Positions 1-64,000 of a stretch of DNA of 64,000 bases are shown here, piece by piece; the stretch's first letter is position 1, and each line of letters begins with the position of its first letter. Origin of the DNA: Prorocentrum cordatum. Lineage: Eukaryota; Sar; Dinophyceae; Prorocentrales; Prorocentraceae. The notes below the pieces were generated by a model. That model was not told the origin of the DNA, searched no databases, and worked only from the letters and a program-made list of their open reading frames with translations. The position numbers were made by a program, and so were the translations under genes. The stretch spans positions 119,501 through 183,500 of the forward strand of contig CAUYUJ010015701.1 of the NCBI GenBank assembly GCA_963575745.1, read 5' to 3'.

Positions 1-82
1 TTGGCGCTTGAGGGGTGCACGATCCCCTAACACCCCTTCGTTAGTAGATTCGTGCATCGAAGCGGGGTGATCACCTCTCCAG

Positions 83-1201
83 ATGATGGCAGGTGGCGGC
101 ACAGGCACCAGGCTCTGGACGACGTGCAAAGGTTGCGCGACGTCGGAATGGAACGACATCTTAGAGAGTCGAGGTGGTCAATGTAGTCGATGTCATCGTT
201 TTGTCAAAATATATACGCCGAAGAAGAAGAAGGATGGAGGTAGCACCAACACTCTTCAACTGGCAGTTGGCGGGAGTGGTGCAGGTGGCAAGGGTGTTGG
301 TGGCAAGGGACAGGCTGGCGCGACAGATAGTGTATCCGCAGGCGCTGCAGCCGAGGTCCGCACCATGCTTTTGCGCATGATAGGCAACACTAAGGATCAG
401 GCCACAAAGAAGAGTTTGTTAGAGCAGCTCGAGGAGGTTGACAGGACGGCCGCTGCGGCGGCCTCATCACCAGCCATGTCTGCGACGGACTCTGTCAAGA
501 AGGCAGAGGGCATTTGGAAGGACGTTAACATGAGACACGACCAAGCGATCAGCAATGTTATGCGCCTCCGCGAGCAGCTGTCCAGAGCGGAGGCCAAGGA
601 GCAGGAGCTCGCGCTGGAGTTGGCAACGGCAGAGATCGGCAGGCGCCTGGCGGCCAAGGCGCTCGCGGTCGAGACTGGTGCAGTCTTTGATGGCCAGTCA
701 TGCTCCGACGGCAAAGTCGCTGGAGGCAGTAGCAATCAATGGACGGTACAGTGGGACGAAGAGTTCTTCGCCAAGCTGGATGACCACGAGTGCGAGCCGC
801 AGGAGCGAGAACAATTGCTAGCATTGGAGCGAGACCTGAAGGACGCACGTGAGACGTTGCAGGAGCGCGGCTCGAAGGTCAACGAGTGGCGCACCAAGTA
901 CGAGGAGATGCAGAAGGCCATCACCGAGCGGCTTGCCAAGAAGCGTCGTGCCACGCAAGGAGCTACCCCAGGTGGAGGCTCCGAGGCGGCAGGCGGCGGT
1001 GAGGCGGCTACAGGGGGCGGCGGCGGCAGTGGCACCTCTGGCGGGGTGGCGACATCGGCGGGTTCGGCGGCGGCATGCGGGAAAGAGTCTCAGGAGAAAC
1101 CAGACCTGGCAGCAGCAGCGGCCAAGCTCTCGGACGCCAAGTTCAAGGCCAAGCAGGCGTACATGGAGACCTCGGGCGGCCAGGGCCCCACCACAGCGTG
1201 A
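83..1201 (+). CDS. LINE A ORF1, zinc-finger and coiled-coil protein
   Basis: This 372-residue ORF probably encodes the RNA-binding ORF1 protein of LINE A. Near the N-terminus Cys15, Cys18, Cys34 and Cys37 form a CxxC-x15-CxxC zinc-ribbon-like pair, followed by a lysine-rich patch. A Gly-rich linker leads to charged, Glu/Ala/Lys-rich helices at about residues 140-190 and 245-300 that look like coiled coils. The C-terminus is low-complexity Gly/Ala. It starts at a tandem ATG at 83 and stops about 110 bases before the endonuclease frame. No RRM or CCHC knuckle was recognised. The ORF1 assignment rests mostly on position; the zinc motif is seen directly. A host gene is possible but unlikely with RT coding immediately downstream. 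Confidence 0.6.
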   Translation: MMAGGGTGTRLWTTCKGCATSEWNDILESRGGQCSRCHRFVKIYTPKKKKDGGSTNTLQLAVGGSGAGGKGVGGKGQAGATDSVSAGAAAEVRTMLLRMIGNTKDQATKKSLLEQLEEVDRTAAAAASSPAMSATDSVKKAEGIWKDVNMRHDQAISNVMRLREQLSRAEAKEQELALELATAEIGRRLAAKALAVETGAVFDGQSCSDGKVAGGSSNQWTVQWDEEFFAKLDDHECEPQEREQLLALERDLKDARETLQERGSKVNEWRTKYEEMQKAITERLAKKRRATQGATPGGGSEAAGGGEAATGGGGGSGTSGGVATSAGSAAACGKESQEKPDLAAAAAKLSDAKFKAKQAYMETSGGQGPTTA

Positions 1202-1309
1202 GGCAGCGGCGGGCTGGCCGAGCCTGAAGGCCAGCCGCGTGCCACGCAGGGTCAGGCGTCATCGGGGAGTTCGGCATTCGCGACTACTGAGCCCCACGCG
1301 GGAAGAGCC

Positions 1310-2536
1310 GTGGTCAGCGATCACGAGCGCTCGTGTGATGAGGCCCCTCAGCTTTCGCATTTGCTTTTTGGGAATGTGACCTGTCTAGGTCCACGCGCTT
1401 GGCAGTTTTTCACTTCGGAGGCCACCCATGCAAAGTATGATTATTTAGCCACCGCCGAGAGCCATGTTTCCGCCAGTCGAGAGGCCCACTGGGCCAAGCG
1501 GTGCCGCAAGTTCAAACTCAAGTCACTTTTTAACGCAGCCAGACCTAAGCAAGATGGTTTCAGCGCGCGTTCGAATGAAGGAGGGGAAGCTTTCTTTTCT
1601 AGAGGACATCTTGCTGTGCACAAAGTAGGAGAGCCAAGCGACTTCAGTTCTCTCTGTGCTGCTGACATCGAAGCTTTTGACGGGTTCCTCCCTGTTACCG
1701 TTCATCTCAGAGGGTATACCGTCGTCATCATAGTATACTATGGCATATGCGGGGGCATCGCTGGTGAGGGAGCACAGAGGCTTGTGCGTCTAGGAGCCTT
1801 TGTGAGGGCCCTCCAGCTCCCCTGGATTATAATTGGCGGCTTTAATGTTTCACCAGCTGTTCTGGCCAAGAGCGGCTTCATTGAACGTGTGCAGGGTGTA
1901 GTCTTTCAGTCAGCAGTCGAGAGCACGTGCGTCACAGGCTCAGGTAGTTCTCACATTGATTTCGTCTTGGCCAGCAGGGCAGCGTGTCCGTATGTTGAGC
2001 AAGTGGAAGCGGTTTTAGACGTTCCTTGGGGCGCGCACTGTGGGATCAGTCTGTCTTTAAGGAGCGAAGGGGTGCAACTTCTCACTAGGGCATTACACGT
2101 ACCTCACAAGCTCCCTCAGGTTTCACGGCCAATTGTTCTTCCCCAGGCCAACAGTAAATCGCAGAAAGCCAAACGGGCCCGTCAAGAGGCTCGTGAGTTG
2201 TCTCAAGCTAAGTTTCAGGATGCTTGCGTTCAGTTTTTCGGAGATTTGCTGAATGTCGAGCGGCCCCAGGATTCGTCCCAGGACCAGTCGGCTCCCCAGG
2301 CCTCAGAGGCCCCAGGGGCCCAAGGCGGTCCTTCGGGCGAAACACGGACTCAAGAAGATCCGTTCCAATTCGAGCCCCCCGACGATTTTGAAGACGAGCC
2401 TGACCCATGGGCTCACGAGTCGGTTTTTGGCAACCAGTCGGTTCTTAGGGCTCATGCGCCCGCTGAGATAAAAGAGACCGCCCCCCGCGCCACGCCGAGA
2501 CCCTCGCACCCCCCAAGGACGGTGACAGCACTGTAG
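1310..2536 (+). CDS. LINE A endonuclease domain, frameshifted from RT
   Basis: This open frame corresponds to the exonuclease-endonuclease-phosphatase (EEP) domain that nicks target DNA for target-primed reverse transcription. Readable motifs are ATAES (about residue 48, the metal-binding Glu block), IIGGFN (about 174), SHIDFVLAS (about 215) and GAHCGI (about 243). The normal GDxN block reads GGFN, so the catalytic-site Asp seems replaced by Gly. No in-frame ATG precedes the domain and the listed start is GTG, so the coding start is uncertain. The frame ends at a stop at 2536, but a coherent coding frame continues into the RT from the six-C run at 2509-2514. A one-base indel there has probably split one EN-RT polyprotein. 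Confidence 0.8.
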   Translation: MVSDHERSCDEAPQLSHLLFGNVTCLGPRAWQFFTSEATHAKYDYLATAESHVSASREAHWAKRCRKFKLKSLFNAARPKQDGFSARSNEGGEAFFSRGHLAVHKVGEPSDFSSLCAADIEAFDGFLPVTVHLRGYTVVIIVYYGICGGIAGEGAQRLVRLGAFVRALQLPWIIIGGFNVSPAVLAKSGFIERVQGVVFQSAVESTCVTGSGSSHIDFVLASRAACPYVEQVEAVLDVPWGAHCGISLSLRSEGVQLLTRALHVPHKLPQVSRPIVLPQANSKSQKAKRARQEARELSQAKFQDACVQFFGDLLNVERPQDSSQDQSAPQASEAPGAQGGPSGETRTQEDPFQFEPPDDFEDEPDPWAHESVFGNQSVLRAHAPAEIKETAPRATPRPSHPPRTVTAL

Positions 2537-2706
2537 GCAGTCCCACTCCTCCCCACTCCCGCTCTTTCCACATCTCGGCTGACCTCTGGGAGAAGCACAA
2601 AGACAGGATCGGATGCATCGCTTGTCACGAGTCTGACGTTTGGGAAGTCATCCGTGCGTCTTTAGCTTACTCTGCAGGGGGCCCTCACATTCAAGCTCTC
2701 AGTGGA

Positions 2707-5700
2707 ATGTTCGCCACATGGGTGAGTATCGCCGAAGCCGCCATTCTTGAGCAGCACGAGTCCGCTGCTGCAGGGCGTTCGCGAGCAGAAAGACCTTTTT
2801 TGACAGTTGAGGCGGTGCAGCGCGCAGAGCACATGAGAGCACAGCCCTTGTCCGAACTCATTGCGGGGTGGTGGGCTAGGCTTCACGCAGTGCTGGTACG
2901 TCTCGCTCGTCATAGGCAACGGCGCAATGGGGTTGAGCAGGTCCCCAAGCTGGCTCATATCTGTCGTGTTCTGGTTCATGATGTTCCTGATGGGGCTCAT
3001 GCGGTCATCCCGAGTACTCATGGGGCACCTATCTGGTCTCAATGGGTTAGCTTCTTGGGGCAGGTGGAGTCTTGGGACTTACCGATTTTTGAGCAGTACA
3101 GGGACCTCGCCCAGAAGGCTTCCAGAAGAGCGAGGGGGAGAGCGGTCCACGCGTCGTTGAGGGATTTCCAGGAGTGGATCGTGGAAGAGACGCCTCTAGG
3201 TATCATCCACAAGTCGCTCAGGCAGGTTCCCCAGGCCTCGGAGGAGCTCGTCGTTGCAGGCACTAGGCTTTTCAACCCCAAGGATCTCATCGACGCCAAG
3301 GTAAAAGGCTGGCACAGCTTATGGCGTGAAGTTGATCTAGATTTGAAGGAGCTCGACGATCTCCTAGGCCAAGTGCGCGATGCTGCAGTTTTTGATCAGA
3401 TGCCTCCGTTGACAGTCGACGACGTCCGAGGGGCTCTCAAACGTATGAAGGCTCGTGCTGGGATGGGTATCGATCGCTTATCCCCACTTGACTTCGAAAG
3501 ACTCCCCGACTGTGCCATCGAAGATCTCGTGAACCTCATTTCCGCTATCGAGGCCCCCCTTACCTGGCCATGGCAATCCTTGATCGTCATCGGTAGGTTA
3601 CTTGCTAAGAAAAGCGGGGGCGATCGAGTCACCGGGCTAGTGGCCATGCTCTGTCGGGTGTGGAGTCTTGCTCGTGAAGTTCATGCGAAGGCGTGGACGT
3701 CAGATACCTCGCCATCTTGGGATGCGGCGGTGGCAGGTAACAGTGCACTCAGGGAAGCATTCATTCGCGTTTTGGACAGTGAGCTTGCGGTCAAGCTAGG
3801 AGGCACAGTGGGCACCTCTATTCTTGACATTAAGAGCTTCTATGATCAGATCAGCTGGCCGAAACTCATTCACGCTGCCCTACGCCTCAATTTCCCTCCC
3901 GTCCTCTTGTTTCTCGAACTCCAGGTTTGTCTTGCCCCACGTGTTCTCTCTCAGCTTGGCGCCTATTCGGAATGTTTTCAGCCTGCACGGAGTGTTGTAC
4001 AAGGTTTGCGCAGTGGCACACGGTTCGCACGATGTATGACATACTATGTGTTGCAGAAGCTGACGATAGCCAACCCGAGCATGAGCGAGCGCATGTGCAT
4101 TTGGATAGACGACTTGAGCATGTCCACAGTGGGGTCACAGAAGCAGGTTTTGATTGAGCTCGTTACCAGTGTTACGACGGCCGCCGCCGAGTTTCGGGAG
4201 CATGGACTCCAGCTGGCCAGCAAGAGCGTCATCCTGTGCTCGCATCACGGCACGGCAAAGACAGCAGTCAAACAATTGAAGATTCGAGGTATTGATGTGC
4301 AGTCCGTCTTGCAAGCAGCCTACTTAGGAGTGGATCAAGGGATGGGTAAGAGGTTAGCCAGGCAGACGAGGAGACAGAGGGTGATCAAAGGGGGCACACA
4401 AAACCAGAAACTTCGGCGGTATGCACATGCAGCACGGCGCTATCAGGTCACTAAGAAAGTCGAGCTCGCAGGCCCCCAGGCAGTATCCACCTACGGCATG
4501 CAGGTGTATGGTGCGTTCGGCACGCAGCTTTTGACTTTACGGCGACGGCTTGGCTCGGTTGTAGGTGCGTCGAAGAAGGGTAGGTGCCTTACTTCATTAT
4601 TAGATATTCGTACTCCTGGTCGAGATCCTGGTATTAGTCTTCCAGTAGCAACTATGAAGGAGTGGATGAAGGTTTGGATTTATGATTCTCAGTATCGATC
4701 GGGTATTCGTCGTGCGTGGCCTACCACAGTTGAGCAATTTAAGGCGCTGAAGCTATCCGAGTTTGCTCGCCACGTTCGTGGGCCTTTGAGCGCAGTCGTG
4801 GCCAGTCTTCTTCGTGTCGGTTGGGACCCAGTCGCACCCGATCTTTGGCATGTTCCTGAGGCTAACGATAGAATTAACTTCGATTGGCAGTTTAACGAGT
4901 CGCTCGAGTCGATAGATCAGGCCCAGGACATGTTGAGTGATTTTGCTTGTGCCAACGCCAGCCTCCTGTGGCAGGATGCTGCGCGGCACTTTTGTGGCGA
5001 GGGACTCGCAGGCGGCGCTGACAATCGATCTCTGCGTGCCCTTGTCTTGCGGCTGGAGACAGTCAAGAAGGGACGTCAGTTGGCTGAAGTCCTTTTGAAT
5101 ATTTGTGTCGGGGGTTCCTGGTCATTATCTTGGAGGAAAGAAGAAGGTCTCATCACGGACGACACTTGTGCAAGATGTCATGAAGCGCCAGAAACCCCTC
5201 GGCATAGGTACTGGCTGTGCAAGTGCAACACTGGTCACCCAGTCTTTGAAGAAACAGACCAGCTAGTTTGCCAAGCTATTTCGCAGGGAGATGCCACGCC
5301 GTGCTTTTGGTATCGCGGCATCATTCCCAAGCAGTGGACGGTCGTGGACCCACCACCACAGGTCGAGGCTTGGAAGCTCTTGGGGACCCCAGAGGGCTCC
5401 ATAGGCCTTGGGTGCTTAGGTGCGGGCTCTTGGGAGGCCCCCTTGGTCCTCTTTGGGGGCGCGTCTGGGGGGCCCGAGTCTTGTGACGAGCATCTTAGGC
5501 GTGTGGGGCTCTCGGTTGTCTCTCTTAGGAGCTATGAGCCTCTAGTTATCGGGCCCTCCTTGTCAGGACCACTTGTCGGAGATATTCAGACTGTTCCTCG
5601 AGGAGAGTTGCGTGGCCTCGAGGTGGCTATACGTTTCAATATCGGAGTGCTAATTTACGTTTCAGACAATCGTGCTGTTGTAGATGGGTGGCACAGTAGA

Positions 5701-6543
5701 GCCTATCGGAACCCGCAAGGTGAGTTAGGTCCTATCTGGAGGGAGATCGGGAAGCTTTTGGAGAATCGTGACCCGTCTTTCATCGCCGTGATCTGGGTGC
5801 CGTCTCATCTCGACACCGCCGAAGCGTCAGAGAGAGGTGTACCCTTCCATTTTTTGCTTGGCAACGCGGTTGCCGATGAGATTGCTGGAGAGACGGCTAA
5901 GGAGTGGAGAGCCACTGAAGGGCAGAGGGCGAGGGCACGGGACATCGAATGGAAAGCGGCCTTGGTTCGGAAGAGACTTATGAGGGCCCAGCTTGCGGCT
6001 ATGGCTGAGCAAAATACTGGGCCTGATCGTCATCCTTCCGCCCCGCAGGTCGGTGAAGGAGATGTTCCTCCTCCTCCCCCTCCCCCCCCCCCCCGCGGCC
6101 GCCCTCGGCCGCGGCCGTCGCCACGTTCAGCACGGGGCACGTGCTGGACGAGTCAGGCGCGCGCTGCTCTCGCTGTTTCTCGTCGTCTTCGAAGGCCGCT
6201 CGGACGGCCTGGCTTGTTTCTGTCTGTGAGATGCCCCATTTCATTAATGATGTGCTGTCACGTCCTGGGTCAGGGTGCGGGGTCCACGTCGGCGGGGGGT
6301 GGGCTCATGAGTCTCACAGAATGGTTTTTTTCCCAGACAGTGCGTGCATGGTTGTGCAGGGAATGTGGGGCGCATGGGAAGGACCAGCTCCGATCCCTTG
6401 CCAACCCGTGCCGTCCCGATCTGATCACTCGCACCCGTCGGGAGTATATCGATCGGTTTTTGAGAGGTCTCCCACCGAAGTCACAAGGCTCGGAGTGGGT
6501 GTGTCTCTCTTGGATGTTGCTTCGCAACTGTTCTGATTCCTGA
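2707..6543 (+). CDS. LINE A reverse transcriptase with RNase H and C-terminal cysteine motif
   Basis: This 1278-residue frame is the main ORF2 product. Palm motif A is ILDIKSFYD (about residue 373) and the metal-binding motif is WIDDLS (about 467), an unusual variant of F/YADD that keeps both Asp. A Cys/His cluster, CARCHEAPETPRHRYWLC, lies near residue 820. RNase H follows: FGGASGG (about 914), GELRGLE (966), SDNRAVV (986), VPSHLD (1030) and NAVADEIAGE (1055). The first RNase H Asp, expected before GASGG, is Gly. A C-terminal WLCRECGAHG motif starts near residue 1215. The frame is open for about 160 bases upstream of the ATG, so the ATG is not the true start. The C-rich run near 6067-6100 probably shifts frame, because another frame there reads a better cysteine motif (ARCSRC). 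Confidence 0.88.
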   Translation: MFATWVSIAEAAILEQHESAAAGRSRAERPFLTVEAVQRAEHMRAQPLSELIAGWWARLHAVLVRLARHRQRRNGVEQVPKLAHICRVLVHDVPDGAHAVIPSTHGAPIWSQWVSFLGQVESWDLPIFEQYRDLAQKASRRARGRAVHASLRDFQEWIVEETPLGIIHKSLRQVPQASEELVVAGTRLFNPKDLIDAKVKGWHSLWREVDLDLKELDDLLGQVRDAAVFDQMPPLTVDDVRGALKRMKARAGMGIDRLSPLDFERLPDCAIEDLVNLISAIEAPLTWPWQSLIVIGRLLAKKSGGDRVTGLVAMLCRVWSLAREVHAKAWTSDTSPSWDAAVAGNSALREAFIRVLDSELAVKLGGTVGTSILDIKSFYDQISWPKLIHAALRLNFPPVLLFLELQVCLAPRVLSQLGAYSECFQPARSVVQGLRSGTRFARCMTYYVLQKLTIANPSMSERMCIWIDDLSMSTVGSQKQVLIELVTSVTTAAAEFREHGLQLASKSVILCSHHGTAKTAVKQLKIRGIDVQSVLQAAYLGVDQGMGKRLARQTRRQRVIKGGTQNQKLRRYAHAARRYQVTKKVELAGPQAVSTYGMQVYGAFGTQLLTLRRRLGSVVGASKKGRCLTSLLDIRTPGRDPGISLPVATMKEWMKVWIYDSQYRSGIRRAWPTTVEQFKALKLSEFARHVRGPLSAVVASLLRVGWDPVAPDLWHVPEANDRINFDWQFNESLESIDQAQDMLSDFACANASLLWQDAARHFCGEGLAGGADNRSLRALVLRLETVKKGRQLAEVLLNICVGGSWSLSWRKEEGLITDDTCARCHEAPETPRHRYWLCKCNTGHPVFEETDQLVCQAISQGDATPCFWYRGIIPKQWTVVDPPPQVEAWKLLGTPEGSIGLGCLGAGSWEAPLVLFGGASGGPESCDEHLRRVGLSVVSLRSYEPLVIGPSLSGPLVGDIQTVPRGELRGLEVAIRFNIGVLIYVSDNRAVVDGWHSRAYRNPQGELGPIWREIGKLLENRDPSFIAVIWVPSHLDTAEASERGVPFHFLLGNAVADEIAGETAKEWRATEGQRARARDIEWKAALVRKRLMRAQLAAMAEQNTGPDRHPSAPQVGEGDVPPPPPPPPPRGRPRPRPSPRSARGTCWTSQARAALAVSRRLRRPLGRPGLFLSVRCPISLMMCCHVLGQGAGSTSAGGGLMSLTEWFFSQTVRAWLCRECGAHGKDQLRSLANPCRPDLITRTRREYIDRFLRGLPPKSQGSEWVCLSWMLLRNCSDS

Positions 6544-6737
6544 TTCCTGATTCCCTCCTTCCCCCTCCTCCTCCTTCTCCTCCTCCCCGCCCTCCCTTCC
6601 TCCACCGCCCCTGCACGACGCCTCGACCCCCCCTTTCCGCCCCAGTGCCCCTCGCCCGCACCGCGCCGTCGCCCCGCGGGCGGGAAGGGTCGGCTTCGGG
6701 CAGCAGCTCGGGAGAGCCTGGTGTACGATTGACAGTT
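6544..6737. repeat. pyrimidine-rich 3' flank of LINE A
   Basis: TGATTCC units are followed by CTC-rich low-complexity DNA and then GC-rich sequence. A similar CTC-rich stretch with TTCGGCAGCAG precedes the next copy of the following inverted-repeat element at 47,090-47,236, so the repeated unit may be longer than the element annotated at 6738. No gene is seen. Confidence 0.5.
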
Positions 6738-6887
6738 TACCAGCCTCGAACGTATCCCTATCCTTACGATTGACACGCCCAAAGGCGATGACAAGCTTAG
6801 GGATTCGCCCACCAAAATAAGGGATTCCCTAAGATTGGCATCGTGATGAGGAGGTGCCCAGCATAGGGATAGGGATATGTTCCAGGT
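6738..6887 (+). mobile_element. inverted-repeat element, family F, copy 1
   Basis: About 150 bp with terminal inverted repeats: the left end reads CCAGCCTCGAACGTATCCC and the right end GGGATATGTTCCAGG, each beside CCTAT or ATAGG steps. Further copies lie at 47,237-47,389 and 52,546-52,698. There is no coding capacity. It looks like a MITE; no target-site duplication is clear. Confidence 0.75.
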
Positions 6888-6894
6888 GTGCGTT

Positions 6895-7075
6895 CTCAAT
6901 GCCGTCGTTCGCGTCGACGGGCGTCGACTGGCGCGCGTGATAGCGCCGATTTGGCGTCGCTTAGCGTCGTTCAGCGTCGATCTAGCACCGATTGGCGTCG
7001 ACCGGCGTCGATCCACAAGAGGCGACAAGATGGTATGGGAGGCTCCCATGAGTTGCCACCGAAGTCGGCGGCCTC
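6895..7075 (+). repeat. degenerate AGCGTCGATT tandem repeat, family E, copy 1
   Basis: Imperfect copies of a roughly 10-12 bp unit (AGCGTCGAT, GGCGTCGAC) are followed by a conserved tail, GATGGTATGGGAGGC, and a GAGTTGCCACC motif. The same array-plus-tail recurs at 24,485-24,620 and 47,695-47,960. Confidence 0.6.
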
Positions 7076-7126
7076 TAAGGGTTTGGTTATGCCGGGCTGT
7101 GGTTTGCGGTCGGCGCCGTTGGTCTA

Positions 7127-7332
7127 GGCCTCCCGGATGGGTCGGAGTAGATATGGTCGGAGGAGCGCGCCGCATCGCCGATGCATCGCCGATGCGGCTC
7201 GATGTGGAGACCGATTTTCTCCACGCCGAAGGCGCGGATGCATCGCTGACGTCGCCGATGCATCGCCGATGCATCGGCGATGCGGCGCGTTCCTCCGACC
7301 CCATCTGCTCGGACCGCATCTAGGAGGCCTCT
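7127..7332 (+). mobile_element. inverted-repeat element, family R (GATGCATCG), copy 1
   Basis: The ends are long inverted repeats beginning GGCCTCC and containing GGTCGGAG and CGCGCCGCATCGCCGATG. The centre is made of GATGCATCGCC units. Copies also lie at 21,354, 49,779, 61,378 and 63,298. It is almost entirely palindromic and non-coding. Confidence 0.75.
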
Positions 7333-8212
7333 GGTCGGGGCATGGGGGGCACCACGTTGCCCTCGTCGGGCCTCCTCGGGACGCGGCGGAGAACTCTGTC
7401 GAGTTCCTCGTCCCCGGCTTGCAAACCACACGCCTTTTTGCAAACCGCACATGTCGGATTCGCCGAATGGGGGTGGGAAGGACGCGAAGGCGGCCGAGGA
7501 GGAGGTGAAGGCGCCTGCTGGGTTGATAGCTTCGTTGGGGGGCGAGGGACCAGACACCCAGATCTCCGACCATTTGATTCCTCCAGCCCCTGCGCGATTT
7601 TCTCGATTTGGTCCTCTGGGGTCTGTTATCGGACCCCGTGGCCAGCAGCAACGGATCCGGGACGCAGAACTATCCCCGCGGCAAGGACCTCTGGGACTGC
7701 GCATTTGAAAAAATACACCAGGGAAAATTCCAATCGGTGGATGGTTTTTCATCGATGAGGAGATCGACTGGGAACACGGGAACCCGGAACGCACCGAAAT
7801 CGGCCCGGAACCACTAACCAGAGACCTGGGAACCCGGAACCGGCAACGGCCACCAAAATCGGCGGGATTTTGTTGCCAGATGTTTCAATCTCTGCTGGGA
7901 CCCCTTCAGTGCAAGCACTGATTGAGAAGTCATCTCGTCGGATGCCGGGGTGGATAGCTCATGCGGGGGGGAGGGCACAGGCATCCAGCATCCCAGGACT
8001 GAAGGTTCGAGGGTCGAGGTCTGGAAGCCTCTTTTTGGGACTGGCAGACTCTTCGTTGCCACGGCCACATTTGGGTTGGTGATTCCACATGAGTGGAGGT
8101 CGATTTTCAACATCCCCTCCCAGCCGGTTTCAGGCTACGGGGCCGTCATCGCACGGCTTGGGATGAGAAGCCGTCCTGGGGAAAGAGTCGGGATTCGGGG
8201 CTCAAGAGACGG
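7333..8212 (+). other. unassigned region with a small ORF at 7442-7708
   Basis: No family was recognised. The clearest open frame starts at an ATG at 7442 and encodes about 88 residues, beginning MSDSPNGGGKDAK, with no known motif. An overlapping frame, 7608-7817, reads DLWDCAFEKIHQGKFQS but is also unrecognised. Around 7770-7850 GGGAACCCGGAAC is repeated. Either frame could be a relic of a retroelement or an exon. I assign no function. Confidence 0.25.
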
Positions 8213-8385
8213 GGGTCAATGCAATTTGGGGGTCAGCCAGGGTGCCCGACCTTTCTGGATCCTGCAGAGCCTCTGCTGCACTGACCAGGGTCAGGGCGCA
8301 GGATCCCACAGGAGTTTACATGATCCTGCAAAGCCTGACTGGCCCGGGTTTGGATTGACCCGGGTCAGTGCTTCCCACTGTGGTG
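8213..8385 (+). repeat. GATCCTGCAG/TGACCCGGGTCA repeat, family H, copy 1
   Basis: Starts with GGGGGTCAATGCA, then alternating GGATCCTGCAG-like and TGACCCGGGTCA palindromes. Copies are at 25,655-25,806 and 48,164-48,390. Confidence 0.6.
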
Positions 8386-8845
8386 GCAGCAAGGCTTGCA
8401 GCAAAGGGGCCTTTGAAACATTGGGGTCCCCGAAGGGACCCTTAGGGCCCCCAAAGGGGGGCCGTCAGGGCCCGAAAAGGGCACCTTCCTTCCCCCCAAC
8501 TGGCGCCCCCCCATGATTTCGCGCCCAAGGGAGTTTCAGCGCTGGGACCCTAATGGCGGAGTGTCAACACCGCCAGTCCTGTGCGCTCATGCCCAGGACC
8601 GCCAACGCTGGGAAATGAGCTCAACTGGGGAGGTCGTGAAAGTGCAGTCGCGTTCCATAGACGCCCACTTGTCGCTCATGGAGGAAGAGATAGCACCGAT
8701 CGCGAAGCGCGAAGCAACGACACCCGAACAGAGCACGACACGAGCCTCCGCGGCAGCAGCGGGGGAGGGGGCGGCGGTCCTTGTGCTTGATGAGCGGGCG
8801 CGCGCGCACGCGTGGGGCGTCGCGCTAGCCGCCGCTCCGACCACC
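8386..8845. other. no gene seen
   Basis: G- and C-run rich DNA (8430-8510) and a short unassigned open stretch around 8513-8845 that runs straight into the microsatellite. No motif was recognised in any frame. Confidence 0.4.
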
Positions 8846-9169
8846 GGAGGAGGAAGAGGAGCAGGAGGAGGAGGAGGAGGAGGAGGAGACGGAGGACGAG
8901 GAGGAGGGGGAGCGGGAGGAGGAGGAAGAGGAGGGGGAGGAGGTGGAGGAGGAGGAGGAGGAGGAGGAGGAGGAGGGGAGGAGGAGGAGGAGGAGGAGGG
9001 GGAGGAGGAGGAGGAGGAGGACGATGAGGAGGATGAGGAGAGGATGAGGATGAGGATGAGAGGATGAGGATGAGGATGAGGAGGATGAGGATGAGGATGA
9101 TGATGAGGATGAGGATGAGGATGAGGATGACGATGAGGATGAGGATGAGGATGAGGATGAGGATGATGA

Positions 9170-9248
<79 letters not shown>

Positions 9249-9250
9249 CT

Positions 9251-9281
<31 letters not shown>

Positions 9282-9300
9282 ATGTGATGATGATGATGCT

Positions 9301-9343
<43 letters not shown>

Positions 9344-9348
9344 CTGCT

Positions 9349-9401
<53 letters not shown>

Positions 9402-9480
9402 GGATGAGGATGAGGATGATGATGAGGAGGAGGAGGAGGAGGAGGAGGAGGAGGAGGAGGAGGAGGAGGAGGTGGAAGAG
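8846..9480. repeat. compound GGA / GAT / GCT microsatellite
   Basis: About 630 bp of GGA repeats passing into GAT and GATGAG repeats with islands of GCT (for example 9247-9262, 9297-9313 and 9343-9361), then back to GGA. Long poly-Glu, poly-Asp, poly-His and poly-Ser ORFs here are by-products of the 3-bp period. Confidence 0.95.
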
Positions 9481-9519
9481 GAGTGCCGCCCTCTGCGGAG
9501 GCGGCCCGCCTGTTTAGAG

Positions 9520-9750
9520 AAGGCAGGGAACCTTTACGCTGCAATCTTCGGGGGACCTCGCCCGTCCCCACAGGTTGGTGTCTTTCCTCGTGCCCGACGC
9601 GGGCCCGATGCGGACTCGATGCGCGTTCGGCGCGGGCTCGGCGCGGATTCGGTACGGGTTCGACACAGATCCGACGAGTCCGACACGGATTCGACACGGC
9701 ACCGACGCGGCTACGGCCGCGACGGCACAGACGAGGTCCCCCCGGGGACG
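9520..9750 (+). repeat. family K repeat, copy 1
   Basis: Starts near a GGGGACCTCG block, contains TCGTGCCCGACGCGG and a run of GATTCGGCACGG-like units, and ends at GACAGACGAGGTCCCCC. The outer blocks are near inverse complements, so the copy can fold back. Copy 2 is at 10,165-10,375. Confidence 0.6.
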
Positions 9751-10164
9751 CAGCACGAGCACGGGGCCTCCCTGCACTGGGCGCGCGGGGGCTCCTCGGG
9801 GCGGCGGCCCCCCGCGGGAGCCTCGGCGGGCTTCCCGGCGGGGGCCCCCGCCCGCTCCGGAAGCCTCCCGGGCTGCTCGGAGGTCCACCCTTTCCTCGGG
9901 GCCCCCTAAGCGGGGTGGTGACCACAACCGTGTGGTGAGTCGGTTGGGATTCGGGGTCACCGCACGGCTTTGGGGCTCGGGTCGTTCTCCCGGGGCGTCT
10001 CGGGCGACTGGGGCCTCTAGAGTCCCAGGGCCGTGCGGCGACGGACCGTGCGGAGAGGTCTCCCGGGGTTTCCGAGGACACCGCACGGTCTGTCACCACA
10101 CGGTTTGGGGAGATCTGTCGGCGACGCATCGCCGACCTCAGTTCGATGTTTCCCCCTGGAGCGG
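9751..10164. other. GC-rich spacer between the K repeats
   Basis: Contains several CACCGCACGG and CCACACGG segments in both orientations (9915-9970 and 10,075-10,110) that suggest another inverted-repeat element. No coding motif was recognised. Confidence 0.35.
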
Positions 10165-10375
10165 ATCCCTCACCGTGCATCTTCCGGGGACCTCGTCTGT
10201 CCCCCAAATTGGTGCCTTTTCTTGTGCCCGACGCGGATCCGATGCGGACTCAGCGTGGATTCGGCGTGGATTCGACGCTGATTCGACATGGATTCGACAC
10301 GGATCCGACGAGTCCGACATGAGTTCGACGCGCATAGGGCCGCGACGGGACAGACAAGGTCCCCCGAGGATGTAG
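10165..10375 (+). repeat. family K repeat, copy 2
   Basis: Shares with copy 1 the GGGGACCTCGTCTGTCCCC start, the TTCTTGTGCCCGACGCGG block, GATTCGAC units and the GACAGACAAGGTCCCCC end. Confidence 0.6.
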
Positions 10376-10512
10376 CATAACAGAGCGAATTTCATTTCCT
10401 GTGCATTTTTCGGTCTCGTGCCCCCGCCACCCTTTCCCCAGGATGTAACATAACAGAGCGAATTTCATTTCCTGTGCATTTTTCGGTCTCGTGCCCCCGC
10501 AACCCTTTTCCG
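10368..10512 (+). repeat. two tandem copies of a 72-bp unit
   Basis: AGGATGTARCATAACAGAGC begins both units (10,368 and 10,440). The bodies, through CGGTCTCGTGCCCCCGC, are almost identical, so this is a recent duplication. Confidence 0.9.
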
Positions 10513-10609
10513 TGTCACCCGATTTTGTTAGCAGGCGATTGATTCAAGACGTTCGACGCAGTGTCACAAACTTTTGTGCGCGCACGCGTCGACGCTGCGC
10601 GAACCTGCC

Positions 10610-10819
10610 GTAGGAGAGGTTTTCGTCGTGGTCGCCGCCATCGCAATGGTCGTCGTGTCGCTCGTCCGTTTCTATGCCACTGCTGAGTCTCTAGGGCTCC
10701 AGCGACTGCTAGGGCCCCCGGTGGTCGATCTGATTTTCAAATGCGCCGACTCCACCGTCGCTATCGCAGGCGATTTTTCCTTCAATCCCCGAGTTCCGCC
10801 CGACAAGTTTGGCCGCTGA
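10610..10819 (+). pseudogene. LINE endonuclease fragment
   Basis: An open frame of about 70 residues reads FVVVAAIAMVVVSLVRFYAT, then a helix-like stretch, then STVAIAGDFSFNP and a stop. The order of hydrophobic strand, spacer and IAGDFS..P resembles the middle of LINE EEP endonucleases around the GDFN block. No flanking endonuclease motifs are visible, so it would be a truncated relic. A chance ORF is possible. Confidence 0.4.
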
Positions 10820-11171
10820 GAAAGTCGGGGGAAACTCTTGGATTCACCCCAAGCGGGGCTACTCGGAGGCACACCTATCGAGGATGGACGCCCCACCATG
10901 GTACATCCAAGGGTTGGGCCCCAAATTGCTGCTCCATGCGAAAATCCAACGAAGCCTGGGATGGGAGTTGGCGTACTGTCGTTCCGCATGGGAGGGATGG
11001 GCAACGGTCCCAAGGGTACCCGTGCATCCTTGCCTCCTCGGCCCATCCTTGGCCACTTTAGTTGGCTTGCCTCCTCAGCCCATCCTTGGCCACTTTCGTT
11101 GGCAGCGCCCCGCTCGTAGAGCTTCGAAATGGGCGCCCAAAGCCCTGGCATCCTATTCTCCCCCCCCCGCG
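10820..11171. other. short tandem duplication, no gene seen
   Basis: Two copies of a roughly 40-bp unit containing TTGCCTCCTCRGCCCATCC lie at 11,030-11,100. The rest is unassigned. Confidence 0.5.
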
Positions 11172-13024
11172 TTAAGTCGGGCACGTACTTCTACGGGGGG
11201 AATCTTCTACGGGGGGAGTCTCCACCCCGCTCGCACGAGGGCGCGCCCATATAGGGCGCGAGGGAAAAAATCAAATGCCAGTCACTATTCAGGCCTGGTG
11301 CGCAAAGGAAGCATCGCGCCTGCTCACGTCGACGTGCAGAAGTCCAGGAAATCTTCTGTCATTTCCACCCTTGCTGAGTAATCTTGTGCAGCTTCTTGCC
11401 ACGGTCCGATTTGGTTCGCCCGGCAGAACGAGGATAGCTTCGCGGTCCCATGACAGAAGAGGACGACCCTGTGAGCGTGATCCCGACGGCGTCCAATGCA
11501 AGGCTCTCTGCACCCACCGATCAGGAGGTAAACCCGCAACGTATGCTGCCAGATCCCAATACTTTTTCATGGACTCTCTCGACCATGTGCGAAGACCATG
11601 TTCCGCTAATGCTTGGCTGAGCTTTTCGTGCCATAAGTGCAGAGTCTCATGCCACGGTTGGGACCAATCCACGCCTGCAGGCGGGCCAACGACCTGCCGC
11701 ATCAGACGCCGGACTGCAACGTCTACCCCGTGCAGTGAATCGCTGTACGGCTTCCAGACACCAGCTCCGAAACACGCCACTGACGTCACGACGCGGTTGA
11801 AAAACTCAAGCCGGGCAGCGAGAGGAACATTCCGGTCGCATAGAATGTCCCTGTTTGCAAAGAAAGCTTTGCTTGCGGATGTCAGATGATACTCCACGTC
11901 CAGATTGTGCGTTCCAGAACCACCCACGGACAGCGTGCATCCCAACCACCTGTGGGCGGTACTCCGGGGGAGGACTTGGATTGTTGCGCCGGCCCGCGTG
12001 GTAATTTCTTGTGCAGGTTGCGCCTCTGTTGTCATCACCACCGTCTTGGCCGCATTCAGAACCAACCCAACTTTGGCCAATTCGTCGACCAGTGCGTCCA
12101 GCTGCAATTTGGCTTCGCCCGCTGATTTGGCAAACAATAAGATGTCATCGGCAAAGCGTAAGTCTATGAGTGGCCTCAAACCGTCGCCCAAATCAAATCC
12201 AAGATGCGAAATGCGAGCTCTCCACGCACGCATGGCCCACTCCAAGACAGCTGTGAAAAGAACCGGGCTGAGCACGCACCCTTGGCGAACGCCAGCATTG
12301 ATCGGAAATGCCTGGCTTCTGGCCCAATCGCCCAAGACTTCCCCTTCCTGGTCACGGTACAGACGGTGCATTGTCCAAATCAGATGGTCGCTGACGCCGA
12401 GCTGCCGCAGAGCCTCCCACAACGCAGCCCAAGATACTCGGTCGAACGCTTTTGATAAGTCCAAACTCACGATCCAGAGCGGAACATTCGCCGCCAAAGT
12501 CTTCTGAATGACAAGAGTTGCTGTCAGAAGATGCTCCTCCAGACGCCTATTCGATCTGAAGCCGTGCTGCCCCTCTGGTTGTTGCGACTCTAGCACGTGC
12601 TCGACGCGCCCCAGCAACATGTATGCAAACAACTTGTAGAGAAGACGGATGCTCGATATAGGTCGAACATCTCCGACTGCCTTGGCGTGCGTCTTCTTTG
12701 CCAACACGATGAAGAACGTCTTGTTCCATGATTCCGGAACGTCCCCGCCAGCAAGCACAGCATTGTACAGCGTAAGTAATATCTCCTTCAGTTCAACATT
12801 CGAGTGCTTCAACATTTCCGCCATTAGGCCACGTTCGCAAATATAGTTTGGGGACGATTGTTTATTTGTTTAGTTTGGTATCTCTTGGGAGGTTAATCTA
12901 TCTCTATCTATATCTGTGGATCTGTATCTGTATATATATATGTGTATATGCACATATACGTGGATTGGATGTGTTGTGTTGAAATTTCTTTTTTCATCCA
13001 AAATGGAGGACGCGCCCGACCTAA
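11172..13024 (+). mobile_element. MITE-A ends flanking an inserted LINE B fragment (composite)
   Basis: A MITE-A left end (TTAAGTCGGGCACGT) starts at 11,172. The family's internal block (ATAGTTTGGGGACGATTG) resumes at about 12,842, and a right end (GCGCCCGACCTAA) finishes at 13,024. Between them lies the antisense RT fragment. I infer that a LINE landed inside a MITE-A copy. The 8-bp sequences outside the two ends do not match, so a single-element origin is not proven. ATATAG occurs on both sides of the RT segment (11,249 and 12,841) and could be its short target duplication. Confidence 0.55.
11289..12824 (-). CDS. LINE B reverse transcriptase, 5'-truncated
   Basis: A 511-residue minus-strand frame encodes most of a LINE-type RT. 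It begins inside the fingers region (AEMLKHS, then DVRPISSIRLLYKLFA and QHGFRSNRR), continues through motif A SLDLSKAFDRV (about residue 120) and the GVRQGCVLSP block, and has the catalytic FADDILLFAK (about 225). A C-terminal RNA-binding-type region ends in GRPLLSWD. There is no endonuclease or ORF1 upstream, as expected for 5' truncation during target-primed reverse transcription. The RT core is uninterrupted, so insertion looks fairly recent. The palm is of a different lineage from LINE A (FADD against WIDD). Confidence 0.88.
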   Translation of the reverse strand: MAEMLKHSNVELKEILLTLYNAVLAGGDVPESWNKTFFIVLAKKTHAKAVGDVRPISSIRLLYKLFAYMLLGRVEHVLESQQPEGQHGFRSNRRLEEHLLTATLVIQKTLAANVPLWIVSLDLSKAFDRVSWAALWEALRQLGVSDHLIWTMHRLYRDQEGEVLGDWARSQAFPINAGVRQGCVLSPVLFTAVLEWAMRAWRARISHLGFDLGDGLRPLIDLRFADDILLFAKSAGEAKLQLDALVDELAKVGLVLNAAKTVVMTTEAQPAQEITTRAGATIQVLPRSTAHRWLGCTLSVGGSGTHNLDVEYHLTSASKAFFANRDILCDRNVPLAARLEFFNRVVTSVACFGAGVWKPYSDSLHGVDVAVRRLMRQVVGPPAGVDWSQPWHETLHLWHEKLSQALAEHGLRTWSRESMKKYWDLAAYVAGLPPDRWVQRALHWTPSGSRSQGRPLLSWDREAILVLPGEPNRTVARSCTRLLSKGGNDRRFPGLLHVDVSRRDASFAHQA

Positions 13025-13176
13025 GCGCAGCGCCTCCGGCGGGCGCCGCGCGGCGCCCGCCGCGCTTCGCCGAGCGGCCTCGCCTCCACCGCCCGCCGGG
13101 GGCATCGGGCCAGGGGAGGGAGGCTGCGCCACGAGGGGGCGGGAGTGGGAGGGGCACCGCGCTGGCCTGGGGAGGC
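13025..13176. other. GC-rich palindromic stretch
   Basis: GGCGCCGCGCGGCGCC-type palindromes resemble the core of family D elements but lack their ends. No gene is seen. Confidence 0.4.
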
Positions 13177-13222
13177 ACACGTCAGGCGATCGCGGCGTGG
13201 ATCCAGGGGGCGTGGATTAGCG

Positions 13223-13421
13223 TCAAGTCGGGCGTGTCCCTCTACAGGAGGAATATCCAAAAGTAGTCACATATATATATATATATATATATAGACATAT
13301 ATATATACATAATAGTCTGGGGACGATTTTCTGACTATTTTTGAACATGTTTGGAGTATCTTTCGGGTACTATTGATTTTTCGCCCAAAATCCCCCTGTA
13401 GGGGGGACAGGCCCGACTTAA
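13223..13421 (+). mobile_element. MITE-A copy 1 (199 bp) with perfect 8-bp target duplication
   Basis: The left end is TCAAGTCGGGCGTGTCCC and the right end GGCCCGACTTAA. GATTAGCG stands on both sides (13,215-13,222 and 13,422-13,429). Inside are AT dinucleotides and the family block TAGTCTGGGGACGATTTT. It is non-coding, so any transposase must come from elsewhere. Confidence 0.92.
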
Positions 13422-13439
13422 GATTAGCGACGGGCCCCG

Positions 13440-13472
13440 TTTGGCTCAAGGCCGTAGCCATTTGGGCTCAAG
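13440..13472 (+). other. relic dinoflagellate spliced leader at LINE C 5' end
   Basis: Positions 13,451-13,472 match the 22-nt dinoflagellate spliced leader at 21 positions (CCGTAGCCATTTGGGCTC then AAG; the one change is T to G in the T-run). Immediately upstream TTTGGCTCAAG (13,440-13,450) equals the last 11 leader bases, so two leaders stand in tandem, the outer one truncated. Such relics arise when a trans-spliced mRNA is reverse transcribed and reinserted. Confidence 0.9.
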
Positions 13473-13707
13473 AGTGCCAAACGGCCTTCAAGAGTGCCAT
13501 CACATCTCTATACTCAACTTCCCTTACAAACTCACCTTTACTACACTCCCAATTTCTGTTACGCTTTTCGCACCATTCTGGGCAGGTGTGCAGGAAAAGG
13601 ACAAAGGCAAACGTCAAGGTGGCCACACAGGTTCAACGCCGGAAAAGCAGAACAAGGAAAAAGAGGAGCAGTTCGACGGTGGAGCAGATTCGGCAATCGA
13701 TTCAGCC

Positions 13708-14421
13708 ATGTGGTCAGGAGATGGGGTAATTGTTGCGGCGTCGCCCCCGCAGTGGTTTAAAGATTTTGATGCCCGTCTGTCGGAGCAAATCGAAGGCACC
13801 ACGACTGACCTGAACGGAATGAAAGACATGATTCACCAGGCGAGGATCGAGGCGCAGGACGCACGAAGGGCAGCAGAGGAGGTTCAGGATAAGATGGAGG
13901 TGGAGATGGACGTGGAGTCTATCAGGAACGATCTGGAGGAAATGTATTTGACCAAAAAGGACGTCGATGACATCATTGAAAACAAGTTCAAAGAACAAGT
14001 AAACGAAATCATGAAAGTACAGGCATCTTGGGGTAACTCAAAACATGCAGGAAATAACAACGACGACCAACAAGGACGATCCTACCAAGTACTTGCGCTG
14101 GGCTTCGCTGAGCGCCGGGATTCGGAGGACATCACCCAGGATATCGAACGTATGCTCAAAGATCTACTTGGGGAGGGCTCTGGAGTAAAGGTTGAGGCCC
14201 CGACGAACCAGTCAAAAAGGGGTATCATAACATTCCAGAGCAGGAAGGACAAGGTCAACTTTTACAAGAAGGTGCAGGACCCCCAAAACAAACATACTAT
14301 CGGCGACAAGTTTTTCAAAAACAATTCGACGATGGAGGAGCGGGAGAAAAAAAAACTTTGGGATGCACAAAGCACCACCTCATCCACAACCCTGGCTCCA
14401 AGTACAAGAAGGAGGAGGTGA
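13708..14421 (+). CDS. LINE C ORF1, RRM-like RNA-binding protein (frameshifted)
   Basis: The first ATG of the frame is at 13,708, although the frame is open from the spliced leader onward. After an acidic N-terminus there is a coiled-coil-like stretch (ARIEAQDARRAAEEVQDKME) and then an L1-ORF1p-like RRM segment: QVLALGFAERRDSEDI, later RGIITFQSRKDKVNFYKK. The frame leaves the conserved path at a nine-A run (14,347-14,355). Another frame continues to 14,597 with KKEEVKIWWDSCLVAARGRK, a more natural C-terminus. This is either an inactivating indel or slippage on the A-run. The product would coat the element's RNA. Confidence 0.7.
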   Translation: MWSGDGVIVAASPPQWFKDFDARLSEQIEGTTTDLNGMKDMIHQARIEAQDARRAAEEVQDKMEVEMDVESIRNDLEEMYLTKKDVDDIIENKFKEQVNEIMKVQASWGNSKHAGNNNDDQQGRSYQVLALGFAERRDSEDITQDIERMLKDLLGEGSGVKVEAPTNQSKRGIITFQSRKDKVNFYKKVQDPQNKHTIGDKFFKNNSTMEEREKKKLWDAQSTTSSTTLAPSTRRRR

Positions 14422-14675
14422 AGATCTGGTGGGACAGCTGTTTGGTTGCAGCGAGGGGGAGAAAAGTGGCGGGGTTCAATGAGAATGGGGTGTGGCAGAC
14501 TACGTCGGTGTGGAAATCTGTTGAAAATGAGGTCGAAGCATCCATGGCAAAGTGGAGGGCAAAAGTCAACCCCGACCCAGCAACAGACAGCGAGTGATAT
14601 ATTGGCGGCGCTCCGAGGGGACCGCAAACTCTGACACCCAGCAGCGTTTCACCTACGAATTCGATTGGTTATGCT

Positions 14676-15758
14676 TTGCCGCCAGCTCCCCGTAGGGGTG
14701 GAGGTAGAGGAAAGTATGATAATGTCGATGGGGATTTTCCGGTTCAGTCGCTTGGTGTTCGAGCAATTCCCAGGGGAAACAACCTTCTCCGACCCCCAGG
14801 AGCTACTTTAACAATGTCTTCTTCGATTACTTCTCGACCAACTCCTGCCTCACCGACTCCGGCAAGCGAGCGCCGCAACATCGACGTCATCTCATTCAAT
14901 GTCAGAGGCCTTACCCGTGACGATCGCATTGGGGAGTTGATGGCAGAAGTTAAATCCATGAAGTGGGATGTCATGTTGCTTACGGAGACATGGAGGGGGC
15001 AAACATCAGAACTTTTCACGGTTGACGGGGGCCACGGATTCGGAGGATCAGCCGGAGCACCAGATGGAAGAAAAGGCGTCGCTATTATACTTCACAAATC
15101 ATGTCAGCTAACGGATGCCGTACCGGTCAGTGAAAGAGTAGCATATGCTGATTTCCTGTGCGGTTCACGTGCTTTTCGAGTTGTGGTTACTTATTTTCCT
15201 GACAGCACATACAAGGATGCAGAGGTACAGAAGATGTACACAGCACTTTCGGCAATAAAGCGGGAAAACAAGAAAAAATGTATTTTTATGATCGGTGGGG
15301 ATTTCAATGCTCAGGTGGGAAGCCGGCTTGCGGACGGCGACGGAAGCACAATCGGGTATCACGGATTCGGCGCGGCAGCTTGGCGTGGAGAGTGGTTGAA
15401 GCAATGGTGCGGGTTGTGCGACCTCAGCATCGCGAACACCTTCTTCTCTAAGCCCCTGCTCAAGAGAATAACGCATTATTTGAATAACGGACAGCCGCGG
15501 CATATCGATTTCATATTCATCGGAAAGAACAAGCGCAGGTACGTGACCAACTCTGGCTCCAACGACTTGCCGGACCTAGGATCAGACCACAAACCAGTGC
15601 AAGCGACGTTGAGCTTACCCTTAAGGACAACACGCAAAAGAAAGAGGAACCGTCAGAGACACAGCCGGGCAGCTTCGTGCTACAAATATGGGTTTGCACG
15701 ACATGCCACCGAACATTTTGAAAAAGGTTGTTGGGATGACGGGGTGCACGACCATTGA
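14676..15758 (+). CDS. LINE C endonuclease
   Basis: An EEP-type endonuclease with the main catalytic blocks readable: ISFNVRGLTRDDRIGEL (Asn block), LLTETWRG (Glu, about residue 103), IGGDFNAQVG (Asp/Asn, about 207), RHIDFIFIG (about 275) and GSDHKPVQ (Asp-His, about 302). It would nick the target strand to prime reverse transcription. A Gly/Arg-rich segment precedes the domain. The frame runs 71 bases into the RT frame, and the RT frame upstream of its own ATG reads VRDTAGQLRATN, so EN and RT were probably one polyprotein separated by a single-base shift near 15,600-15,690. Confidence 0.88.
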   Translation: MPPAPRRGGGRGKYDNVDGDFPVQSLGVRAIPRGNNLLRPPGATLTMSSSITSRPTPASPTPASERRNIDVISFNVRGLTRDDRIGELMAEVKSMKWDVMLLTETWRGQTSELFTVDGGHGFGGSAGAPDGRKGVAIILHKSCQLTDAVPVSERVAYADFLCGSRAFRVVVTYFPDSTYKDAEVQKMYTALSAIKRENKKKCIFMIGGDFNAQVGSRLADGDGSTIGYHGFGAAAWRGEWLKQWCGLCDLSIANTFFSKPLLKRITHYLNNGQPRHIDFIFIGKNKRRYVTNSGSNDLPDLGSDHKPVQATLSLPLRTTRKRKRNRQRHSRAASCYKYGFARHATEHFEKGCWDDGVHDH

Positions 15759-17859
15759 CGACTACAACGCTCAGGTTGAATCTTCTTTAATGCGCGCCCA
15801 GGGGGCGTTCGCAGATGAATCGAGCACTTCGACACCACAGGTGCCCGATGAGGACACCAGGCTTCAGCATTTGATACAGAAGCGACGAGAGACGCCACAC
15901 AGCAATAGCAGCAAACGGGCACAGTTCAGCAAGCATATTCGCACCGAAGTTAAGGTTCACAAAGATAAGACTCGCAATCAACACATCAAACGCATCTTGA
16001 GCATGTTTACGGGGCTGAAAGATATCAAGACGACAAAGACGAGGAGGAGGCGAATTCTGATAGTCAAGATGGTCGACTCAAAGTGGATGGAACACACAGG
16101 CCGCAAAGACATAGCTAATGCATTTTCGGATTTTTACGCGGATCTCTATGCAACGGCACACGGACAGTCAGAACAATCTGAACATACTACAATCACAGCT
16201 GGACCTATACCGCCGTTCACCCACGATGAACTTGAAGAGGCTCTGGCGCACCTTAAAACAGGCAAGGCGCCAGATACGATGGGGATTGTTGCAGAAATGC
16301 TGAAATTTGGAGGCGAAGCAGTGCGACATGCCGTGCTGGACATGTACAATGCTATCATCAAGCCCGGGGCTCCGACTCCAACGCAGTGGAAACACGCAGT
16401 CATGAAAGTATTGTTCAAAGACGAGGACCCCACGCGGCCATCCAACTATAGACCGATTTGTACACTACCGGCTCTATACAAACTATTTGCTTGTCTTCTA
16501 TACCAAAGGTTGGACATGTACCTGGGGCTTGAGCAATCGTGCGACCAAGCTGGGTTCAGAAAAGGGTTTTCAATAATCGATCATATATTCAACTGCGCAC
16601 TGGACTCCAAGAAGGCGTTCGATACGGTTGAGCACGGTTCTCTGTGGGAAGCGCTCCGTGGCCAGGGTGTTCCAGAACCGTATATTCAGCTGCTTCGCTC
16701 TCTGTCTGCGGATCAACGTGGGCGTGTGCGGACAGACGTGCTCAGCGACGAGTTCAATATATTGCGTGGGACAAAGCAGGGCGATCCTTTATCTTCTTTG
16801 TTATTCAACGCTTTACTTGAACACTGTCTCCGGCCATGCAAAAAAGAGTGGCGTAGAAAACGCTGCGGCTTACGATTGGACCCGCTGAACAGCAAAATGC
16901 TCACAAATTTGCGTTTCGCAGATGACGTGCTCGCCGTGGCACCCACATTGCACCAAATCAAGCAGATGCTGTCCGACATCCAGAGATACACCGCCGACGT
17001 GGGCTTATCTTTACACCCTGGCAAGACAAAGATATTGACAAATGCGAGCAGGAAGTCTGGGAGACAAGCGGCGGGCTCGGCACACGTAAATGGTTTGGAA
17101 ATCGAGATCATTCCAAGGACATCAATTACCCAATATTTAGGGTGTCCCGCATCTTGCGACAAGCCTTTCGAATGTGAGCTCAACAACAGAATCCGCAAAG
17201 CATGGGCAGCATATGGCTTACATAAGCAAGAACTGACCAGCCGATCATATCCTCTCAAGGATCGTATCCGGCTGCTTGACAGCACGGTGGCACCAACGCT
17301 ACTGCGTGGAAGCGAAGCGTGGCCTATGACCCGCGACGTGGAGCACCAAATCACATGTGTACAACGGAGGATGCTCAGGCACATGTTGGGAGCAAAGCGA
17401 AAAACAATTCAAACGGAAGGCGTGGAGAACGCTGATGTTGATTGTGCCGACGTGGACAGCAACCCAGAGCTGGAGCAGGACAATCCATCATCGGGCGCTT
17501 CGGAAAGTACTCGTCTGGAGCCTTGGGCCGATTTCATTCGAAGAGCGACGAGGGCTACAGAGGAACACCTGCAGACAGCACGCATGGAGCCATGGGTACA
17601 CCAGCAGAGACGACGCAAATGGCGATGGGCTTTTCGAGTGGCAAACATGGATACGGACCGCTGGGCTTCGCAAGCGATGTACTGGGACCCGGCGTTGACT
17701 TCTATATCAGCGCGTCGTGCGACCGGCAGACCGAAGAGACGCTGGGATGACGACGTCCGCGAGTACATCTACATGCAAGGTATTTACACTTCGTGGCAAA
17801 TCTATGCATTATCACACGAGGCGTGGAATGAGTTAGAGGATGGGTTTTCGACGAGGTAG
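15688..17859 (+). CDS. LINE C reverse transcriptase
   Basis: A 723-residue RT. Fingers: SNYRPICTLPALYKLFACLL. Palm A: LDSKKAFDTVEHGSLW (about residue 305). TKQGDPLSSLLFNALLE, then catalytic FADDVLAVAP (about 409). The TQYLGCPAS block and a C-terminal GRPKRRWDDDV motif typical of LINE ORF2 tails follow. Between QAGFRKGFSIIDHIF and the motif-A Asp only four residues remain, where related RTs have some 25-30, so an in-frame deletion has probably removed part of the fingers/palm and the enzyme may be inactive. No RNase H domain is seen, unlike LINE A. Confidence 0.9.
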   Translation: MGLHDMPPNILKKVVGMTGCTTIDDYNAQVESSLMRAQGAFADESSTSTPQVPDEDTRLQHLIQKRRETPHSNSSKRAQFSKHIRTEVKVHKDKTRNQHIKRILSMFTGLKDIKTTKTRRRRILIVKMVDSKWMEHTGRKDIANAFSDFYADLYATAHGQSEQSEHTTITAGPIPPFTHDELEEALAHLKTGKAPDTMGIVAEMLKFGGEAVRHAVLDMYNAIIKPGAPTPTQWKHAVMKVLFKDEDPTRPSNYRPICTLPALYKLFACLLYQRLDMYLGLEQSCDQAGFRKGFSIIDHIFNCALDSKKAFDTVEHGSLWEALRGQGVPEPYIQLLRSLSADQRGRVRTDVLSDEFNILRGTKQGDPLSSLLFNALLEHCLRPCKKEWRRKRCGLRLDPLNSKMLTNLRFADDVLAVAPTLHQIKQMLSDIQRYTADVGLSLHPGKTKILTNASRKSGRQAAGSAHVNGLEIEIIPRTSITQYLGCPASCDKPFECELNNRIRKAWAAYGLHKQELTSRSYPLKDRIRLLDSTVAPTLLRGSEAWPMTRDVEHQITCVQRRMLRHMLGAKRKTIQTEGVENADVDCADVDSNPELEQDNPSSGASESTRLEPWADFIRRATRATEEHLQTARMEPWVHQQRRRKWRWAFRVANMDTDRWASQAMYWDPALTSISARRATGRPKRRWDDDVREYIYMQGIYTSWQIYALSHEAWNELEDGFSTR

Positions 17860-17994
17860 TGAGCCCGGTGTATTTTTTCTTACGTTTCCCCAAATCTGTT
17901 AATGCAGCGACATCCCAGTAGTCTCTCCCAGTGCGGGGGACCGCGTGTCCCATGCGCCTGCCCTCTTAGAGGACCGCCCCCAAGGGGCTGGAGT

Positions 17995-18022
17995 GCGGGC
18001 CTGTCTGTCTGTCTGTCTGTCT
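17995..18022 (+). repeat. (TCTG)n tail of LINE C
   Basis: Tandem CTGT units directly abut the right copy of the target duplication, which marks them as the element's 3' tail and not a host microsatellite. Confidence 0.8.
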
Positions 18023-18220
18023 GACGGGCCCCGCTTCCATTGGAAATCTCAGATTTCCGCCGCCGAGCGAGGAGGCACTGGCCGCACTTTGGGGAGGGCA
18101 CCTCTCCCGATCCATGGATTTGGCGACCGCGCACCAAATCCATGGATCGCTACTCCATGTTTGTGCACCTCCGAACACGTCCGTCGTTAAAGGCAGGTGT
18201 TTTCAGGAGAAAGAGCACTA

Positions 18221-18382
18221 CATAAACGTAACAACTCGGAGGTCCGCGCGGAATTCTCGGATCGGCGCTGGAGACCCCTGGCGGCGCCTCCGGCGCCGCC
18301 CTTGGCGCGCTCCGCGCGCCAGGGAGGGGGGTCCATCGCGGATCCGAGAAATCCGCGCGGACCTCCGAGTTTTTATGTTTAG
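18221..18382 (+). mobile_element. inverted-repeat element, family D, copy 1
   Basis: Arms of about 48 bp contain AACTCGGAGGTCCGCGCGGA and its complement. The core carries two adjacent GC palindromes, GGCGGCGCCTCCGGCGCCGCC-like and GGCGCGCTCCGCGCGCC. Related copies are at 23,556, 25,917 and 49,528. Confidence 0.8.
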
Positions 18383-19785
18383 GTTTTTTCGTTCCCCTAT
18401 TCTGTGATTCCCAGATCCGCCAGGGCCCGACAGCGGAGGACGACCCCTTTTTTCTCCAAGACAGTTTCTTTGATTTTGCGATGGTGCGGGCAGGAAGTTT
18501 TGTTGCGGCACCAGCTCTCGCCCACCACGTGTTGGCGCGACACGGCACAAGCAAGTCCCAGTCACCAAATACTTTTCAGCAGTCCGAACTTTTCTTGGGC
18601 CCCGCGTCCCACGGAGTAGAGCGACGCGCTAGCAGCTGGCAGTGCGCAGTTAAGTGGCTTATCGCTGGGGCTGCCGCCGCAACACGCGGAGCAACAGTTC
18701 CTGGCCGTACATGGCTGGTTCACGGGTCGGCCAGCGTTCTGGAGCCCGCCTTGGCTTTGGACCTGCGCCGCGCTTGAGGTAGGAGAGGTTGGCGACGGAG
18801 TGCCCTGGGAGTCCGCCCCATCCCCCTTTTAGGGGCTCGGGCTGCATTTTCGTACTCCCATGCGAGCTTGTCGTGTCCCTGCCGCCCGAAGTGTTCATTC
18901 CATTTCACCCCCTTTTGCAACCAAGTGGTCGGGGATATGCCCACACCAGCGTACGGGCCCCTGTTTGGCAACATCCATGCGCGGTCGATCACCTTGTAGT
19001 CGACGATCTGGAACAATTCCAGCCCCACGAGACGGTTCGACAAAGCAGACGTATCCAGCTGAACTGCTGCGCGATTCTGCCGCTGCGGTCGGGCCGGCTC
19101 CGAGGGTGGGGGAGCCGTGGGGTGAGGTGGGAGGAGGTGCCGCGGGCCCTCTCTTTCAATGTCTGTTCATGGGAGCCTTGGGCGGCGACATTGAAATCAG
19201 CTTTTCCTGCATGTGGACAGCGTGGGGAATGCATTTGGCCCATCCTCCTGCTCTTCCTCTCCCCTCCTGTTCCCCCTCCCCCTCCTCGTTCTCCTAGCCC
19301 CCACGAATCCAGTCCAAGTCTGGTCCAAATCTGGTCCAAATTTGTTCCAAATCCAGTCCAAATCAGGCCCAAATTGGACAGTGCCAGGGGCCACGCAGGC
19401 TCCCATGGAACGGACACCAAACTCTCTTCCCCAGGCTTTGCATGTGGGACCACTTTTTGCCTGGAAGGGCAAAACCGCAGGGACTTGGTCACAAGCATTT
19501 GCGCAGCCTGTGCCCGAGTCCCGCGAAAGGGTCCGACAAACCATACATGCGGCAGAGGCCGATCCGGGAACATTTGAGGAAAGCGACAAGTTTGGTGCGC
19601 ACGCGGGCGGTGCGACGCCGGACCCCGTTTTGCCGGGTGGTCGACATACATCTCCGTAGCCGGCTGGGCCCCTGGGCCGCGAGGCCGCGGCAGTGGGGTG
19701 TCTCCGTGTGACCGCGCACCCACGGGGTCGCGCCCCGGAACCCAGGGCGCGAGGGCGCGGATGCGAATCTGCTCGCCATTTGTAC
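18383..19785. other. no gene recognised; short CCAAAT tandem repeats
   Basis: 19,311-19,385 holds tandem TCCAAATCTGG-like 12-mers in both orientations. Open frames here have no motif. The missing N-lobe of the kinase gene (glycine loop, beta3 lysine) could lie in or before this stretch, but I could not see it. Confidence 0.4.
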
Positions 19786-20010
19786 CTGCCCGGAGCTCCG
19801 GTTCGGAGGGACGCCAGCAGTGCACCACCACCAGCCATGGCCAGGTCCATCTTGGGCCCTGGACTGGTGTATAGACCGCCAGGCCTAGGCCAGGAGGACC
19901 TGTACGCCAGTCCAGGGCCCAGGATGGGCCTGGCCAGGGCTGGTGGCGGTGTACTATTTGGAGCTGTCCCACCGATGCCCCCCCCGCTCGGAGTTCCGAT
20001 GCTCCCCCTC
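19786..20010. repeat. inverted repeat just before the first kinase exon found
   Basis: Left arm 19,818-19,875 (CACCACCAGCCATGGCCAGG onward) pairs with right arm 19,898-19,957 (CCTGGCCAGGGCTGGTGG). An outer pair, GGAGCTCCG and CGGAGTTCCG, extends it. Likely a foldback element in the upstream intron. Confidence 0.75.
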
Positions 20011-20193
20011 CTGGCCACTCGGGCTCCGACGCTCCACCCCTCCTGGCCACTCTGGACCGAGCGGCTGGCGGCTCCAGGCCCCTCGGAGCTCCGATGCGCC
20101 CCCCTCCTCTTGCCGGCACGGGGGGCGCAGTGGAGAGAGCGGGAGGGCGCCTCGTGCCCGGGCGGGGGCGGGCCGCGCCTGCGCGCCCCGCGA

Positions 20194-20256
20194 GAGGTGC
20201 TGCGGCGGCTGGCCCACCCGCACATCGTCGCGTACTTCGACTTCTTTCAGGACTCG
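20194..20256 (+). CDS. kinase exon A: alphaC to beta4
   Basis: The frame reads EVLRRLAHPHIVAYFDFFQ then DS. This is the end of helix alphaC and strand beta4 of a Ser/Thr protein kinase, close to the HPNIV.Y..SF pattern of NEK kinases. The alphaC Glu that salt-bridges the ATP lysine should lie just upstream, but the upstream frame is not kinase-like. The exon therefore starts near GCGAGAG|GTGCTG (20,190-20,197), after an AG. It ends near GACTCGG at 20,251-20,257, and AGACTCGG recurs at the start of exon B. It belongs with seven further exons on the same strand. Confidence 0.75.
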
Positions 20257-20291
20257 GGGGGCATGGATCGGAGGCTGATGGACCTCCTACG

Positions 20292-20462
20292 CACCACCTA
20301 CCAAACCACCCCAACCCAACCCGAAGGCATCAATTTGCCCTCCATTTCTGGTGGTGGGGGGTTCGGAGAACATCGAAAAGACACGTATGGAACCCATACC
20401 CGTACACCCCCCAATCCGAAATTTGGGTCTTCAGGTTGGGTTGGGGTGGTCTGGTAGGTAGT
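20292..20462. mobile_element. inverted-repeat element at the start of kinase intron A/B
   Basis: ACCACCTACCAAACCACCCC (left) pairs with GGGGTGGTCTGGTAGGTAGT (right), and the arms continue for about 37 bp. It lies 35 bp downstream of exon A. Non-coding. Confidence 0.8.
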
Positions 20463-20942
20463 CACCTACCCCGACACGTCGATTCAGGAATCGGCCGTTT
20501 TCGGTTCGCGGGAGGGCGTCGCGGCGGTAATTTTTGCGGGTGCAGGTCCGTCGGTTTCGGCCCCAGGCCGTTCTCAGTAAGGGGAGGTGTACTATAAAGG
20601 GAGGTGTGTCCGACGCCGAGACTCGAGGGGCAGGAAGGGCACGCCCTCGCTGTTAGGAAGGCCTCCAAGAGGCCCCAAGAGGCCCCCACGAGGCCCAAAC
20701 GAGGCCTCGTTTGGGGCTCCCTTGGGCCTCTCTTGGGGCCCTTCCACGCTCTCTCGGTGCCATCTTGCGGCCTCGGACGTCATCGTTTCTGGCTCTCTGG
20801 CGATAACAGGCGTGACCCCGGGGGTGGGAGAGGGGGAGGGGGCCGGTCATGTCGCGATTCGCGCGGGCGCCGTCTGGGAAGGGCCAGGAACGGCTCATTC
20901 CCAGACGGCGCCAGCACGAATCGTCGACGTGACCGCGAAGGA
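20463..20942. repeat. two further palindromic segments
   Basis: 20,655-20,745 is a palindrome centred on CCAAACGAGGCCTCGTTTGG. 20,844-20,933 pairs GGCGCCGTCTGGGAA with TTCCCAGACGGCGCC and has outer GGTCATGTCG and CGACGTGACC. No gene. Confidence 0.7.
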
Positions 20943-21108
20943 TAAGTCGGGCATGTTCATCTACAGGAGGGATATTCAGGAATAGAAAACCAATATAGCA
21001 AGGTGACGGCTTGTCGTGCTCTTTTGAATATTTGATGATTTCCAGGTGGATTTGTTTTGAACACGTTTTCTCTCAAAATCCGCCTGTAGGAGGACATTCT
21101 CGACGTGA
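20943..21108 (+). mobile_element. MITE-A copy 2
   Basis: Left end ATAAGTCGGGCATGTTC and right end CGCCTGTAGGAGGACATTC, with a decayed terminus. CGACGTGAC occurs at the right end and again about 10 bp outside the left end. No clean 8-bp duplication. 21,109-21,353 holds nothing recognisable. Confidence 0.75.
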
Positions 21109-21353
21109 CATTGGGGGCTGAGCTGGGGGTGACGGGTTTGGTCATGGGCGCTATCGCGGATGACAACCAGGAGGGAAAGAAACACACAGACATAATCAAT
21201 CGTCGATTCCCCAGAACAGTATGGGAAGATATGGGAAGTGGGGGGAAGACGAAAACCCCCCAAATATGGGAAAACATAGGGTATTTTTGATTGGTGTGTA
21301 TTTATCTGTGTGTCCTTGGGCCCCTTCAGACAACCAACATTGTCTGGGGGGGG

Positions 21354-21452
21354 GGCAGGCCTCCCAGGTGGGCCGGAGCAGATGAGGTCCGAGGATCGCG
21401 CGGCATTGCTGGTGAATCGGCGATGCAGCGTGATCCTCCGGCCCCATCGGCT
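21354..21452 (+). mobile_element. inverted-repeat element, family R, copy 2 (short)
   Basis: Has the GGCCTCCCAGG start, GGTCCGAGGATCGCGC, one GGCGATGCA core unit and the GATCCTCCGGCCCCATC end. It lacks the long GATGCATCG centre of the other copies. Confidence 0.65.
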
Positions 21453-21455
21453 CGA

Positions 21456-21502
21456 GTTCCCTGTCGTCGCGCACTTCGACTGCCTCCAGCATTCGGGGGG
21501 GG
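21456..21502 (+). pseudogene. partial copy of kinase exon A inside intron A/B
   Basis: CGTCGCGCACTTCGACTGCC and the following CAGCATTCGGGGGG match the end of exon A at roughly 28 of 35 positions, reading VVAHFDCLQHSGG where the exon reads IVAYFDFFQDSGG. There is no HPH upstream. It is a duplicated, decayed exon end or an alternative exon. Confidence 0.5.
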
Positions 21503-21865
21503 GCCTCCGACGGCATGAGTTCTTCAGTTTCTGAGCTGTCTTCTCGGCTTCGGCTTTGGGGCTCGTTATCCGGCCCTGGGGGTTCACCAGAAGTGGATCC
21601 AGGACGAGGACCTGCCCTCGCAGGAGGTGTCGGGACCTCCAGGGGCCGCCCATTGGAGAAACAAACATCGCCGCATATTTGTACTCTCTCTTTCAGTAGG
21701 TGTGTTCGCCGTCGGTCGTCTTCGCCAGCGGTCGTCTCCACCTGTTGTTTTTCTTCGCCGGCGATCGTTTTCGCTCCTTCGAGGTGCTCGCTGACCCTTG
21801 CGGTTGGTCGCCTTCTCCCGGAGCGCTCTTGCCAGTTCTGGGAAATCGTGGACCAGGGTGATGAT
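21503..21865. other. no gene seen
   Basis: Moderately complex DNA with repeated GTCGTCTTCGCC and GTCGTCTCC units around 21,705-21,780. No motif was recognised. Confidence 0.4.
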
Positions 21866-22055
21866 GTTCCAACCTCTTTGAGCCTTGACCACCAGAACGA
21901 ACTTCGAGCACTAAGAAAAGACCGAAACTGGAGGGGTTTCACGTGCCGCGCCCTGGGAGGCGATAGTTACTCGTGCGAGACCGTTGCGACACTTTTCTGG
22001 GTGATCGAAATTAGTTCTGGGATGTGGTCCCTGAGTACGATGGGAGCAACATGTG
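21866..22055 (+). repeat. family C repeat, copy 1
   Basis: Conserved blocks: TTCCAACC, AGCCTTGACCACCA, GGGTTTCACGTGCCG, CGCCCTGGGAGGCGATA and TGTGGTC..GAGTACGATGGGAGC. Other copies are at 25,028-25,285, 49,120-49,315 and 63,537-63,670, with an inverted one at 22,905-23,125. Confidence 0.75.
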
Positions 22056-22246
22056 CCTCGGCTCGATCCTCCTCATCCGCGGACCTGGAAACGAACCGAA
22101 ACGCCCCCCATCTTTGCTAGCATCGATCCTCCTCATCCTCATCCTCGATCCTCCTTCTCCTCCTCATCCTCGGAGGCTCGATCCTCCTCGAACGTTTGGC
22201 CTCGGTCCGATCCTCCTCCTCGGAGGACGGCGGCGCCCTGCACGTC
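22056..22246 (+). pseudogene. partial copies of the kinase exon B head
   Basis: GGCTCGATCCTCCTC appears more than once, ending at 22,205-22,246 with TCCTCGGAGGACGGCGGCGC then CCTGCACGTC, almost the first 40 bp of exon B (SSEDGGALH). The frame then diverges (VASPTG) where exon B has IVLEY. As at exon B, a family C repeat lies directly upstream. Confidence 0.6.
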
Positions 22247-22296
22247 GCGTCCCCAACGGGAGCAACAGCAGACCAGGGCCGATGGTCCACAGGGTG

Positions 22297-22484
22297 TTAA
22301 CTACTCCAGATTTCGCTATAAAACGGAATGGGTCCCAACCCTCACAGACGGGCAATTCCAGACCCCCCCAAACAAGCCGTGCAGGGCGGCGTTGTGCCCA
22401 GACCCACTGGAACCGTCCAAGACGGCTCAAATCTGACCCCATCCCAAATCAGACCACCCCCCTTTTATAATCTGGAGTAGCCGA
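22297..22484. mobile_element. inverted-repeat element with CTACTCCAGATT ends
   Basis: CTACTCCAGATT with nearby TATAAAA at the left pairs with TTTTATAATCTGGAGTAG at the right. The interior is non-coding. Confidence 0.65.
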
Positions 22485-22904
22485 CTGTGCGAGTGCCTCG
22501 TCTGGCCCCGCGGGTATCGCACGCGACCCTGCGCCGGCCCGCGTCGCACCGCGTGCGACGTGGTGGCTTTTGCTTCGGGCGGACGAGCGCACGTTGCGTT
22601 GTCCGGTAGCAGCTCATGGGGGCCTTGTGTACCGTCGTGATCCTGTCTTCAGAGTGCATCGGCATCGATTACAGCGGAGGTTCATGCCCAAGAAACACCC
22701 CGCATGCCTCCAGGGTCTCCTGGGTGTGTTGGGTTTCGACGGTTTTTTGAGGAAGGCGTAACGTTCCCACCAGAAATCAATGGACGTCCGGGGGTCTCAG
22801 GGTTGGGCTTCTTGTGGAAGGTTTATTGTGGACTGGCCTCCACTGTACCGACGCGATTCTGTCTTCAGAGTGCATCCGCATCGACTAGCGCAAGTATGGT
22901 GATC
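22485..22904 (+). repeat. family J repeat, copy 1 (22,680-22,860), in unassigned DNA
   Basis: CACCCCGCATGCCTCC, TGGGTTTCGACGGTTTT, ATGGACGTCCGGGGGTCTCA and TGTGGAAGGTTTATTGTGG match the copy at 28,553-28,730 block by block. The surrounding sequence has no recognised gene. Confidence 0.65.
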
Positions 22905-23125
22905 GAGGAGATGGTGCCGATTTAGCTTCGATTGGCGTCGATGGGCGCCGATCAGCGTCGATGTTGCTCCAATCGTACTGGAGGACCACATCTCAAGACA
23001 ACTTCGAGCACCCAGGCAGGGTATGGAGGCACCGTCTGCCCGACGCGCCGGCGCGAAGTGTGGAAGGACAAGCGCCTTCCAGGGCCGACACGCGGAAGCC
23101 CTCCAGTTTCGGTAACGTCCTGGTT
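22905..23125 (-). repeat. family E tail and inverted family C copy
   Basis: AGCGTCGATT units (22,924-22,960) run into ATGTTGCTCCAATCGTACTG, the complement of the family C end, continuing to CCCTCCAGTTTCGGTAA. This C copy faces the opposite way from the other four. Confidence 0.6.
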
Positions 23126-23475
23126 CTCGAAATTCCTCCTCCTCCTCCTCCTCCTCCTCCTCCTCGGACTCCTCAGACTCCTCCTCCTCCTCTCCTCCTC
23201 CTCCTGCTCCTCCTCCTCGGAGCATCATAAAGGTTAGCGGTCGTGCACGGTTCGAGGGTCATCGGCGGGAGAGAGCGGAGCGGCGAGCCGGGGAGAGCCG
23301 AGCACCGGCCAAGAAATCTCGAAAGGCATGATGAAATTCGTTTTTTTTTTTTTTTGTGTGTGTGTGCGTGTGCGTGTGTGCGTGTGTGCGTGTGTGCGTG
23401 TGTGTGTGTGTGCGCGTGTGTGTGTGTGTGTGTGTGCGTGTGTGTGTGTGTGTGTGCGCGCGTGTATGTGCGTGT
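23126..23475. repeat. CTC microsatellite and T-run/(GT)n microsatellite
   Basis: CTC repeats run from 23,133 to about 23,220. From 23,340 a T-run leads into GT/GTGTGC repeats. Confidence 0.95.
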
Positions 23476-23555
23476 CGTCTTGTTTCGTGTTGCCCACTTG
23501 TTTCGAGCTGCCCCCCTGGTTGGTAAGTGAATCTCCTCTTGTCGGAGAAGACAAA

Positions 23556-23722
23556 CAACATAAACAGAATGGCGCTCCGCGCAGCTTTCTCGGGTCCGCG
23601 CTGGGCCCCCACCAGCGGCGCCAGAGGCGCCGCCCCTGGCGCGCTCCGCGCGCCAGGGAGGGGAGTTTCGGCGCAGATCCTAGAGACCGTGCGGAGCACC
23701 AAAAGTTTCCGTTTATGCCGCT
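23556..23722 (+). mobile_element. inverted-repeat element, family D, copy 2
   Basis: CATAAACAGAATGGCGCTCC pairs with GGAGCACCAAAAGTTTCCG and TTTATG. The core holds GGCGCCGCCCCTGGCGCGC. Followed by unassigned DNA to 23,985. Confidence 0.7.
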
Positions 23723-23984
23723 GTTTTTTTTTTTTCCATCTTGGGGGGGATCGTCCTTGGTTCTATGTCTTCACGCGGCCTCTGCTTCCACTGGAGCCTG
23801 CCGTTTTCAGGGTGTGGCCATGGCCCGGGTCCTATCGGACCCGCCCGCCCCCCTCCCGTGGATCACCTGCTCTCGTCGGCTGCGCAGGTCCGACGAGGGT
23901 GAGCAGCAGTGGTGCGCGCGGGCCTACGCCAGGCTACCCGACCCGACAAGGCTCGGCGGTCGGCCGACACCGTCTCCCCCCTAG

Positions 23985-24220
23985 GGGGCCCTGGAAACGA
24001 CAGGGCCGTTTGTTTCCTGGTTCCGTTTTGCAGTTTTTGTCCAGGTTCCGACGCCCTTTTTTTGGTTCCGTCGCCGTTGATTGACCGGTTCTGGCTCCGG
24101 TTCCGATCCTGGAGCCGTTTTTTTGCTGTTTCCGGTCGCCTTTTTTTTGCCGTTTCCATTTTCAAGGGACATTTTTTTTGGAAACAGTGAAAAAACGGCC
24201 CTGCCATTTCCGGGGCCCAC
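23985..24220 (+). mobile_element. inverted-repeat element, family I, copy 1
   Basis: Ends GGGCCCTGGAAACGACAGGG and CCCTGCCATTTCCGGGGCCC are inverse complements with few mismatches. The interior is made of AACGGC/CCGTTT-type units interspersed with T-runs. The only other copy, 41,628-41,872, is in the opposite orientation. Confidence 0.8.
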
Positions 24221-25027
24221 AAAGCACGAGAGTCTGAAATTGGAGCATACACATCACCAGTGGCGGGCTGTTTTTCAGTCCCAGGACTTTTTTTAGGGCC
24301 GGGGACGACGTCGGGGTGGTGTGGTGTAGATTTGTTTCCCCGTTTCCCGTGGCGAGAACGAAACATGTGTACACCAAAACCGCGTATACACCAGGATCCG
24401 TTTTCCTGTGCAAGTTTCGGTGCGGGGCCGGAAAAAGCGTCGGTGTATAGAGTTCGGCTCCTTAGAGAGTGCGCCTGCGTCTCACGAGAAAGTGTCGATG
24501 TAGCGTCGATTGGAGCAGATGTAGCGTCGATCCGCGTCGACTCAGCGTCGGTTAGCGTCGACGAGTGTCGATTCGCAGGAGCCAAGACATGGTACAGGAG
24601 GTTCCAGTGAGTTGCCACCAAGCCGCCTTCCCTATTCCTCTCGATGCCTTTCCCGGGGCCAGCTTTTCATCCCGAGCCGTGTTGTTGACCTTGGACGCCC
24701 GAAATGGGTACGGAACAAACATTGGGCACGAAAGACAACAGCAAATGCCGTCCAACACCGGCATAGGCCGCTGTTGGACAGGCGGCCCTTCTGTCTCACG
24801 TGGACGAGGCCCGTGGCGGCAGTGACAGCAAATCCTGCTCAAAAGGGGTAGGAGTTGCTGTCAGTTGTCGCACCCAACCTTTCCGTATCCACTTCGATCG
24901 TGCCGATTGGTGGTCCCGGGCCCCGAAGTTGGCCTCCAGACGGCCGAGTTGGGGACCAGCCGGGCGTCCCCCGGTCAAGAACGAGAAGCAACGAACCACC
25001 AAACGAAACGAGCACAGATTTTTGTGA
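24221..25027 (+). repeat. family E repeat copy (24,485-24,620) in unassigned DNA
   Basis: TAGCGTCGATTGGAGCAG and related units precede CATGGTACAGGAGGTTCC and GAGTTGCCACC. The remaining sequence to 25,027 has no recognised feature. Confidence 0.55.
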
Positions 25028-25285
25028 AGCGTGCCGGAACGCCTCCCAGCGTTATGATGTTCCAACCCGCTCCTAGCCTTGATCACCATAAAGAATTGCG
25101 AGCACCAAGAGAGTGCAGAAGCTGGAGGGCTCTCAAGTGCTGCGCCCTGGGAGGCGAAACTCGTTCGACACTGTTTCGATAACTAAGTTTTCTGGCTGCT
25201 CCTGATCCTTTCTAAGCTATGGTCCTCACGTGCGATGGGAGCCACTCAAACCACAACGCCCTCCCAGCGTTGTTGTTACGATCGT
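25028..25285 (+). repeat. family C repeat, copy 2, adjoining kinase exon B
   Basis: Bounded by near-direct repeats ACGCCTCCCAGCGTTATG and ACGCCCTCCCAGCGTTGTTG. It contains the family blocks GCGCCCTGGGAGGCGA and GATGGGAGCC. Its right edge lies six bases before the exon B junction, so it may be the end of the element that created this intron. Confidence 0.65.
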
Positions 25286-25290
25286 CGAAA

Positions 25291-25413
25291 GACTCGGCTC
25301 GATCCTCCTCGTCCTCGGAGGACGGCGGCGCCCTGCACATCGTCCTCGAGTACGCGGACGGGGGCGACCTGGCCTCGGACCTGCGGGCCCGCCCCGAGCC
25401 CTACGCGGAGAGG
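25291..25413 (+). CDS. kinase exon B: beta5, hinge and alphaD
   Basis: Reads DSARSSSSSEDGGALHIVLE and then YADGGDLASDLRAR. LHIVLEY is strand beta5 and the hinge, which contacts the ATP adenine. GGDL opens helix alphaD, as in NEK kinases (LYIVMDYCEGGDL type). Joined at the shared GACTCGG, exons A and B remain in frame. The 3' edge is uncertain: GAGCCCTAC at 25,396-25,404 is repeated exactly before exon C (28,099-28,107), but splicing there would break frame. A GC donor at 25,391 (after GCCC) would join in frame to exon C as RAPLPDQEAM. A GGA microsatellite follows within 50 bases. Confidence 0.85.
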
Positions 25414-25455
25414 GACCCCCCCCCGCTGCGGCCGTCCCCGCGAGGAGGGTGGGGG

Positions 25456-25605
25456 GCGACGAGGAGGAGGAGGAGGAGGAGGAGGAGGAGGAGGAGGAGG
25501 AGGAGGAGGAGGAGGAGGAGGAGGAGGAGGAGGAGGAGGAGAGGAGGAGGAGGAGGAGGGGGAGGGGGAGGAGGGGGAGACGAGGAGGAAGGCGAAGCTC
25601 AGAGG
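25456..25605. repeat. GGA microsatellite
   Basis: About 130 bp of nearly pure GGA with a few GGGGGA interruptions at the 3' side. Confidence 0.95.
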
Positions 25606-25654
25606 AGGAAGCATGTGCCGATGCCGCTGCCCTGGCCTTGCTTCGGGGCACCAG

Positions 25655-25806
25655 AGACGGGGTCGATGCGAACTGGGGTCAGGCAGAGCGCCCGATCATC
25701 TTGCAGGATCCTGCAGCGCCAGGGTGGCATTGACCCGGGCTTGGGCACAGGATCCTGCAGGCTACTGCAGGATTTTGCGCGATCCTGCAAGGCCCGGGTC
25801 AGTAGG
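25655..25806 (+). repeat. family H repeat, copy 2
   Basis: ATCTTGCAGGATCCTGCAGC, TTGACCCGGGCTTGGG and repeated GATCCTGCAGG match the copies at 8213 and 48,164. Confidence 0.65.
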
Positions 25807-25916
25807 TCCCCGATGTCTGTTCACCTTTGTGGGCCTCCCGGGAGCCCCTCGCCGTCACCGCTGCAGTCGCCTCGACGCACGGTGGTCAGAACGCAGCCCG
25901 GCAGACGAGGAAACCG

Positions 25917-26155
25917 GCACAAGCGTAACTGTTCGGCGGCCAGCGCGGATCTTTTTGATTTGCCCTCGACCCTCCCTCCTCCTCCAACTCCTCCACCACC
26001 TCCCTCTCCTCCTTCTCCTCCTCCTCCTTCTCCTCGTCCTCCCTGGCGGCGTCTCCGGCGCCGCCCTTGGCGCACTCCGCGCGCCTGGGAGGAGGGTCCA
26101 GCACCCGCCGATCCCAGAGATCCGCGCGGCCCAGCGAAAGTTTATGTTTATCCAG
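25917..26155 (+). mobile_element. family D element with CTC microsatellite inside, copy 3
   Basis: The GC core (GGCGTCTCCGGCGCCGCC, then GGCGCACTCCGCGCGCC) and the right end with AAGTTTATGTTTATCC are family D. Between the left end and the core is about 70 bp of CTC repeats absent from copies 1 and 2, an expansion inside the element. Confidence 0.65.
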
Positions 26156-26774
26156 CCGTTTGCGGCAAGCCCCGCAAACCGCGCCTGTGCAGCAGCGCAG
26201 CAGGAAGGGGGCCGAGTGCAGGAACAGCGCAGTTCCGACGAGTAGTTCTACAGTTGGGCGGGGCGGGTCGTGGTCCCGACCTCGCCTTCGTCCGCGCGGC
26301 AGGTAGAAGAGCGGGGAGGAGAGGGAAAACATGAACACGGGGAGGGGAAGAGGCTTCCTTTGGGGCCTCGTGGGGTCTCCTCGGAGCTTCCTCGGGGCCT
26401 TCCTGGGGCTTCCTCGGGGCCTCCTGGGAGCTTCCTGAAAGCTTCTTGTGGGCCTCCTTGGGGCCTCGTGGGGTCTCTTGGGAGTCTCTTGGGTCCTTTT
26501 GGACCGTCTTAGGGGGCTCTTGGTCCGTCTGACGCCTATGGAGGCCGCCTTGGGGACCTCTCTAGGCCGCGTTTGTGCCCTCTCGGAGCGGCTTACGGCC
26601 GTCTTGGGGCCTCTTGGAGCCCAATAGGCGATCTTTGGGTCCTCTTGGGCTCTCCTCGAACCCTCTTGGGGGCCTCTTGGAGGCTTCTAGGGCCGTCTTG
26701 AGCAGTGGGAAACCCGAACAGGTGAGAACCTCAAAATCTTCCAACAAGTCAAGGACAATCAGTGCTCCAGGAAG
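26156..26774. repeat. degenerate GGGGCCTC-type repeats
   Basis: From about 26,340 the sequence is built of imperfect TTGGGGCCTCGTGGGGTCTC-like units with drifting spacing. 26,156-26,340 is unassigned. Confidence 0.6.
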
Positions 26775-26946
26775 GTCTCTTGAAGCTCTCTCGGGCTGTC
26801 TTGGGCCTCTTTGGTCGTCTTGAGGCCCAAGACAGCTCAAGAGTCTCTCAAGATAGGCGAAGAGGGCCTCAAGACGGCCAAAGAGGCCCAAGACAACCCG
26901 AGAGAGCTTCAAGAGACCTCTTGAGAGACTCTTGAGCTGTCTTGGG
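26775..26946. repeat. two interleaved inverted repeats (A-B-A'-B')
   Basis: Arm A (26,775-26,827, TTGAAGCTCTCTCGGG..) pairs with A' (26,862-26,917, ..CCCGAGAGAGCTTCAA). Arm B (26,827-26,856, AAGACAGCTCAAGAGTCTCT) pairs with B' (26,917-26,946, AGAGACTCTTGAGCTGTCTT). Because B lies between A and A', the two stems interlock like a pseudoknot. Confidence 0.8.
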
Positions 26947-27554
26947 CTGCTTAGAAGCGGCCTGCTTCGAGGAAGCCTTTCCCCCTCCTCCAGCCTCTTT
27001 TTGCGCGCCGCCAAGCATTGCCCCGTGGCTTCAATGGTGGATGGAAAAGGACCCCTTCAGTGCCCTTTTCTTCATCCCCCGTGTAGGCCACCCCCCATTT
27101 CCACCCGCCCTCGAATCCAGGGGTCGGGGCATCTGGGGTCGTGCACTGAATCTTAACCTCATCCTTGGAAGTCTGGACGGAAGCAGAGGACGACGAGGTA
27201 CCGATACCGCCAGCTCTCCCTCGCTCTCCTATTTTTCCAGGGCTTCCTGGGTGGCCCTCGTCGCCACCGCTGGATTCGCTTGTACACCTTAGGCGACGAA
27301 CAAGAAAACTTAAGTTTTCGGCCAGAGTTTCGATTATTCTAAATGTTTCAATTTAATTCCTGAGATTTTGATAGAAATTCTGGGTTTTCATTAAATTCTG
27401 AGACTATGAATTTCTTAACCCATGATTTCTTAAGCATTTCGCAGGGTGTAATTTTGGTCAGAACGCGACCCGGAAAAGGTCCGGGGAGTAGCGGTTTCGA
27501 ATGGGCACGTTGGTCACAGCCGCCACCGGCCAGGGCGGCCGATCCAGGCTGGTG
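26947..27554. other. no gene seen
   Basis: AT-richer DNA at 27,300-27,450. A segment with GGTCAGAACGCG and GGGGAGTAGCGG (27,459-27,505) is also found at 50,700-50,750. No motif. Confidence 0.45.
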
Positions 27555-27716
27555 TGAAGTCGGGCACGTCCCTCTGCAGGAGGAAAGTTCAAACATAGTC
27601 AAAACATAGTCTGGGGACGATTTTGGTTCCTAGGTTTGAGTTTTTTTTTGCGTATGCTTGGTGTCTTGTTCATGATTCGTCGAAAATCTGCCTGCAGGGG
27701 GACATGCCCGAACTAA
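27555..27716 (+). mobile_element. MITE-A copy 3 (162 bp) with perfect 8-bp target duplication
   Basis: Starts TGAAGTCGGGCACGTCCC and ends GCCCGAACTAA. GGCTGGTG is present at 27,547-27,554 and 27,717-27,724. The internal block CATAGTCTGGGGACGATTTT is intact. This is close to the shortest, least modified form of the family. Confidence 0.95.
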
Positions 27717-28101
27717 GGCTGGTGGTTTGCTGTGCGGGGTGCAGGCCGCGCCCTGCAAGGCACTGCCACGTTTGAGCCGGCCTTGGACACTTTCGGTGGT
27801 TGTGTGATGTAGGCCCACACGTCGAACCCCAGAACGACTCTGATATGCGTACGTTTGTGCGTAGCTTACTTGCTTTCTCGCCCTCACCCTATCTCTTGTT
27901 CCCTGTCTATGCCACTGCCGTTCTGTACACACATATTTATATACATACATACTTACAAACATATAAATATATATATATATACATAGAAGCATGATGTGGC
28001 ATGAACGTGCTAGTCACGTAGCTTCCCTTTCATTGTTCAGTCTGTCAGTTGCTCCTGCTGGGCCGATTGCAACATCGATGACCTCGACGATTTGTTCTGA
28101 G
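27717..28101. other. intron B/C 3' part; short AT repeat
   Basis: 27,960-27,985 is (AT)n. The last bases before exon C end in TTCTGAG, a usable AG acceptor. No other feature. Confidence 0.5.
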
Positions 28102-28171
28102 CCCTACCGGACCAGGAAGCCATGCGCGTGTTCGGACAGTGCTTGCTCGCGTTGAGATACATCCACAAAAG
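28102..28171 (+). CDS. kinase exon C: helix alphaE
   Basis: From 28,104 the frame reads LPDQEAMRVFGQCLLALRYI then HK, matching helix alphaE of NEK-type kinases (..WF.QICLALKHVHDR). It ends CACAAAAG|GTCAGC, a canonical GT donor at 28,172. Joining to exon D after GCGAG gives HKRRIVHRD in frame with a phase-2 junction, the cleanest junction in the gene. The acceptor is TTCTGAG|CC at 28,101, giving a phase-1 entry. This exon fixes strand and order: it lies between the hinge exon and the HRD exon. Confidence 0.85.
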
Positions 28172-29489
28172 GTCAGCCCGCCTGCACGTCGTCCGTGCCA
28201 GTCTGTGTGACTCCTTTCGTAGCTCGTGCCCAAGCAATCCTCTCCTGTCGTTTTCAACACCATCACCGTCACAGTCACCATGATATCCCAGACATCCCGA
28301 TTCATGATCAAATCGCACTATTATTTTGCTCCTCGGAGCCTACTTTCGTGTCCTGGAGAGGCCATGCACGCAGTACCTGAGCGTTCGCCGCTTATCTCTC
28401 TCTGGCCCCTGCTGTTGTGGTTTACCGCCACGCTGGCAGTCCCCTTGGAGATGCCCCTCCGTCGAGGGTAGCGCCATAAGGGGGGGGGGCATCATAACGC
28501 ACGCGAGACAGCCGGTGTATCTGCGAGCGTGCCTGCGCGCACCGTGCAGTGGAGACCCATGCCATGAAACACCCTGCTTGCCACACCCTGCCTGGGTGTC
28601 TATGGTTTCGATGGTTTTCGTATGGAAAGCGTGACCTTCCCAAGCCAGCAGTCCATGGACGCCCTGGGGTCTTAGGGTTGGGGTTCCTGTGGAAGGTTTC
28701 TTGTGGGCGGGCCTCTACTGTAGGATCGTTCCTCGATGTGAGCATCTCCATGGGGCACCTGGACTCCGGCGACGCGTCTCGTGTGTCCGATCCGCGTTCT
28801 CGTGGCCGCGCTTCGGCTGCAGGGCACCCGCCTTCCCATGGCCACGTTTCGGTTACGAGTCTTCCGCGGCTGCCACGATCAAAGACAGCCCGTGCCTTCG
28901 AGCGTGGGGCTGGGTGGAGTGTGATACCCACGGACAGCGTTGCCGTGCCTGGCGACCCCCCGAAGGCCTCTGGCACCTGCGAGCGTTCTTGTCGCGCCTG
29001 GCTCAGGTCCCCTAGGGGGGGCTCGACGGGAAGTCGCAGTTTGGGCCAGAGCGGTTGCCCTTCTCCAGGTGGGCGCTTTCGCGAAGGCGCGAAGTAATCG
29101 CGCGTCGTGGTGCGCGATGCGCGATGTGAGGCGACCTGGACGCTTGTCAAGGTCAAAAAAGGAGGCTTTTCGAAGTGTTCGTCCTCTGGGGGATATTTTT
29201 GTTGGGTCCCAGGGGTTGTCAAACAACGACCCGGGATGGGGAAGCCGCCCTGGGGGAGGGTCGGGAGGGCAATGCCCTCCTCGTTGGAAGAGTCACGGCA
29301 CCGGATGTGTTGGCCTCTTGGCAGCCTCTCCGTGCCCCGAGATGGTCGGCGCAGTTCCAGTGGCCCCCGCGGTGCTCGACCCCCCTTCGTTGCGGCGCCG
29401 CAGTGTCATGAGGAAGGCGGCGGATGGGGAATGCGGGCACGGGGCAGGGTGAGGGGGGCGGCGAGGGGGAGGAACATGAGAAGGCGAGG
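28172..29489 (+). repeat. intron C/D 5' part with family J copy 2
   Basis: 28,553-28,730 repeats the blocks at 22,680-22,860 (CCTGCCTGGGTGTCTATGG, CCATGGACGCCCTGGGGTCT, TGTGGAAGGTTTCTTGTGGG). 29,195-29,250 with GTCAAACAACGACCCGGGAT recurs inverted at 46,740-46,790. Open frames in 28.5-29.4 kb carry no motif. Confidence 0.5.
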
Positions 29490-30110
29490 AAGAGCAGGAG
29501 AAGGAGTATGAGGAGGAAGGTAACGATGTGGATGAGATGATGACGGTGATGGTTGTGATGGTGATGTTTATTGTCATGCCGATGGTGACGGTGATGGTTA
29601 TGGTGGATGTTGATGACGATGATGCTGTTGTTAATGAGGACGATCATGATTGTGATAGTGTTGAGGATCATGATAATGATGATATTGCTGCTGACGCTGA
29701 ACATGGCGATGGTTATCATGTTGTTGTTGTTGATGGTGATGCTAGTTATGATGAGGATGATGATGATGATGCTGAGGATGATGATGATGGTTATGGCAAA
29801 TAAAATGATGATGCGGTCGATGTTGGAGGAGGATCAGGAGATGCTGCTGTTACTGATGACAATGAACTGATGATGATGCTGCTTATGATGATGGTACTGT
29901 TGGAGAACTGTTTCACCAGCATGGCTATGATTGTGATTATCATCATGCTGATCGGGATGATACTCAGGAGGAGGAGGAGGAGGATAATGAGGAAGAGGAG
30001 GAGGAGGAGGTGATTGAGGACGAGGAGTAGGGGTAGGACGATGACGAGGATGAGGATGCTGCTGATGCTGCGAATGATAGATGATGCGATCATGACAATC
30101 GAGATGATCA
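29490..30110. repeat. GAT/GGA compound microsatellite, degenerate
   Basis: Imperfect GATGATG and GGTGATG units with GGA clusters at 29,971-30,010. The many aspartate-rich ORFs here are artefacts. Confidence 0.85.
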
Positions 30111-30439
30111 TGATGATGAGGAGGAGCAGGGAGGGGGTGTACGATGAGGGAGGAGGATCAGGAGTAGGAGGTGGAGTATTAGAGCAGGAGGAGGAGGGGT
30201 GGGGTGCAGATTGGTAGCAGGTGGGGGTCGTGCAGAGGCGGATGAAGAGGCGGAGAAGCATGAAGAGCTCCGTAGTGTTCCGTCATCGCCGCCAAGCTTG
30301 CACGTGGCGCGCGGCACGCTGCTGCCGGGTGCGCGATGTCCTGCTGCCCCACCCAGAACTGGAGATGGAGGTGTGGGTGGAGGATCGGTGGTGATGTCCA
30401 ACAGGGGGGGGGCGTGAAGCTCAGGGGTACATGTGGAGG
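30111..30439. other. GGA-rich to mixed sequence, no gene
   Basis: Interrupted GGAGGA runs to 30,200, then mixed sequence around 30,240-30,420 without a recognised motif. Confidence 0.4.
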
Positions 30440-30860
30440 ATATCATGGCGGGAGGAGGAGGAGGAGGAGGAGGAGGAGAGGGAGGAGGAGGAGGAGGAGG
30501 GGAGGAGGAAGAGGAGGAGGAGGAGGAGGAGGAGGCGGAGGAGGAGGAGGAGGAGGGGAGGGGGTGGACTAGGGAGGAGGAGGAGGAGGAGGAGGACGAG
30601 GAAGAGGAGGAGGAGAAGGAGGAGGAGGAGGAGGACGAGGAGGAGGAGGAGGAGGACGAGGAGAAGGACGAGGAGGAGGAGGTGGAGGAGGAGGGAGGGG
30701 AGGAGGAGGAGGAGGAGGAGGAGGAGGAGGTGGAGGGGTGGAGGAGGAGGAGGAGGAGGAGGAGGAGGAGGAGGAGGAGGAGGAGGAGGAGGAGGAGGAG
30801 GAGGAGGAGGGAGGAGGGAGGAGGGAGGAGGGAGGAGAGAGGAGGAGGTGTAGGAGGAGG
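30440..30860. repeat. GGA microsatellite, about 400 bp
   Basis: GGA with GAC, GAA and GTG interruptions, ending in GGAGGGA units. Poly-Glu, poly-Arg and poly-Gly frames (or Pro, Leu and Ser on the other strand) result from the period. Confidence 0.95.
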
Positions 30861-31280
30861 ATGAGGAGGTGGAGGCGGGGGCCCTTACAGATCTCCGAGG
30901 TCTCACGGCCCCTCTTGGGACACGGAAGACTCGAGCTCGCCCGAAGGCAGTTCTGCTGATGTTTTCTGACGAGCCCGTCCTGGAAATTGACGGTCCAGGT
31001 TTTGTTGGATGTTTGCAGCAGGATCTCGCGTATCATTTCAGATCTGTTCTCGCCATTTAATTGGAAGATTGGTTTTTGCCGCTGCTGGCAGGGGGGGAGT
31101 TCAAACCTCCCCAACAACTGGTGGGGGGAGTCTCGTCTCCTGACCCCTCCCCGCCCCCAGGAAAATTAAAAGGGGGGGGCCTCGATCAACTCCCTCCTGC
31201 GGGAAAATTTGTGGGGGGGTCCAGAGCCGCTCTCCCCCGGGGGACAATCGTTGGTGGGTCCACAGACCCCCCCCGGGCAA
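30861..31280. other. unassigned, rich in G-runs
   Basis: 31,090-31,280 alternates GGGGGGG and CCCCC runs (GGGGGGAGTTC, CCTCCCCGCCCCC). No coding motif. Confidence 0.4.
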
Positions 31281-31495
31281 CAGTGACGACGACGATGACG
31301 ACGACGACGACGACGACGACGACAACGAACACGACCTCGACAAAGTCAACGACGACGACGACGAAAACAACGACGACGACGAACGACGCACGACTCATGA
31401 CGACAACGACGCCGACGACCACGACGACGACCGCGACGACGCCGCCGCCGCCGACGTCGACGACAACAAAGGAGCCCACGACGAGCACAGCCAAG
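31281..31495. repeat. GAC microsatellite
   Basis: GACGAC with AAC and CTC interruptions over about 210 bp. Thr-rich or Val-rich frames are artefacts. Confidence 0.9.
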
Positions 31496-32270
31496 TCAAA
31501 GGGAGCAGAGTGTATAGTAGGAGAAGAGTAGATGGGCAGAGGCAAGCAGAGTAGGGAGGGGTACGGTAGGGTAGGCAAGAGTAGTGTAGAACAGGGTCGA
31601 GTTGGAAGGCGTAAACCAGATCGGGGTACAGTCGAGTAGAGTCAAATCTACACGGGCCGAGTTGAGCAAACACAGAAGTAAGTAGGGCTCGGGCCGGACG
31701 AAAGGGGGCGGATTGGGAATGGGGGGGTGCGAAATCTGCTGCATGCAGCTGGTTTCGGCCCCGCCGCGGGCCCATTCCTCGATACTGGGAAAAACAGCTG
31801 CGTGAGCTGATTCTCACCCCCCCTTTGCTATTCCCCCCCTTTCGCACGGCCCGAAGGGCAGAGCTGAGTAGAAAAGAGTAGAGTAGAGCGAAGTAGAGTA
31901 GAGTAGAGTTTGCAAACAGAGTAGGGTAGACCAGATCAGGGCAAGACAGAGTAGAGGAGAGTAGAATAGAGAAGGCGTAGAGTAGGGGAGAGTACAGTAT
32001 GGCGAATCGAGTCGAGCAGAGAAGAGTGAAAGGGGGTTAGAGCAGTGCAGAAACAGAGTTGAGTAGAGCAGAGCTGAGTAGGGTAGAGTAGGAGTAGCGT
32101 AGAGTGGAATGGTGTTGGGCCAAAGCAGAGTAGAGTAGAGTATGTCAGGGTACAGTAGGGTAGAGTTAGGTAAAGTAGGCTAGAGCAGGGTAGAGTAAAG
32201 TTGAGTAGAGTTGATTCGAATTGAGTAGCGGAGAATCGAGCAGAGTCGGCAAGGATAATACCTGTACGAC
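31496..32270. repeat. AGAGT/GTAGA pentamer satellite
   Basis: Degenerate GTAGAGTAGAGT units over about 750 bp, interrupted around 31,690-31,850 by G-rich unique DNA. A short second block lies at 33,830-33,975. Confidence 0.85.
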
Positions 32271-32309
32271 CACCCTTCGGGTGATAAGGAGGTTCGGGGG
32301 GGAGGAACC

Positions 32310-32575
32310 AACGTCTCACTCGATCGGTCTCACTATGGATCTCGTTATCGATCTCACTATCGGTCTCGCTCGATCGATCTCACTCGATCGATCTCACAAT
32401 CGATCTCACTCGATCTATTTCATTCGATCGATCTCACACTCGATCTGACTATCGATCTCACAATCGATCTCACTATCGATCCCACTATCGATCTCACAAT
32501 CGATTTCACAATCGGTCTCACTCTCGATCTCACTATCGATCTCACTATCGATATCACAATCAACGTGATCAGCAT
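32310..32575. repeat. CGATCTCACTAT 12-bp tandem repeat
   Basis: About 20 units of CGATCTCACTAT or CGATCTCACAAT. The 12-bp period gives an ORF with an Ile/Val/Ser/Arg pattern on both strands. Confidence 0.9.
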
Positions 32576-33458
32576 CAACAACATCATCGTCATCAACGTC
32601 ATCAACCTCATCACCATCATCATTCCATCATCATCGGGACACCATTATGCTCATCACCTCATCACAATGATCATCACCATCACCAACATCGGGACACCAT
32701 CATCGTCACCATCATCATCACGAACAACATCATCATCATCGGGACACCATCATCATCATGGGACACCATCAGCATCATCACTATCTCATCATCATCATCA
32801 CGAACAACATCGTCAACATCAACATCAGCATCAGCATCATCATCACCATCATCATCACCATCATTATCGGGACACCATCATCATCATCATCAGCAACATC
32901 ATCATCACCGTCAACATCATCACCATCAGCGGGGCACCATCATCATCGTCACCATCATCATCATCACCATCATCATCAGCATCGGGCCACCATCATCAAC
33001 ATCAGCATCACCATCATCATCATGATCGGGTCACCACCATCAAAGCCATCATCATCACCTCATCATCATCCTCATCATCATCATCAGCATCGGGACACCA
33101 TTATTGTCATCATCATCAACCTCATCATCTCCATCGGGACATCATCCTCATCATCCTCATCACCATCATCATCATTCACAGCATCATCATCATCAACCTC
33201 ATCATCATCATAGGGACACCATCATCATCAGGATCTTCATCATCACCATCGTCACCATATCATCATCTCTTCATCATCAACATCATCATGATCATCATCA
33301 GCAGCATCATCATCATCGGGACACAATCATCATCATCACCACCATCATCATCATCAGCATCGTCATCATCATCACCATACTCATCCTCGTCATCATCATC
33401 ATCACCATTGGGATACCATCATCATCACCACCACCACTATCATCATCAGCATCATCGA

Positions 33459-33519
<61 letters not shown>

Positions 33520-33520
33520 G
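32576..33520. repeat. CAT microsatellite with recurring GGGACACC
   Basis: (ATC)n is interrupted about every 60-100 bp by CGGGACACCATC, giving a higher-order organisation. The His/Ser/Ile-rich ORFs (up to 419 residues) are artefacts. Confidence 0.92.
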
Positions 33521-33830
33521 GGACACCGGCGGGACACCAGCGGGACACCGCGGGCCACCAGCCCCCAGGAAGGAATCATTTGGTCCGGCCGCGCCACAGC
33601 CGGAGGCGGGACACCGGCAGGACACCGCGGGCCACAGGCCCCCGGAAAGGAATCGTTTGGTCTGGCCGCGCCTCAGCCGGAGGAGACTTTCTTCTCGCCC
33701 GCCCACGCAGCTACGCCTCGCCCGCACGAACGGCACGCACGAACAAGAAACCGAAACCGATTTCCCGGTAGGGGTGCTCTCCGTTCCATTTCGATCTCAC
33801 CCCCATCCTCTCCGATGGGAGTAGAGTGAA
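33521..33830. repeat. tandem duplication of an 80-bp unit
   Basis: CGGGACACCGCGGGCCAC, GGAAGGAATCATTTGGTC and GGCCGCGCCACAGCCGGAG recur about 80 bp later with a few changes. It begins with the GGGACACC motif of the CAT array, so it probably seeded or ended that array. Confidence 0.75.
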
Positions 33831-34920
33831 ATCAAAGTGGGGTAGAGTAGAGTATGTGAGGGTAAGGCCGGGTAGAGCAGAGTACTTAGAGTCGAATAGA
33901 GTAGGATAGAGTAGTGCGGAGCAGAGTAGAGAAGAGGAACGTAGAGAAGAGTAGAGTAGGGTAGAGTCTGGCCCAGGCGTAGGATACTGAGTGGGCTGGA
34001 TCGAGCCCTGGTCGTATTCTATCAGAGGTTGCGCTTTGCGCGGGCGCTGATGACAGGTCCGCCGCCGCCGTTGCTCACGTCGTCGTCGTCATCGTCGTCC
34101 TTGTCGTCGTCGCCGTCGCCGTCGTTATTGCCATCGTCGTCGCCGTCGTCGTTGTTGCCATGGGGGTGGGGGGGCGGTTCTGGACCCCCCCAATTCATGT
34201 TGCACCCCACATTCATTTTCCAGGGCGGGGGTGGTCCAGACCTCTCCACCAATCTTCCTGGGTGGGGTATCCGGGGCCCCTTGGTTCTTCCTGGGGGGGG
34301 GGCTGGGGTTGGGGGTGAGGGGCCCCCAAGTTTCTGACCCCCCCTTCGGAATTGTTTTAGTCGGGGGGGAGGGGCTCCCCGGTTTCTGACCCCGTCTTAG
34401 AGCATTTGTCTAGCTCGGCGACAGTGGATTGCCTTCCTTCGGTAATTCTTTCGACGGACCCGCCAGGTCAACCCAAGGCACCCGAGTCCTGTTCCTATAC
34501 GTCCTTTGTCCCCCTGACCCCTTGTCTGCGCACATGCCTCGGACAATGGTGGTGTTCGCTTCCCTCTTCCTGAGAGAACTGCGTGATCTTTGAGGCCGAG
34601 TTCGCATTACAGTCAGGACGTTCAGTAAGAAAGGATGCGCGGGCTTTGGAAGGCCCCGTCGACGCATTTCGACTGGGGCTTGCCAGCGAAAGTCGCCAAG
34701 GATGGGCCGGGCCGAAGGGGCAATGATGCAAGGGTATACAACCTTGGCAAGTCGCTCATCCTCACTGTACGCTACGACTCTACACTCACGCAGGTCCGTC
34801 TCCTGCGTAGTTTTCTCAAGGCGAAGTAGTTCGGATTGACAGATCACGCAGTTTTGCTCAAGACCATGTAGTTCTCCAGGTTTCTGGGGGTCTGCAAGTT
34901 CTACGCTCTGTTCGAAGCGA
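33831..34920. other. AGAGT block, GTC microsatellite and unassigned DNA
   Basis: AGAGT units (33,840-33,970), GTC repeats (34,078-34,160), then G/C-run rich DNA to 34,400. 34,400-34,920 is more complex and open on the minus strand, without a recognised motif. Confidence 0.45.
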
Positions 34921-35810
34921 CTGCCAATAATATGACCCAATCTCTCGGGATCCCTTCGTCTGTGCGCCCGAGGGGGGGAGGCGGAGGAGGAGGAGGAGGA
35001 GGATGAGGAGGAGGAGGAGGAGGAGGAGGAGGAGAGGAGGAGGAGGAGGAGGAGGAGGATGGAGGAGGAGGAGGAGGGAGGAGGAGGAGGAGGAGGAGGA
35101 GGAGGAGGAGGAGGAGGAGGAGGAGGAGGAGGAGGAGGAGGAGGAGGAGGAGAGTGAGAAGGAGGAGGAGGAGGAGGAGGAGGAGGAGGAGGAGGGGAGG
35201 AGGGGGACGAGGAGGAGGAGGATGAGGAGGAGAGGAAGAGGAGGAGGAGGAGGAGAAGGAGGAGGAGAGGAGGAGGAGGAGCAGGAGGAGGAGGGGGGAG
35301 GGGGAGGAGCAGGAGGAGGAGGGGGAGGGGAAGGACTGCCAATAATATGACCCAATCTCTCGGGATCCCTTCGTCTGTGCGCCCGAGGAGGGGATGCGGA
35401 GCAGGAGGAGAAGGAGGAGGAGGAGGAGGAGCAGGAGGAGGGGGAGGAGGAGGAAGGAGGAGGAGGAGAAGGAGGACGAGGAGGAGGAGGAGGAGCAGGA
35501 GGAGGAGGAGGGGGAGGCGGAGGCGAAGGAGAAGGAGGAGGAGGATGAGGCGGAGCAGGAGGAGGAGAAGTGTGGGGAGGAGGAGCAGGAGGAGGAGGAG
35601 GAGGAGGAGGCGGAGGCGGAGGAGGAGGGGAGGAGGAGAAAGAGGAGGAGGAGGAGGAGGACGAGGAGGAGGAGTAGGTGGAGGAGGAGGAGGAGACGAC
35701 GAGGAGGTGGAGGAGGAGGAGGAGGGGAGGAGGAGGAGGAGGAGGAGAGGAGGAGGAGGAGGAGGACGAGGAGGAGGAGGACGAGGAGGGGAGGAGGAGG
35801 CGGAGGCCGC
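34921..35810. repeat. duplicated module: unique 52-bp head plus GGA array, twice
   Basis: CTGCCAATAATATGACCCAA and the following ~30 bp stand at 34,919-34,972 and again at 35,336-35,389, each followed by about 360-420 bp of GGA. The GGA array was duplicated together with its flank. Confidence 0.85.
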
Positions 35811-35854
35811 GGTCCGCGGTCCGCGCGTCACGCTCGCGGTGGGCCGCCTGCGAG

Positions 35855-35876
35855 GCGGATCGTGCACCGGGACATC
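35855..35876 (+). CDS. kinase exon D: HRD (22 bp)
   Basis: GCGGATCGTGCACCGGGACATC follows GCGAG, an AG acceptor. With exon C's last two bases it reads R-RIVHRDI, the HRD motif with the catalytic-base Asp. Only 22 nt long, it may be among the smallest exons here. The next residue must come from exon E: the local sequence continues AEAAK, which is not a kinase catalytic loop, while exon E supplies KSQN. GGGACATC at the exon's end is echoed by CGGGCATC immediately before exon E. Confidence 0.85.
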
Positions 35877-36073
35877 GCGGAGGCTGCTAAGAGTGCTCCT
35901 GGCCCAGGGTGCCCCCGCCTCCTCCTCCTCCTCCTCCTCCTCCTCCTCCCCCTCCTCGTCCTCCCGAGCTCCCCGGGACTCGTGAAAGTGTTCTCCGGGG
36001 GGCGGGGGTGGGCTGGCTAGACAATCTGGGGGGCACCTTGGGCCAGGGGCTCTTCTAGCAACACCCGGGCATC
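35877..36073 (+). mobile_element. 197-bp intron that is itself an inverted-repeat element (introner candidate)
   Basis: The left arm GGCTGCTAAGAGTGCTCCTG plus GCCCAGGGTGCCCC (35,882-35,915) pairs with the right arm GGGGCACCTTGGGCCAGGGG plus CTCTTCTAGCAAC (36,029-36,062). A CTC microsatellite fills the loop. The arms begin about 6 bp and end about 11 bp from the exon junctions. Flanking octamers GGGACATC and CGGGCATC match at 6 of 8. Removing the element and one octamer restores HRDIKSQN. The right arm also resembles the MITE-A copy 4 target at 44,085-44,101 and 46,108-46,130, so other copies exist. Confidence 0.75.
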
Positions 36074-36121
36074 AAGAGCCAGAACATCTTTCTCACGAGC
36101 GTCCGCGACGTGAAGTTGGGG
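36074..36121 (+). CDS. kinase exon E: catalytic loop, beta7-beta8
   Basis: The frame reads KSQNIFLTSVRDVKLG, completing HRDIKSQNIFLT. It provides the catalytic-loop Lys and the Mg-binding Asn, in the spelling typical of NEK kinases. It ends TTGGGG|GAGCCC, which implies a GA donor (used in dinoflagellates beside GT and GC). Exon F begins GAC TTC GGC after GGGAG, giving KLG-DFG in frame. GGGAG is present at both edges. Confidence 0.88.
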
Positions 36122-36408
36122 GAGCCCAGTGCCCTCTTATTCCTTTGTGTCCTGCGGTTTCAGCCGTTGTTGTCTATGCTGCAAATGTGAGATGTGTGCA
36201 CAAGCGAGCCGATGCACATGCAGTTTATATCCTTGTACATATAATTACACGTGTGCGTTTACACACATACATATACTTATACATATGCATACATGCATGC
36301 ATGCATTCTTGTATCTATACATCTAAATCTATTTAGACAGCCCCACTACCCATCACCCACTATTTAGGCGGTGCTGTTCCTTTCTTCCTTCCCCTCCTCG
36401 GGCTTGTT
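36122..36408. other. intron E/F start, no gene
   Basis: Unassigned DNA with an AT/CATA-rich stretch at 36,235-36,335. Confidence 0.4.
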
Positions 36409-36740
36409 TCTCTTTCTCTCTCTCTCTCTCTATCCCGCCCTCTTTCTCGCTCTCTCTTTCTCTCTGTCTGTCTGTCTGTCTCTATCTCTCTCTCTCTCTC
36501 TCCCTCTCTCTTTCTCCCCCTCTTTCTCTTTCTCGTTCTCTCTCTCTCTCTCTATTTCTCTCCCTCTCTCTCTCTCGCACTTGTTTTTCATGTTTCCGCT
36601 TTTGCTCTCTCTCTCTCTTCCTCTCTCTCCTCCTCTCTCTCTCTCTTGTTCTTTGTTTCTATATGTTATCAATCTCTCTCTCTTCCTCTCTCTCTTTCTT
36701 TGTATTCTCTCTCTCTCTCACTCTGTCTTTCTTTTCACTC
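36409..36740. repeat. CT microsatellite
   Basis: About 330 bp of CTCTCT with CTGTCTGT and TTTCTC interruptions. Its complement, a GA array, is at 37,575-37,905. Confidence 0.95.
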
Positions 36741-37574
36741 CCAGATATCCAACACAATTCCTCAGATCACGCAGGGTTTGCGATGTCAGGGGTGCAGAAA
36801 CCCTGTGTTACGATTTGTTTCTTTTGGATTTCTGGGATGAATAATGAGGACGCCATTGGTGAGTTTCTGCCCTCCCGCGAACATTCGGACCAGGAGCTTT
36901 CCCAGGAGCCCCGATCCCCAGAATCCCCAGACCACCAAATATCAAAATGAAGACGTGGCTTCCACGCATCCAAATGAAGACGTGGCTCACCCCAGGAATC
37001 CCCAACTTCCAAATGAAACCGCAGGGTTTGCGATGTCAGGGGTGCGGAAGCCCTGTGTTCTCATTTATGTTTGAGCGAGCGGTGAGGAGCGAGGACGCCA
37101 TGCGTGTTCATTCGGATTTGCCTCCCTCCAGCGGGAATCCAACCCAGGAGCCCTCGCAGAAGCTCCAGTCCCCAGAATCCCAAACATCAACAGATATCCA
37201 CATCAAACACATGGCTTCTTCATTTCGCACCCCAGAAATCCCAAACACTGGGAACAACAGGTTTCCGTACCCCTCATATCGCACACCCCATGTTTTGATG
37301 TGGATGTTCGGATTTCTGGGATGGGAAGGGAGGAACTCCTGCGTGTTCATTCAGATGTGGTTGTGATGCTTGGGACTCTGGGGGCTGGAGCTCCTGCCAG
37401 AGCTCCTTGGTTGAATTTCCGCGGGGGGAGAAACTTGTAACAACCCAAGACGTCCAGTTGACGACGCAAGGCTTCCCCATGCCTGATCGCCGAAAACGTT
37501 TCACATCCAAACGAACACACAGGGTTTCTTCACTCCTGGCATCGCGTTCCTTGCTTTCCAGCACGGAGTGTGTT
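36741..37574. repeat. spacer with repeated GCAGGGTTTGCGATGTCAGG
   Basis: GCAGGGTTTGCGATGTCAGG followed by GGTGC occurs at 36,769 and 37,021. Similar ACCCCAGAAATCC and CAAATGAAGACGTGG pieces recur. This looks like a diverged tandem array of roughly 120-250 bp units. No gene. Confidence 0.6.
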
Positions 37575-37905
37575 GGGTGCTCGGGAGGAAAGAGAGCGAG
37601 AGAGAGAGAGAGAGCGAGAAAGAGACATAGAGAGAACGATAAGACACATGAGATATGACGAGAGAGCTAGAGATATATATATATATAACCATCGAGATAG
37701 AGATAGAGAGATAGAGACCACGTACACGAGAACGAACGAGAGAGAGAGAGAGAGAGACATCTGGACATACGCAGAGAGAGAGAGAGAGAGAGAAAAAGTG
37801 AGAGAGAGAGAGAGAGGTATCGAGAGAGACAGACAGACAGACAGAGGCAGACAGAGAGGCAGACAGAGCGAAAGAGAGAGGGCGAGAGAAAAAAAGAGAC
37901 ATATT
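37575..37905. repeat. GA microsatellite
   Basis: GAGAGAGA with GACAGACAGACA and ATATAT interruptions, mirroring the CT array 1.2 kb upstream, including the GACA/TGTC sub-block. Confidence 0.95.
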
Positions 37906-38735
37906 TCAGATCCAGCTGGATAAAGCTACATCCCGTTTGGAACACAATTGATTTCTCACTGTGGTGTATCGCAACCCAGAACCAGCTGATTATAGTGAGA
38001 CCCCTGTTTGGACAGTGTGCACCCGAAAGAGAATTGAGCAGGTCCCAGGCACAGCTGACCCAGGATGAATTCCTATGGGAATATGCTCATAATCGGATTG
38101 CGTTAGACCCAGCTGATCCCACATATATTCCTCAATCGAATTAGAACTGGGCAGATCCCAGATCCAGCTGATTCCACACATATTCCTACTGGGATTGAAT
38201 TTGAACCTACTTCAGATGGCGCAGATCCCAGATCCAGGTGGTTCAAACTAGATTCCGATTGGAGGCGAATTACAACTCAATTGACATGGAACAGGTATCC
38301 AGCTGATTCGAGTTTGATTTCTACTTGTAGGTAATTCGACTTGACTTGTAATAAGGGCACATCCCAGATCCAGTTGAGTCCAAGTGGGATTTCGATTGGA
38401 ATCGATGTTTTATCGAATTGGAAGGGAGCAGACCACAGGTCCAGCTGCTTCCAAACATGTTCCCAGCGGCATGGAATTATCATCTACTTAGAATTGAGCA
38501 GATCCAAGACCCAGCTGATTTCAAATCGACTCCTATTGGGTCGAATTAGAACCCAAGTGGAATGAAGTTGATCTTGCGTACAGCTATGTCCAATTTGCTG
38601 ATTGCAATTTGATTATTATTGGTTCTTGGTTCAAATCTAGTTGCCATTGAGCGGATCCCAGGCCCAGCTGTTCCCAATTGTTTTCGGATTAACCTCGAAT
38701 TCAAATCGAATTCTAATTAACATGGTGTTGAAGAC
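37906..38735. repeat. degenerate satellite of about 60-70 bp units
   Basis: CCAGCTGATTC-like motifs recur near 37,912, 37,983, 38,052, 38,109, 38,163, 38,232, 38,295, 38,370, 38,437, 38,506 and 38,660, each preceded by GCAGATCCCAGAT and followed by ATTCCTATTGGGAT-type sequence. Units are 50-75 bp and strongly diverged, so this is an old array. Confidence 0.8.
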
Positions 38736-38742
38736 TAACGCG

Positions 38743-39345
38743 TAGCATGACATAGCATGGCGTGGCGACACCCCACAGTTGGAGGGGGGTGTCTTCGGCC
38801 CCAACAAATCAACGAATCGGGACCGACTGTGTAATCACTTCCGACGGTCCCGTCGGGAGGCCATTTTTGATTTTGGTGCTTATTTGGAAGGACCAAAGAC
38901 CATGCCGTGGCATGGCACTGGAAAGCGACGCCACCGCTGCAGCGGGAAAATGATTCGGAGCGAGCGGGTGCGCTCAAATTTGAGAGGCCAACGCTGCAGC
39001 GGGAACACGATTCGAAACGAGCGGTAGCCCGAAGCTGAGGCCAGCGCTTCAGCGAGAGCACCATTTCGTACAGAAAAAACCAGCGCGGAAGCGCGGACAT
39101 GAGGGCGCGTAGCCTGACATAGCATGGCACGGCGACGCTCCCAAGGGGGGGGGGGACTTCCGCGGCCCCAGAAATTCACGAATGGACACCGAACGTGTAG
39201 TCACTTCCATTAAGAAGGACCGAAATAATACAATGCCGTGGCATGGCGCTGGAAATGATGACGCCAGCGCTACAGCGGGAGCACGATTCGGAACGAGCGG
39301 CGGTAGCCCGAAAATGAGGCCAGCGCTTCAGCGGGAGCAGCAGTT
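38743..39345. repeat. two diverged tandem copies of a roughly 367-bp unit
   Basis: CATGACATAGCATGGCGTGG (38,744) and CCTGACATAGCATGGCACGG (39,112) begin the units. Both contain CCGTGGCATGGC, CAGCGGGA and GCGCTTCAGCGGGAG(C/A). No gene. Confidence 0.7.
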
Positions 39346-39757
39346 GACAAAACACCCAAGCGAAGGCCCAACTCTCGGGAATCCTGTGTGTAAAAAGCCT
39401 GTGCGCGGAGGGGGGCCAACACTTTCCCGGACGCCACCGGGGGAGAGATGAAAGTAGCATTCAGAGGGACGAGGGGAGCGAGGAGGAGGGGGCGAGGCAG
39501 AGGACGCCAGCGAGGAGGCGGGAGTGGAGATCGAGGAGGGGGAGGAGGAGGACAGGCTGAAACGGAGGAAGAGCAGGGTGAGGAGGCGGAGGGTGGCGGG
39601 GGCGAGGAGGGCGGAGACGAACGCGACGGCGACGGGTTCCAGCAGCGGGAGCGCCGCAGGCGCTCTCGCAACTTCAGCATCCACGGCCGCCTAATGGGTC
39701 TTCGCGCGGCCTGCCTGGCCTTGCTGGGTACTTCCGTCTGATGCGGCTGCTTTCCTC
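39346..39757 (+). other. unassigned, one Glu/Gly/Arg-rich frame
   Basis: 39,448-39,741 is open (98 residues, ATG start) with a low-complexity middle and a C-terminus RSRNFSIHGRLMGLRAACLA. It stops just before element B. No family was recognised. Confidence 0.25.
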
Positions 39758-39951
39758 AGGCGATCGCAAACATGGATCAAGGGGGCGTGGATTAGCTTTC
39801 GTCGGGCCCCGTTTGTCACGGGAAATCGCGGATTTCCGTCGCCGAGCGAGGCGGCTGTGGCCGCATTTTGGGGAGGGGACCTCCTCCGATCCATGGATTT
39901 GGCGACCGCGCGCCAAATCCCTGGATCGCTGATTCATGTTTGCGCGTCGCC
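39758..39951 (+). mobile_element. inverted-repeat element B, uninterrupted copy
   Basis: The left end AGGCGATCGCAAACATGGAT pairs with the right end ATTCATGTTTGCGCGTCGCC. An internal palindrome, ATCCATGGATTTGGCG with CGCCAAATCCCTGGAT, sits near the right side. Flanking octamers CTTTCCTC and TTTTCCTT match at 6 of 8. It provides the reference for reading the split copy at 13,184-18,174. Confidence 0.85.
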
Positions 39952-40456
39952 GATTTTCCTTGAAGCCTGAAAGACGCGGACAGGTTCATCCGAACGTGGA
40001 GCCCCCCCAGCTGCTGCGGCAGCAGCTGCTGCTGCTCCTCCCTCCTCCATCCTCCTTCTCCTCCTCCTCCTTTCCTCCTCCCTCCTTCCTTCTTCCTTAT
40101 CCCTCCTCCCTGCTCCCTCCTCCCTCCCCCCCACCTCCTTCCACCCTCTTCCCGTCTCCTCCTCCTCCTTCTCCCCCTCTTACTCCCTCCTCCCCCTCCC
40201 CCTCGAGTTTGCCTTCATCCCCCTGGCGCAGCACTCGTGGCCGTCGACCTCCACGCGGCGGCTCACTGACGCAGTGCGACGACCGTCGGCGGCCGCTCGC
40301 CATCTCTCTCGCATCCCTCTTGCCCTCTCTCCGAGCGAGCGTGGAGAGCAGCATCCGCCCGTCAGAACGCGGTGCTGTGTTGTGCGCGGTCCCTCGGCAA
40401 AGTCGCCCCGGGATGCTCGTCGTGCCGCCCTGCCGGCCTCCCCTCCGCGGCGGGAG
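39952..40456. other. intron E/F end, CTC-rich
   Basis: 40,030-40,200 is CTC/CCTCC-rich. 40,200-40,456 is complex and open in several frames but without a kinase-like motif until the exon F boundary (GGCGGGAG). Confidence 0.45.
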
Positions 40457-40495
40457 GACTTCGGCATTGCCAAAGTCATGCAGGACACTCTGCAG
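40457..40495 (+). CDS. kinase exon F: DFG
   Basis: Reads DFGIAKVMQDTLQ: the Mg-binding DFG motif and start of the activation segment, close to the NEK form GDFGIARVL. AG acceptor GGGAG|GAC at 40,456. On the 3' side CAGGAGCC (40,493-40,500) is repeated as AAGGAGCC at 48,965-48,972 (7 of 8). Joining at CAG|GAG gives DTLQ-EPTELVGTP in frame and implies a second GA donor. The following intron is about 8.5 kb and holds the largest satellite of the window. Confidence 0.85.
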
Positions 40496-40914
40496 GAGCC
40501 CCCCCCGCGTCGCCGCCGCCGCCGCCGTCGTCTCCGTCGGTCGTCGCCGCGCTCGTCGTCCTGACCCTCGTTAAGGCCCCCCGGGTATCCGGCGTCGTGG
40601 ACATTACAGTCGGGGCGCTGAAGAAAGAACCCTTTTCGTTGGGGAGGGGCTCCGTGTTCCTTAGTTGTTTTACAGTTTGGCCTGGGTTTTCCTGAGGTTT
40701 TCGATGGGACGTCTAAGCTTCACTTTTGGGATCAAGGGGCCTCGTTCCTTATTTGAGGTTCCTTAGGTCAACGCCCCGACAGTATATCAAGAAGGATGGG
40801 CTTGCGCCAGTTCTGGCATCTGGAGGGCCCGATCCAGGCTTTTGGGGGCCATCAGGACTCACGCTCAGGACGACACGCCGGCCCTGGGGCAAAGGTCGGG
40901 TCTTCTCTGCGCGC
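40496..40914 (+). repeat. family Q repeat, copy 1 (40,665-40,790)
   Basis: ACAGTTTGGCCTGGG, TTCCTGAGG, GGGGCCTCGTTCCTTATTT and TAGGTCAACGCCCCGAC match blocks at 43,878-43,995 in the same orientation. The rest is unassigned. Confidence 0.6.
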
Positions 40915-40934
40915 GCGCGTGCGTGCGTGCGTGC

Positions 40935-40987
<53 letters not shown>

Positions 40988-41000
40988 GGTGTGTATGTGT
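40915..41000. repeat. (TG)n / (CGTG)n microsatellite
   Basis: CGCGCG and GCGTGCGTGC lead into about 40 bp of pure TG. Confidence 0.95.
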
Positions 41001-41627
41001 GTATGTGCTTGTTTTGTAGGGACCAAGCGGATCGTGGTAGGCTTGAAGGAGATGACGAGGAGGAGCAGGAGTAGGAGGAGGAGGAGGAGGAGTTGGATGA
41101 TGCCTTAGTCCGTGTACCTTCCGTCTTCCACCCGTTGTGTCGTGCTTTTCCGTTTCTACACGCTCTGTGTCTCATTCAATTTGAGGGCTTACTTCCAAAC
41201 CCCCCTCTGAGGCAGTAGCGAGAGCGCGGAGGTTTGGGCCTGGATTGGTCCGCTGCGTCAGCGCCGGAGGGAGGTGGGGATCAGCATGAGACTGGGCGGA
41301 AGATCGGGAAGTCAAGGAGTCCGAGGAGGAGGGGGAGTGCGGAGCAGTCCGAGGAGGAGGGGGAGCAGCAGGGGAGTGGCCTTCCCCTCCGCGTCCTCCT
41401 GCTCCTCCCTTGGCGCTGCTCCGGACGTGGCGAGGCCGAACGATGGCTGTGCAGTCCCCTCTCCCGCTGGCTGGGGATCCGGGGAGCCCCCACGCCGGCA
41501 GGGGGGGAGGTGGCTCCCGTGCGCCGCCCGCCCGCTGGGGTCTTGGAGAGCTTCTGGCATGCTACCAAATGTTGTGCCCGCCCTCCTCCTCCTCCTCCTC
41601 CTCCTCCTGCCCAGCCCCCACGCCTTT
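41001..41627. other. no gene seen
   Basis: Contains GGAGGAGGGGGAG clusters (41,320-41,375) and a CTC run (41,580-41,610). No motif. Confidence 0.4.
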
Positions 41628-41872
41628 GTGGGCCCCAGAAACGGCAGGGCCGTTTTTGTCACCGTTGCCCCAAAAATACCCCTTGAAAATGGAAACGGCA
41701 AAACAACGGCGACCGGACACGGCAACAAAAACGGCTCCAGGATTGGAACCGGAGCCGGAACCGGTCAAACAACGGCGACGGAACCGGTAACAAAAACGGC
41801 GTCGGCACCGGCAAAAAAACGGCATCAAAACGGAACCTGTAAAAGAACGGCCCTGTCGTTTCCAGGGCCCAC
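41628..41872 (-). mobile_element. inverted-repeat element, family I, copy 2
   Basis: GTGGGCCCCAGAAACGGCAG and CTGTCGTTTCCAGGGCCCAC form the ends. The interior is AACGGC-rich (GGAACCGGAGCCGGAACC). It is the reverse orientation of the copy at 23,985-24,220. Confidence 0.85.
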
Positions 41873-42640
41873 TAAGCCCCAGACACACCACGTCTTTTTG
41901 GTTGTTCTCCCTGCATGGCCCGAGAGGTCTCTCCCCTCTCCCGCTCGCGCGATCAGCACCCCTCTTGCGTTCGGGTATGCAGCAGGAGATGGTGATCGTG
42001 TGACAGCGGAGCAGGTTCTGCATCGGTTGTGTCGGGCCTCAGGTTTTGAGGAGAAGCCTGGCCGCGCGACCCGCAGCAGGCTCGTGCACCTCGCCCAGTC
42101 CGAGACATCGGTTCGCATGTGGTTGCGAGATCGTGAGGGGCCCAGCCGAGCTCGTGGGCGATAGGAGTGACCATTTGTGTGTCCCCGCTTCCCAGGAGTT
42201 GGTTGGGCAGCTTGCCATCTCATAGCCCGTAGGCCCCGCCCCACGTGGGTTGATTGCCGCTCCACCGCCGCCGAGGCCCCTCAGCCGCACTGCATCTTTT
42301 GCTCGGGTTGTCTTCGGGAGTGTGAGCACCCGTAATGGAGGAGATCAGAGCCGAGGCCCACAGCATGCAGTGAGCATATTTACGCTACCGAGGAACCCCA
42401 CGCACTTATATGATGTCTGGAGTGACGAAGTGAAGCATGTGATGAGGATGTAGGGGCCGCAACCCATCTAAACTAACCTCGGCACCCATCTCTGGTGTTG
42501 AGTTGTTTGAGTTGCTCGCACGGGGGCGGCAGCGCGGACATGGCACATTTGGGCGCCATGACGGGAAGTCACCGAGTGTATGATCACCCTTGGCGGCCAG
42601 AGCAAGAGATTGTTGCTGCTCGAGCCAGAACTGCCCTCTA
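41873..42640. other. no gene seen
   Basis: Complex sequence without recognised protein motif or repeat family. Minus-strand ORFs of 70-150 residues here overlap the family I repeat and are not trusted. Confidence 0.35.
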
Positions 42641-42660
42641 CGCAACCCCTGGATTACAGG

Positions 42661-43150
42661 CTCGGATAGCGGCCGCGCTCAGAGACCACCACCTGCGGAC
42701 CCCCTAAGGTTACGAGAATATGCCACGCCTGCTACGCCCTGGACAACCTGCTCGGATAGCGGCCTCGCTCAGAGACCACGCCCTGCGCACCCCTATGGCG
42801 TCGAGAAGATGCCATGCCTGCTATGCCCTGGGCGACGGGCTCGGATAGCGGCCGCGCCCAGAGACCACGCCCTGCGCACCCCCTATGGTGTCGAGAATAT
42901 GCCACGCCTGCTGCGCCCTTGACGACCGGCTCGGATAGCGGCCGCGCTCAGAGACCACGCCTTGCGCACCCCCTATGGTGGCGAGAATATGCCACGCCTG
43001 TTCTGCCCTGGACGACGGGCTCGGATTGCGGCCGCGCTCAGAGACCACAACCTGCGCACCCTGTATGGTGTGGAGAAAGTGCCACGCCTGCTATGCCCTG
43101 AACGAGTGGCTCGGATCGAGAGACCACCCCCTGCGCACCCCCTATGGTGT
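42661..43150. repeat. 90-bp tandem satellite, about 5.5 copies
   Basis: CTCGGATAGCGGCCGCGCTC starts units at 42,661, 42,751, 42,840, 42,930, 43,020 and 43,110. Each contains AGAGACCAC, CTGCGCACCCCCTATGGTG and ATGCCACGCCTGCT. The period of 90 (30 codons) leaves long frames open. No array beyond the window centre. Confidence 0.92.
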
Positions 43151-43179
43151 CGAGCCTGCTATGCCTGGGCGACTGGGGC

Positions 43180-43290
43180 GTGCTGTGCTGTGCTGTGCTC
43201 TGCTGAGCTCCGCTGAGCTGTGCTGTGCTGTGCTGTGCTATTTTGTGCTGTGCTGTAGTCTGCTGTGCTGTGCTGTGCTGTGCTGCTGTG
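43180..43290. repeat. GTGCT pentamer microsatellite
   Basis: GTGCTGTGCTGTGCT with GAGCTCCGCT variants, then GTGTCTGTGTGTG. Confidence 0.9.
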
Positions 43291-44093
43291 TCTGTGTGTG
43301 AAGAGAGGGAGAAGGAGAGGGAGGCGGCTGAGGATGGAGGAGGGAGGGGAGGTGTCTGTGCGGGAGACGCGGGTGCGACGCGGCAGAGATGAAAACCCAA
43401 CCCCCATGACACATGTGGGGAAGCAGACATGTTGTGCTCGAGTGGGTAAGGCAAACAGACAGACGGATTTTTTTTTTGTATTATTTCATATTACCGTGGT
43501 GGATGAATTGTTGATGGCCCTGGGGTCTGGATGACGGGCTCCAGAGACCGAAATCGAGGGGAACCGTCTGGATTGACGAGAGCATGTCCTTCCCGTCGTC
43601 CTCCTCCCCCCACCCCTTGGGATACAAATGCTATGAGGTGTTTTTCAGACCCGACCATTGCGTGCTCCCACTCAGTTCGGCAAGGTTCCGCTCCATCCGG
43701 TTTCATCCGGGGATCAATCCAGCCTGATTTGTTCCCGCCTGCCCTCCCTACACCCAGCCGTCGTCGTCGCCGCCGTCGACGTTGTCATCGCCGTCGTGGT
43801 CGTCGTCGTCGTCGCCGTCCTCGCCGTCCTCGCCGTCCTCGCCGTCGTCGACGTCGTCGTCGTGCTTCTTTGATTGATTTGCAGTTTGCCTCGGGTATTC
43901 CTGAGGTCTCCCATGGGGAATCGAAGTTTTACTTCTGGGAGGCAGGGGCCTCGTTCCTTATTTCGGGTTCCGCAGGTCAACGCCCGACTGCAGTGCCCCC
44001 CCCTGGGATTTCCACGGGGCCTCCAGAGCACTCCGGAGGCCTCCCCCCGTGGCGCCCAGGGGCTCCCATGTGGAGCGCGAGAAGCGTGGGGCA
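43291..44093. repeat. unassigned DNA, GTC microsatellite and family Q copy 2
   Basis: 43,291-43,750 is unassigned. 43,757-43,868 is GTC/GTCGCC repeat. 43,878-43,995 is family Q (TTTGCAGTTTGCCTCGGG through TCAACGCCCGACTGC). 44,000-44,093 is GC-rich, and its last part resembles the right arm of the 35,877 introner. Confidence 0.55.
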
Positions 44094-44101
44094 CCTTGGG
44101 C

Positions 44102-46107
44102 TTGAGTCGGGCACGTCCCCCTACAGGAGGGATATTCAAACATAGTCCAAACATGGCCTGGCGACGTTTTTGTTTTGTTTGTGACCGTTTTAGAACATCT
44201 CAGTTTTTTGCTGTTCTTTGTTACCTAACAGCGAAGACTGATAGGTTTCTAGTAGGGTCAAAAGAGGGCATCTTGACGCCCCAGGGGGGTCTGGGCGCGA
44301 TCTGGGGGAGGATGCCGGGGATTTTTTTAGCCGACAGTAACGCACTTCGTGGTCTTCGAGTTCCCAGAACTCCATTCCTGGGCATGATTTTGAATGCCCG
44401 GAGCCAACTGTAGGCCACTTCGTGTTCTTCGAGTTCCCAGAACTCCATTCCTGGGCATGATTTTGAATGCTAGGCAATGCTAGGCAGGCTGATGCTGAGG
44501 CTGAGGCAGGCTGAGGCTGAGGCAGGCTGAGGCTGAGGCCGAGGCTGAAGGCAGACTGAGGCTGAGGCTGAAGCAGGCTGAGGCTGAGGCTGAGGCAGGC
44601 TGAGGCTGAGGCTGAGGCAGGCTGATGCTGAGGCAGGCTGAGGCTGAGGCTGATGCAGGCTGAGGCTGAGGCAGGCTGAGGCTGAGGCCGAGGCTGAAGG
44701 CAGACTGAGGCTGAGGCTGAAGCAGGCTGAGGCTGAGGCTGAGGCAGGCTGAGGCTGAGGCTGAGGCAGGCTGATGCTGAGGCAGGCTGAGGCTGAGGCT
44801 GAGGCTGATGCAGGCTGAGGCTGAGGCAGGCTGAGGCTGAGGCCGAGGCTGAAGGCAGACTGAGGCTGAGGCTGAAACAGGCTGAGGCTGAGGCAGGCTG
44901 AGGCTGAGGCTGAGGCAGGCTGATGCTGAGGCAGGCTGAGGCTGAGGCTGAGGCTGATGCAGGCTGAGGCTGAGGCAGGCTGAGGCTGAGGCCGAGGCTG
45001 AAGGCAGACTGAGGCTGAGGCTGAAGCAGGCTGAGGCTGAGGCTGAGGCAGGCTGCAGGCTGAGGCTGAGGCAGGCTGAGGCTGAGGCAGGCTGAGGCTG
45101 AGGCTGAGGCTGATGCAGGCTGAGGCTGAGGCCGAGGCTGAAGGCAGACTGAGGCTGAGGCTGCTGAGGCTGAGGCTGAGGCTGAGGCTGAGGCAGGCTG
45201 ATGCTGAGGCAGGCTGAGGCTGAGGCTGAGGCTGATGCAGGCTGAGGCTGAGGCAGGCTGAGGCTGAGGCCGAGGCTGAAGGCAGACTGAGGCTGAGGCT
45301 GAAGCAGGCTGAGGCTGAGGCTGAGGCAGGCTGAGGCTGAGGCTGAGGCAGGCTGATGCTGAGGCAGGCTGAGGCTGAGGCTGAGGCTGATGCAGGCTGA
45401 GGCTGAGGCAGGCTGAGGCTGAGGCCGAGGCTGAAGGCAGACTGAGGCTGAGGCTGAAGCAGGCTGAGGCTGAGGCTGAGGCAGGCTGGCTGAGGCTGAG
45501 GCAGGCTGATGCTGAGGCTGAGGCTGAGGCTGAGGCTGAGGCTGATGCAGGCTGAGGCTGAGGCAGGCTGAGGCTGAGGCCGAGGCTGAAGGCAGACTGA
45601 GGCTGAGGCTGAAGCAGGCTGAGGCTGAGGCTGAGGCTGAGGCAGGCTGAGGCTGAGGCTGAGGCTGAGGCAGGCTGAGGCTGAGGCTGAGGCTGAGGCT
45701 GAGGCTGAGGCTGATGCAGGCTGAGGCTGCAGGCTGAGGCAGGCTGAGGCCGAGGCCGACGGCAGACTGAGGCTGAGGCTGAAGCAGGCTGAGGCTGAGG
45801 CAGAGGCAGGCTGAGGCTGAGGCTGAGGCAGGCTGATGCTGATGCAGGCTGAGGCTGAAGTCGAGGCTGATGCAGGCTGAGGCAGGCTGAGGCTGAGGCT
45901 GTGACTGCGACTGCCGTTGCCACTGCGACTATCATCGCGAATGCGACTACGACTGCGAGAACAGCAGAATTGTACAACTGGATTCTCATCTGAATCTTAA
46001 GGGGAATGCTTCCAGATATGCTCCTACACATCGCTGTTAGGTTGCTTTGCCGGGATGTTTTTTTTTCTCATCCAACATCCGCCTGCAGGGGGACATGCCC
46101 GACCTAA
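44102..46107 (+). mobile_element. MITE-A copy 4, 2.0 kb, carrying a satellite array, with perfect 8-bp duplication
   Basis: Left end TTGAGTCGGGCACGTCCCCC and right end GGGGGACATGCCCGACCTAA belong to MITE-A. CCTTGGGC flanks both (44,094-44,101 and 46,108-46,115). The left interior keeps the family block (CATAGTCC, CATGGCCTGGCGACG). Instead of about 100 bp of middle it carries about 1.4 kb of GAGGCT-based satellite. A 613-residue minus-strand ORF spans nearly all of it and is an artefact of the array. Confidence 0.92.
44480..45900. repeat. (GAGGCT)n satellite with a higher-order unit of about 150 bp
   Basis: GAGGCT hexamers are punctuated by GAAGGCAGACTGAGG at about 44,547, 44,696, 44,851, 45,000, 45,140, 45,278, 45,432, 45,588 and a GACGGCAGACTGAGG variant at 45,759. 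Spacing is 138-171 bp. GCAGGCTGATGCTGAGG and GGCCGAGGCTG mark fixed positions within each unit. About nine higher-order copies. Confidence 0.92.
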
Positions 46108-46115
46108 CCTTGGGC

Positions 46116-47236
46116 CAGGGGCAGCCTCAGCAACCCCAGACCGCTCAAACGCACTGCTTGCCAATGTTTGGGCCTTGGGGTGGACAGGGCTCGTGTCGAT
46201 TCCTCCGATTCGATTCGATTCGACTTCGATGACATCTGATTCCGATTCGATGCGACTTGGGATTCCGATTTGGTTTCCGATGCCTGCCTATTGGAGGCAT
46301 ACCAGCCTGCCGATGTCCGCCGATGCGTTTTTTCCCGACTTGGCTGCCGATTTTCGCCGATCTGATTCATTTCGATCGCCGATCTGACTTATTCGATTCG
46401 ATTCTGGGCTGTCCTGGGTGGAGGGGGTAATTGAGTTCGTTCTAGTTGGAGCGCGGTTGTTGCAAAGTCGCTTCCTGCAGCCGCAGTGGCCCTCCTTTCC
46501 TTCGGCCCTTTCAGCCACACGCAGAGGGTGGTAGGGGGAGGGGAGTCTTTTGAGGAGTGCCCCTGCTTCTTAGTAGGCGCGGGCACGGTCTGTAGATAGG
46601 TGCCAGGCCGGCACCTTCTGAGAAGCAGTTTTCTTTTAAGAAGCCTTTCCCCCTCCCCCTGGCCACCTTCACAGACATCCGGCGCCTCGTTTTATTCGAG
46701 ACGGGCCAGCGACCTCCCGATCGCTTTCCTGGGACGGGCTCCTCATCTCGAGTCGTTGTTTGACGGCCCCGAGGCCCAGCAAAGGTCCCCAGGAGGCCGA
46801 TCATCATGAAAGGCCTCCGTCTCGATGTTTTTTTTAACGCCAGGATCTCAGGTGATTAGGTGATCGCTTTTTTATTCATTGGTTTGCCGATCGGCGCGGG
46901 CCCTTGCACCCCCTCCCCCTCCTCATGGAGTCGATCTTGGCTGTTTTTGGTGCCTGTTTCAGGCAGGTTGGAGTCTCCCCCACAGGACGCACTGCTGCAA
47001 GCGGTCGCTTCAAGCAGAGGTCTGGAGCCAGACCCCCCTTCCCCCCTTCCGCCCAATGTCGAACGCCGAGTAAGAAAAAAACTCACTAGTGTTTTTCCCT
47101 CCTCCACCGCCTCCTCCTCCTGCTCGCCCCGATGTTGTTTTGTTTGTTCGAGATGTCCGGGGGAGGCCTGGGCTGCGCGCTCGCCGCCAGCCAGTCCTCC
47201 TGACGCCCGCCCTTTCCTTCGGCAGCAGACCATTCA
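46116..47236. other. no gene seen
   Basis: 46,200-46,400 is rich in TTCGATTCGATT. 46,690-46,810 contains an inverted copy of part of 29,195-29,250 (GTCGTTTGACGGCCCCGAGG). 47,090-47,236 resembles the flank at 6544-6737. Confidence 0.45.
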
Positions 47237-47389
47237 CCAGCCTCGAACGTATCCCTATCCCTAGGATTGACACGCTAAAAGGAGATGACAATCTTAGGGA
47301 TGCACCCTCAGAAACTGAGGAAATCCCTAAGATCGCTTTCGTGATAAGGCGATGCCCAACATAGGGATAGGGATATGTTCCAGGCTGGT
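47237..47389 (+). mobile_element. inverted-repeat element, family F, copy 2
   Basis: CCAGCCTCGAACGTATCCCT and AGGGATATGTTCCAGGCTGG are near-perfect inverse ends. Inner blocks AATCTTAGGGATG and AAATCCCTAAGATC pair too. This is the best preserved copy. Confidence 0.88.
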
Positions 47390-47404
47390 AAATCATGGGA
47401 GCTC

Positions 47405-47520
47405 GGAGCCGCGAATCATCAGGGGTCATTCGGGTCAGGGCTAACTCGGGAACGTTGTGCGGGAATCCGAGCCCGAGTTACCCCAGGCCCCAGTTACCCC
47501 GGATAACTCGTGCGCCCAAT
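47405..47520 (+). repeat. GAGTTACCCCGG/CGGGGTAACTC repeat, family G, copy 1
   Basis: GAATCATCAGGGGTCATTCG, GTCAGGGCTAACTCGGG, GGGAATCCGAGCCCGAGTTA and GGATAACTCGTGCGCCCAA. Two tandem copies are at 61,596-61,828. MITE-A copy 5 directly abuts its right edge. Confidence 0.7.
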
Positions 47521-47680
47521 GTAAGTCGGGCCTGTCCCTCGACATGAGGAATATCCAAGATTAGTCCCAACATGGTCTTGGGACGATCTGTTTGAATATT
47601 TTTACTATTTTTGAGTTTTTCTTTTGAGGGGGGGTGTTTGTAAGTTGAAATCGGCCTGTTGGAGGACATGCCCGACCTAA
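47521..47680 (+). mobile_element. MITE-A copy 5 (160 bp)
   Basis: Starts GTAAGTCGGGCCTGTCCC, holds ATGGTCTTGGGACGATCTG and ends ATGCCCGACCTAA. No flanking duplication was found, so one end or its flank has changed. Confidence 0.85.
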
Positions 47681-47694
47681 TGTTAATTACGTCT

Positions 47695-47960
47695 TTGCCG
47701 TCGGCTAGCGTCGATTTGCCTCTGGAGTCGATGCGGTAGCGACGATTTGGCGTCCGTTAGCGTCGATGTAGTGTCGACTGGCGTAGATTTAGTTCCGAAT
47801 TAGCGTCGATTATCGTCGATTAGCGTCTGGGGGCGATGGCATAGCGCCGACTCAGCGTCGATTTGGCGTCGATTCGCGTCGCCTGGGCGTCGCTTCACTC
47901 GCGCCGATCTCGCGTCGATTCTCGCACGAGCCGACGAGATGGTATGGGAGGCACTCCCAG
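47695..47960 (+). repeat. family E repeat, longest copy
   Basis: Some 20 AGCGTCGATT-like units in 230 bp, then GACGAGATGGTATGGGAGGC. 47,961-48,163 is GC-rich and unassigned. Confidence 0.65.
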
Positions 47961-48163
47961 GAGCTCTCCCCGAACCCTCCCGCGGGCGGCGGCGGCGCCG
48001 CCGCCCTGGCTGCCGCGACCGGCGCCCCCCCCCTGCTGCGCGGGCGGGCGCGCGCCCCGCCTCTGCGCGCGCGCAGGGCTCCGGGGAGACGTGGGACTCG
48101 AGGGGTCCGTACCGCTGCACCGGCTCCCCCCTCCCCAGCCCCCCATCGGGAGTTTTGAGACGG

Positions 48164-48390
48164 GGGTCAATGCAGACGGGGGTCAGCCGGGGCGCCGGAT
48201 CCTGCAGGATCCTGCGAAGGCCCCTGCTGGCTGACCCGGGTCAGGGAGCCGCTCGTGGCCGCGAGGCGGCCGCACACATTGGCTGACCCCGGTTTTCGAA
48301 GACCTGGGTTGCAGTTTTTTTGTTTCCTGCATAGCAGTTTTTTGGTTTCCTGCTGACCCGGGTCTGGATTGACCCGGGTCAGAAGATCCC
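48164..48390 (+). repeat. family H repeat, copy 3
   Basis: GGGGGTCAATGCAGACGGGG, GGATCCTGCAGGATCCTGCG, GGCTGACCCGGGTCAGG, then a duplicated GCAGTTTTTTNGTTTCCTGC pair. Confidence 0.65.
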
Positions 48391-48436
48391 CGACCCCCAG
48401 CCCCCTCGGGACCCCCACTCCATTTTCAGCGAGCTA

Positions 48437-48598
48437 AGAACGGTATAAGATAAACTTTCCGCCGTCGGGGACACCTGCCCCTGGGCGGCTGGAGTGTTTT
48501 TATACCCCTACGGTGCCACCGTGAGGTGATAAACTTTCCAGCCGCCCTGGGGCAGGATTCCCCGACGGCGAAAAAGTTTATCTTATACCGTTCTCCGC
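48437..48598. mobile_element. nearly perfect 160-bp inverted repeat
   Basis: GAACGGTATAAGATAAACTT and its complement AAGTTTATCTTATACCGTTC form the ends. CGCCGTCGGGGA/TCCCCGACGGCG and CTGCCCCTGGGCGGCTGGA/TCCAGCCGCCCTGGGGCAG continue the stem to a loop of about 45 bp. A MITE or a long hairpin transcript; found once. Confidence 0.85.
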
Positions 48599-48967
48599 CC
48601 GCTGAAATTTGCCACCCCAGTTGGGGATACACCCCTCGAGACCCGAAGGGGGCGGCCCATGCCCCCATCCATGGGGGCAAGTCGGCCCGTGGGCCCCGGG
48701 CTCCGCCGCTGGGGATGGGGCTCGGAGGAGCGATACGCGATCCAGCCGGCGCTCGGGCGTCCGGACGTTTTTGGACGAGCGCGTCCTGGATCCTGACGGT
48801 CCCGTTTTGTTCGTGGGACGTTTGCCGAGGGAGCTCGCGTCGGATCTCGGATCGGCCCCCGCCACTCCTCTGACGACCCCGTCTGGCCAGCCCGAGTCCT
48901 CCGCACCCGGGTCTCACGTCTCCCCGGACGAAAAGGCCCGCCCACGCCCCGCGCCCCCCCCTGGAAG

Positions 48968-49027
48968 GAGCCGACGGAGCTCGTGGGCACCCCGTCGTTC
49001 CTGGCGCCGGAGATGTGCCCAGAGGGG
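48968..49027 (+). CDS. kinase exon G: P+1 loop and APE
   Basis: Reads EPTELVGTPSFLAPEMCPEG. GTPSFLAPE is the end of the activation segment (GTP.Y.SPE in NEKs) with the APE Glu that anchors to the C-lobe Arg. The acceptor is TGGAAG|GAGCCG. On the 3' side GGGGGTAC (49,024-49,031) resembles GAGGTAC before exon H, but splicing exactly there would change frame, so the donor is unresolved. 48,600-48,967 upstream is GC-rich with no other kinase motif. Confidence 0.85.
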
Positions 49028-49119
49028 GGTACAGGAAAAGAATCACTGAGCTCCTGGCGTTCCGGTCAAACCAAAGTATCGAGACGGAGTTTGTTCATAG
49101 TTTCCGGCCTCTGGGGCCA

Positions 49120-49315
49120 TACTGTTCCAACCTTCCCTTCGCCTTCAGCACCAGAAAAGGATTTCGAGCATCAAGAACATACCCAAACTTGACGGGTTTC
49201 ACGTGTCGGGCCCTGGGAGGCGATATTCGTTCGACTCTGTTTCGATACTGTTCTGGATGCTCGAACTTCTTTCTGGGATGTGGTCCTCAAGTACGCTGGG
49301 AGCAACATTACTCTG
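49120..49315 (+). repeat. family C repeat, copy 3, downstream of exon G
   Basis: CTGTTCCAACCTTCC, GGGTTTCACGTGTCGGGCCC, TGGGAGGCGATATTCG and GATGTGGTCCTCAAGTACGC. It lies about 90 bp after exon G, in the same orientation as at exon B. Confidence 0.75.
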
Positions 49316-49527
49316 GGGGCCCTTTTCGCGGGCCTCGTGGGGCCGTCGGAGCAAAAAGAGACTCTGGAAGAGAAAAGCCGGTCCCGGGAGAGTGGTGGGG
49401 GAAAGGCCGGGGGCACACGTTTCGGAGACAAAAAAGCCGAAGGCGAGACACGGGAGGTCTCGGGGGCGGCCAAGAGGGGGACGATGACCAGGGATGGGTG
49501 GGCATCACTCGGAGGGAAAAAAAACAC

Positions 49528-49650
49528 GCCATGAGCAGAAACTTTTGGCGGTGCGCGCGGATGTCTTGTATCCGCGCTGGGCCCCCCCTGGCGGCGCCTC
49601 CGGCGCCGCCCCTGGCGCGCTTCGCGCGCCGGGGAGGGGCCATTCTTCTA
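49528..49650 (+). mobile_element. inverted-repeat element, family D, copy 4 (right end lost)
   Basis: AAACTTTTGGCGGTGCGCGC leads to the GGCGGCGCCTCCGGCGCCGC core and GGCGCGCTTCGCGCGCC. The matching right arm is absent. Confidence 0.65.
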
Positions 49651-49778
49651 TTCATGGCGTGGGCCATGATATTTCCTCAGATTGCATGGTGCCTCTACTT
49701 ATTTGGAGTTGCGCCCTGCCCTCTTGGACGCCCCCCTCTTGGCCGCCCCAGAGTTTCTGGAAGGTACCCCTATCTCTA

Positions 49779-50023
49779 GGCCTCCTGGATGGGGTCGGAG
49801 TAGATGGGGTCGGAGGATCCCGCCGCATCGCCGAAGCATCGGCGATGCTGCTCGATGTGCAGCCCGATTTGCTTCACGTCGACGTCGCCGATGCATCGCC
49901 GACGTCGACGATGCATCGCCAGTGCATCGCCGATGCATCGCCCATGCATCGCCCATGCATCGCCGATGTATCGGCGATGCGGCGCGATCCTCCGACCCCA
50001 TCCACTCCGACCCCATCCATGAG
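49779..50023 (+). mobile_element. inverted-repeat element, family R, copy 3
   Basis: GGCCTCCTGGATGGGGTCGG and GGATCCCGCCGCATCGCCG pair with CGGCGATGCGGCGCGATCC and CCGACCCCATCCATGAGG. The centre has about eight CGCC(G/C)ATGCAT units, the longest central array of the family. Confidence 0.8.
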
Positions 50024-50218
50024 GTTTCTACTATCGAACGGGGTTCGGACGGGGACAAATCCGTTCCAGAGCGTTCCGGAACGCGCTCTCAGATTCTTCG
50101 AGGACGCTCTGAGGGGAGTGCGACGCACGATGCATCCTCCAGAGCCTCCAGATCGCAGAGGTTCTCAATCTATCCTCACCCAATTTTATCCTGATCCTGG
50201 TTCTGTTTTGCCATTTTG

Positions 50219-50628
50219 TTAACCTCAGGAAGGCATTAAGAACCCCCCCCCTTTTCCGGTGGATTATAACGCCCCCGCACCCTGGAGCGTTATGGCCGCA
50301 CCGGAAGACCTGGCTGAGGGGACTCGGGGCCTAGCTAAGGCCTGCCAAGCGCAGATTTGCTCCTGCCAAGCAGTGCTTGGCAGAGTTTAGCAAGGCTTTG
50401 CAAGACGTGCCAGGGATAAAGGTGCACAAAGATCTGGGCTAGATCCTTGACATTCGTCACGACACCCTCTCTTGGCGTTAGTGGGGCGGCCGCCGATGGT
50501 GGATTTTGTTTTCTGTGTGCGGCGGGTGCTAAGTGTATCGTTCGGCTAAAACTGCCCGCCTGGAATATTGAGAAAACCGGGTGCTAAGAATAACCCAGGG
50601 GGGTTTCTTAATGCCTTCCTGAGGTTAT
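50219..50628. mobile_element. 410-bp inverted-repeat element
   Basis: TTAACCTCAGGAAGGCATTA with AGAACCCCCC pairs with GGGGGGTTTC plus TTAATGCCTTCCTGAGGTTA. The interior is unique and non-coding. Confidence 0.85.
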
Positions 50629-50944
50629 CCTTCCATTGTTTTCCCCTTGCTGGGGAATCGGGAGTCCCCCGCCGCTTCGACTGGATCCGCCTCGAGATTC
50701 TGGTCAGAACGCGCCTCGGCAGAGGTCTGGGGAGTAGCGGTATCGATATGTTTGGTTTCCCCGAGTTGTTGGGGTGGCCCGGGGCTAGGGCTGCCCATGT
50801 TTCAGCCCTCCCACCTCGCCACGGGGCTCGCTCGCGCTCGTACAATAAAGTGCCCCTGGGTGGGAGAGGTTGATGAGGCTTCGGGTGTTGCGCACAGACA
50901 TCCCCCCCCAGGTAGTCCCAGCTGGCGTCAACGGGCCCCTCGGG

Positions 50945-51275
50945 TAGTCGCCCAGCTGGCCTCAGTAGGCCCCCCCAGGGCCCCTGGTAGTCAGGGCCGG
51001 TCTCAACACCCTGGTGCCGCCTCCGGCGGCGCCCCTGTGGGTGCTCCGCGACACGGGGTTGTGTGGCAGGGCTGGACCTAAACGCTGTTTCGCTGGACTT
51101 TTGCTGTGTCTTGTTTTCCGCTTTGGGAGGCAGGTACAGGAACACAGGCACAGTAAAACGAACAATAAAAAGGCAACAACATGACAAACGACGTTTAGGT
51201 TCAGCCCCTGGTTGTGGCGTTGAGACCGTCCTGGAGGACTACTTAGGGGGCCCTGTTGAGGCCAGGTGGGGCTGC
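50945..51275. mobile_element. 330-bp inverted-repeat element
   Basis: AGCTGGCCTCAGTAGGCCCC, CCGGTCTCAACACC and GGGCTGGACCTAAACG pair with CGTTTAGGTTCAGCCC, GTTGAGACCG and GGGGCCCTGTTGAGGCCAGG in reverse order. The arms are about 130 bp with indels. Confidence 0.8.
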
Positions 51276-52545
51276 CCAGGGGAGCCGCCTGCGCGCAGCC
51301 CGACGCCTCAGAGGAAGTTCGCTGACCTCCTCCCGTCGCGAAGAAGTCACGACGGTCGGATTTTCGTAACCTTCGGCCTCGGCTCCAGGAAGGGGATGTT
51401 GTGTCCTCTGCGGTGGTATAGAGCCAACACGCCTCAAACGCATGCCGACATAATGTTGATGTAAGTCTGAAATACGTGTTCAGGGTTCCAGACATGGTTT
51501 CGCCGAAAGCAGGCCCTCACAATTCAACAGGTGAGTTCGAATGTTTGTATGGTGTTGCTTCATGCGTTTCCTCAACAACGCAGCCGATGAGTTAATTTAG
51601 TCCAATGTCTTATGTGTTGCGCATTGCTTCGGGTATATGTTTTGCCATTGTGTGCACTAGCCTGGGCGAATGATTCGTTCGAATCAGTGCATTCGTTAAC
51701 ACTGGTTTAGGCAGTACCTAGTGTATGGGCAATGCAAGTTGTTAGTTCGACTGATGTTGACCATTCATGATTTGTGCCGTCCAACATTCATGACGTGTGC
51801 AAGCGACTACGAAGTATTCCCAACATATACGATTCAGTGTTAATCAGTGCTCTATAGTTGGACACTGATGTATTTGATTAGTTAGTTAAACCATTGCAGT
51901 ACGGTTCAGTTCATGCATGGCTATTTGTTGTGACATGGATTGGTCATTGCTCCACCAAGCTCGACCTGAGATGAACCACTGATCACGGGGAAGGGGTCCA
52001 GACCATGGAAGGGTCCACGTCGTGAACAAACAGACAGGGCACCCGATGGGCCTGGGTTCCCCCGCGAAGACCCCCGAAGCAAGCGTCCCGAGAGGGCCCC
52101 AGAAGGGGTCCACGTCGCAGACAGGACTCGCAACCACTCGCACCAGACGCGAGGGGCCACGTGAGGGCTCCTCTGGATGCACGAAGCCCCAACCGAGCCC
52201 CGAGAAAGGTCTAAGGGGCCCAGACTGAGCTCTGGGGTGGGTTTGGGCGCCCGAAGAGAACACTGAACGACTTCCAAAGAGGTCCCGAGAGGCCTGGCAG
52301 CATGGCTGTCTATGGTTGCCAGCGTCCGTCTGCCCGCGGCCGGTCAGGGGCGGCCGCTTCGCCAGGCTTACCAGCCGCAGCCAGTCCACAGTCCTTGGGG
52401 AAAGTGTTGCGCAGGGGTGGGTGGGGTGGAAATCTTTCCCCACCCTCGGAGGGGAAGATGGGCTGGACGCCGTACCTCGTGAAGCCGCCTGCGCCCACAG
52501 GGCTGGTGCGGTAACGACCACTGTCGTCGGTTCGGTGGGGCATCG
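51276..52545. other. longest stretch with little repeat content; no gene recognised
   Basis: 51,450-51,960 is of intermediate base composition, without microsatellite or inverted repeat and without an ORF above about 60 codons. 51,960-52,545 is open on the minus strand (up to 211 codons) but has no recognised motif. Confidence 0.45.
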
Positions 52546-52698
52546 CCGGCCTGGAGCATATCCCCATCCCTATCATTGGCACCGCCTCATCTCGATGCAG
52601 ACCTGGAGGGTTCCCTTAGTTTCTGAGGGCGCGTCCCTGAGATTGTCATCGCCTCGTGGAATGTCAATCTTAGGGATGGGGATGGGTTCGAGGCTGAT
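52546..52698 (-). mobile_element. inverted-repeat element, family F, copy 3 (diverged)
   Basis: CCGGCCTGGAGCATATCCCC and GGGGATGGGTTCGAGGCTGA are the ends. Its inner blocks match the complement of copy 2 better, so it is placed in reverse orientation. Confidence 0.7.
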
Positions 52699-53861
52699 TA
52701 GGGGAGGCGGGGGAGGCATGTTGTTATCCAGTGGCATCGCGTTTACACCGAGAGGCGGAAGGGGTGAACATTGGTTGACGAGGGGCAGCATCACACGCTG
52801 GGGGATCGGTGGGTGGGGTGGGGGTGAGCTGTCGGGCGGTGGGGGCTACAGGAGAAGAAGTATCGGGAGGCTGACAATCGAGGAGGAGGAGGAGGAGGAG
52901 GAGGAGGAGGGGAGAGGAGCAGGAGGAGCAGGAAGGAGGGAGAGGCAGGGGGAGGGGGAGGGGGAGGGGGGGGGGGATCTGATGAAACGCCTTGGTCTGC
53001 AAGGCCCGCTACCTAGGCAGACGCCTCTCGGGCCTACGCCGAGACGCTGTGCTGAGCCAGTGCCCAGCGAGCAAACGAGGGGAATCCAGCGAGGCGACGA
53101 GGAAGCCAGAAACCCAGGGAGGACCCAACGGCCCACGAAAAAATCGAGGAGTATCCAGCGGCGGCGACGATGCCCCAGGCCAAGCCCCAATGGGCGCAAG
53201 CCACCTCCGAGCCCAGGATCAGACCTCGACCTTGAAGACGGCTTGCCCTGCTGCAAACAGCTCTAGATACTCCTGGTGTTGGCCACCCCTTCATGAAGAC
53301 TACCCTCACGATGACGACACTTTCCACCAGCACGGCCTTGCCGAAGAGCCCTCGTTTCCCGGCCTTGATCGCATACTTTTGGCGGGTCTTGATCATACCT
53401 ATGAAAACGACCTTGCCGAAAAGCCAACACGGAGGGGGAGGAGCAGGAGGAGGAGGAGGAGGAAGAGGAGGAAGAGGAAGAGGAACAGTAAGAAGGACGA
53501 ATCAGGGGTGGTTCGGCTGGCCAGGACGTATTGCTGACTCTGGGGCCCAGGACGCAGCCTCCCTCGCTCGTCCCAAGGTGCGTTGCTCTTGGATGTCCAG
53601 CGCCTGGCTGGCAGCACGCCTCCTGCAATGCCCGCCATCCGCTTGTGCTGCCTCTGGGACCGCCGCGTGACAAGCTCTGAATCCAAGCGACGAGGAGGAA
53701 GAGGAACGGGCAAGAGGAGGAGGAGGAGGATCATGCGTAGAAGTAAACATAGTCGAAGGAGGAGGAGGAGGATGAGGAGGAGCTGATACGGAGGAAGACG
53801 AACGATGAGGCCTCGGAGACGAGAACGCAGGGCGGACCAAACGGGCAGGTGCACGAACGAG
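52699..53861. other. intron G/H end: GGA clusters, no other gene seen
   Basis: GGA/GGGGGA at 52,880-52,975 and GGA at 53,430-53,490 and 53,760-53,780. 53,000-53,420 has open frames on both strands without a motif. Confidence 0.4.
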
Positions 53862-53906
53862 AGGTACGACGGCAAGGTCGACATCTGGGCGCTGGGAGTC
53901 GTCTTG
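53862..53906 (+). CDS. kinase exon H: helix alphaF
   Basis: Reads RYDGKVDIWALGVVL. DIWALG is the alphaF motif that anchors both kinase spines, in the NEK spelling (SDIWALGCVLYEL). The acceptor may be ACGAG|AGG. After VVL the sequence continues PLAAP, not YEL, so the exon ends about here, but no clean donor is visible. The next C-lobe parts (alphaG to alphaI) were not found nearby; the sequence enters a GGA array and then LINE D at 54,190. A possible later piece is at 62,281-63,050. Confidence 0.82.
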
Positions 53907-54189
53907 CCCCTGGCTGCTCCGCGCGTCATCAGTGATGGGGTGGTCGCGGATCACGGCCACCCTGCGGGTTTGGACGAGGAGTGGGCGGAGTCGCACATGG
54001 AAGAGCTGGAGGAGGACGGGGACGCGGACACGCAGGAGGATGACGAGTAGAGAGGACGAGGAGGCCGAGCAGAAGGAGCAGGGAGGAGGAGAAGGAGGAG
54101 GAGGAGGAGAAGGAGTCGGAGTACGAGCAGGGAGAAGGAGGACAGAGGAGGAGGAGGAGGACGAGGAGAAGGAGGAGGAGGACGAGGAG

Positions 54190-54228
54190 TGGCTCAAGCC
54201 ATTCTGGCTCAAGCCATTCTGGCCCAAG
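54190..54228 (+). other. three tandem relic spliced leaders at LINE D 5' end
   Basis: TGGCTCAAG, CCATTCTGGCTCAAG and CCATTCTGGCCCAAG follow each other directly. Each is the 3' part of the dinoflagellate spliced leader (CCATTTTGGCTCAAG) with a T-to-C change, and one has a second. The 15-nt truncated repeat is the form expected when a new leader is spliced onto the AG inside an older leader. It implies repeated rounds of trans-splicing and reinsertion. Confidence 0.85.
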
Positions 54229-56026
54229 GGTTCGCAGCAGCTTTTCGAGCGCGCAGCCTTCCTGTACATCCTGTCGCAGGCGATTCACTCACTGTGGCGT
54301 GCCTTTCTGTGTGAGGAGTACGGCGTTATGGCGTGGAATACGGTCAAACCCAGGTGGTTATTTATGTAACATGCGCATTCATGACACAACGGGGAAGCCG
54401 TGGATCAATGGGAGCGGGCGCACATCCTGTGCGCAATGCGTATTGCATCAGGGAGTCCGTTTTGGATCGAATGCAGTCCCGCACAATCCGATCAGTCTGG
54501 CAATAAGCGTAGCAGCGCTCCTCCTTGGTCCGCTGGCGCGGTCAAGGAGCTCCAGCAGCCCCGCGACAAAGTAACACAGGAAATTGGGGCACAAGGAAAA
54601 AGAAACAAACCAAGACGTGTCCATGCAATCTGGGTCGCCTGGGTCGCTCGCGGGATCGGCCGCTCGGCAACGATTTGCCGAGGTGGACAAGGAACTCCAC
54701 ACAGTGGCCACATTCGTGGGTCCAGCATGGGATGAAGTTCGCGAATCACTCTGCAGCGAACGTTCTAAGCTTCGGCGTTCTTTCCAGGCCAGCAACCCAG
54801 CCCATTCGTAGTTGCACATCGTCACCACGCGCACGGAGGCAGCGGAACGCAAGCTCACCAGGGCCAGGGAGGGACTGGAAATATCGAAACCGCAGTTGCT
54901 TCAGTTGCAAACCGGCATGAAAAAGTAGGGGGCCAGTTCCTTTGCACAAGAGCTGCCCAGGGCCTGGGGGAGCTGCGTCTGCAGCGCAATCGTCTCGTTG
55001 TGGACGGGGCGCATGCCAGCGTCGGAGGGCCTCCCCCGACTGCAGGAGGTGTTTTGCGGGCTTGGGCTGCCGGAGGACGTGGAAGCCAAAGCGAAGGGCC
55101 TGGTGAGGCGGTCCCCAGCATTGTGGCCAACGCTTCTTTGTAGCGAACATAGGCATGATGCCAGCGGTCACTGATGACGGCGCAGTCGATTCGCCGGATG
55201 GACCAACGCAACCGCCATGCCTGCCTTTGGTGGTGCAGCAGTGGGCCCCAGACCAGCCGTCCATCGATGAGATCCGCGAGCAGCTGGAGCCTCCTGCCAG
55301 AGGGTGCCGAGGACGATTTCATTCGGCACAAGGCGCTGGCGCTGGCTCGTCGCGGGTTCATTCCAGCACGCATTCTTTTTTACTGGAGGCCCCCTGTTAC
55401 ACCGCGATCAGCCTTTTCGATGTACGTATGGAGGGCGGCCCGAAGAATTCAGTGATCTAACAGATCTCTCTTCAGGGGCGAGGAAGCCTGTCATGATGAG
55501 GGTCCTCGTCGTCTTGAATTCGGTTGTCCGGAAGAACAGCCTGTCCCCGCTCGGCCGGCGACTGTTCCGAGTCACGCGGTGTTCAGTTTTGCATGCCGCT
55601 CGATTTCGAGGGCATCGGGTTTGGCATCTACGGGCGTACTGAATCTTTCGCAGTCAGCTGGGAGTGGCGAGCCAGTATCGGACATCGGTCGTCTGTCAGC
55701 CATTCCAGCCAAGCCGGACAGCCTGGGCGGCCCCAGGGCCACCTCGTCGCCCAACCCCGCTGCTGGATCTCGGTCCGAACGCGAGTCGCCGCCGCTGGAC
55801 CAGCCTCGCCAGGGGTCGACGGGATCGGTCCGACCCGGGCCTGACCTGAGGCAGGGCGGCCAGTCGACTCATTTTTGCGAGGTCTCAAACCTGGGCATGG
55901 ACGTGGTGCGTTTTTTGTTGCACTGGCTCGAGAGAGCCAAGGGGCGGTGTTGTTTGATTATCGCCACGGTGAGCGGCAATACTTGGCCGTCAGTTTGAGA
56001 AGAAACTCTCTGGCTGGATAGGCGCG

Positions 56027-56590
56027 GTGGAGTTCAAGCGATTGTTCATGTCCAAGAGCATCGGTTTCTCTCGGGCTAGGCCGAGCGGTCAGCGCATCAG
56101 TGGTGTCGTTCGGGTTCCACCAAGCTGGTTACGGGCCCCATCCATGCGGACTGTCTCTGGCCACGTGGGGGCATCAGCTGGAGTGGCGGTTGAAGCTCCG
56201 TGCAATCTGGGCTTGCGCCGTGTCGTCGAGGTGCATGAGCGGCGGCGGCGTCGAGTGATCTCCAGGGTCGTCGCGTTTTCGCCGTCTTCCGCCTTGCTGG
56301 TTGGTTCAGTGTGCGCTAACATTGGGGTATGGGGGGGTAGGGGGCAACCTGGACCTGCTGGGCTACTTGTTTCTGTTCTCTGTGGCCAATCCAGGCCATG
56401 TATTCTGGCGGGCGACTGGAATATGGACGCAGTGGAGATTATGGGCGCGGCCACTTGCGGGGGGAATGTTCCTAACTTCTTTGTTCTGTCCAACCTGCTG
56501 GATGCTTCCGACTGCGAAGTGAGTGCGCTGGAAGTGGCGCCCGCGTCGGCGCACTCGCCAGTCCTCATGCGGGTGGGCGGCATTGGATGA
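56027..56590 (+). pseudogene. LINE D endonuclease segment
   Basis: 187 codons remain open. VVAFSPSSALLVGSVCANIG, then LLVSVLCGQSRPCILAGDWN and MDAVEI, contain the GDWN catalytic block (about residue 128) that LINE A has lost. Downstream VPNFFVLSNLLDASDCEVSA and HSPVLM resemble the later EEP strands. No upstream Glu block is readable in the same frame, so the domain is incomplete. Confidence 0.65.
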
Positions 56591-57666
56591 GCCGCATGTT
56601 CGGGGTGATGGCGCTTGAAAGGCACGCCAGTTTGTCGATTTCGGGCACGACCCCAAGCAGCGCGCAGCATACCTACCTGGCGGTTCGAGGAGCCAGTTTT
56701 CACAACCTCGCTGGGCGCCACCCGCACCGGTTTGCAGGAATGGTTCAGCGAGCTCGAAGTTGGCCGCTGCGCTCGCGCGCGGACAGCCGGCGAAGAAGCG
56801 GCTGCGTACAGGTGCCGCGCCAGAGGCCCTGGGTTTCGCGAGGTGAAGGTCTCCTCTCTTGCCCGTCTCAAACATGACCAAGATGCGGAGGGCGCGGCCG
56901 TGCGGGGGGCGGCGCTGCAACTGCGGGAGCAGCTCGAGCTTTGGGGGGGGGCGGCCCCGGGCTCCAGGCGCAAGCGCCCCGGGGCGCCCCGACTTCCGAG
57001 AGCGTTTTGAAGGGGGGCTGGCTGCTATTTCGCTGCCGGCTGCTGTTTCGGATCCCGAGCTCCTCGCGACGCCCCGACTGCGCAAGTGGGCGGCCTGGGC
57101 ATGTCGTGGAGGCGCGAATGGTTTCGCGATTTATCTTTCCAGGAGGTTCGGCCGAAGCAGCGGCGCGATGCTTCGGAGCGGGCCCAGCAATGGGGCAGTT
57201 TCTCGAAGGATGCTCTCAGTGACATGCCAAGGCGGCATCTGCAGCTATCGGGGGCAGACAAGGGGGAGGGGCCATTTTTCAGGAGGCCTGGCGGTCGCTG
57301 GAGCGCGGTCGAGCCATTTGTTTGAGAGTGGGGAGTTTTTTGGTGCCCGCCTGCACGTGGCCGGGGGCTGCAACCGAGCTCCTGTGAAGCCGAATGGGCT
57401 CTTCGGGGCGCGCCGGCAGATGATGTTGCTGCGTGCCCAGGTGCTTCCCGCCACGTGCAGCTTTGAGCTGGGGGGCGCTGCGTCGTCGTCCCTTGCGTTT
57501 TGCCACCGAGCTTCGGCTCGGAACAAATCTCCGCACGGCGACGGCCTCTCCGCGGTCATAATTATACCCCTGCCGATGCCAGCGGGAGTTGTTCGGCTCG
57601 GCGGACCTTTTAGCTCGGTCGCTTGCGCACGGAGCCAGGTTCGCCAATGTGAATTTCGAAGGTGGG

Positions 57667-58182
57667 AGAAACAGGTGGACAATTCGGCGCCCTGGGATAA
57701 AAGTGCCTTGACTTCGGCGGAGAGGGCCAGCTATATTCACAATCGTTTGGTATGTCATGCTCGCCGTGCAGGTCCGTCTCGGTCTCGGTCTTATTCGATA
57801 TCGCGAAATTCGAGCGAAAATATTTCCCACGGAGAGCTTCGACGGAGCGTGGTCCACTACGGGTTCAACATGGGGCTCCTCAAGGCTCTCTGCGCTCGCT
57901 CCTCGACGCGCCAGGTGCGGGTTGGGGGGGGGGGGGGGGGGGGCACGTAGTGGCGAGTATCGCGCGGCCAACGGCGCGGCGATTGCTGGGCGCCCGTGCG
58001 CCGCAGAGGTCTCCAAGCACATGGTGATGTCAGCTTTGGGCAGTCTACCTCGGGGGGCCCCACTATGCAGGACCGGCGACGCGATCGCTGACGTGGCGGG
58101 CAACGTCGTCGGCGGCCCGGAGACAGCGACCCAGTCTGCGCGGAAGGTTTGCGCCGTGGTCCAGGAGGGCATGGGGGGGTGA
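57667..58182 (+). pseudogene. LINE D reverse transcriptase segment, frameshifted
   Basis: Pieces from three frames line up with the RT palm: DNSAPWDKSALTSAERASYI, RSRSYSI/LIRYREI where motif A is expected, GELRRSVVHYGFNMGLLKAL, then after the G-run GEYRAANGAAIAGRPCAAEV and SKHMVMSALG. The last parts resemble the R.I.AG....T+L region after motif A of LINE A-type RTs. No ADD motif was found. Confidence 0.5.
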
Positions 58183-58760
58183 CGTCGCCGAGTTCCGGGG
58201 GCAAGAAGTTTTGGATGCGTTCCGGCTCGAGCCTCATTCCCAAGGCCCTGGGGTCCGAGGGTTTCTGTCTGGGGAAGGGGGAGGGCAAGTGCGCGTTGGC
58301 TCAGGGGGATCCCGAATGGGGGCTCCAACAACGGCCACAGGAGACGTCGTGAGACTCAGCTCGCCAGTCTGCTCGAGTCCGTTGGGTTCCTCCGCTTCGT
58401 CTTGGGCTTTCGGAGCAGAGAGCGCGCAGGCGGGGCGAGATCGGTGACCGACTCCAAGGGGTCAGGTTCGGGCAGGTGCGGAAGGCCCCAATATCCCCAA
58501 GGTATCGAGGAGCGCCTGGAGCCTGACCCCGCCGAGTTTGTTCCTATGTTTTGGGGTTTGAATGAGATCGCCATCAGAAGTGCTATGGTGTTCGGGGAAT
58601 GGGGTCCAGGTGGGCTCCTTGATCTTTTGCGCGAAGTGCGGCAGCAATGCTTCTTGGGATCAACGGGCTCATGCTATATCCGGGTGCAAATTGAGGTCCC
58701 GCTGCAGTCCCCGCGCCGTCATTGGAGGACGTAATCTGTCCAGGATGCGGCGACGGCTCC

Positions 58761-59399
58761 ACCCGTTGACGTCGTCGGGCTACGCGGTCCTGGAGGCGGG
58801 AGGTCTCAATCAGTTCGAGATCATCCAGTGGACGCCTTTCTTGGAGGGCTCGGTGAAGAGTAGGAGTGATGGCCAGGCCTCTGTGTCGCGCCTGTCAAAT
58901 TCGAAATTTCTTTCGAGGGGCGGGGCCTCTGGGATCGACTTCGACGGACGTCTTGCCCTGTTTGGCTTTTCGGCGGACGGAGCGCGGACCCTGGGGACCC
59001 AGGCGATCGAGCGGGCCGCTCCCGTCCAATGGAGGGGGGCGAGCTCTTCGTTGATGCCATGACGGCCCAGCGCCCGTTTTTGGCGCTGCCCGACCCCCCC
59101 TCGCGCCAGGGCTTTTCCCTCACTGTGCATGTCGGACGAAGTGGCGTTTTTATGCCGCGTAGCTAGCGAGGAGGAAGAGGAGGAGGAGGATGAGGAGGAG
59201 GAGGAGGAGGAGGAGGAGGAATAATCGGAAACGAGACGGGACAGGACGCGACGGGACATGTCGTTGACGAGGAGGTGGGGGGGGATGCCGAGGGTGAGGA
59301 ACAGGAGGAAGAGGGTGGGGGCGCAAGCTGCGGCGGCTGAGGGGGGAGGCGGGTGGCGGTGGCAGCTGCGGATCTGAGGAGGAGCGGCATTATTGGAGT
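58761..59399. repeat. LINE D tail region and GGA microsatellite
   Basis: 58,760-59,110 is open but unrecognised. 59,166-59,220 is GGA repeat. 59,265-59,390 is GGGGGA-rich. Confidence 0.5.
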
Positions 59400-60720
59400 C
59401 GGCTGGGCGTCTTATGAGGCCCAGCCCCAGCCGTGGCGAGCAGGAAGAAGGGAAAAGGTCCGAGGTTCTTCTGGCCGATGCCAGGCCCCAGTGCCGTCAA
59501 AAACGTATCCGGGCTGAACACCGGCCCGGGATGGTTTCCCGGAAGGTCGCGGACCGATCTTGTGCGGATTTGTTTCTATTTAGTTCAGACCCCTTGGCCG
59601 CCTCCAACTGGAGTTTCTCTCCTTCGCCTTGCTCATTCTCACTCTGCCCCGGCCCCCCCCCTCAGCACGTCCAGGATGACGAGCGAGCTGCCGCACCGAA
59701 GCCCTTGGCCAATGAGGAACTGGCCCGCTTCGATCGAACTCCGGCACCAGATTGAGGCTCCCTCTTTCGAGCGGGGTGCGCCTGCCGCTGCTGGCTCGCT
59801 TCTCCCGCGCTTCCCTGCCTTCCTGGTGGAGGCACGTGCAGGTGGCGGCTGCGCCAATCCAGGATGCTTGCCGTCGCTGGTTGGCTCCCTGGTGCGGGCG
59901 GTCGATGCCTCGCATTTCCCTCCTCTTCCTCCCCCCGTTGCCAGCTTACGGTCTGTATTTTTGGGACAGCATGTCGTTCCGCCGGTTTGGGCCCACCGCG
60001 TTTCGGTTGCGACATGCTATCCATTTCGCGGTCACTTGGCGCCCACGACCCGTGTTTTTTTCCCAGCCTCCCGCCCGCGGAGCGGAGCGACACGCTACCC
60101 GCTTGCAGGGTATAGCGTGTCGCCGGGGTCGCCGTGGCGACGCGGTATCCAAAATTTCCCGATCGTGCCCTCTCCCGTACACGCCTCCGTGCTGGGTCAA
60201 AGGTCCAAAAAGTGTGAGTCGGCGGCGATCCCGGATTTTTGGGGCATCCCCGCAGACACAGGAAAACCTCCCAGAAGGCCGCAGGGCTTCTGAGACGCAC
60301 CGCCGGCTTCCTCTCGCTCGCCGCCGAGTTGTCCCCGGGCCTGGCCGTGCATTCCCCGACCAGCGAGGGCGGCTGGGTATGTGTGCCCGCCCAGTCGTCC
60401 GACGCTGCTTCCGCTACTGCCCGCTTTTTGTTGTTTTTGTGGCTTCCTGTGTCCGACTGGCTTGTCGTGATGGACTGGTGAACGTGGCGCCTCGTGGCAC
60501 GACTCGCAGTAAGCGATTCGCAAAGAGGGCCCGCGCGAGTTCTACGCTGGCGCCCTGCCGGCCCACGACGTCGCGGTCGGCCACGGCGTCGATGGACAGA
60601 TCATGTAGATGCGTTTCTGCAGCACGAGTGCGGCACGAGTCTCCTTGAGGTCATCCACAGCCAACAGCGCTTCCCCTGGCAGCAGCTGGAGGCTCAACCT
60701 GTGAACCACGTGCGGCCGTA
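59400..60720 (+). pseudogene. LINE ORF2 fragment with GRPRRRW tail
   Basis: Overlapping open frames of up to 298 codons show no clear RT core, but 60,550-60,720 reads RRRGRPRRRWTDHVDAFLQH and later FPWQQLEAQPVNHV. This is the GRP..RW..D...F and W..LE..FV tail common to LINE ORF2 proteins and seen in LINE C as GRPKRRWDDDV. A truncated insertion separate from LINE D is likely. Confidence 0.5.
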
Positions 60721-60893
60721 TACTCGATGTGCGAATTGTGCTTCACCGACTTGCACCAGCCAGTTCTCCTGCAAGCGCGCTCCACTGCTGCATGGCCTCA
60801 TGCCCTCCGCCTCCGCTCGCGGAGCGAGGGGCCCCCCGCAGGGCTCCTCGACCGGGCTTGACCTCGACCTGACCGAATTGGGCGTTGCGTAAT
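60721..60893. other. no gene seen
   Basis: Open but unrecognised sequence after the GRPRRRW tail. Confidence 0.3.
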
Positions 60894-61038
60894 AGGGGGG
60901 TCATAAATGGGGGGGTGGCGAGGGTGGTCCGAAAAGGTACCCAAACGGTGCCTAAACGAGCCCCCTGGGGCTCCGGAGGGGCCCGAAAGGGGCACGAAAG
61001 GGGACCGTTTCTGACCCCCCCATTTATGACCCCCCCGT
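60894..61038. mobile_element. 145-bp inverted-repeat element with GGGGGGTCATAAATGGGGG ends
   Basis: GGGGGGTCATAAATGGGGGG pairs with CCCCCCATTTATGACCCCCC. Inside, GGTACCCAAACGG and CCGTTTCTGACC lie towards the ends, and the centre is GGGGCTCCGGAGGGGCCC. Confidence 0.85.
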
Positions 61039-61174
61039 TAAGCCACGCCCAACCGAACCGAGCCCGCAGCCGCCTCTCGAGGGTGGGGGCGCGGGTCGCA
61101 CTCCCGCGGGCCCGGGCGCGGCCTCCTCGGAGCGCCCTGGAACGATCTGGGAGCGCGCTCTTGCTGGGCCTGTT

Positions 61175-61322
61175 TCCCACCACCACCACCATAAGTTGGA
61201 GGGGGAGGGGGTCCTCCTCTTCCTCCTCCTCCTCCTCCTCCTCCTCCTCCTCCTCCTCCTCCTCCACCCCCTTCCCCCCTCCAACTTTTGGTGGTGTTGG
61301 TGGAAAAGAGGCCCATCAGCTC
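61175..61322. mobile_element. inverted-repeat element with CTC microsatellite in the loop
   Basis: CCCACCACCACCACCATAAG and TTGGAGGGGGAGGGGG pair with CCCCCTTCCCCCCTCCAA and CTTTTGGTGGTGTTGGTGG. About 50 bp of CTC fill the loop. Confidence 0.8.
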
Positions 61323-61377
61323 TGGAAGGATCTGGGGCGGGTGTGGCCCCGCCCAAGCCCCGCCCGATAGCAGCAGA

Positions 61378-61590
61378 GGCTTCCCAGATGGGGTCCGAGC
61401 AGGAGGGGGCACGTAGATCGCGCCGCATCGCCGATGCATCGGCGCTGCGGCTCGATGTGGAGCCAGATCCTCTCCACGCCCACGGCGCTGTCAGGAATCG
61501 CCGATGTCGCGGATGCACCTCCGATGCGCCGGTGACACATCGGCGATGTGGCGTGGTCTTCGGACCCCATCTTCTCCGATCCCACATGGG
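61378..61590 (+). mobile_element. inverted-repeat element, family R, copy 4
   Basis: GATGGGGTCCGAGCAGG, GATCGCGCCGCATCGCCG, GATGTGGAGCCAGATCCTCT and GGACCCCATCTTCTCCGATC. The right arm is more diverged (GGCGATGTGGCGTGG). Confidence 0.75.
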
Positions 61591-61595
61591 ATGTC

Positions 61596-61828
61596 AGAGC
61601 CCCGAATCATCAGGGGTAACTCGGGTCAGGGTTAAGTCGGGTTCGTTTTTCGGGAATCCGAACCCGAGTTACCCTGGGCCCGAGTTACCCGGGATAATTC
61701 GGGCGTCCAGAGCCCCACATCATCAGGGGTAACTCGGGTCAGGGCTAACTCGGGCTCCTTTTTCGGGAAGCCAAACCCGAGTTACCCCGGACCCGAGTTA
61801 CCCCGGATAACTCGGGCGCCCAAGGATG
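61596..61828 (+). repeat. family G repeat, two tandem copies
   Basis: CATCAGGGGTAACTCGGGTC begins both units (61,610 and 61,722). Each contains a palindromic ACCCGAGTTACCC/GGGTAACTCGGGT pair and ends GGATAA(T/C)TCGGGCG. Confidence 0.8.
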
Positions 61829-61979
61829 TCTCTGTGGGAGAAGGTGCATACCATGGCGGAGACCATGGTGTCTCCCAGATGTCGTGGTCCCCTCATCTTC
61901 TTGCACCGCGTCTCCCGGCCCCGCGCGCATGCCTCGGCCCGGGACGTGTGAGGAGCCCCACTGATTGGGCGCCCATGGC

Positions 61980-62200
61980 CAGGAGGGAGGAGGGGGAGGA
62001 GGAGGAGGAGGAGGAGGAGGAGGAGGTGGAGGAGGAGGAGGAGGAGGAGGGAGGAGGAGGAGGAGGGGAGGAGGGGGAGGAGGGGGAGGAGGGGGAGGAA
62101 GGGGAGGAGGGGGAGGGGGAGGGGGAGGGGGAGGAGGAGGAGGATGAGGAGGAGGAGGAGGAGGCGGAGGAGGAGGAGGAGGAGGAGGAGGAGGCCCAGA
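61980..62200. repeat. GGA/GGGGGA microsatellite
   Basis: About 220 bp of GGA with GGGGGA and GGTGGA interruptions. Confidence 0.95.
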
Positions 62201-62280
62201 GCAGGCCCAGGATGTGTCAACGAATCGACAGCACACCGTGTGCCGGGTCCCCTGCTCACGAGGAGGCCCTGCAAGCATGC

Positions 62281-62328
62281 CCCTTTCCGCTGCGAGGCGC
62301 GCCATGCGTGAACTTGACCGACGAGCGC
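62281..62328 (+). CDS. possible kinase C-lobe exon, left part
   Basis: The frame PFPLRGAPCVNLTDER runs up to the MITE-A insertion. Collapsing the 8-bp duplication continues it in frame with LVGLLLRARPS at 63,012. The joined stretch, DERLVGLLLRARPS, resembles the helix alphaH-alphaI region of kinases (L..LV..LL...P..RPS). It lies downstream of exon H on the same strand, as required. The match is short and the alphaG region is missing, so it may be a chance resemblance or another gene. Confidence 0.35.
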
Positions 62329-63003
62329 TAAGTCGGGCGTGTGCCTCTACAGGAGGAATATTCAGAAATAGTCACAACATATTCTTGGAACGATTGTGAA
62401 GGTCTGACGGCCAGTGCCGCCGACCCTGAAAGACGTCGACGACGACCAGGAGGAGGAGGAAGAGGAGGAGGAGAAGGAGGAGGGGGAGGAGGAAGAGGAG
62501 GAGGCGGAGAGAAAGAGGAGGAGGAGAAGGAGGAGGAGAAGGAGGAGAAGGAGGAGGAAGAGGACTCCCCCCTGGGACCCCCCCCCCTCTGGGGAAGAGG
62601 ACCAGAGGAGGACCGGCGTGAGAGAGGGGGCGATGCGAATTTGACCCCCCCCCTCCCCCGGGGACTCCCCCCCCGCCAGGGAAGGGACAAAAGAAAAGGG
62701 CTTCCCTTTGACGTGACTACGACGTGGGTCGATTTCACTCAATCCTCGGATTCCTTCCCTCGACGACGGGAGAGTGCTCTCTTCCTCCGGACAGGGAAAG
62801 GATAAACAGAAAAGGCGCCCCGTCGACGGGACCAGACGGACCCCCCACGCATTTTTTAACACATATATATATATATATCTATATATATGTATATAGATTG
62901 ATTCGTTAATATGTTTGATCATTTTTGACCACTCGGGGGTCGTTTTTGACTACTTGATGGTTTCCTCCAGAATCCGCCTGTCGGAGGACGTGCCCGACCC
63001 AAT
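62329..63003 (+). mobile_element. MITE-A copy 6 (675 bp) inside an open frame, with perfect 8-bp duplication
   Basis: Left end TAAGTCGGGCGTGTGCCTCT and right end GGACGTGCCCGACCCAAT. ACGAGCGC is on both sides (62,321-62,328 and 63,004-63,011). Internal CATATTCTTGGAACGATTG is the family block. About 130 bp of GGA-rich DNA (62,448-62,570) and further G/C-rich sequence have been added to the core. If the flanking frame is real, this copy acts as, or created, an intron. Confidence 0.92.
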
Positions 63004-63011
63004 ACGAGCGC

Positions 63012-63050
63012 CTGGTGGGCCTGCTGCTCAGGGCGAGGCCCAGCTACGCA
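63012..63050 (+). CDS. possible kinase C-lobe exon, right part
   Basis: LVGLLLRARPSYA, in frame with the sequence left of MITE-A copy 6 after removing one copy of the duplication. It soon runs into C-rich low-complexity DNA. See the left part for the argument and its weakness. Confidence 0.35.
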
Positions 63051-63104
63051 GGGGGATCCCCCCCCCCCGCGTCTTCTCCTCCCTCCTCCTCCTCTCTGCC
63101 CCCT

Positions 63105-63292
63105 CCTCCCCCTCCCCCCCCTCCTCCTCCTCCTCCTCCTCCTCCTTCTCTCCTGCTCCTCATCTTCCTCCTCCCCCTCCTTCCCCTGCTCCTCCCCCTC
63201 CTCCACCTCATCTTCCTCCTCCTCCTCATCTTCCTCCTCATCCTCCTCCTCATCTTCCTGCTCCTATTCCTCCTTCTCCTCGTCCTCAGGTT
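63105..63292. repeat. CTC/CTCATCTTC microsatellite
   Basis: CTCCTCC runs with recurring CTCATCTTCCTCC units. Confidence 0.95.
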
Positions 63293-63297
63293 GATCC

Positions 63298-63530
63298 AGG
63301 CCTCCTAGATTGGGTCGGAGGATCGCGCCGCATCGCCGATGCATCTGCGATACGGCTCGATGCGAAGCCCGATTTCCTCCACCGCGACGTCGCCGATGCA
63401 TCGCCGCCGTCGACGATGCATCGCCGGTGCATCTCTGATGCATCGCCGATGTATCGCCGATGTATCCCCGATGTGTCGACGATGCGGTCCGATCCCCCGA
63501 CCCAATCTACTCCGGCCCCATCTTGGCGGT
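63298..63530 (+). mobile_element. inverted-repeat element, family R, copy 5
   Basis: AGGCCTCCTAGATTGGGTCG and GGATCGCGCCGCATCGCCG pair with ACGATGCGGTCCGATCC and CGACCCAATCTACTCCGG. The centre has CGCCGATGCATCGCC units like the other copies. Confidence 0.8.
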
Positions 63531-63536
63531 CTCAAT

Positions 63537-64000
63537 GATCGCCAGAAAGAATTCCGAGCGCCAATAAAGCACCGAAATCAGAGGGTTTACACGTGTCGGG
63601 CCCTGAGAGGCGACACTCGTTCGATACCGTTTCTGGGGTGTGGTTCTCAAGTGCGATGGGTGCGGCATAAGCCCTGTCTGCAAAGGCAGGTCAACGAAGT
63701 GTGCAGCGATAGGCCCTTTTTGAAACATGACCTGCCCTCCGTGCACGCAAGTGTTGCGAATCTGTCATTCCGCAACACGGACTTCGAGACTATCCACAGC
63801 GCACTCCGCATGAGCAACATTAGCTGACCGTCCAGACGCCCTGTAGTTGTACGAGACTTTTCAAACGAATGCGCGCGGCGCTACGGCGAGAGCCGTATCT
63901 TGAAAACGTCCGGCCCTCGACTGGCTCTCCGTCCCTGCCACTGGTGCTGGAAGCTTCGAAACCGAACGTGCGCGACGCAAAGGCTGGATCTGCACTTTAA
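63537..64000 (+). repeat. family C repeat, copy 4, then unassigned sequence
   Basis: 63,537-63,670: CCAGAAAGAATTCCGAGCGC, GGTTTACACGTGTCGGGCCC, TGAGAGGCGACACTCG and GTGGTTCTCAAGTGCGATGG. 63,671-64,000 is complex sequence without a recognised motif and may belong to a following unit cut by the window end. Confidence 0.6.

What the first reader, a model, noticed from the sequence alone, without database searches (positions are those of the whole stretch)
20194..53906. One NEK-like kinase gene spread over more than 33 kb in exons of 22-123 nt
Eight plus-strand pieces occur in catalytic-domain order: HPHIVAYFDFF, LHIVLEYADGGDL, GQCLLALRYIH, RIVHRDI, KSQNIFLTSVRDVKLG, DFGIAKVM, VGTPSFLAPEMC, YDGKVDIWALGVVL. 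Seen in sequence: the pieces, their order and strand, and in-frame joins for A/B, C/D, D/E, E/F and F/G. Known: these spellings (KSQNIFLT, LGDFGIA, DIWALG) are typical of NEK kinases. Inferred: that they form one gene. Coding DNA is well under 2 percent of the span. Gene finders would probably miss it because long microsatellite ORFs swamp each exon.
Basis: partly seen in the sequence, partly recalled or inferred. Interest (0 to 1): 0.9.

Follow-up and report, generated by a model that had tools for sequence, protein, structure and literature searches.

The report
Dinoflagellate double-kinase gene, middle exons
Eight tiny coding pieces scattered over 34 kb are the middle of a real protein-kinase gene of a dinoflagellate-type alga; that is ordinary for such giant genomes, except that one short intron, cutting through the catalytic loop, looks like an inserted hairpin element and lacks the usual splice signal.

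Summary
In detail: all eight pieces lie on the + strand in the stated order. Joined, they give 139 residues identical (139 of 139) to residues 371-509 of P0121, a 982-aa protein on a 3,033-base public contig that leaves no room for introns and is probably a transcript. So it is one real gene, not retrocopy debris. The window holds the middle of the SECOND of two tandem NEK-like kinase domains; named two-domain relatives are dinoflagellates, one rodent model apart. Other parts of the gene were not found in the window. Introns (mean 4.76 kb), GA/GT-AG^G junctions (6 of 7) and 58.7% G+C fit the published Prorocentrum cordatum genome; the species is unproven. Large span and tiny exons are normal there. 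The unusual part is intron D/E (197 nt), between HRDI and K of the catalytic loop. None of its five equivalent junctions ends in AG; it is bounded by a CATC repeat with 39-nt inverted repeats 1 and 2 nt inside, the layout published for non-canonical introners of the parasitic dinoflagellate Amoebophrya. Overall: a new member of known kinds, with a testable lead on AG-less introns.

The parts
20197..20250 (+). Exon A: VLRRLAHPHIVAYFDFFQ
   Evidence: Identical to P0121 371-388; preceded by AG, followed by GA
25321..25413 (+). Exon B: DGGALHIVLEYADGGDLASDLRARPEPYAER
   Evidence: Identical to P0121; intron A/B 20251-25320 GA-AG
28116..28171 (+). Exon C: EAMRVFGQCLLALRYIHKR (last codon shared with D)
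   Evidence: Identical to P0121; intron B/C 25414-28115 GA-AG
35855..35876 (+). Exon D, 22 nt: RIVHRDI, with the catalytic HRD
   Evidence: Identical to P0121; intron C/D 28172-35854 GT-AG
35877..36073 (+). Intron D/E, 197 nt, non-canonical, introner-like
   Evidence: Five equivalent placements, none with AG at the end
35873..35876 (+). 5' copy of the direct repeat CATC (also coding, end of exon D)
35878..35916 (+). 5' inverted-repeat arm of intron D/E, 39 nt, 79% complementary to the 3' arm
36029..36067 (+). 3' inverted-repeat arm of intron D/E
36070..36073 (+). 3' copy of the direct repeat CATC
36074..36121 (+). Exon E: KSQNIFLTSVRDVKLG
   Evidence: Identical to P0121
40457..40495 (+). Exon F: DFGIAKVMQDTLQ, with the DFG motif
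   Evidence: Identical to P0121; intron E/F 36122-40456 GA-AG
48968..49014 (+). Exon G: EPTELVGTPSFLAPEMC (last residues shared with the GTGC repeat at H)
   Evidence: Identical to P0121; intron F/G 40496-48967 GA-AG
53849..53905 (+). Exon H: (C)TNERYDGKVDIWALGVVL, ends at a likely GC donor
   Evidence: Identical to P0121 up to residue 509; intron G/H 49015-53848 GT-AG; the 3' end of H is inferred from TT^GC

Best explanation
The window carries eight consecutive internal exons of an intact dinoflagellate-type gene for a protein with two tandem NEK-like serine/threonine kinase domains; they encode profile positions 53-195 of domain 2. Shown: the joined exons equal P0121; the catalytic residues are kept in both domains of the family. 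Inferred: P0121 is a transcript of this or a very close species; six introns are removed by the dinoflagellate spliceosome (GT or GA donors, AG^G acceptors); the seventh, D/E, began as a small inverted-repeat element inserted into the exon with a CATC duplication and is removed exactly, leaving one CATC, with its inverted repeats pairing to bring the exon ends together. The protein most likely works as a linked pair of NEK-type catalytic domains; its role in the cell is not known. My odds by step: one real gene 0.97; D/E joined inside CATC 0.75; hairpin-guided removal 0.3.
For: 139 of 139 residues identical to P0121 371-509, 131 of 139 to P0122. Top 7 of 973 profile hits are the exons, in order and on one strand. 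Each of 6 introns has a GT-AG or GA-AG placement among its 4 to 8 equivalent ones, always followed by G. HRDxK lysine in 25 of 25 first domains, 25 of 25 second domains and 201 of 201 single domains, so the D/E junction must leave K. D/E: CATC repeat with inverted repeats 1 and 2 nt inside, as published for Amoebophrya strain A120. Model of P0121 shows two kinase-like segments.
Against: The DNA behind P0121 was not seen, so transcript and species are inference. The D/E hairpin is only modestly stable for its composition (z -2.40, 3 of 200 shuffles as good), and its score of 39 lies under the 99th percentile (41) of 150 random pairs in this microsatellite-rich window, though above the 95th (17). 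At its span, 97 of 63,804 positions score as well. No second copy of the element was shown, and the published repeats are 8-20 nt, shorter than 39. First and last parts of the gene were not found.
Confidence: 0.6

Rival explanations
1. Intron D/E is an ordinary intron of this genome with an odd junction (GC donor without AG, or an assembly error at its 3' end); the inverted repeat is one of many hairpins and plays no part in removal.
For: Hairpins abound in this DNA: 206 inverted pairs of 28 nt or more within 500 nt, many of them microsatellite (25 longest listed). One of the five placements has a GC donor, the commonest donor in Prorocentrum cordatum, 51.4% (PMC10666404, passages).
Against: An inverted repeat this good fits the ends of a 197-nt span at 97 of 63,804 positions (about 1 in 100 after looking at seven introns). 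The CATC repeat and its spacing match the Amoebophrya layout.
Confidence: 0.35
2. Intron D/E is removed with a GA...AG pair (donor after GACATCGCG, acceptor after CATCAAG), so that this locus encodes HRDIASQN: a second domain with its catalytic-loop lysine changed to alanine.
For: Read from the sequence: these dinucleotides exist at those places and keep the frame.
Against: P0121 has K there, and K is kept in 25 of 25, 25 of 25 and 201 of 201 rows.
Confidence: 0.07
3. The locus is a decayed or silent copy, and P0121 comes from another, intact copy.
For: The N-lobe and C-lobe exons were not found in 20 kb upstream and 10 kb downstream; dinoflagellates often carry duplicated genes (PMC10666404, passages).
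Against: 139 of 139 residues identical and no frame break; three retrotransposon-like frames fill part of the upstream DNA, and the neighbouring introns reach 8.5 kb, so distant exons are expected.
Confidence: 0.05

Closest known systems
NEK (NIMA-related) protein kinases, nearest solved NEK1
   Different: Two catalytic domains in tandem in the relatives; only the middle of the second lies in the window.
Two-domain NEK-like proteins of dinoflagellates (for example 'nek3' of Symbiodinium natans, P0133)
   Same: Same architecture and second-domain sequence.
   Different: P0121 is only 35-53% identical to 21 of the other 22 aligned proteins, 85% to P0122.
Introner elements of Amoebophrya (PMC7789003)
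   Same: Intron bounded by a short direct repeat, inverted repeats just inside, no fixed end dinucleotides.
   Different: Inverted repeat 39 nt and imperfect against 8-20 nt; host has introns of several kb and GA/GT donors; no family of copies shown.
Introners of Symbiodinium microadriaticum (PMC9860276)
   Same: 4-bp duplication and terminal inverted repeats (passages).
   Different: Those carry a 3' splice site of their own; D/E has no AG at its end.
Nonconventional introns of euglenids (PMC4770533, PMC6221363; abstracts in a search listing only)
   Same: No conserved borders; secondary structure brings the intron ends together.
   Different: Unrelated lineage; no sequence comparison made.

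Membership tests
Protein kinase domain (Pfam PF00069) | Match above the curated cut-off | tested here: met
Protein kinase domain (Pfam PF00069) | HRD, DFG and APE motifs in the window exons | tested here: met
   HRDIK, DFG, APE in exons D/E, F and G
Protein kinase domain (Pfam PF00069) | Glycine loop and the N-lobe lysine | tested here: inconclusive
   Not found in the window; present in P0121
NEK kinases | Closest to NEK kinases among kinase families | tested here: met
   Solved structures: NEK rows first; tree had NEK-like rows only, so no outside family
Dinoflagellate gene | GT, GC or GA donor with AG^G acceptor | tested here: met
   6 of 7 introns, choosing among equivalent placements; D/E is the exception
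Dinoflagellate gene | Source organism named | not testable with these tools
   14 genome-search runs unanswered; nearest proteins unnamed
Introner element (intron D/E) | Inverted repeats at both intron ends and a 3-5 nt direct repeat at the junctions | tested here: met
   length of the inverted repeat exceeds the published 8-20 nt
Introner element (intron D/E) | Many similar copies as introns in the same genome | not testable with these tools
Introner element (intron D/E) | Removal from the transcript observed | tested here: inconclusive
   P0121 lacks it at the protein level; no reads or cDNA letters seen

The most novel reading that the evidence does not exclude
A dinoflagellate with large introns and an ordinary GA/GT-AG spliceosome also has AG-less introns that are cut out exactly by hairpin pairing at a direct repeat, as in Amoebophrya and in the manner of euglenid nonconventional introns. 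Two ways of intron removal would then act on one pre-mRNA, the second inside the catalytic loop of a conserved kinase.
Probability: 0.3. Interest if true: 0.75.

Novelty: new member of a known kind. Interest (0 to 1): 0.42.

Why it matters
The gene shows how an intact, probably transcribed kinase can be 98.8% intron over the stretch seen, which matters for annotating such genomes. Intron D/E gives a sharp test: a 197-nt segment whose exact removal is demanded by the most conserved kinase motif, while none of the five placements that give this product ends in AG. If its junction is confirmed, hairpin-type introns with non-canonical ends are not confined to the parasitic Amoebophrya among dinoflagellates. 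The two-domain NEK protein is an architecture worth a functional look.

Tried and rejected
Guessed joins: I first joined B to C and G to H by the usual spacing in relatives, which gave wrong residues (queries); P0121 corrected them. Missing parts of the gene: tblastn, profile scan, ungapped six-frame comparison and exact 5-mers showed no N-lobe, first-domain, C-lobe or tail exon in the window; very short exons could escape. A GRGAF match at 55899 was judged chance on reading its surroundings; matches to the acidic tail are microsatellite. Copies of the D/E element: a match at 46107-46137 scores 28.3 bits, and 8 of 44 random window pieces do better; an exact 24-nt piece has no match in viral contigs. 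Relatives of P0121: 1 stretch in viral contigs and 9 in genome contigs matched a pattern, none confirmed. A repeat in the P0121 tail: 8 of 300 shuffles align as well, though the model shows two similar runs of helices. Rfam at gathering scores and tRNA scan: nothing. Naming the species through a retrotransposon frame: best hit 92% over 54% of the query, unnamed. Roy et al. 2023 on dinoflagellate introners and Mendez et al. 2015 are not held and were not read.
Full report
OBSERVATION. A NEK profile built from relatives found (no window sequence in it) was run over the window's reading frames of 12 residues or more on both strands. Of 973 hits the seven best are exactly exons A, B, C, E, F, G and H, all + strand, collinear over profile positions 53-195, at 21.8 to 5.0 bits; the eighth has 2.3 bits. 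The relatives had been found with the exons' own translation, so the profile is not fully independent; order and strand are.

ONE GENE. A protein search admitting longer candidates listed 120 of 725 hits; the best is P0121 (JGI source, unnamed, 982 aa, contig 3,033 bases), 94% identical to my draft. Comparison with the window corrected two joins. With the corrected joins 417 nt in eight exons give 139 residues identical to P0121 residues 371-509, 139 of 139; P0122 has 131 of 139. 982 codons on 3,033 bases leave no room for introns, so P0121 is most likely read from a transcript of this or a very close species. That is inference: its DNA could not be fetched. Coding makes up 1.24% of the 33,710-nt span.

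ARCHITECTURE. P0121 has two kinase domains, residues 44-306 and 318-579 (Pfam); the window encodes the middle of the second. Of the 234 proteins listed (capped lists of the best 120 each), 26 have two domains. Those with an organism in the listing are dinoflagellates: P0001 (taxid 133427, Protoceratium reticulatum), P0002 Durusdinium, P0127 Polarella, P0133 Symbiodinium, P0134 Effrenium, and P0138, whose label symbB I take from recall to be Breviolum; the exception is P0144, a rodent gene model that may fuse two neighbouring genes (recalled, not tested). In the 25 without P0144, the catalytic Asp, the HRDxK Lys and the DFG Asp are present in 25 of 25 first and 25 of 25 second domains; the DFG Phe is changed in 2 of 25 first domains, and the N-lobe Lys is present in 23 first domains with 2 gaps. 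In a tree of 63 rows (18 of the 25 two-domain proteins with both domains, and 27 single-domain rows, chosen by me) most first and most second domains form two neighbouring groups inside a well supported clade of 52 rows that also holds 16 single-domain rows. Two of those, P0003 and P0004, fall among the second domains, and one first domain, P0143, falls outside the first-domain group, as do P0139 and P0141. D1 needs 2 changes and D2 3, so one internal duplication is likely but not proven. The model of P0121 (23-row alignment) has mean pLDDT 73.4, pTM 0.53, two kinase-like segments, a disordered linker and a helical tail; no fold search was run.

INTRONS. Seven introns of 5070, 2702, 7683, 197, 4335, 8472 and 4834 nt, mean 4756. 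Because the junctions lie in short direct repeats, each can be placed in 4 to 8 equivalent ways. Six have a placement GA-AG (A/B, B/C, E/F, F/G) or GT-AG (C/D, G/H), and I chose those; in each the acceptor is followed by G. Window G+C is 58.7%. For Prorocentrum cordatum the published values are G+C 59.7%, mean intron 4,709 bp, mean gene length 24,462 bp, mean exon 239.9 bp, donors GC 51.4, GT 24.7 and GA 23.8%, AGG acceptors 79.7%, and introns enriched in introner elements (PMC10666404, passages). The window fits that kind of genome, except that its exons are shorter than that mean and no GC donor is used between the eight exons (one is likely after exon H); no call identifies the species. A gene of this span is therefore ordinary there.

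INTRON D/E. The mRNA must read HRDI-K-SQN: P0121 does, and K is present in 25 of 25 first, 25 of 25 second and 201 of 201 single domains. The only ways to join D and E so are five placements inside the repeat CATC (35873-35876 and 36070-36073); their end dinucleotides are CA-GG, AT-GC, TC-CA, CG-AT and GC-TC, none with AG. Inverted repeats of 39 nt, 79% complementary, lie 1 nt after the 5' CATC and 2 nt before the 3' CATC. At this span repeats as good occur at 97 of 63,804 positions, 62 of them not low-complexity, in 7 clusters of which D/E scores lowest. The other six introns score 10-14 against 39 for D/E; in 150 random pairs the 95th percentile is 17 and the 99th 41, because of microsatellites. 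The RNA fold is -110.8 kcal/mol, z -2.40, 3 of 200 shuffles as good: modest. In Amoebophrya strains A25 and A120 more than 60% of introns are non-canonical without fixed end dinucleotides; about 11% and 30% of these have inverted repeats of 8-20 nt and direct repeats of 3-5 nt, in A120 mostly four nt upstream of and within two nt downstream of the inverted repeats (PMC7789003, sections 10 and 11 read; passages). Symbiodinium introners have 4-bp duplications and terminal inverted repeats but carry their own 3' splice site (PMC9860276, passages). D/E thus has the Amoebophrya layout in a gene of another dinoflagellate type. I read it as an inserted hairpin element removed exactly; that the hairpin guides removal is inference.

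LITERATURE. Searches that might have shown an AG-less introner in a core dinoflagellate were made, and for a two-domain NEK in dinoflagellates (the last found no paper). I saw neither in the listings or in the passages read (also PMC11453091, passages). Roy et al. 2023 on dinoflagellate introners is not held, so this is no proof of novelty.

SURROUNDINGS. Upstream of exon A lie three reverse-transcriptase frames, at 2467-6540 +, 11292-12869 - and 15625-17856 +, the last behind an endonuclease frame at 14598-15755 + (10 of 287 filtered frames tested). No other part of the kinase gene was found in the window. The window's own assembly could not be searched.

VERDICT.

Noticed in passing
window 2467-6540 +, 11292-12869 -, 14598-17856 +: Three retrotransposon-like frames upstream of exon A: reverse transcriptase at 8.8e-8, 1.5e-34 and 3.8e-24, endonuclease at 2.1e-10; the last is 92% identical over 54% to an unnamed environmental protein.
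   Followed up: partly
window 44106-44130 and 46079-46103: A 25-nt, 88% inverted pair encloses a 1.4-kb AGGCTG-type array at 44486-45901 inside intron F/G; perhaps one mobile element.
   Followed up: no
window 49781-50024, 26773-26919, 7140-7315, 18220-18384, 19819-19955: Long near-perfect hairpins that are not microsatellite, 56-68 nt arms at 87-96% complementarity; they look like small inverted-repeat elements.
   Followed up: no
P0121 residues 713-957: The modelled tail shows two similar runs of five helices, each ending in a long one; sequence support for a repeat is weak (8 of 300 shuffles as good) and Pfam shows no domain there.
   Followed up: partly
introns F/G (40496-48967) and A/B (20251-25320): Their junctions sit in direct repeats of 7 nt (AGGAGCC) and 5 nt (AGGAC), perhaps traces of old insertions.
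   Followed up: no
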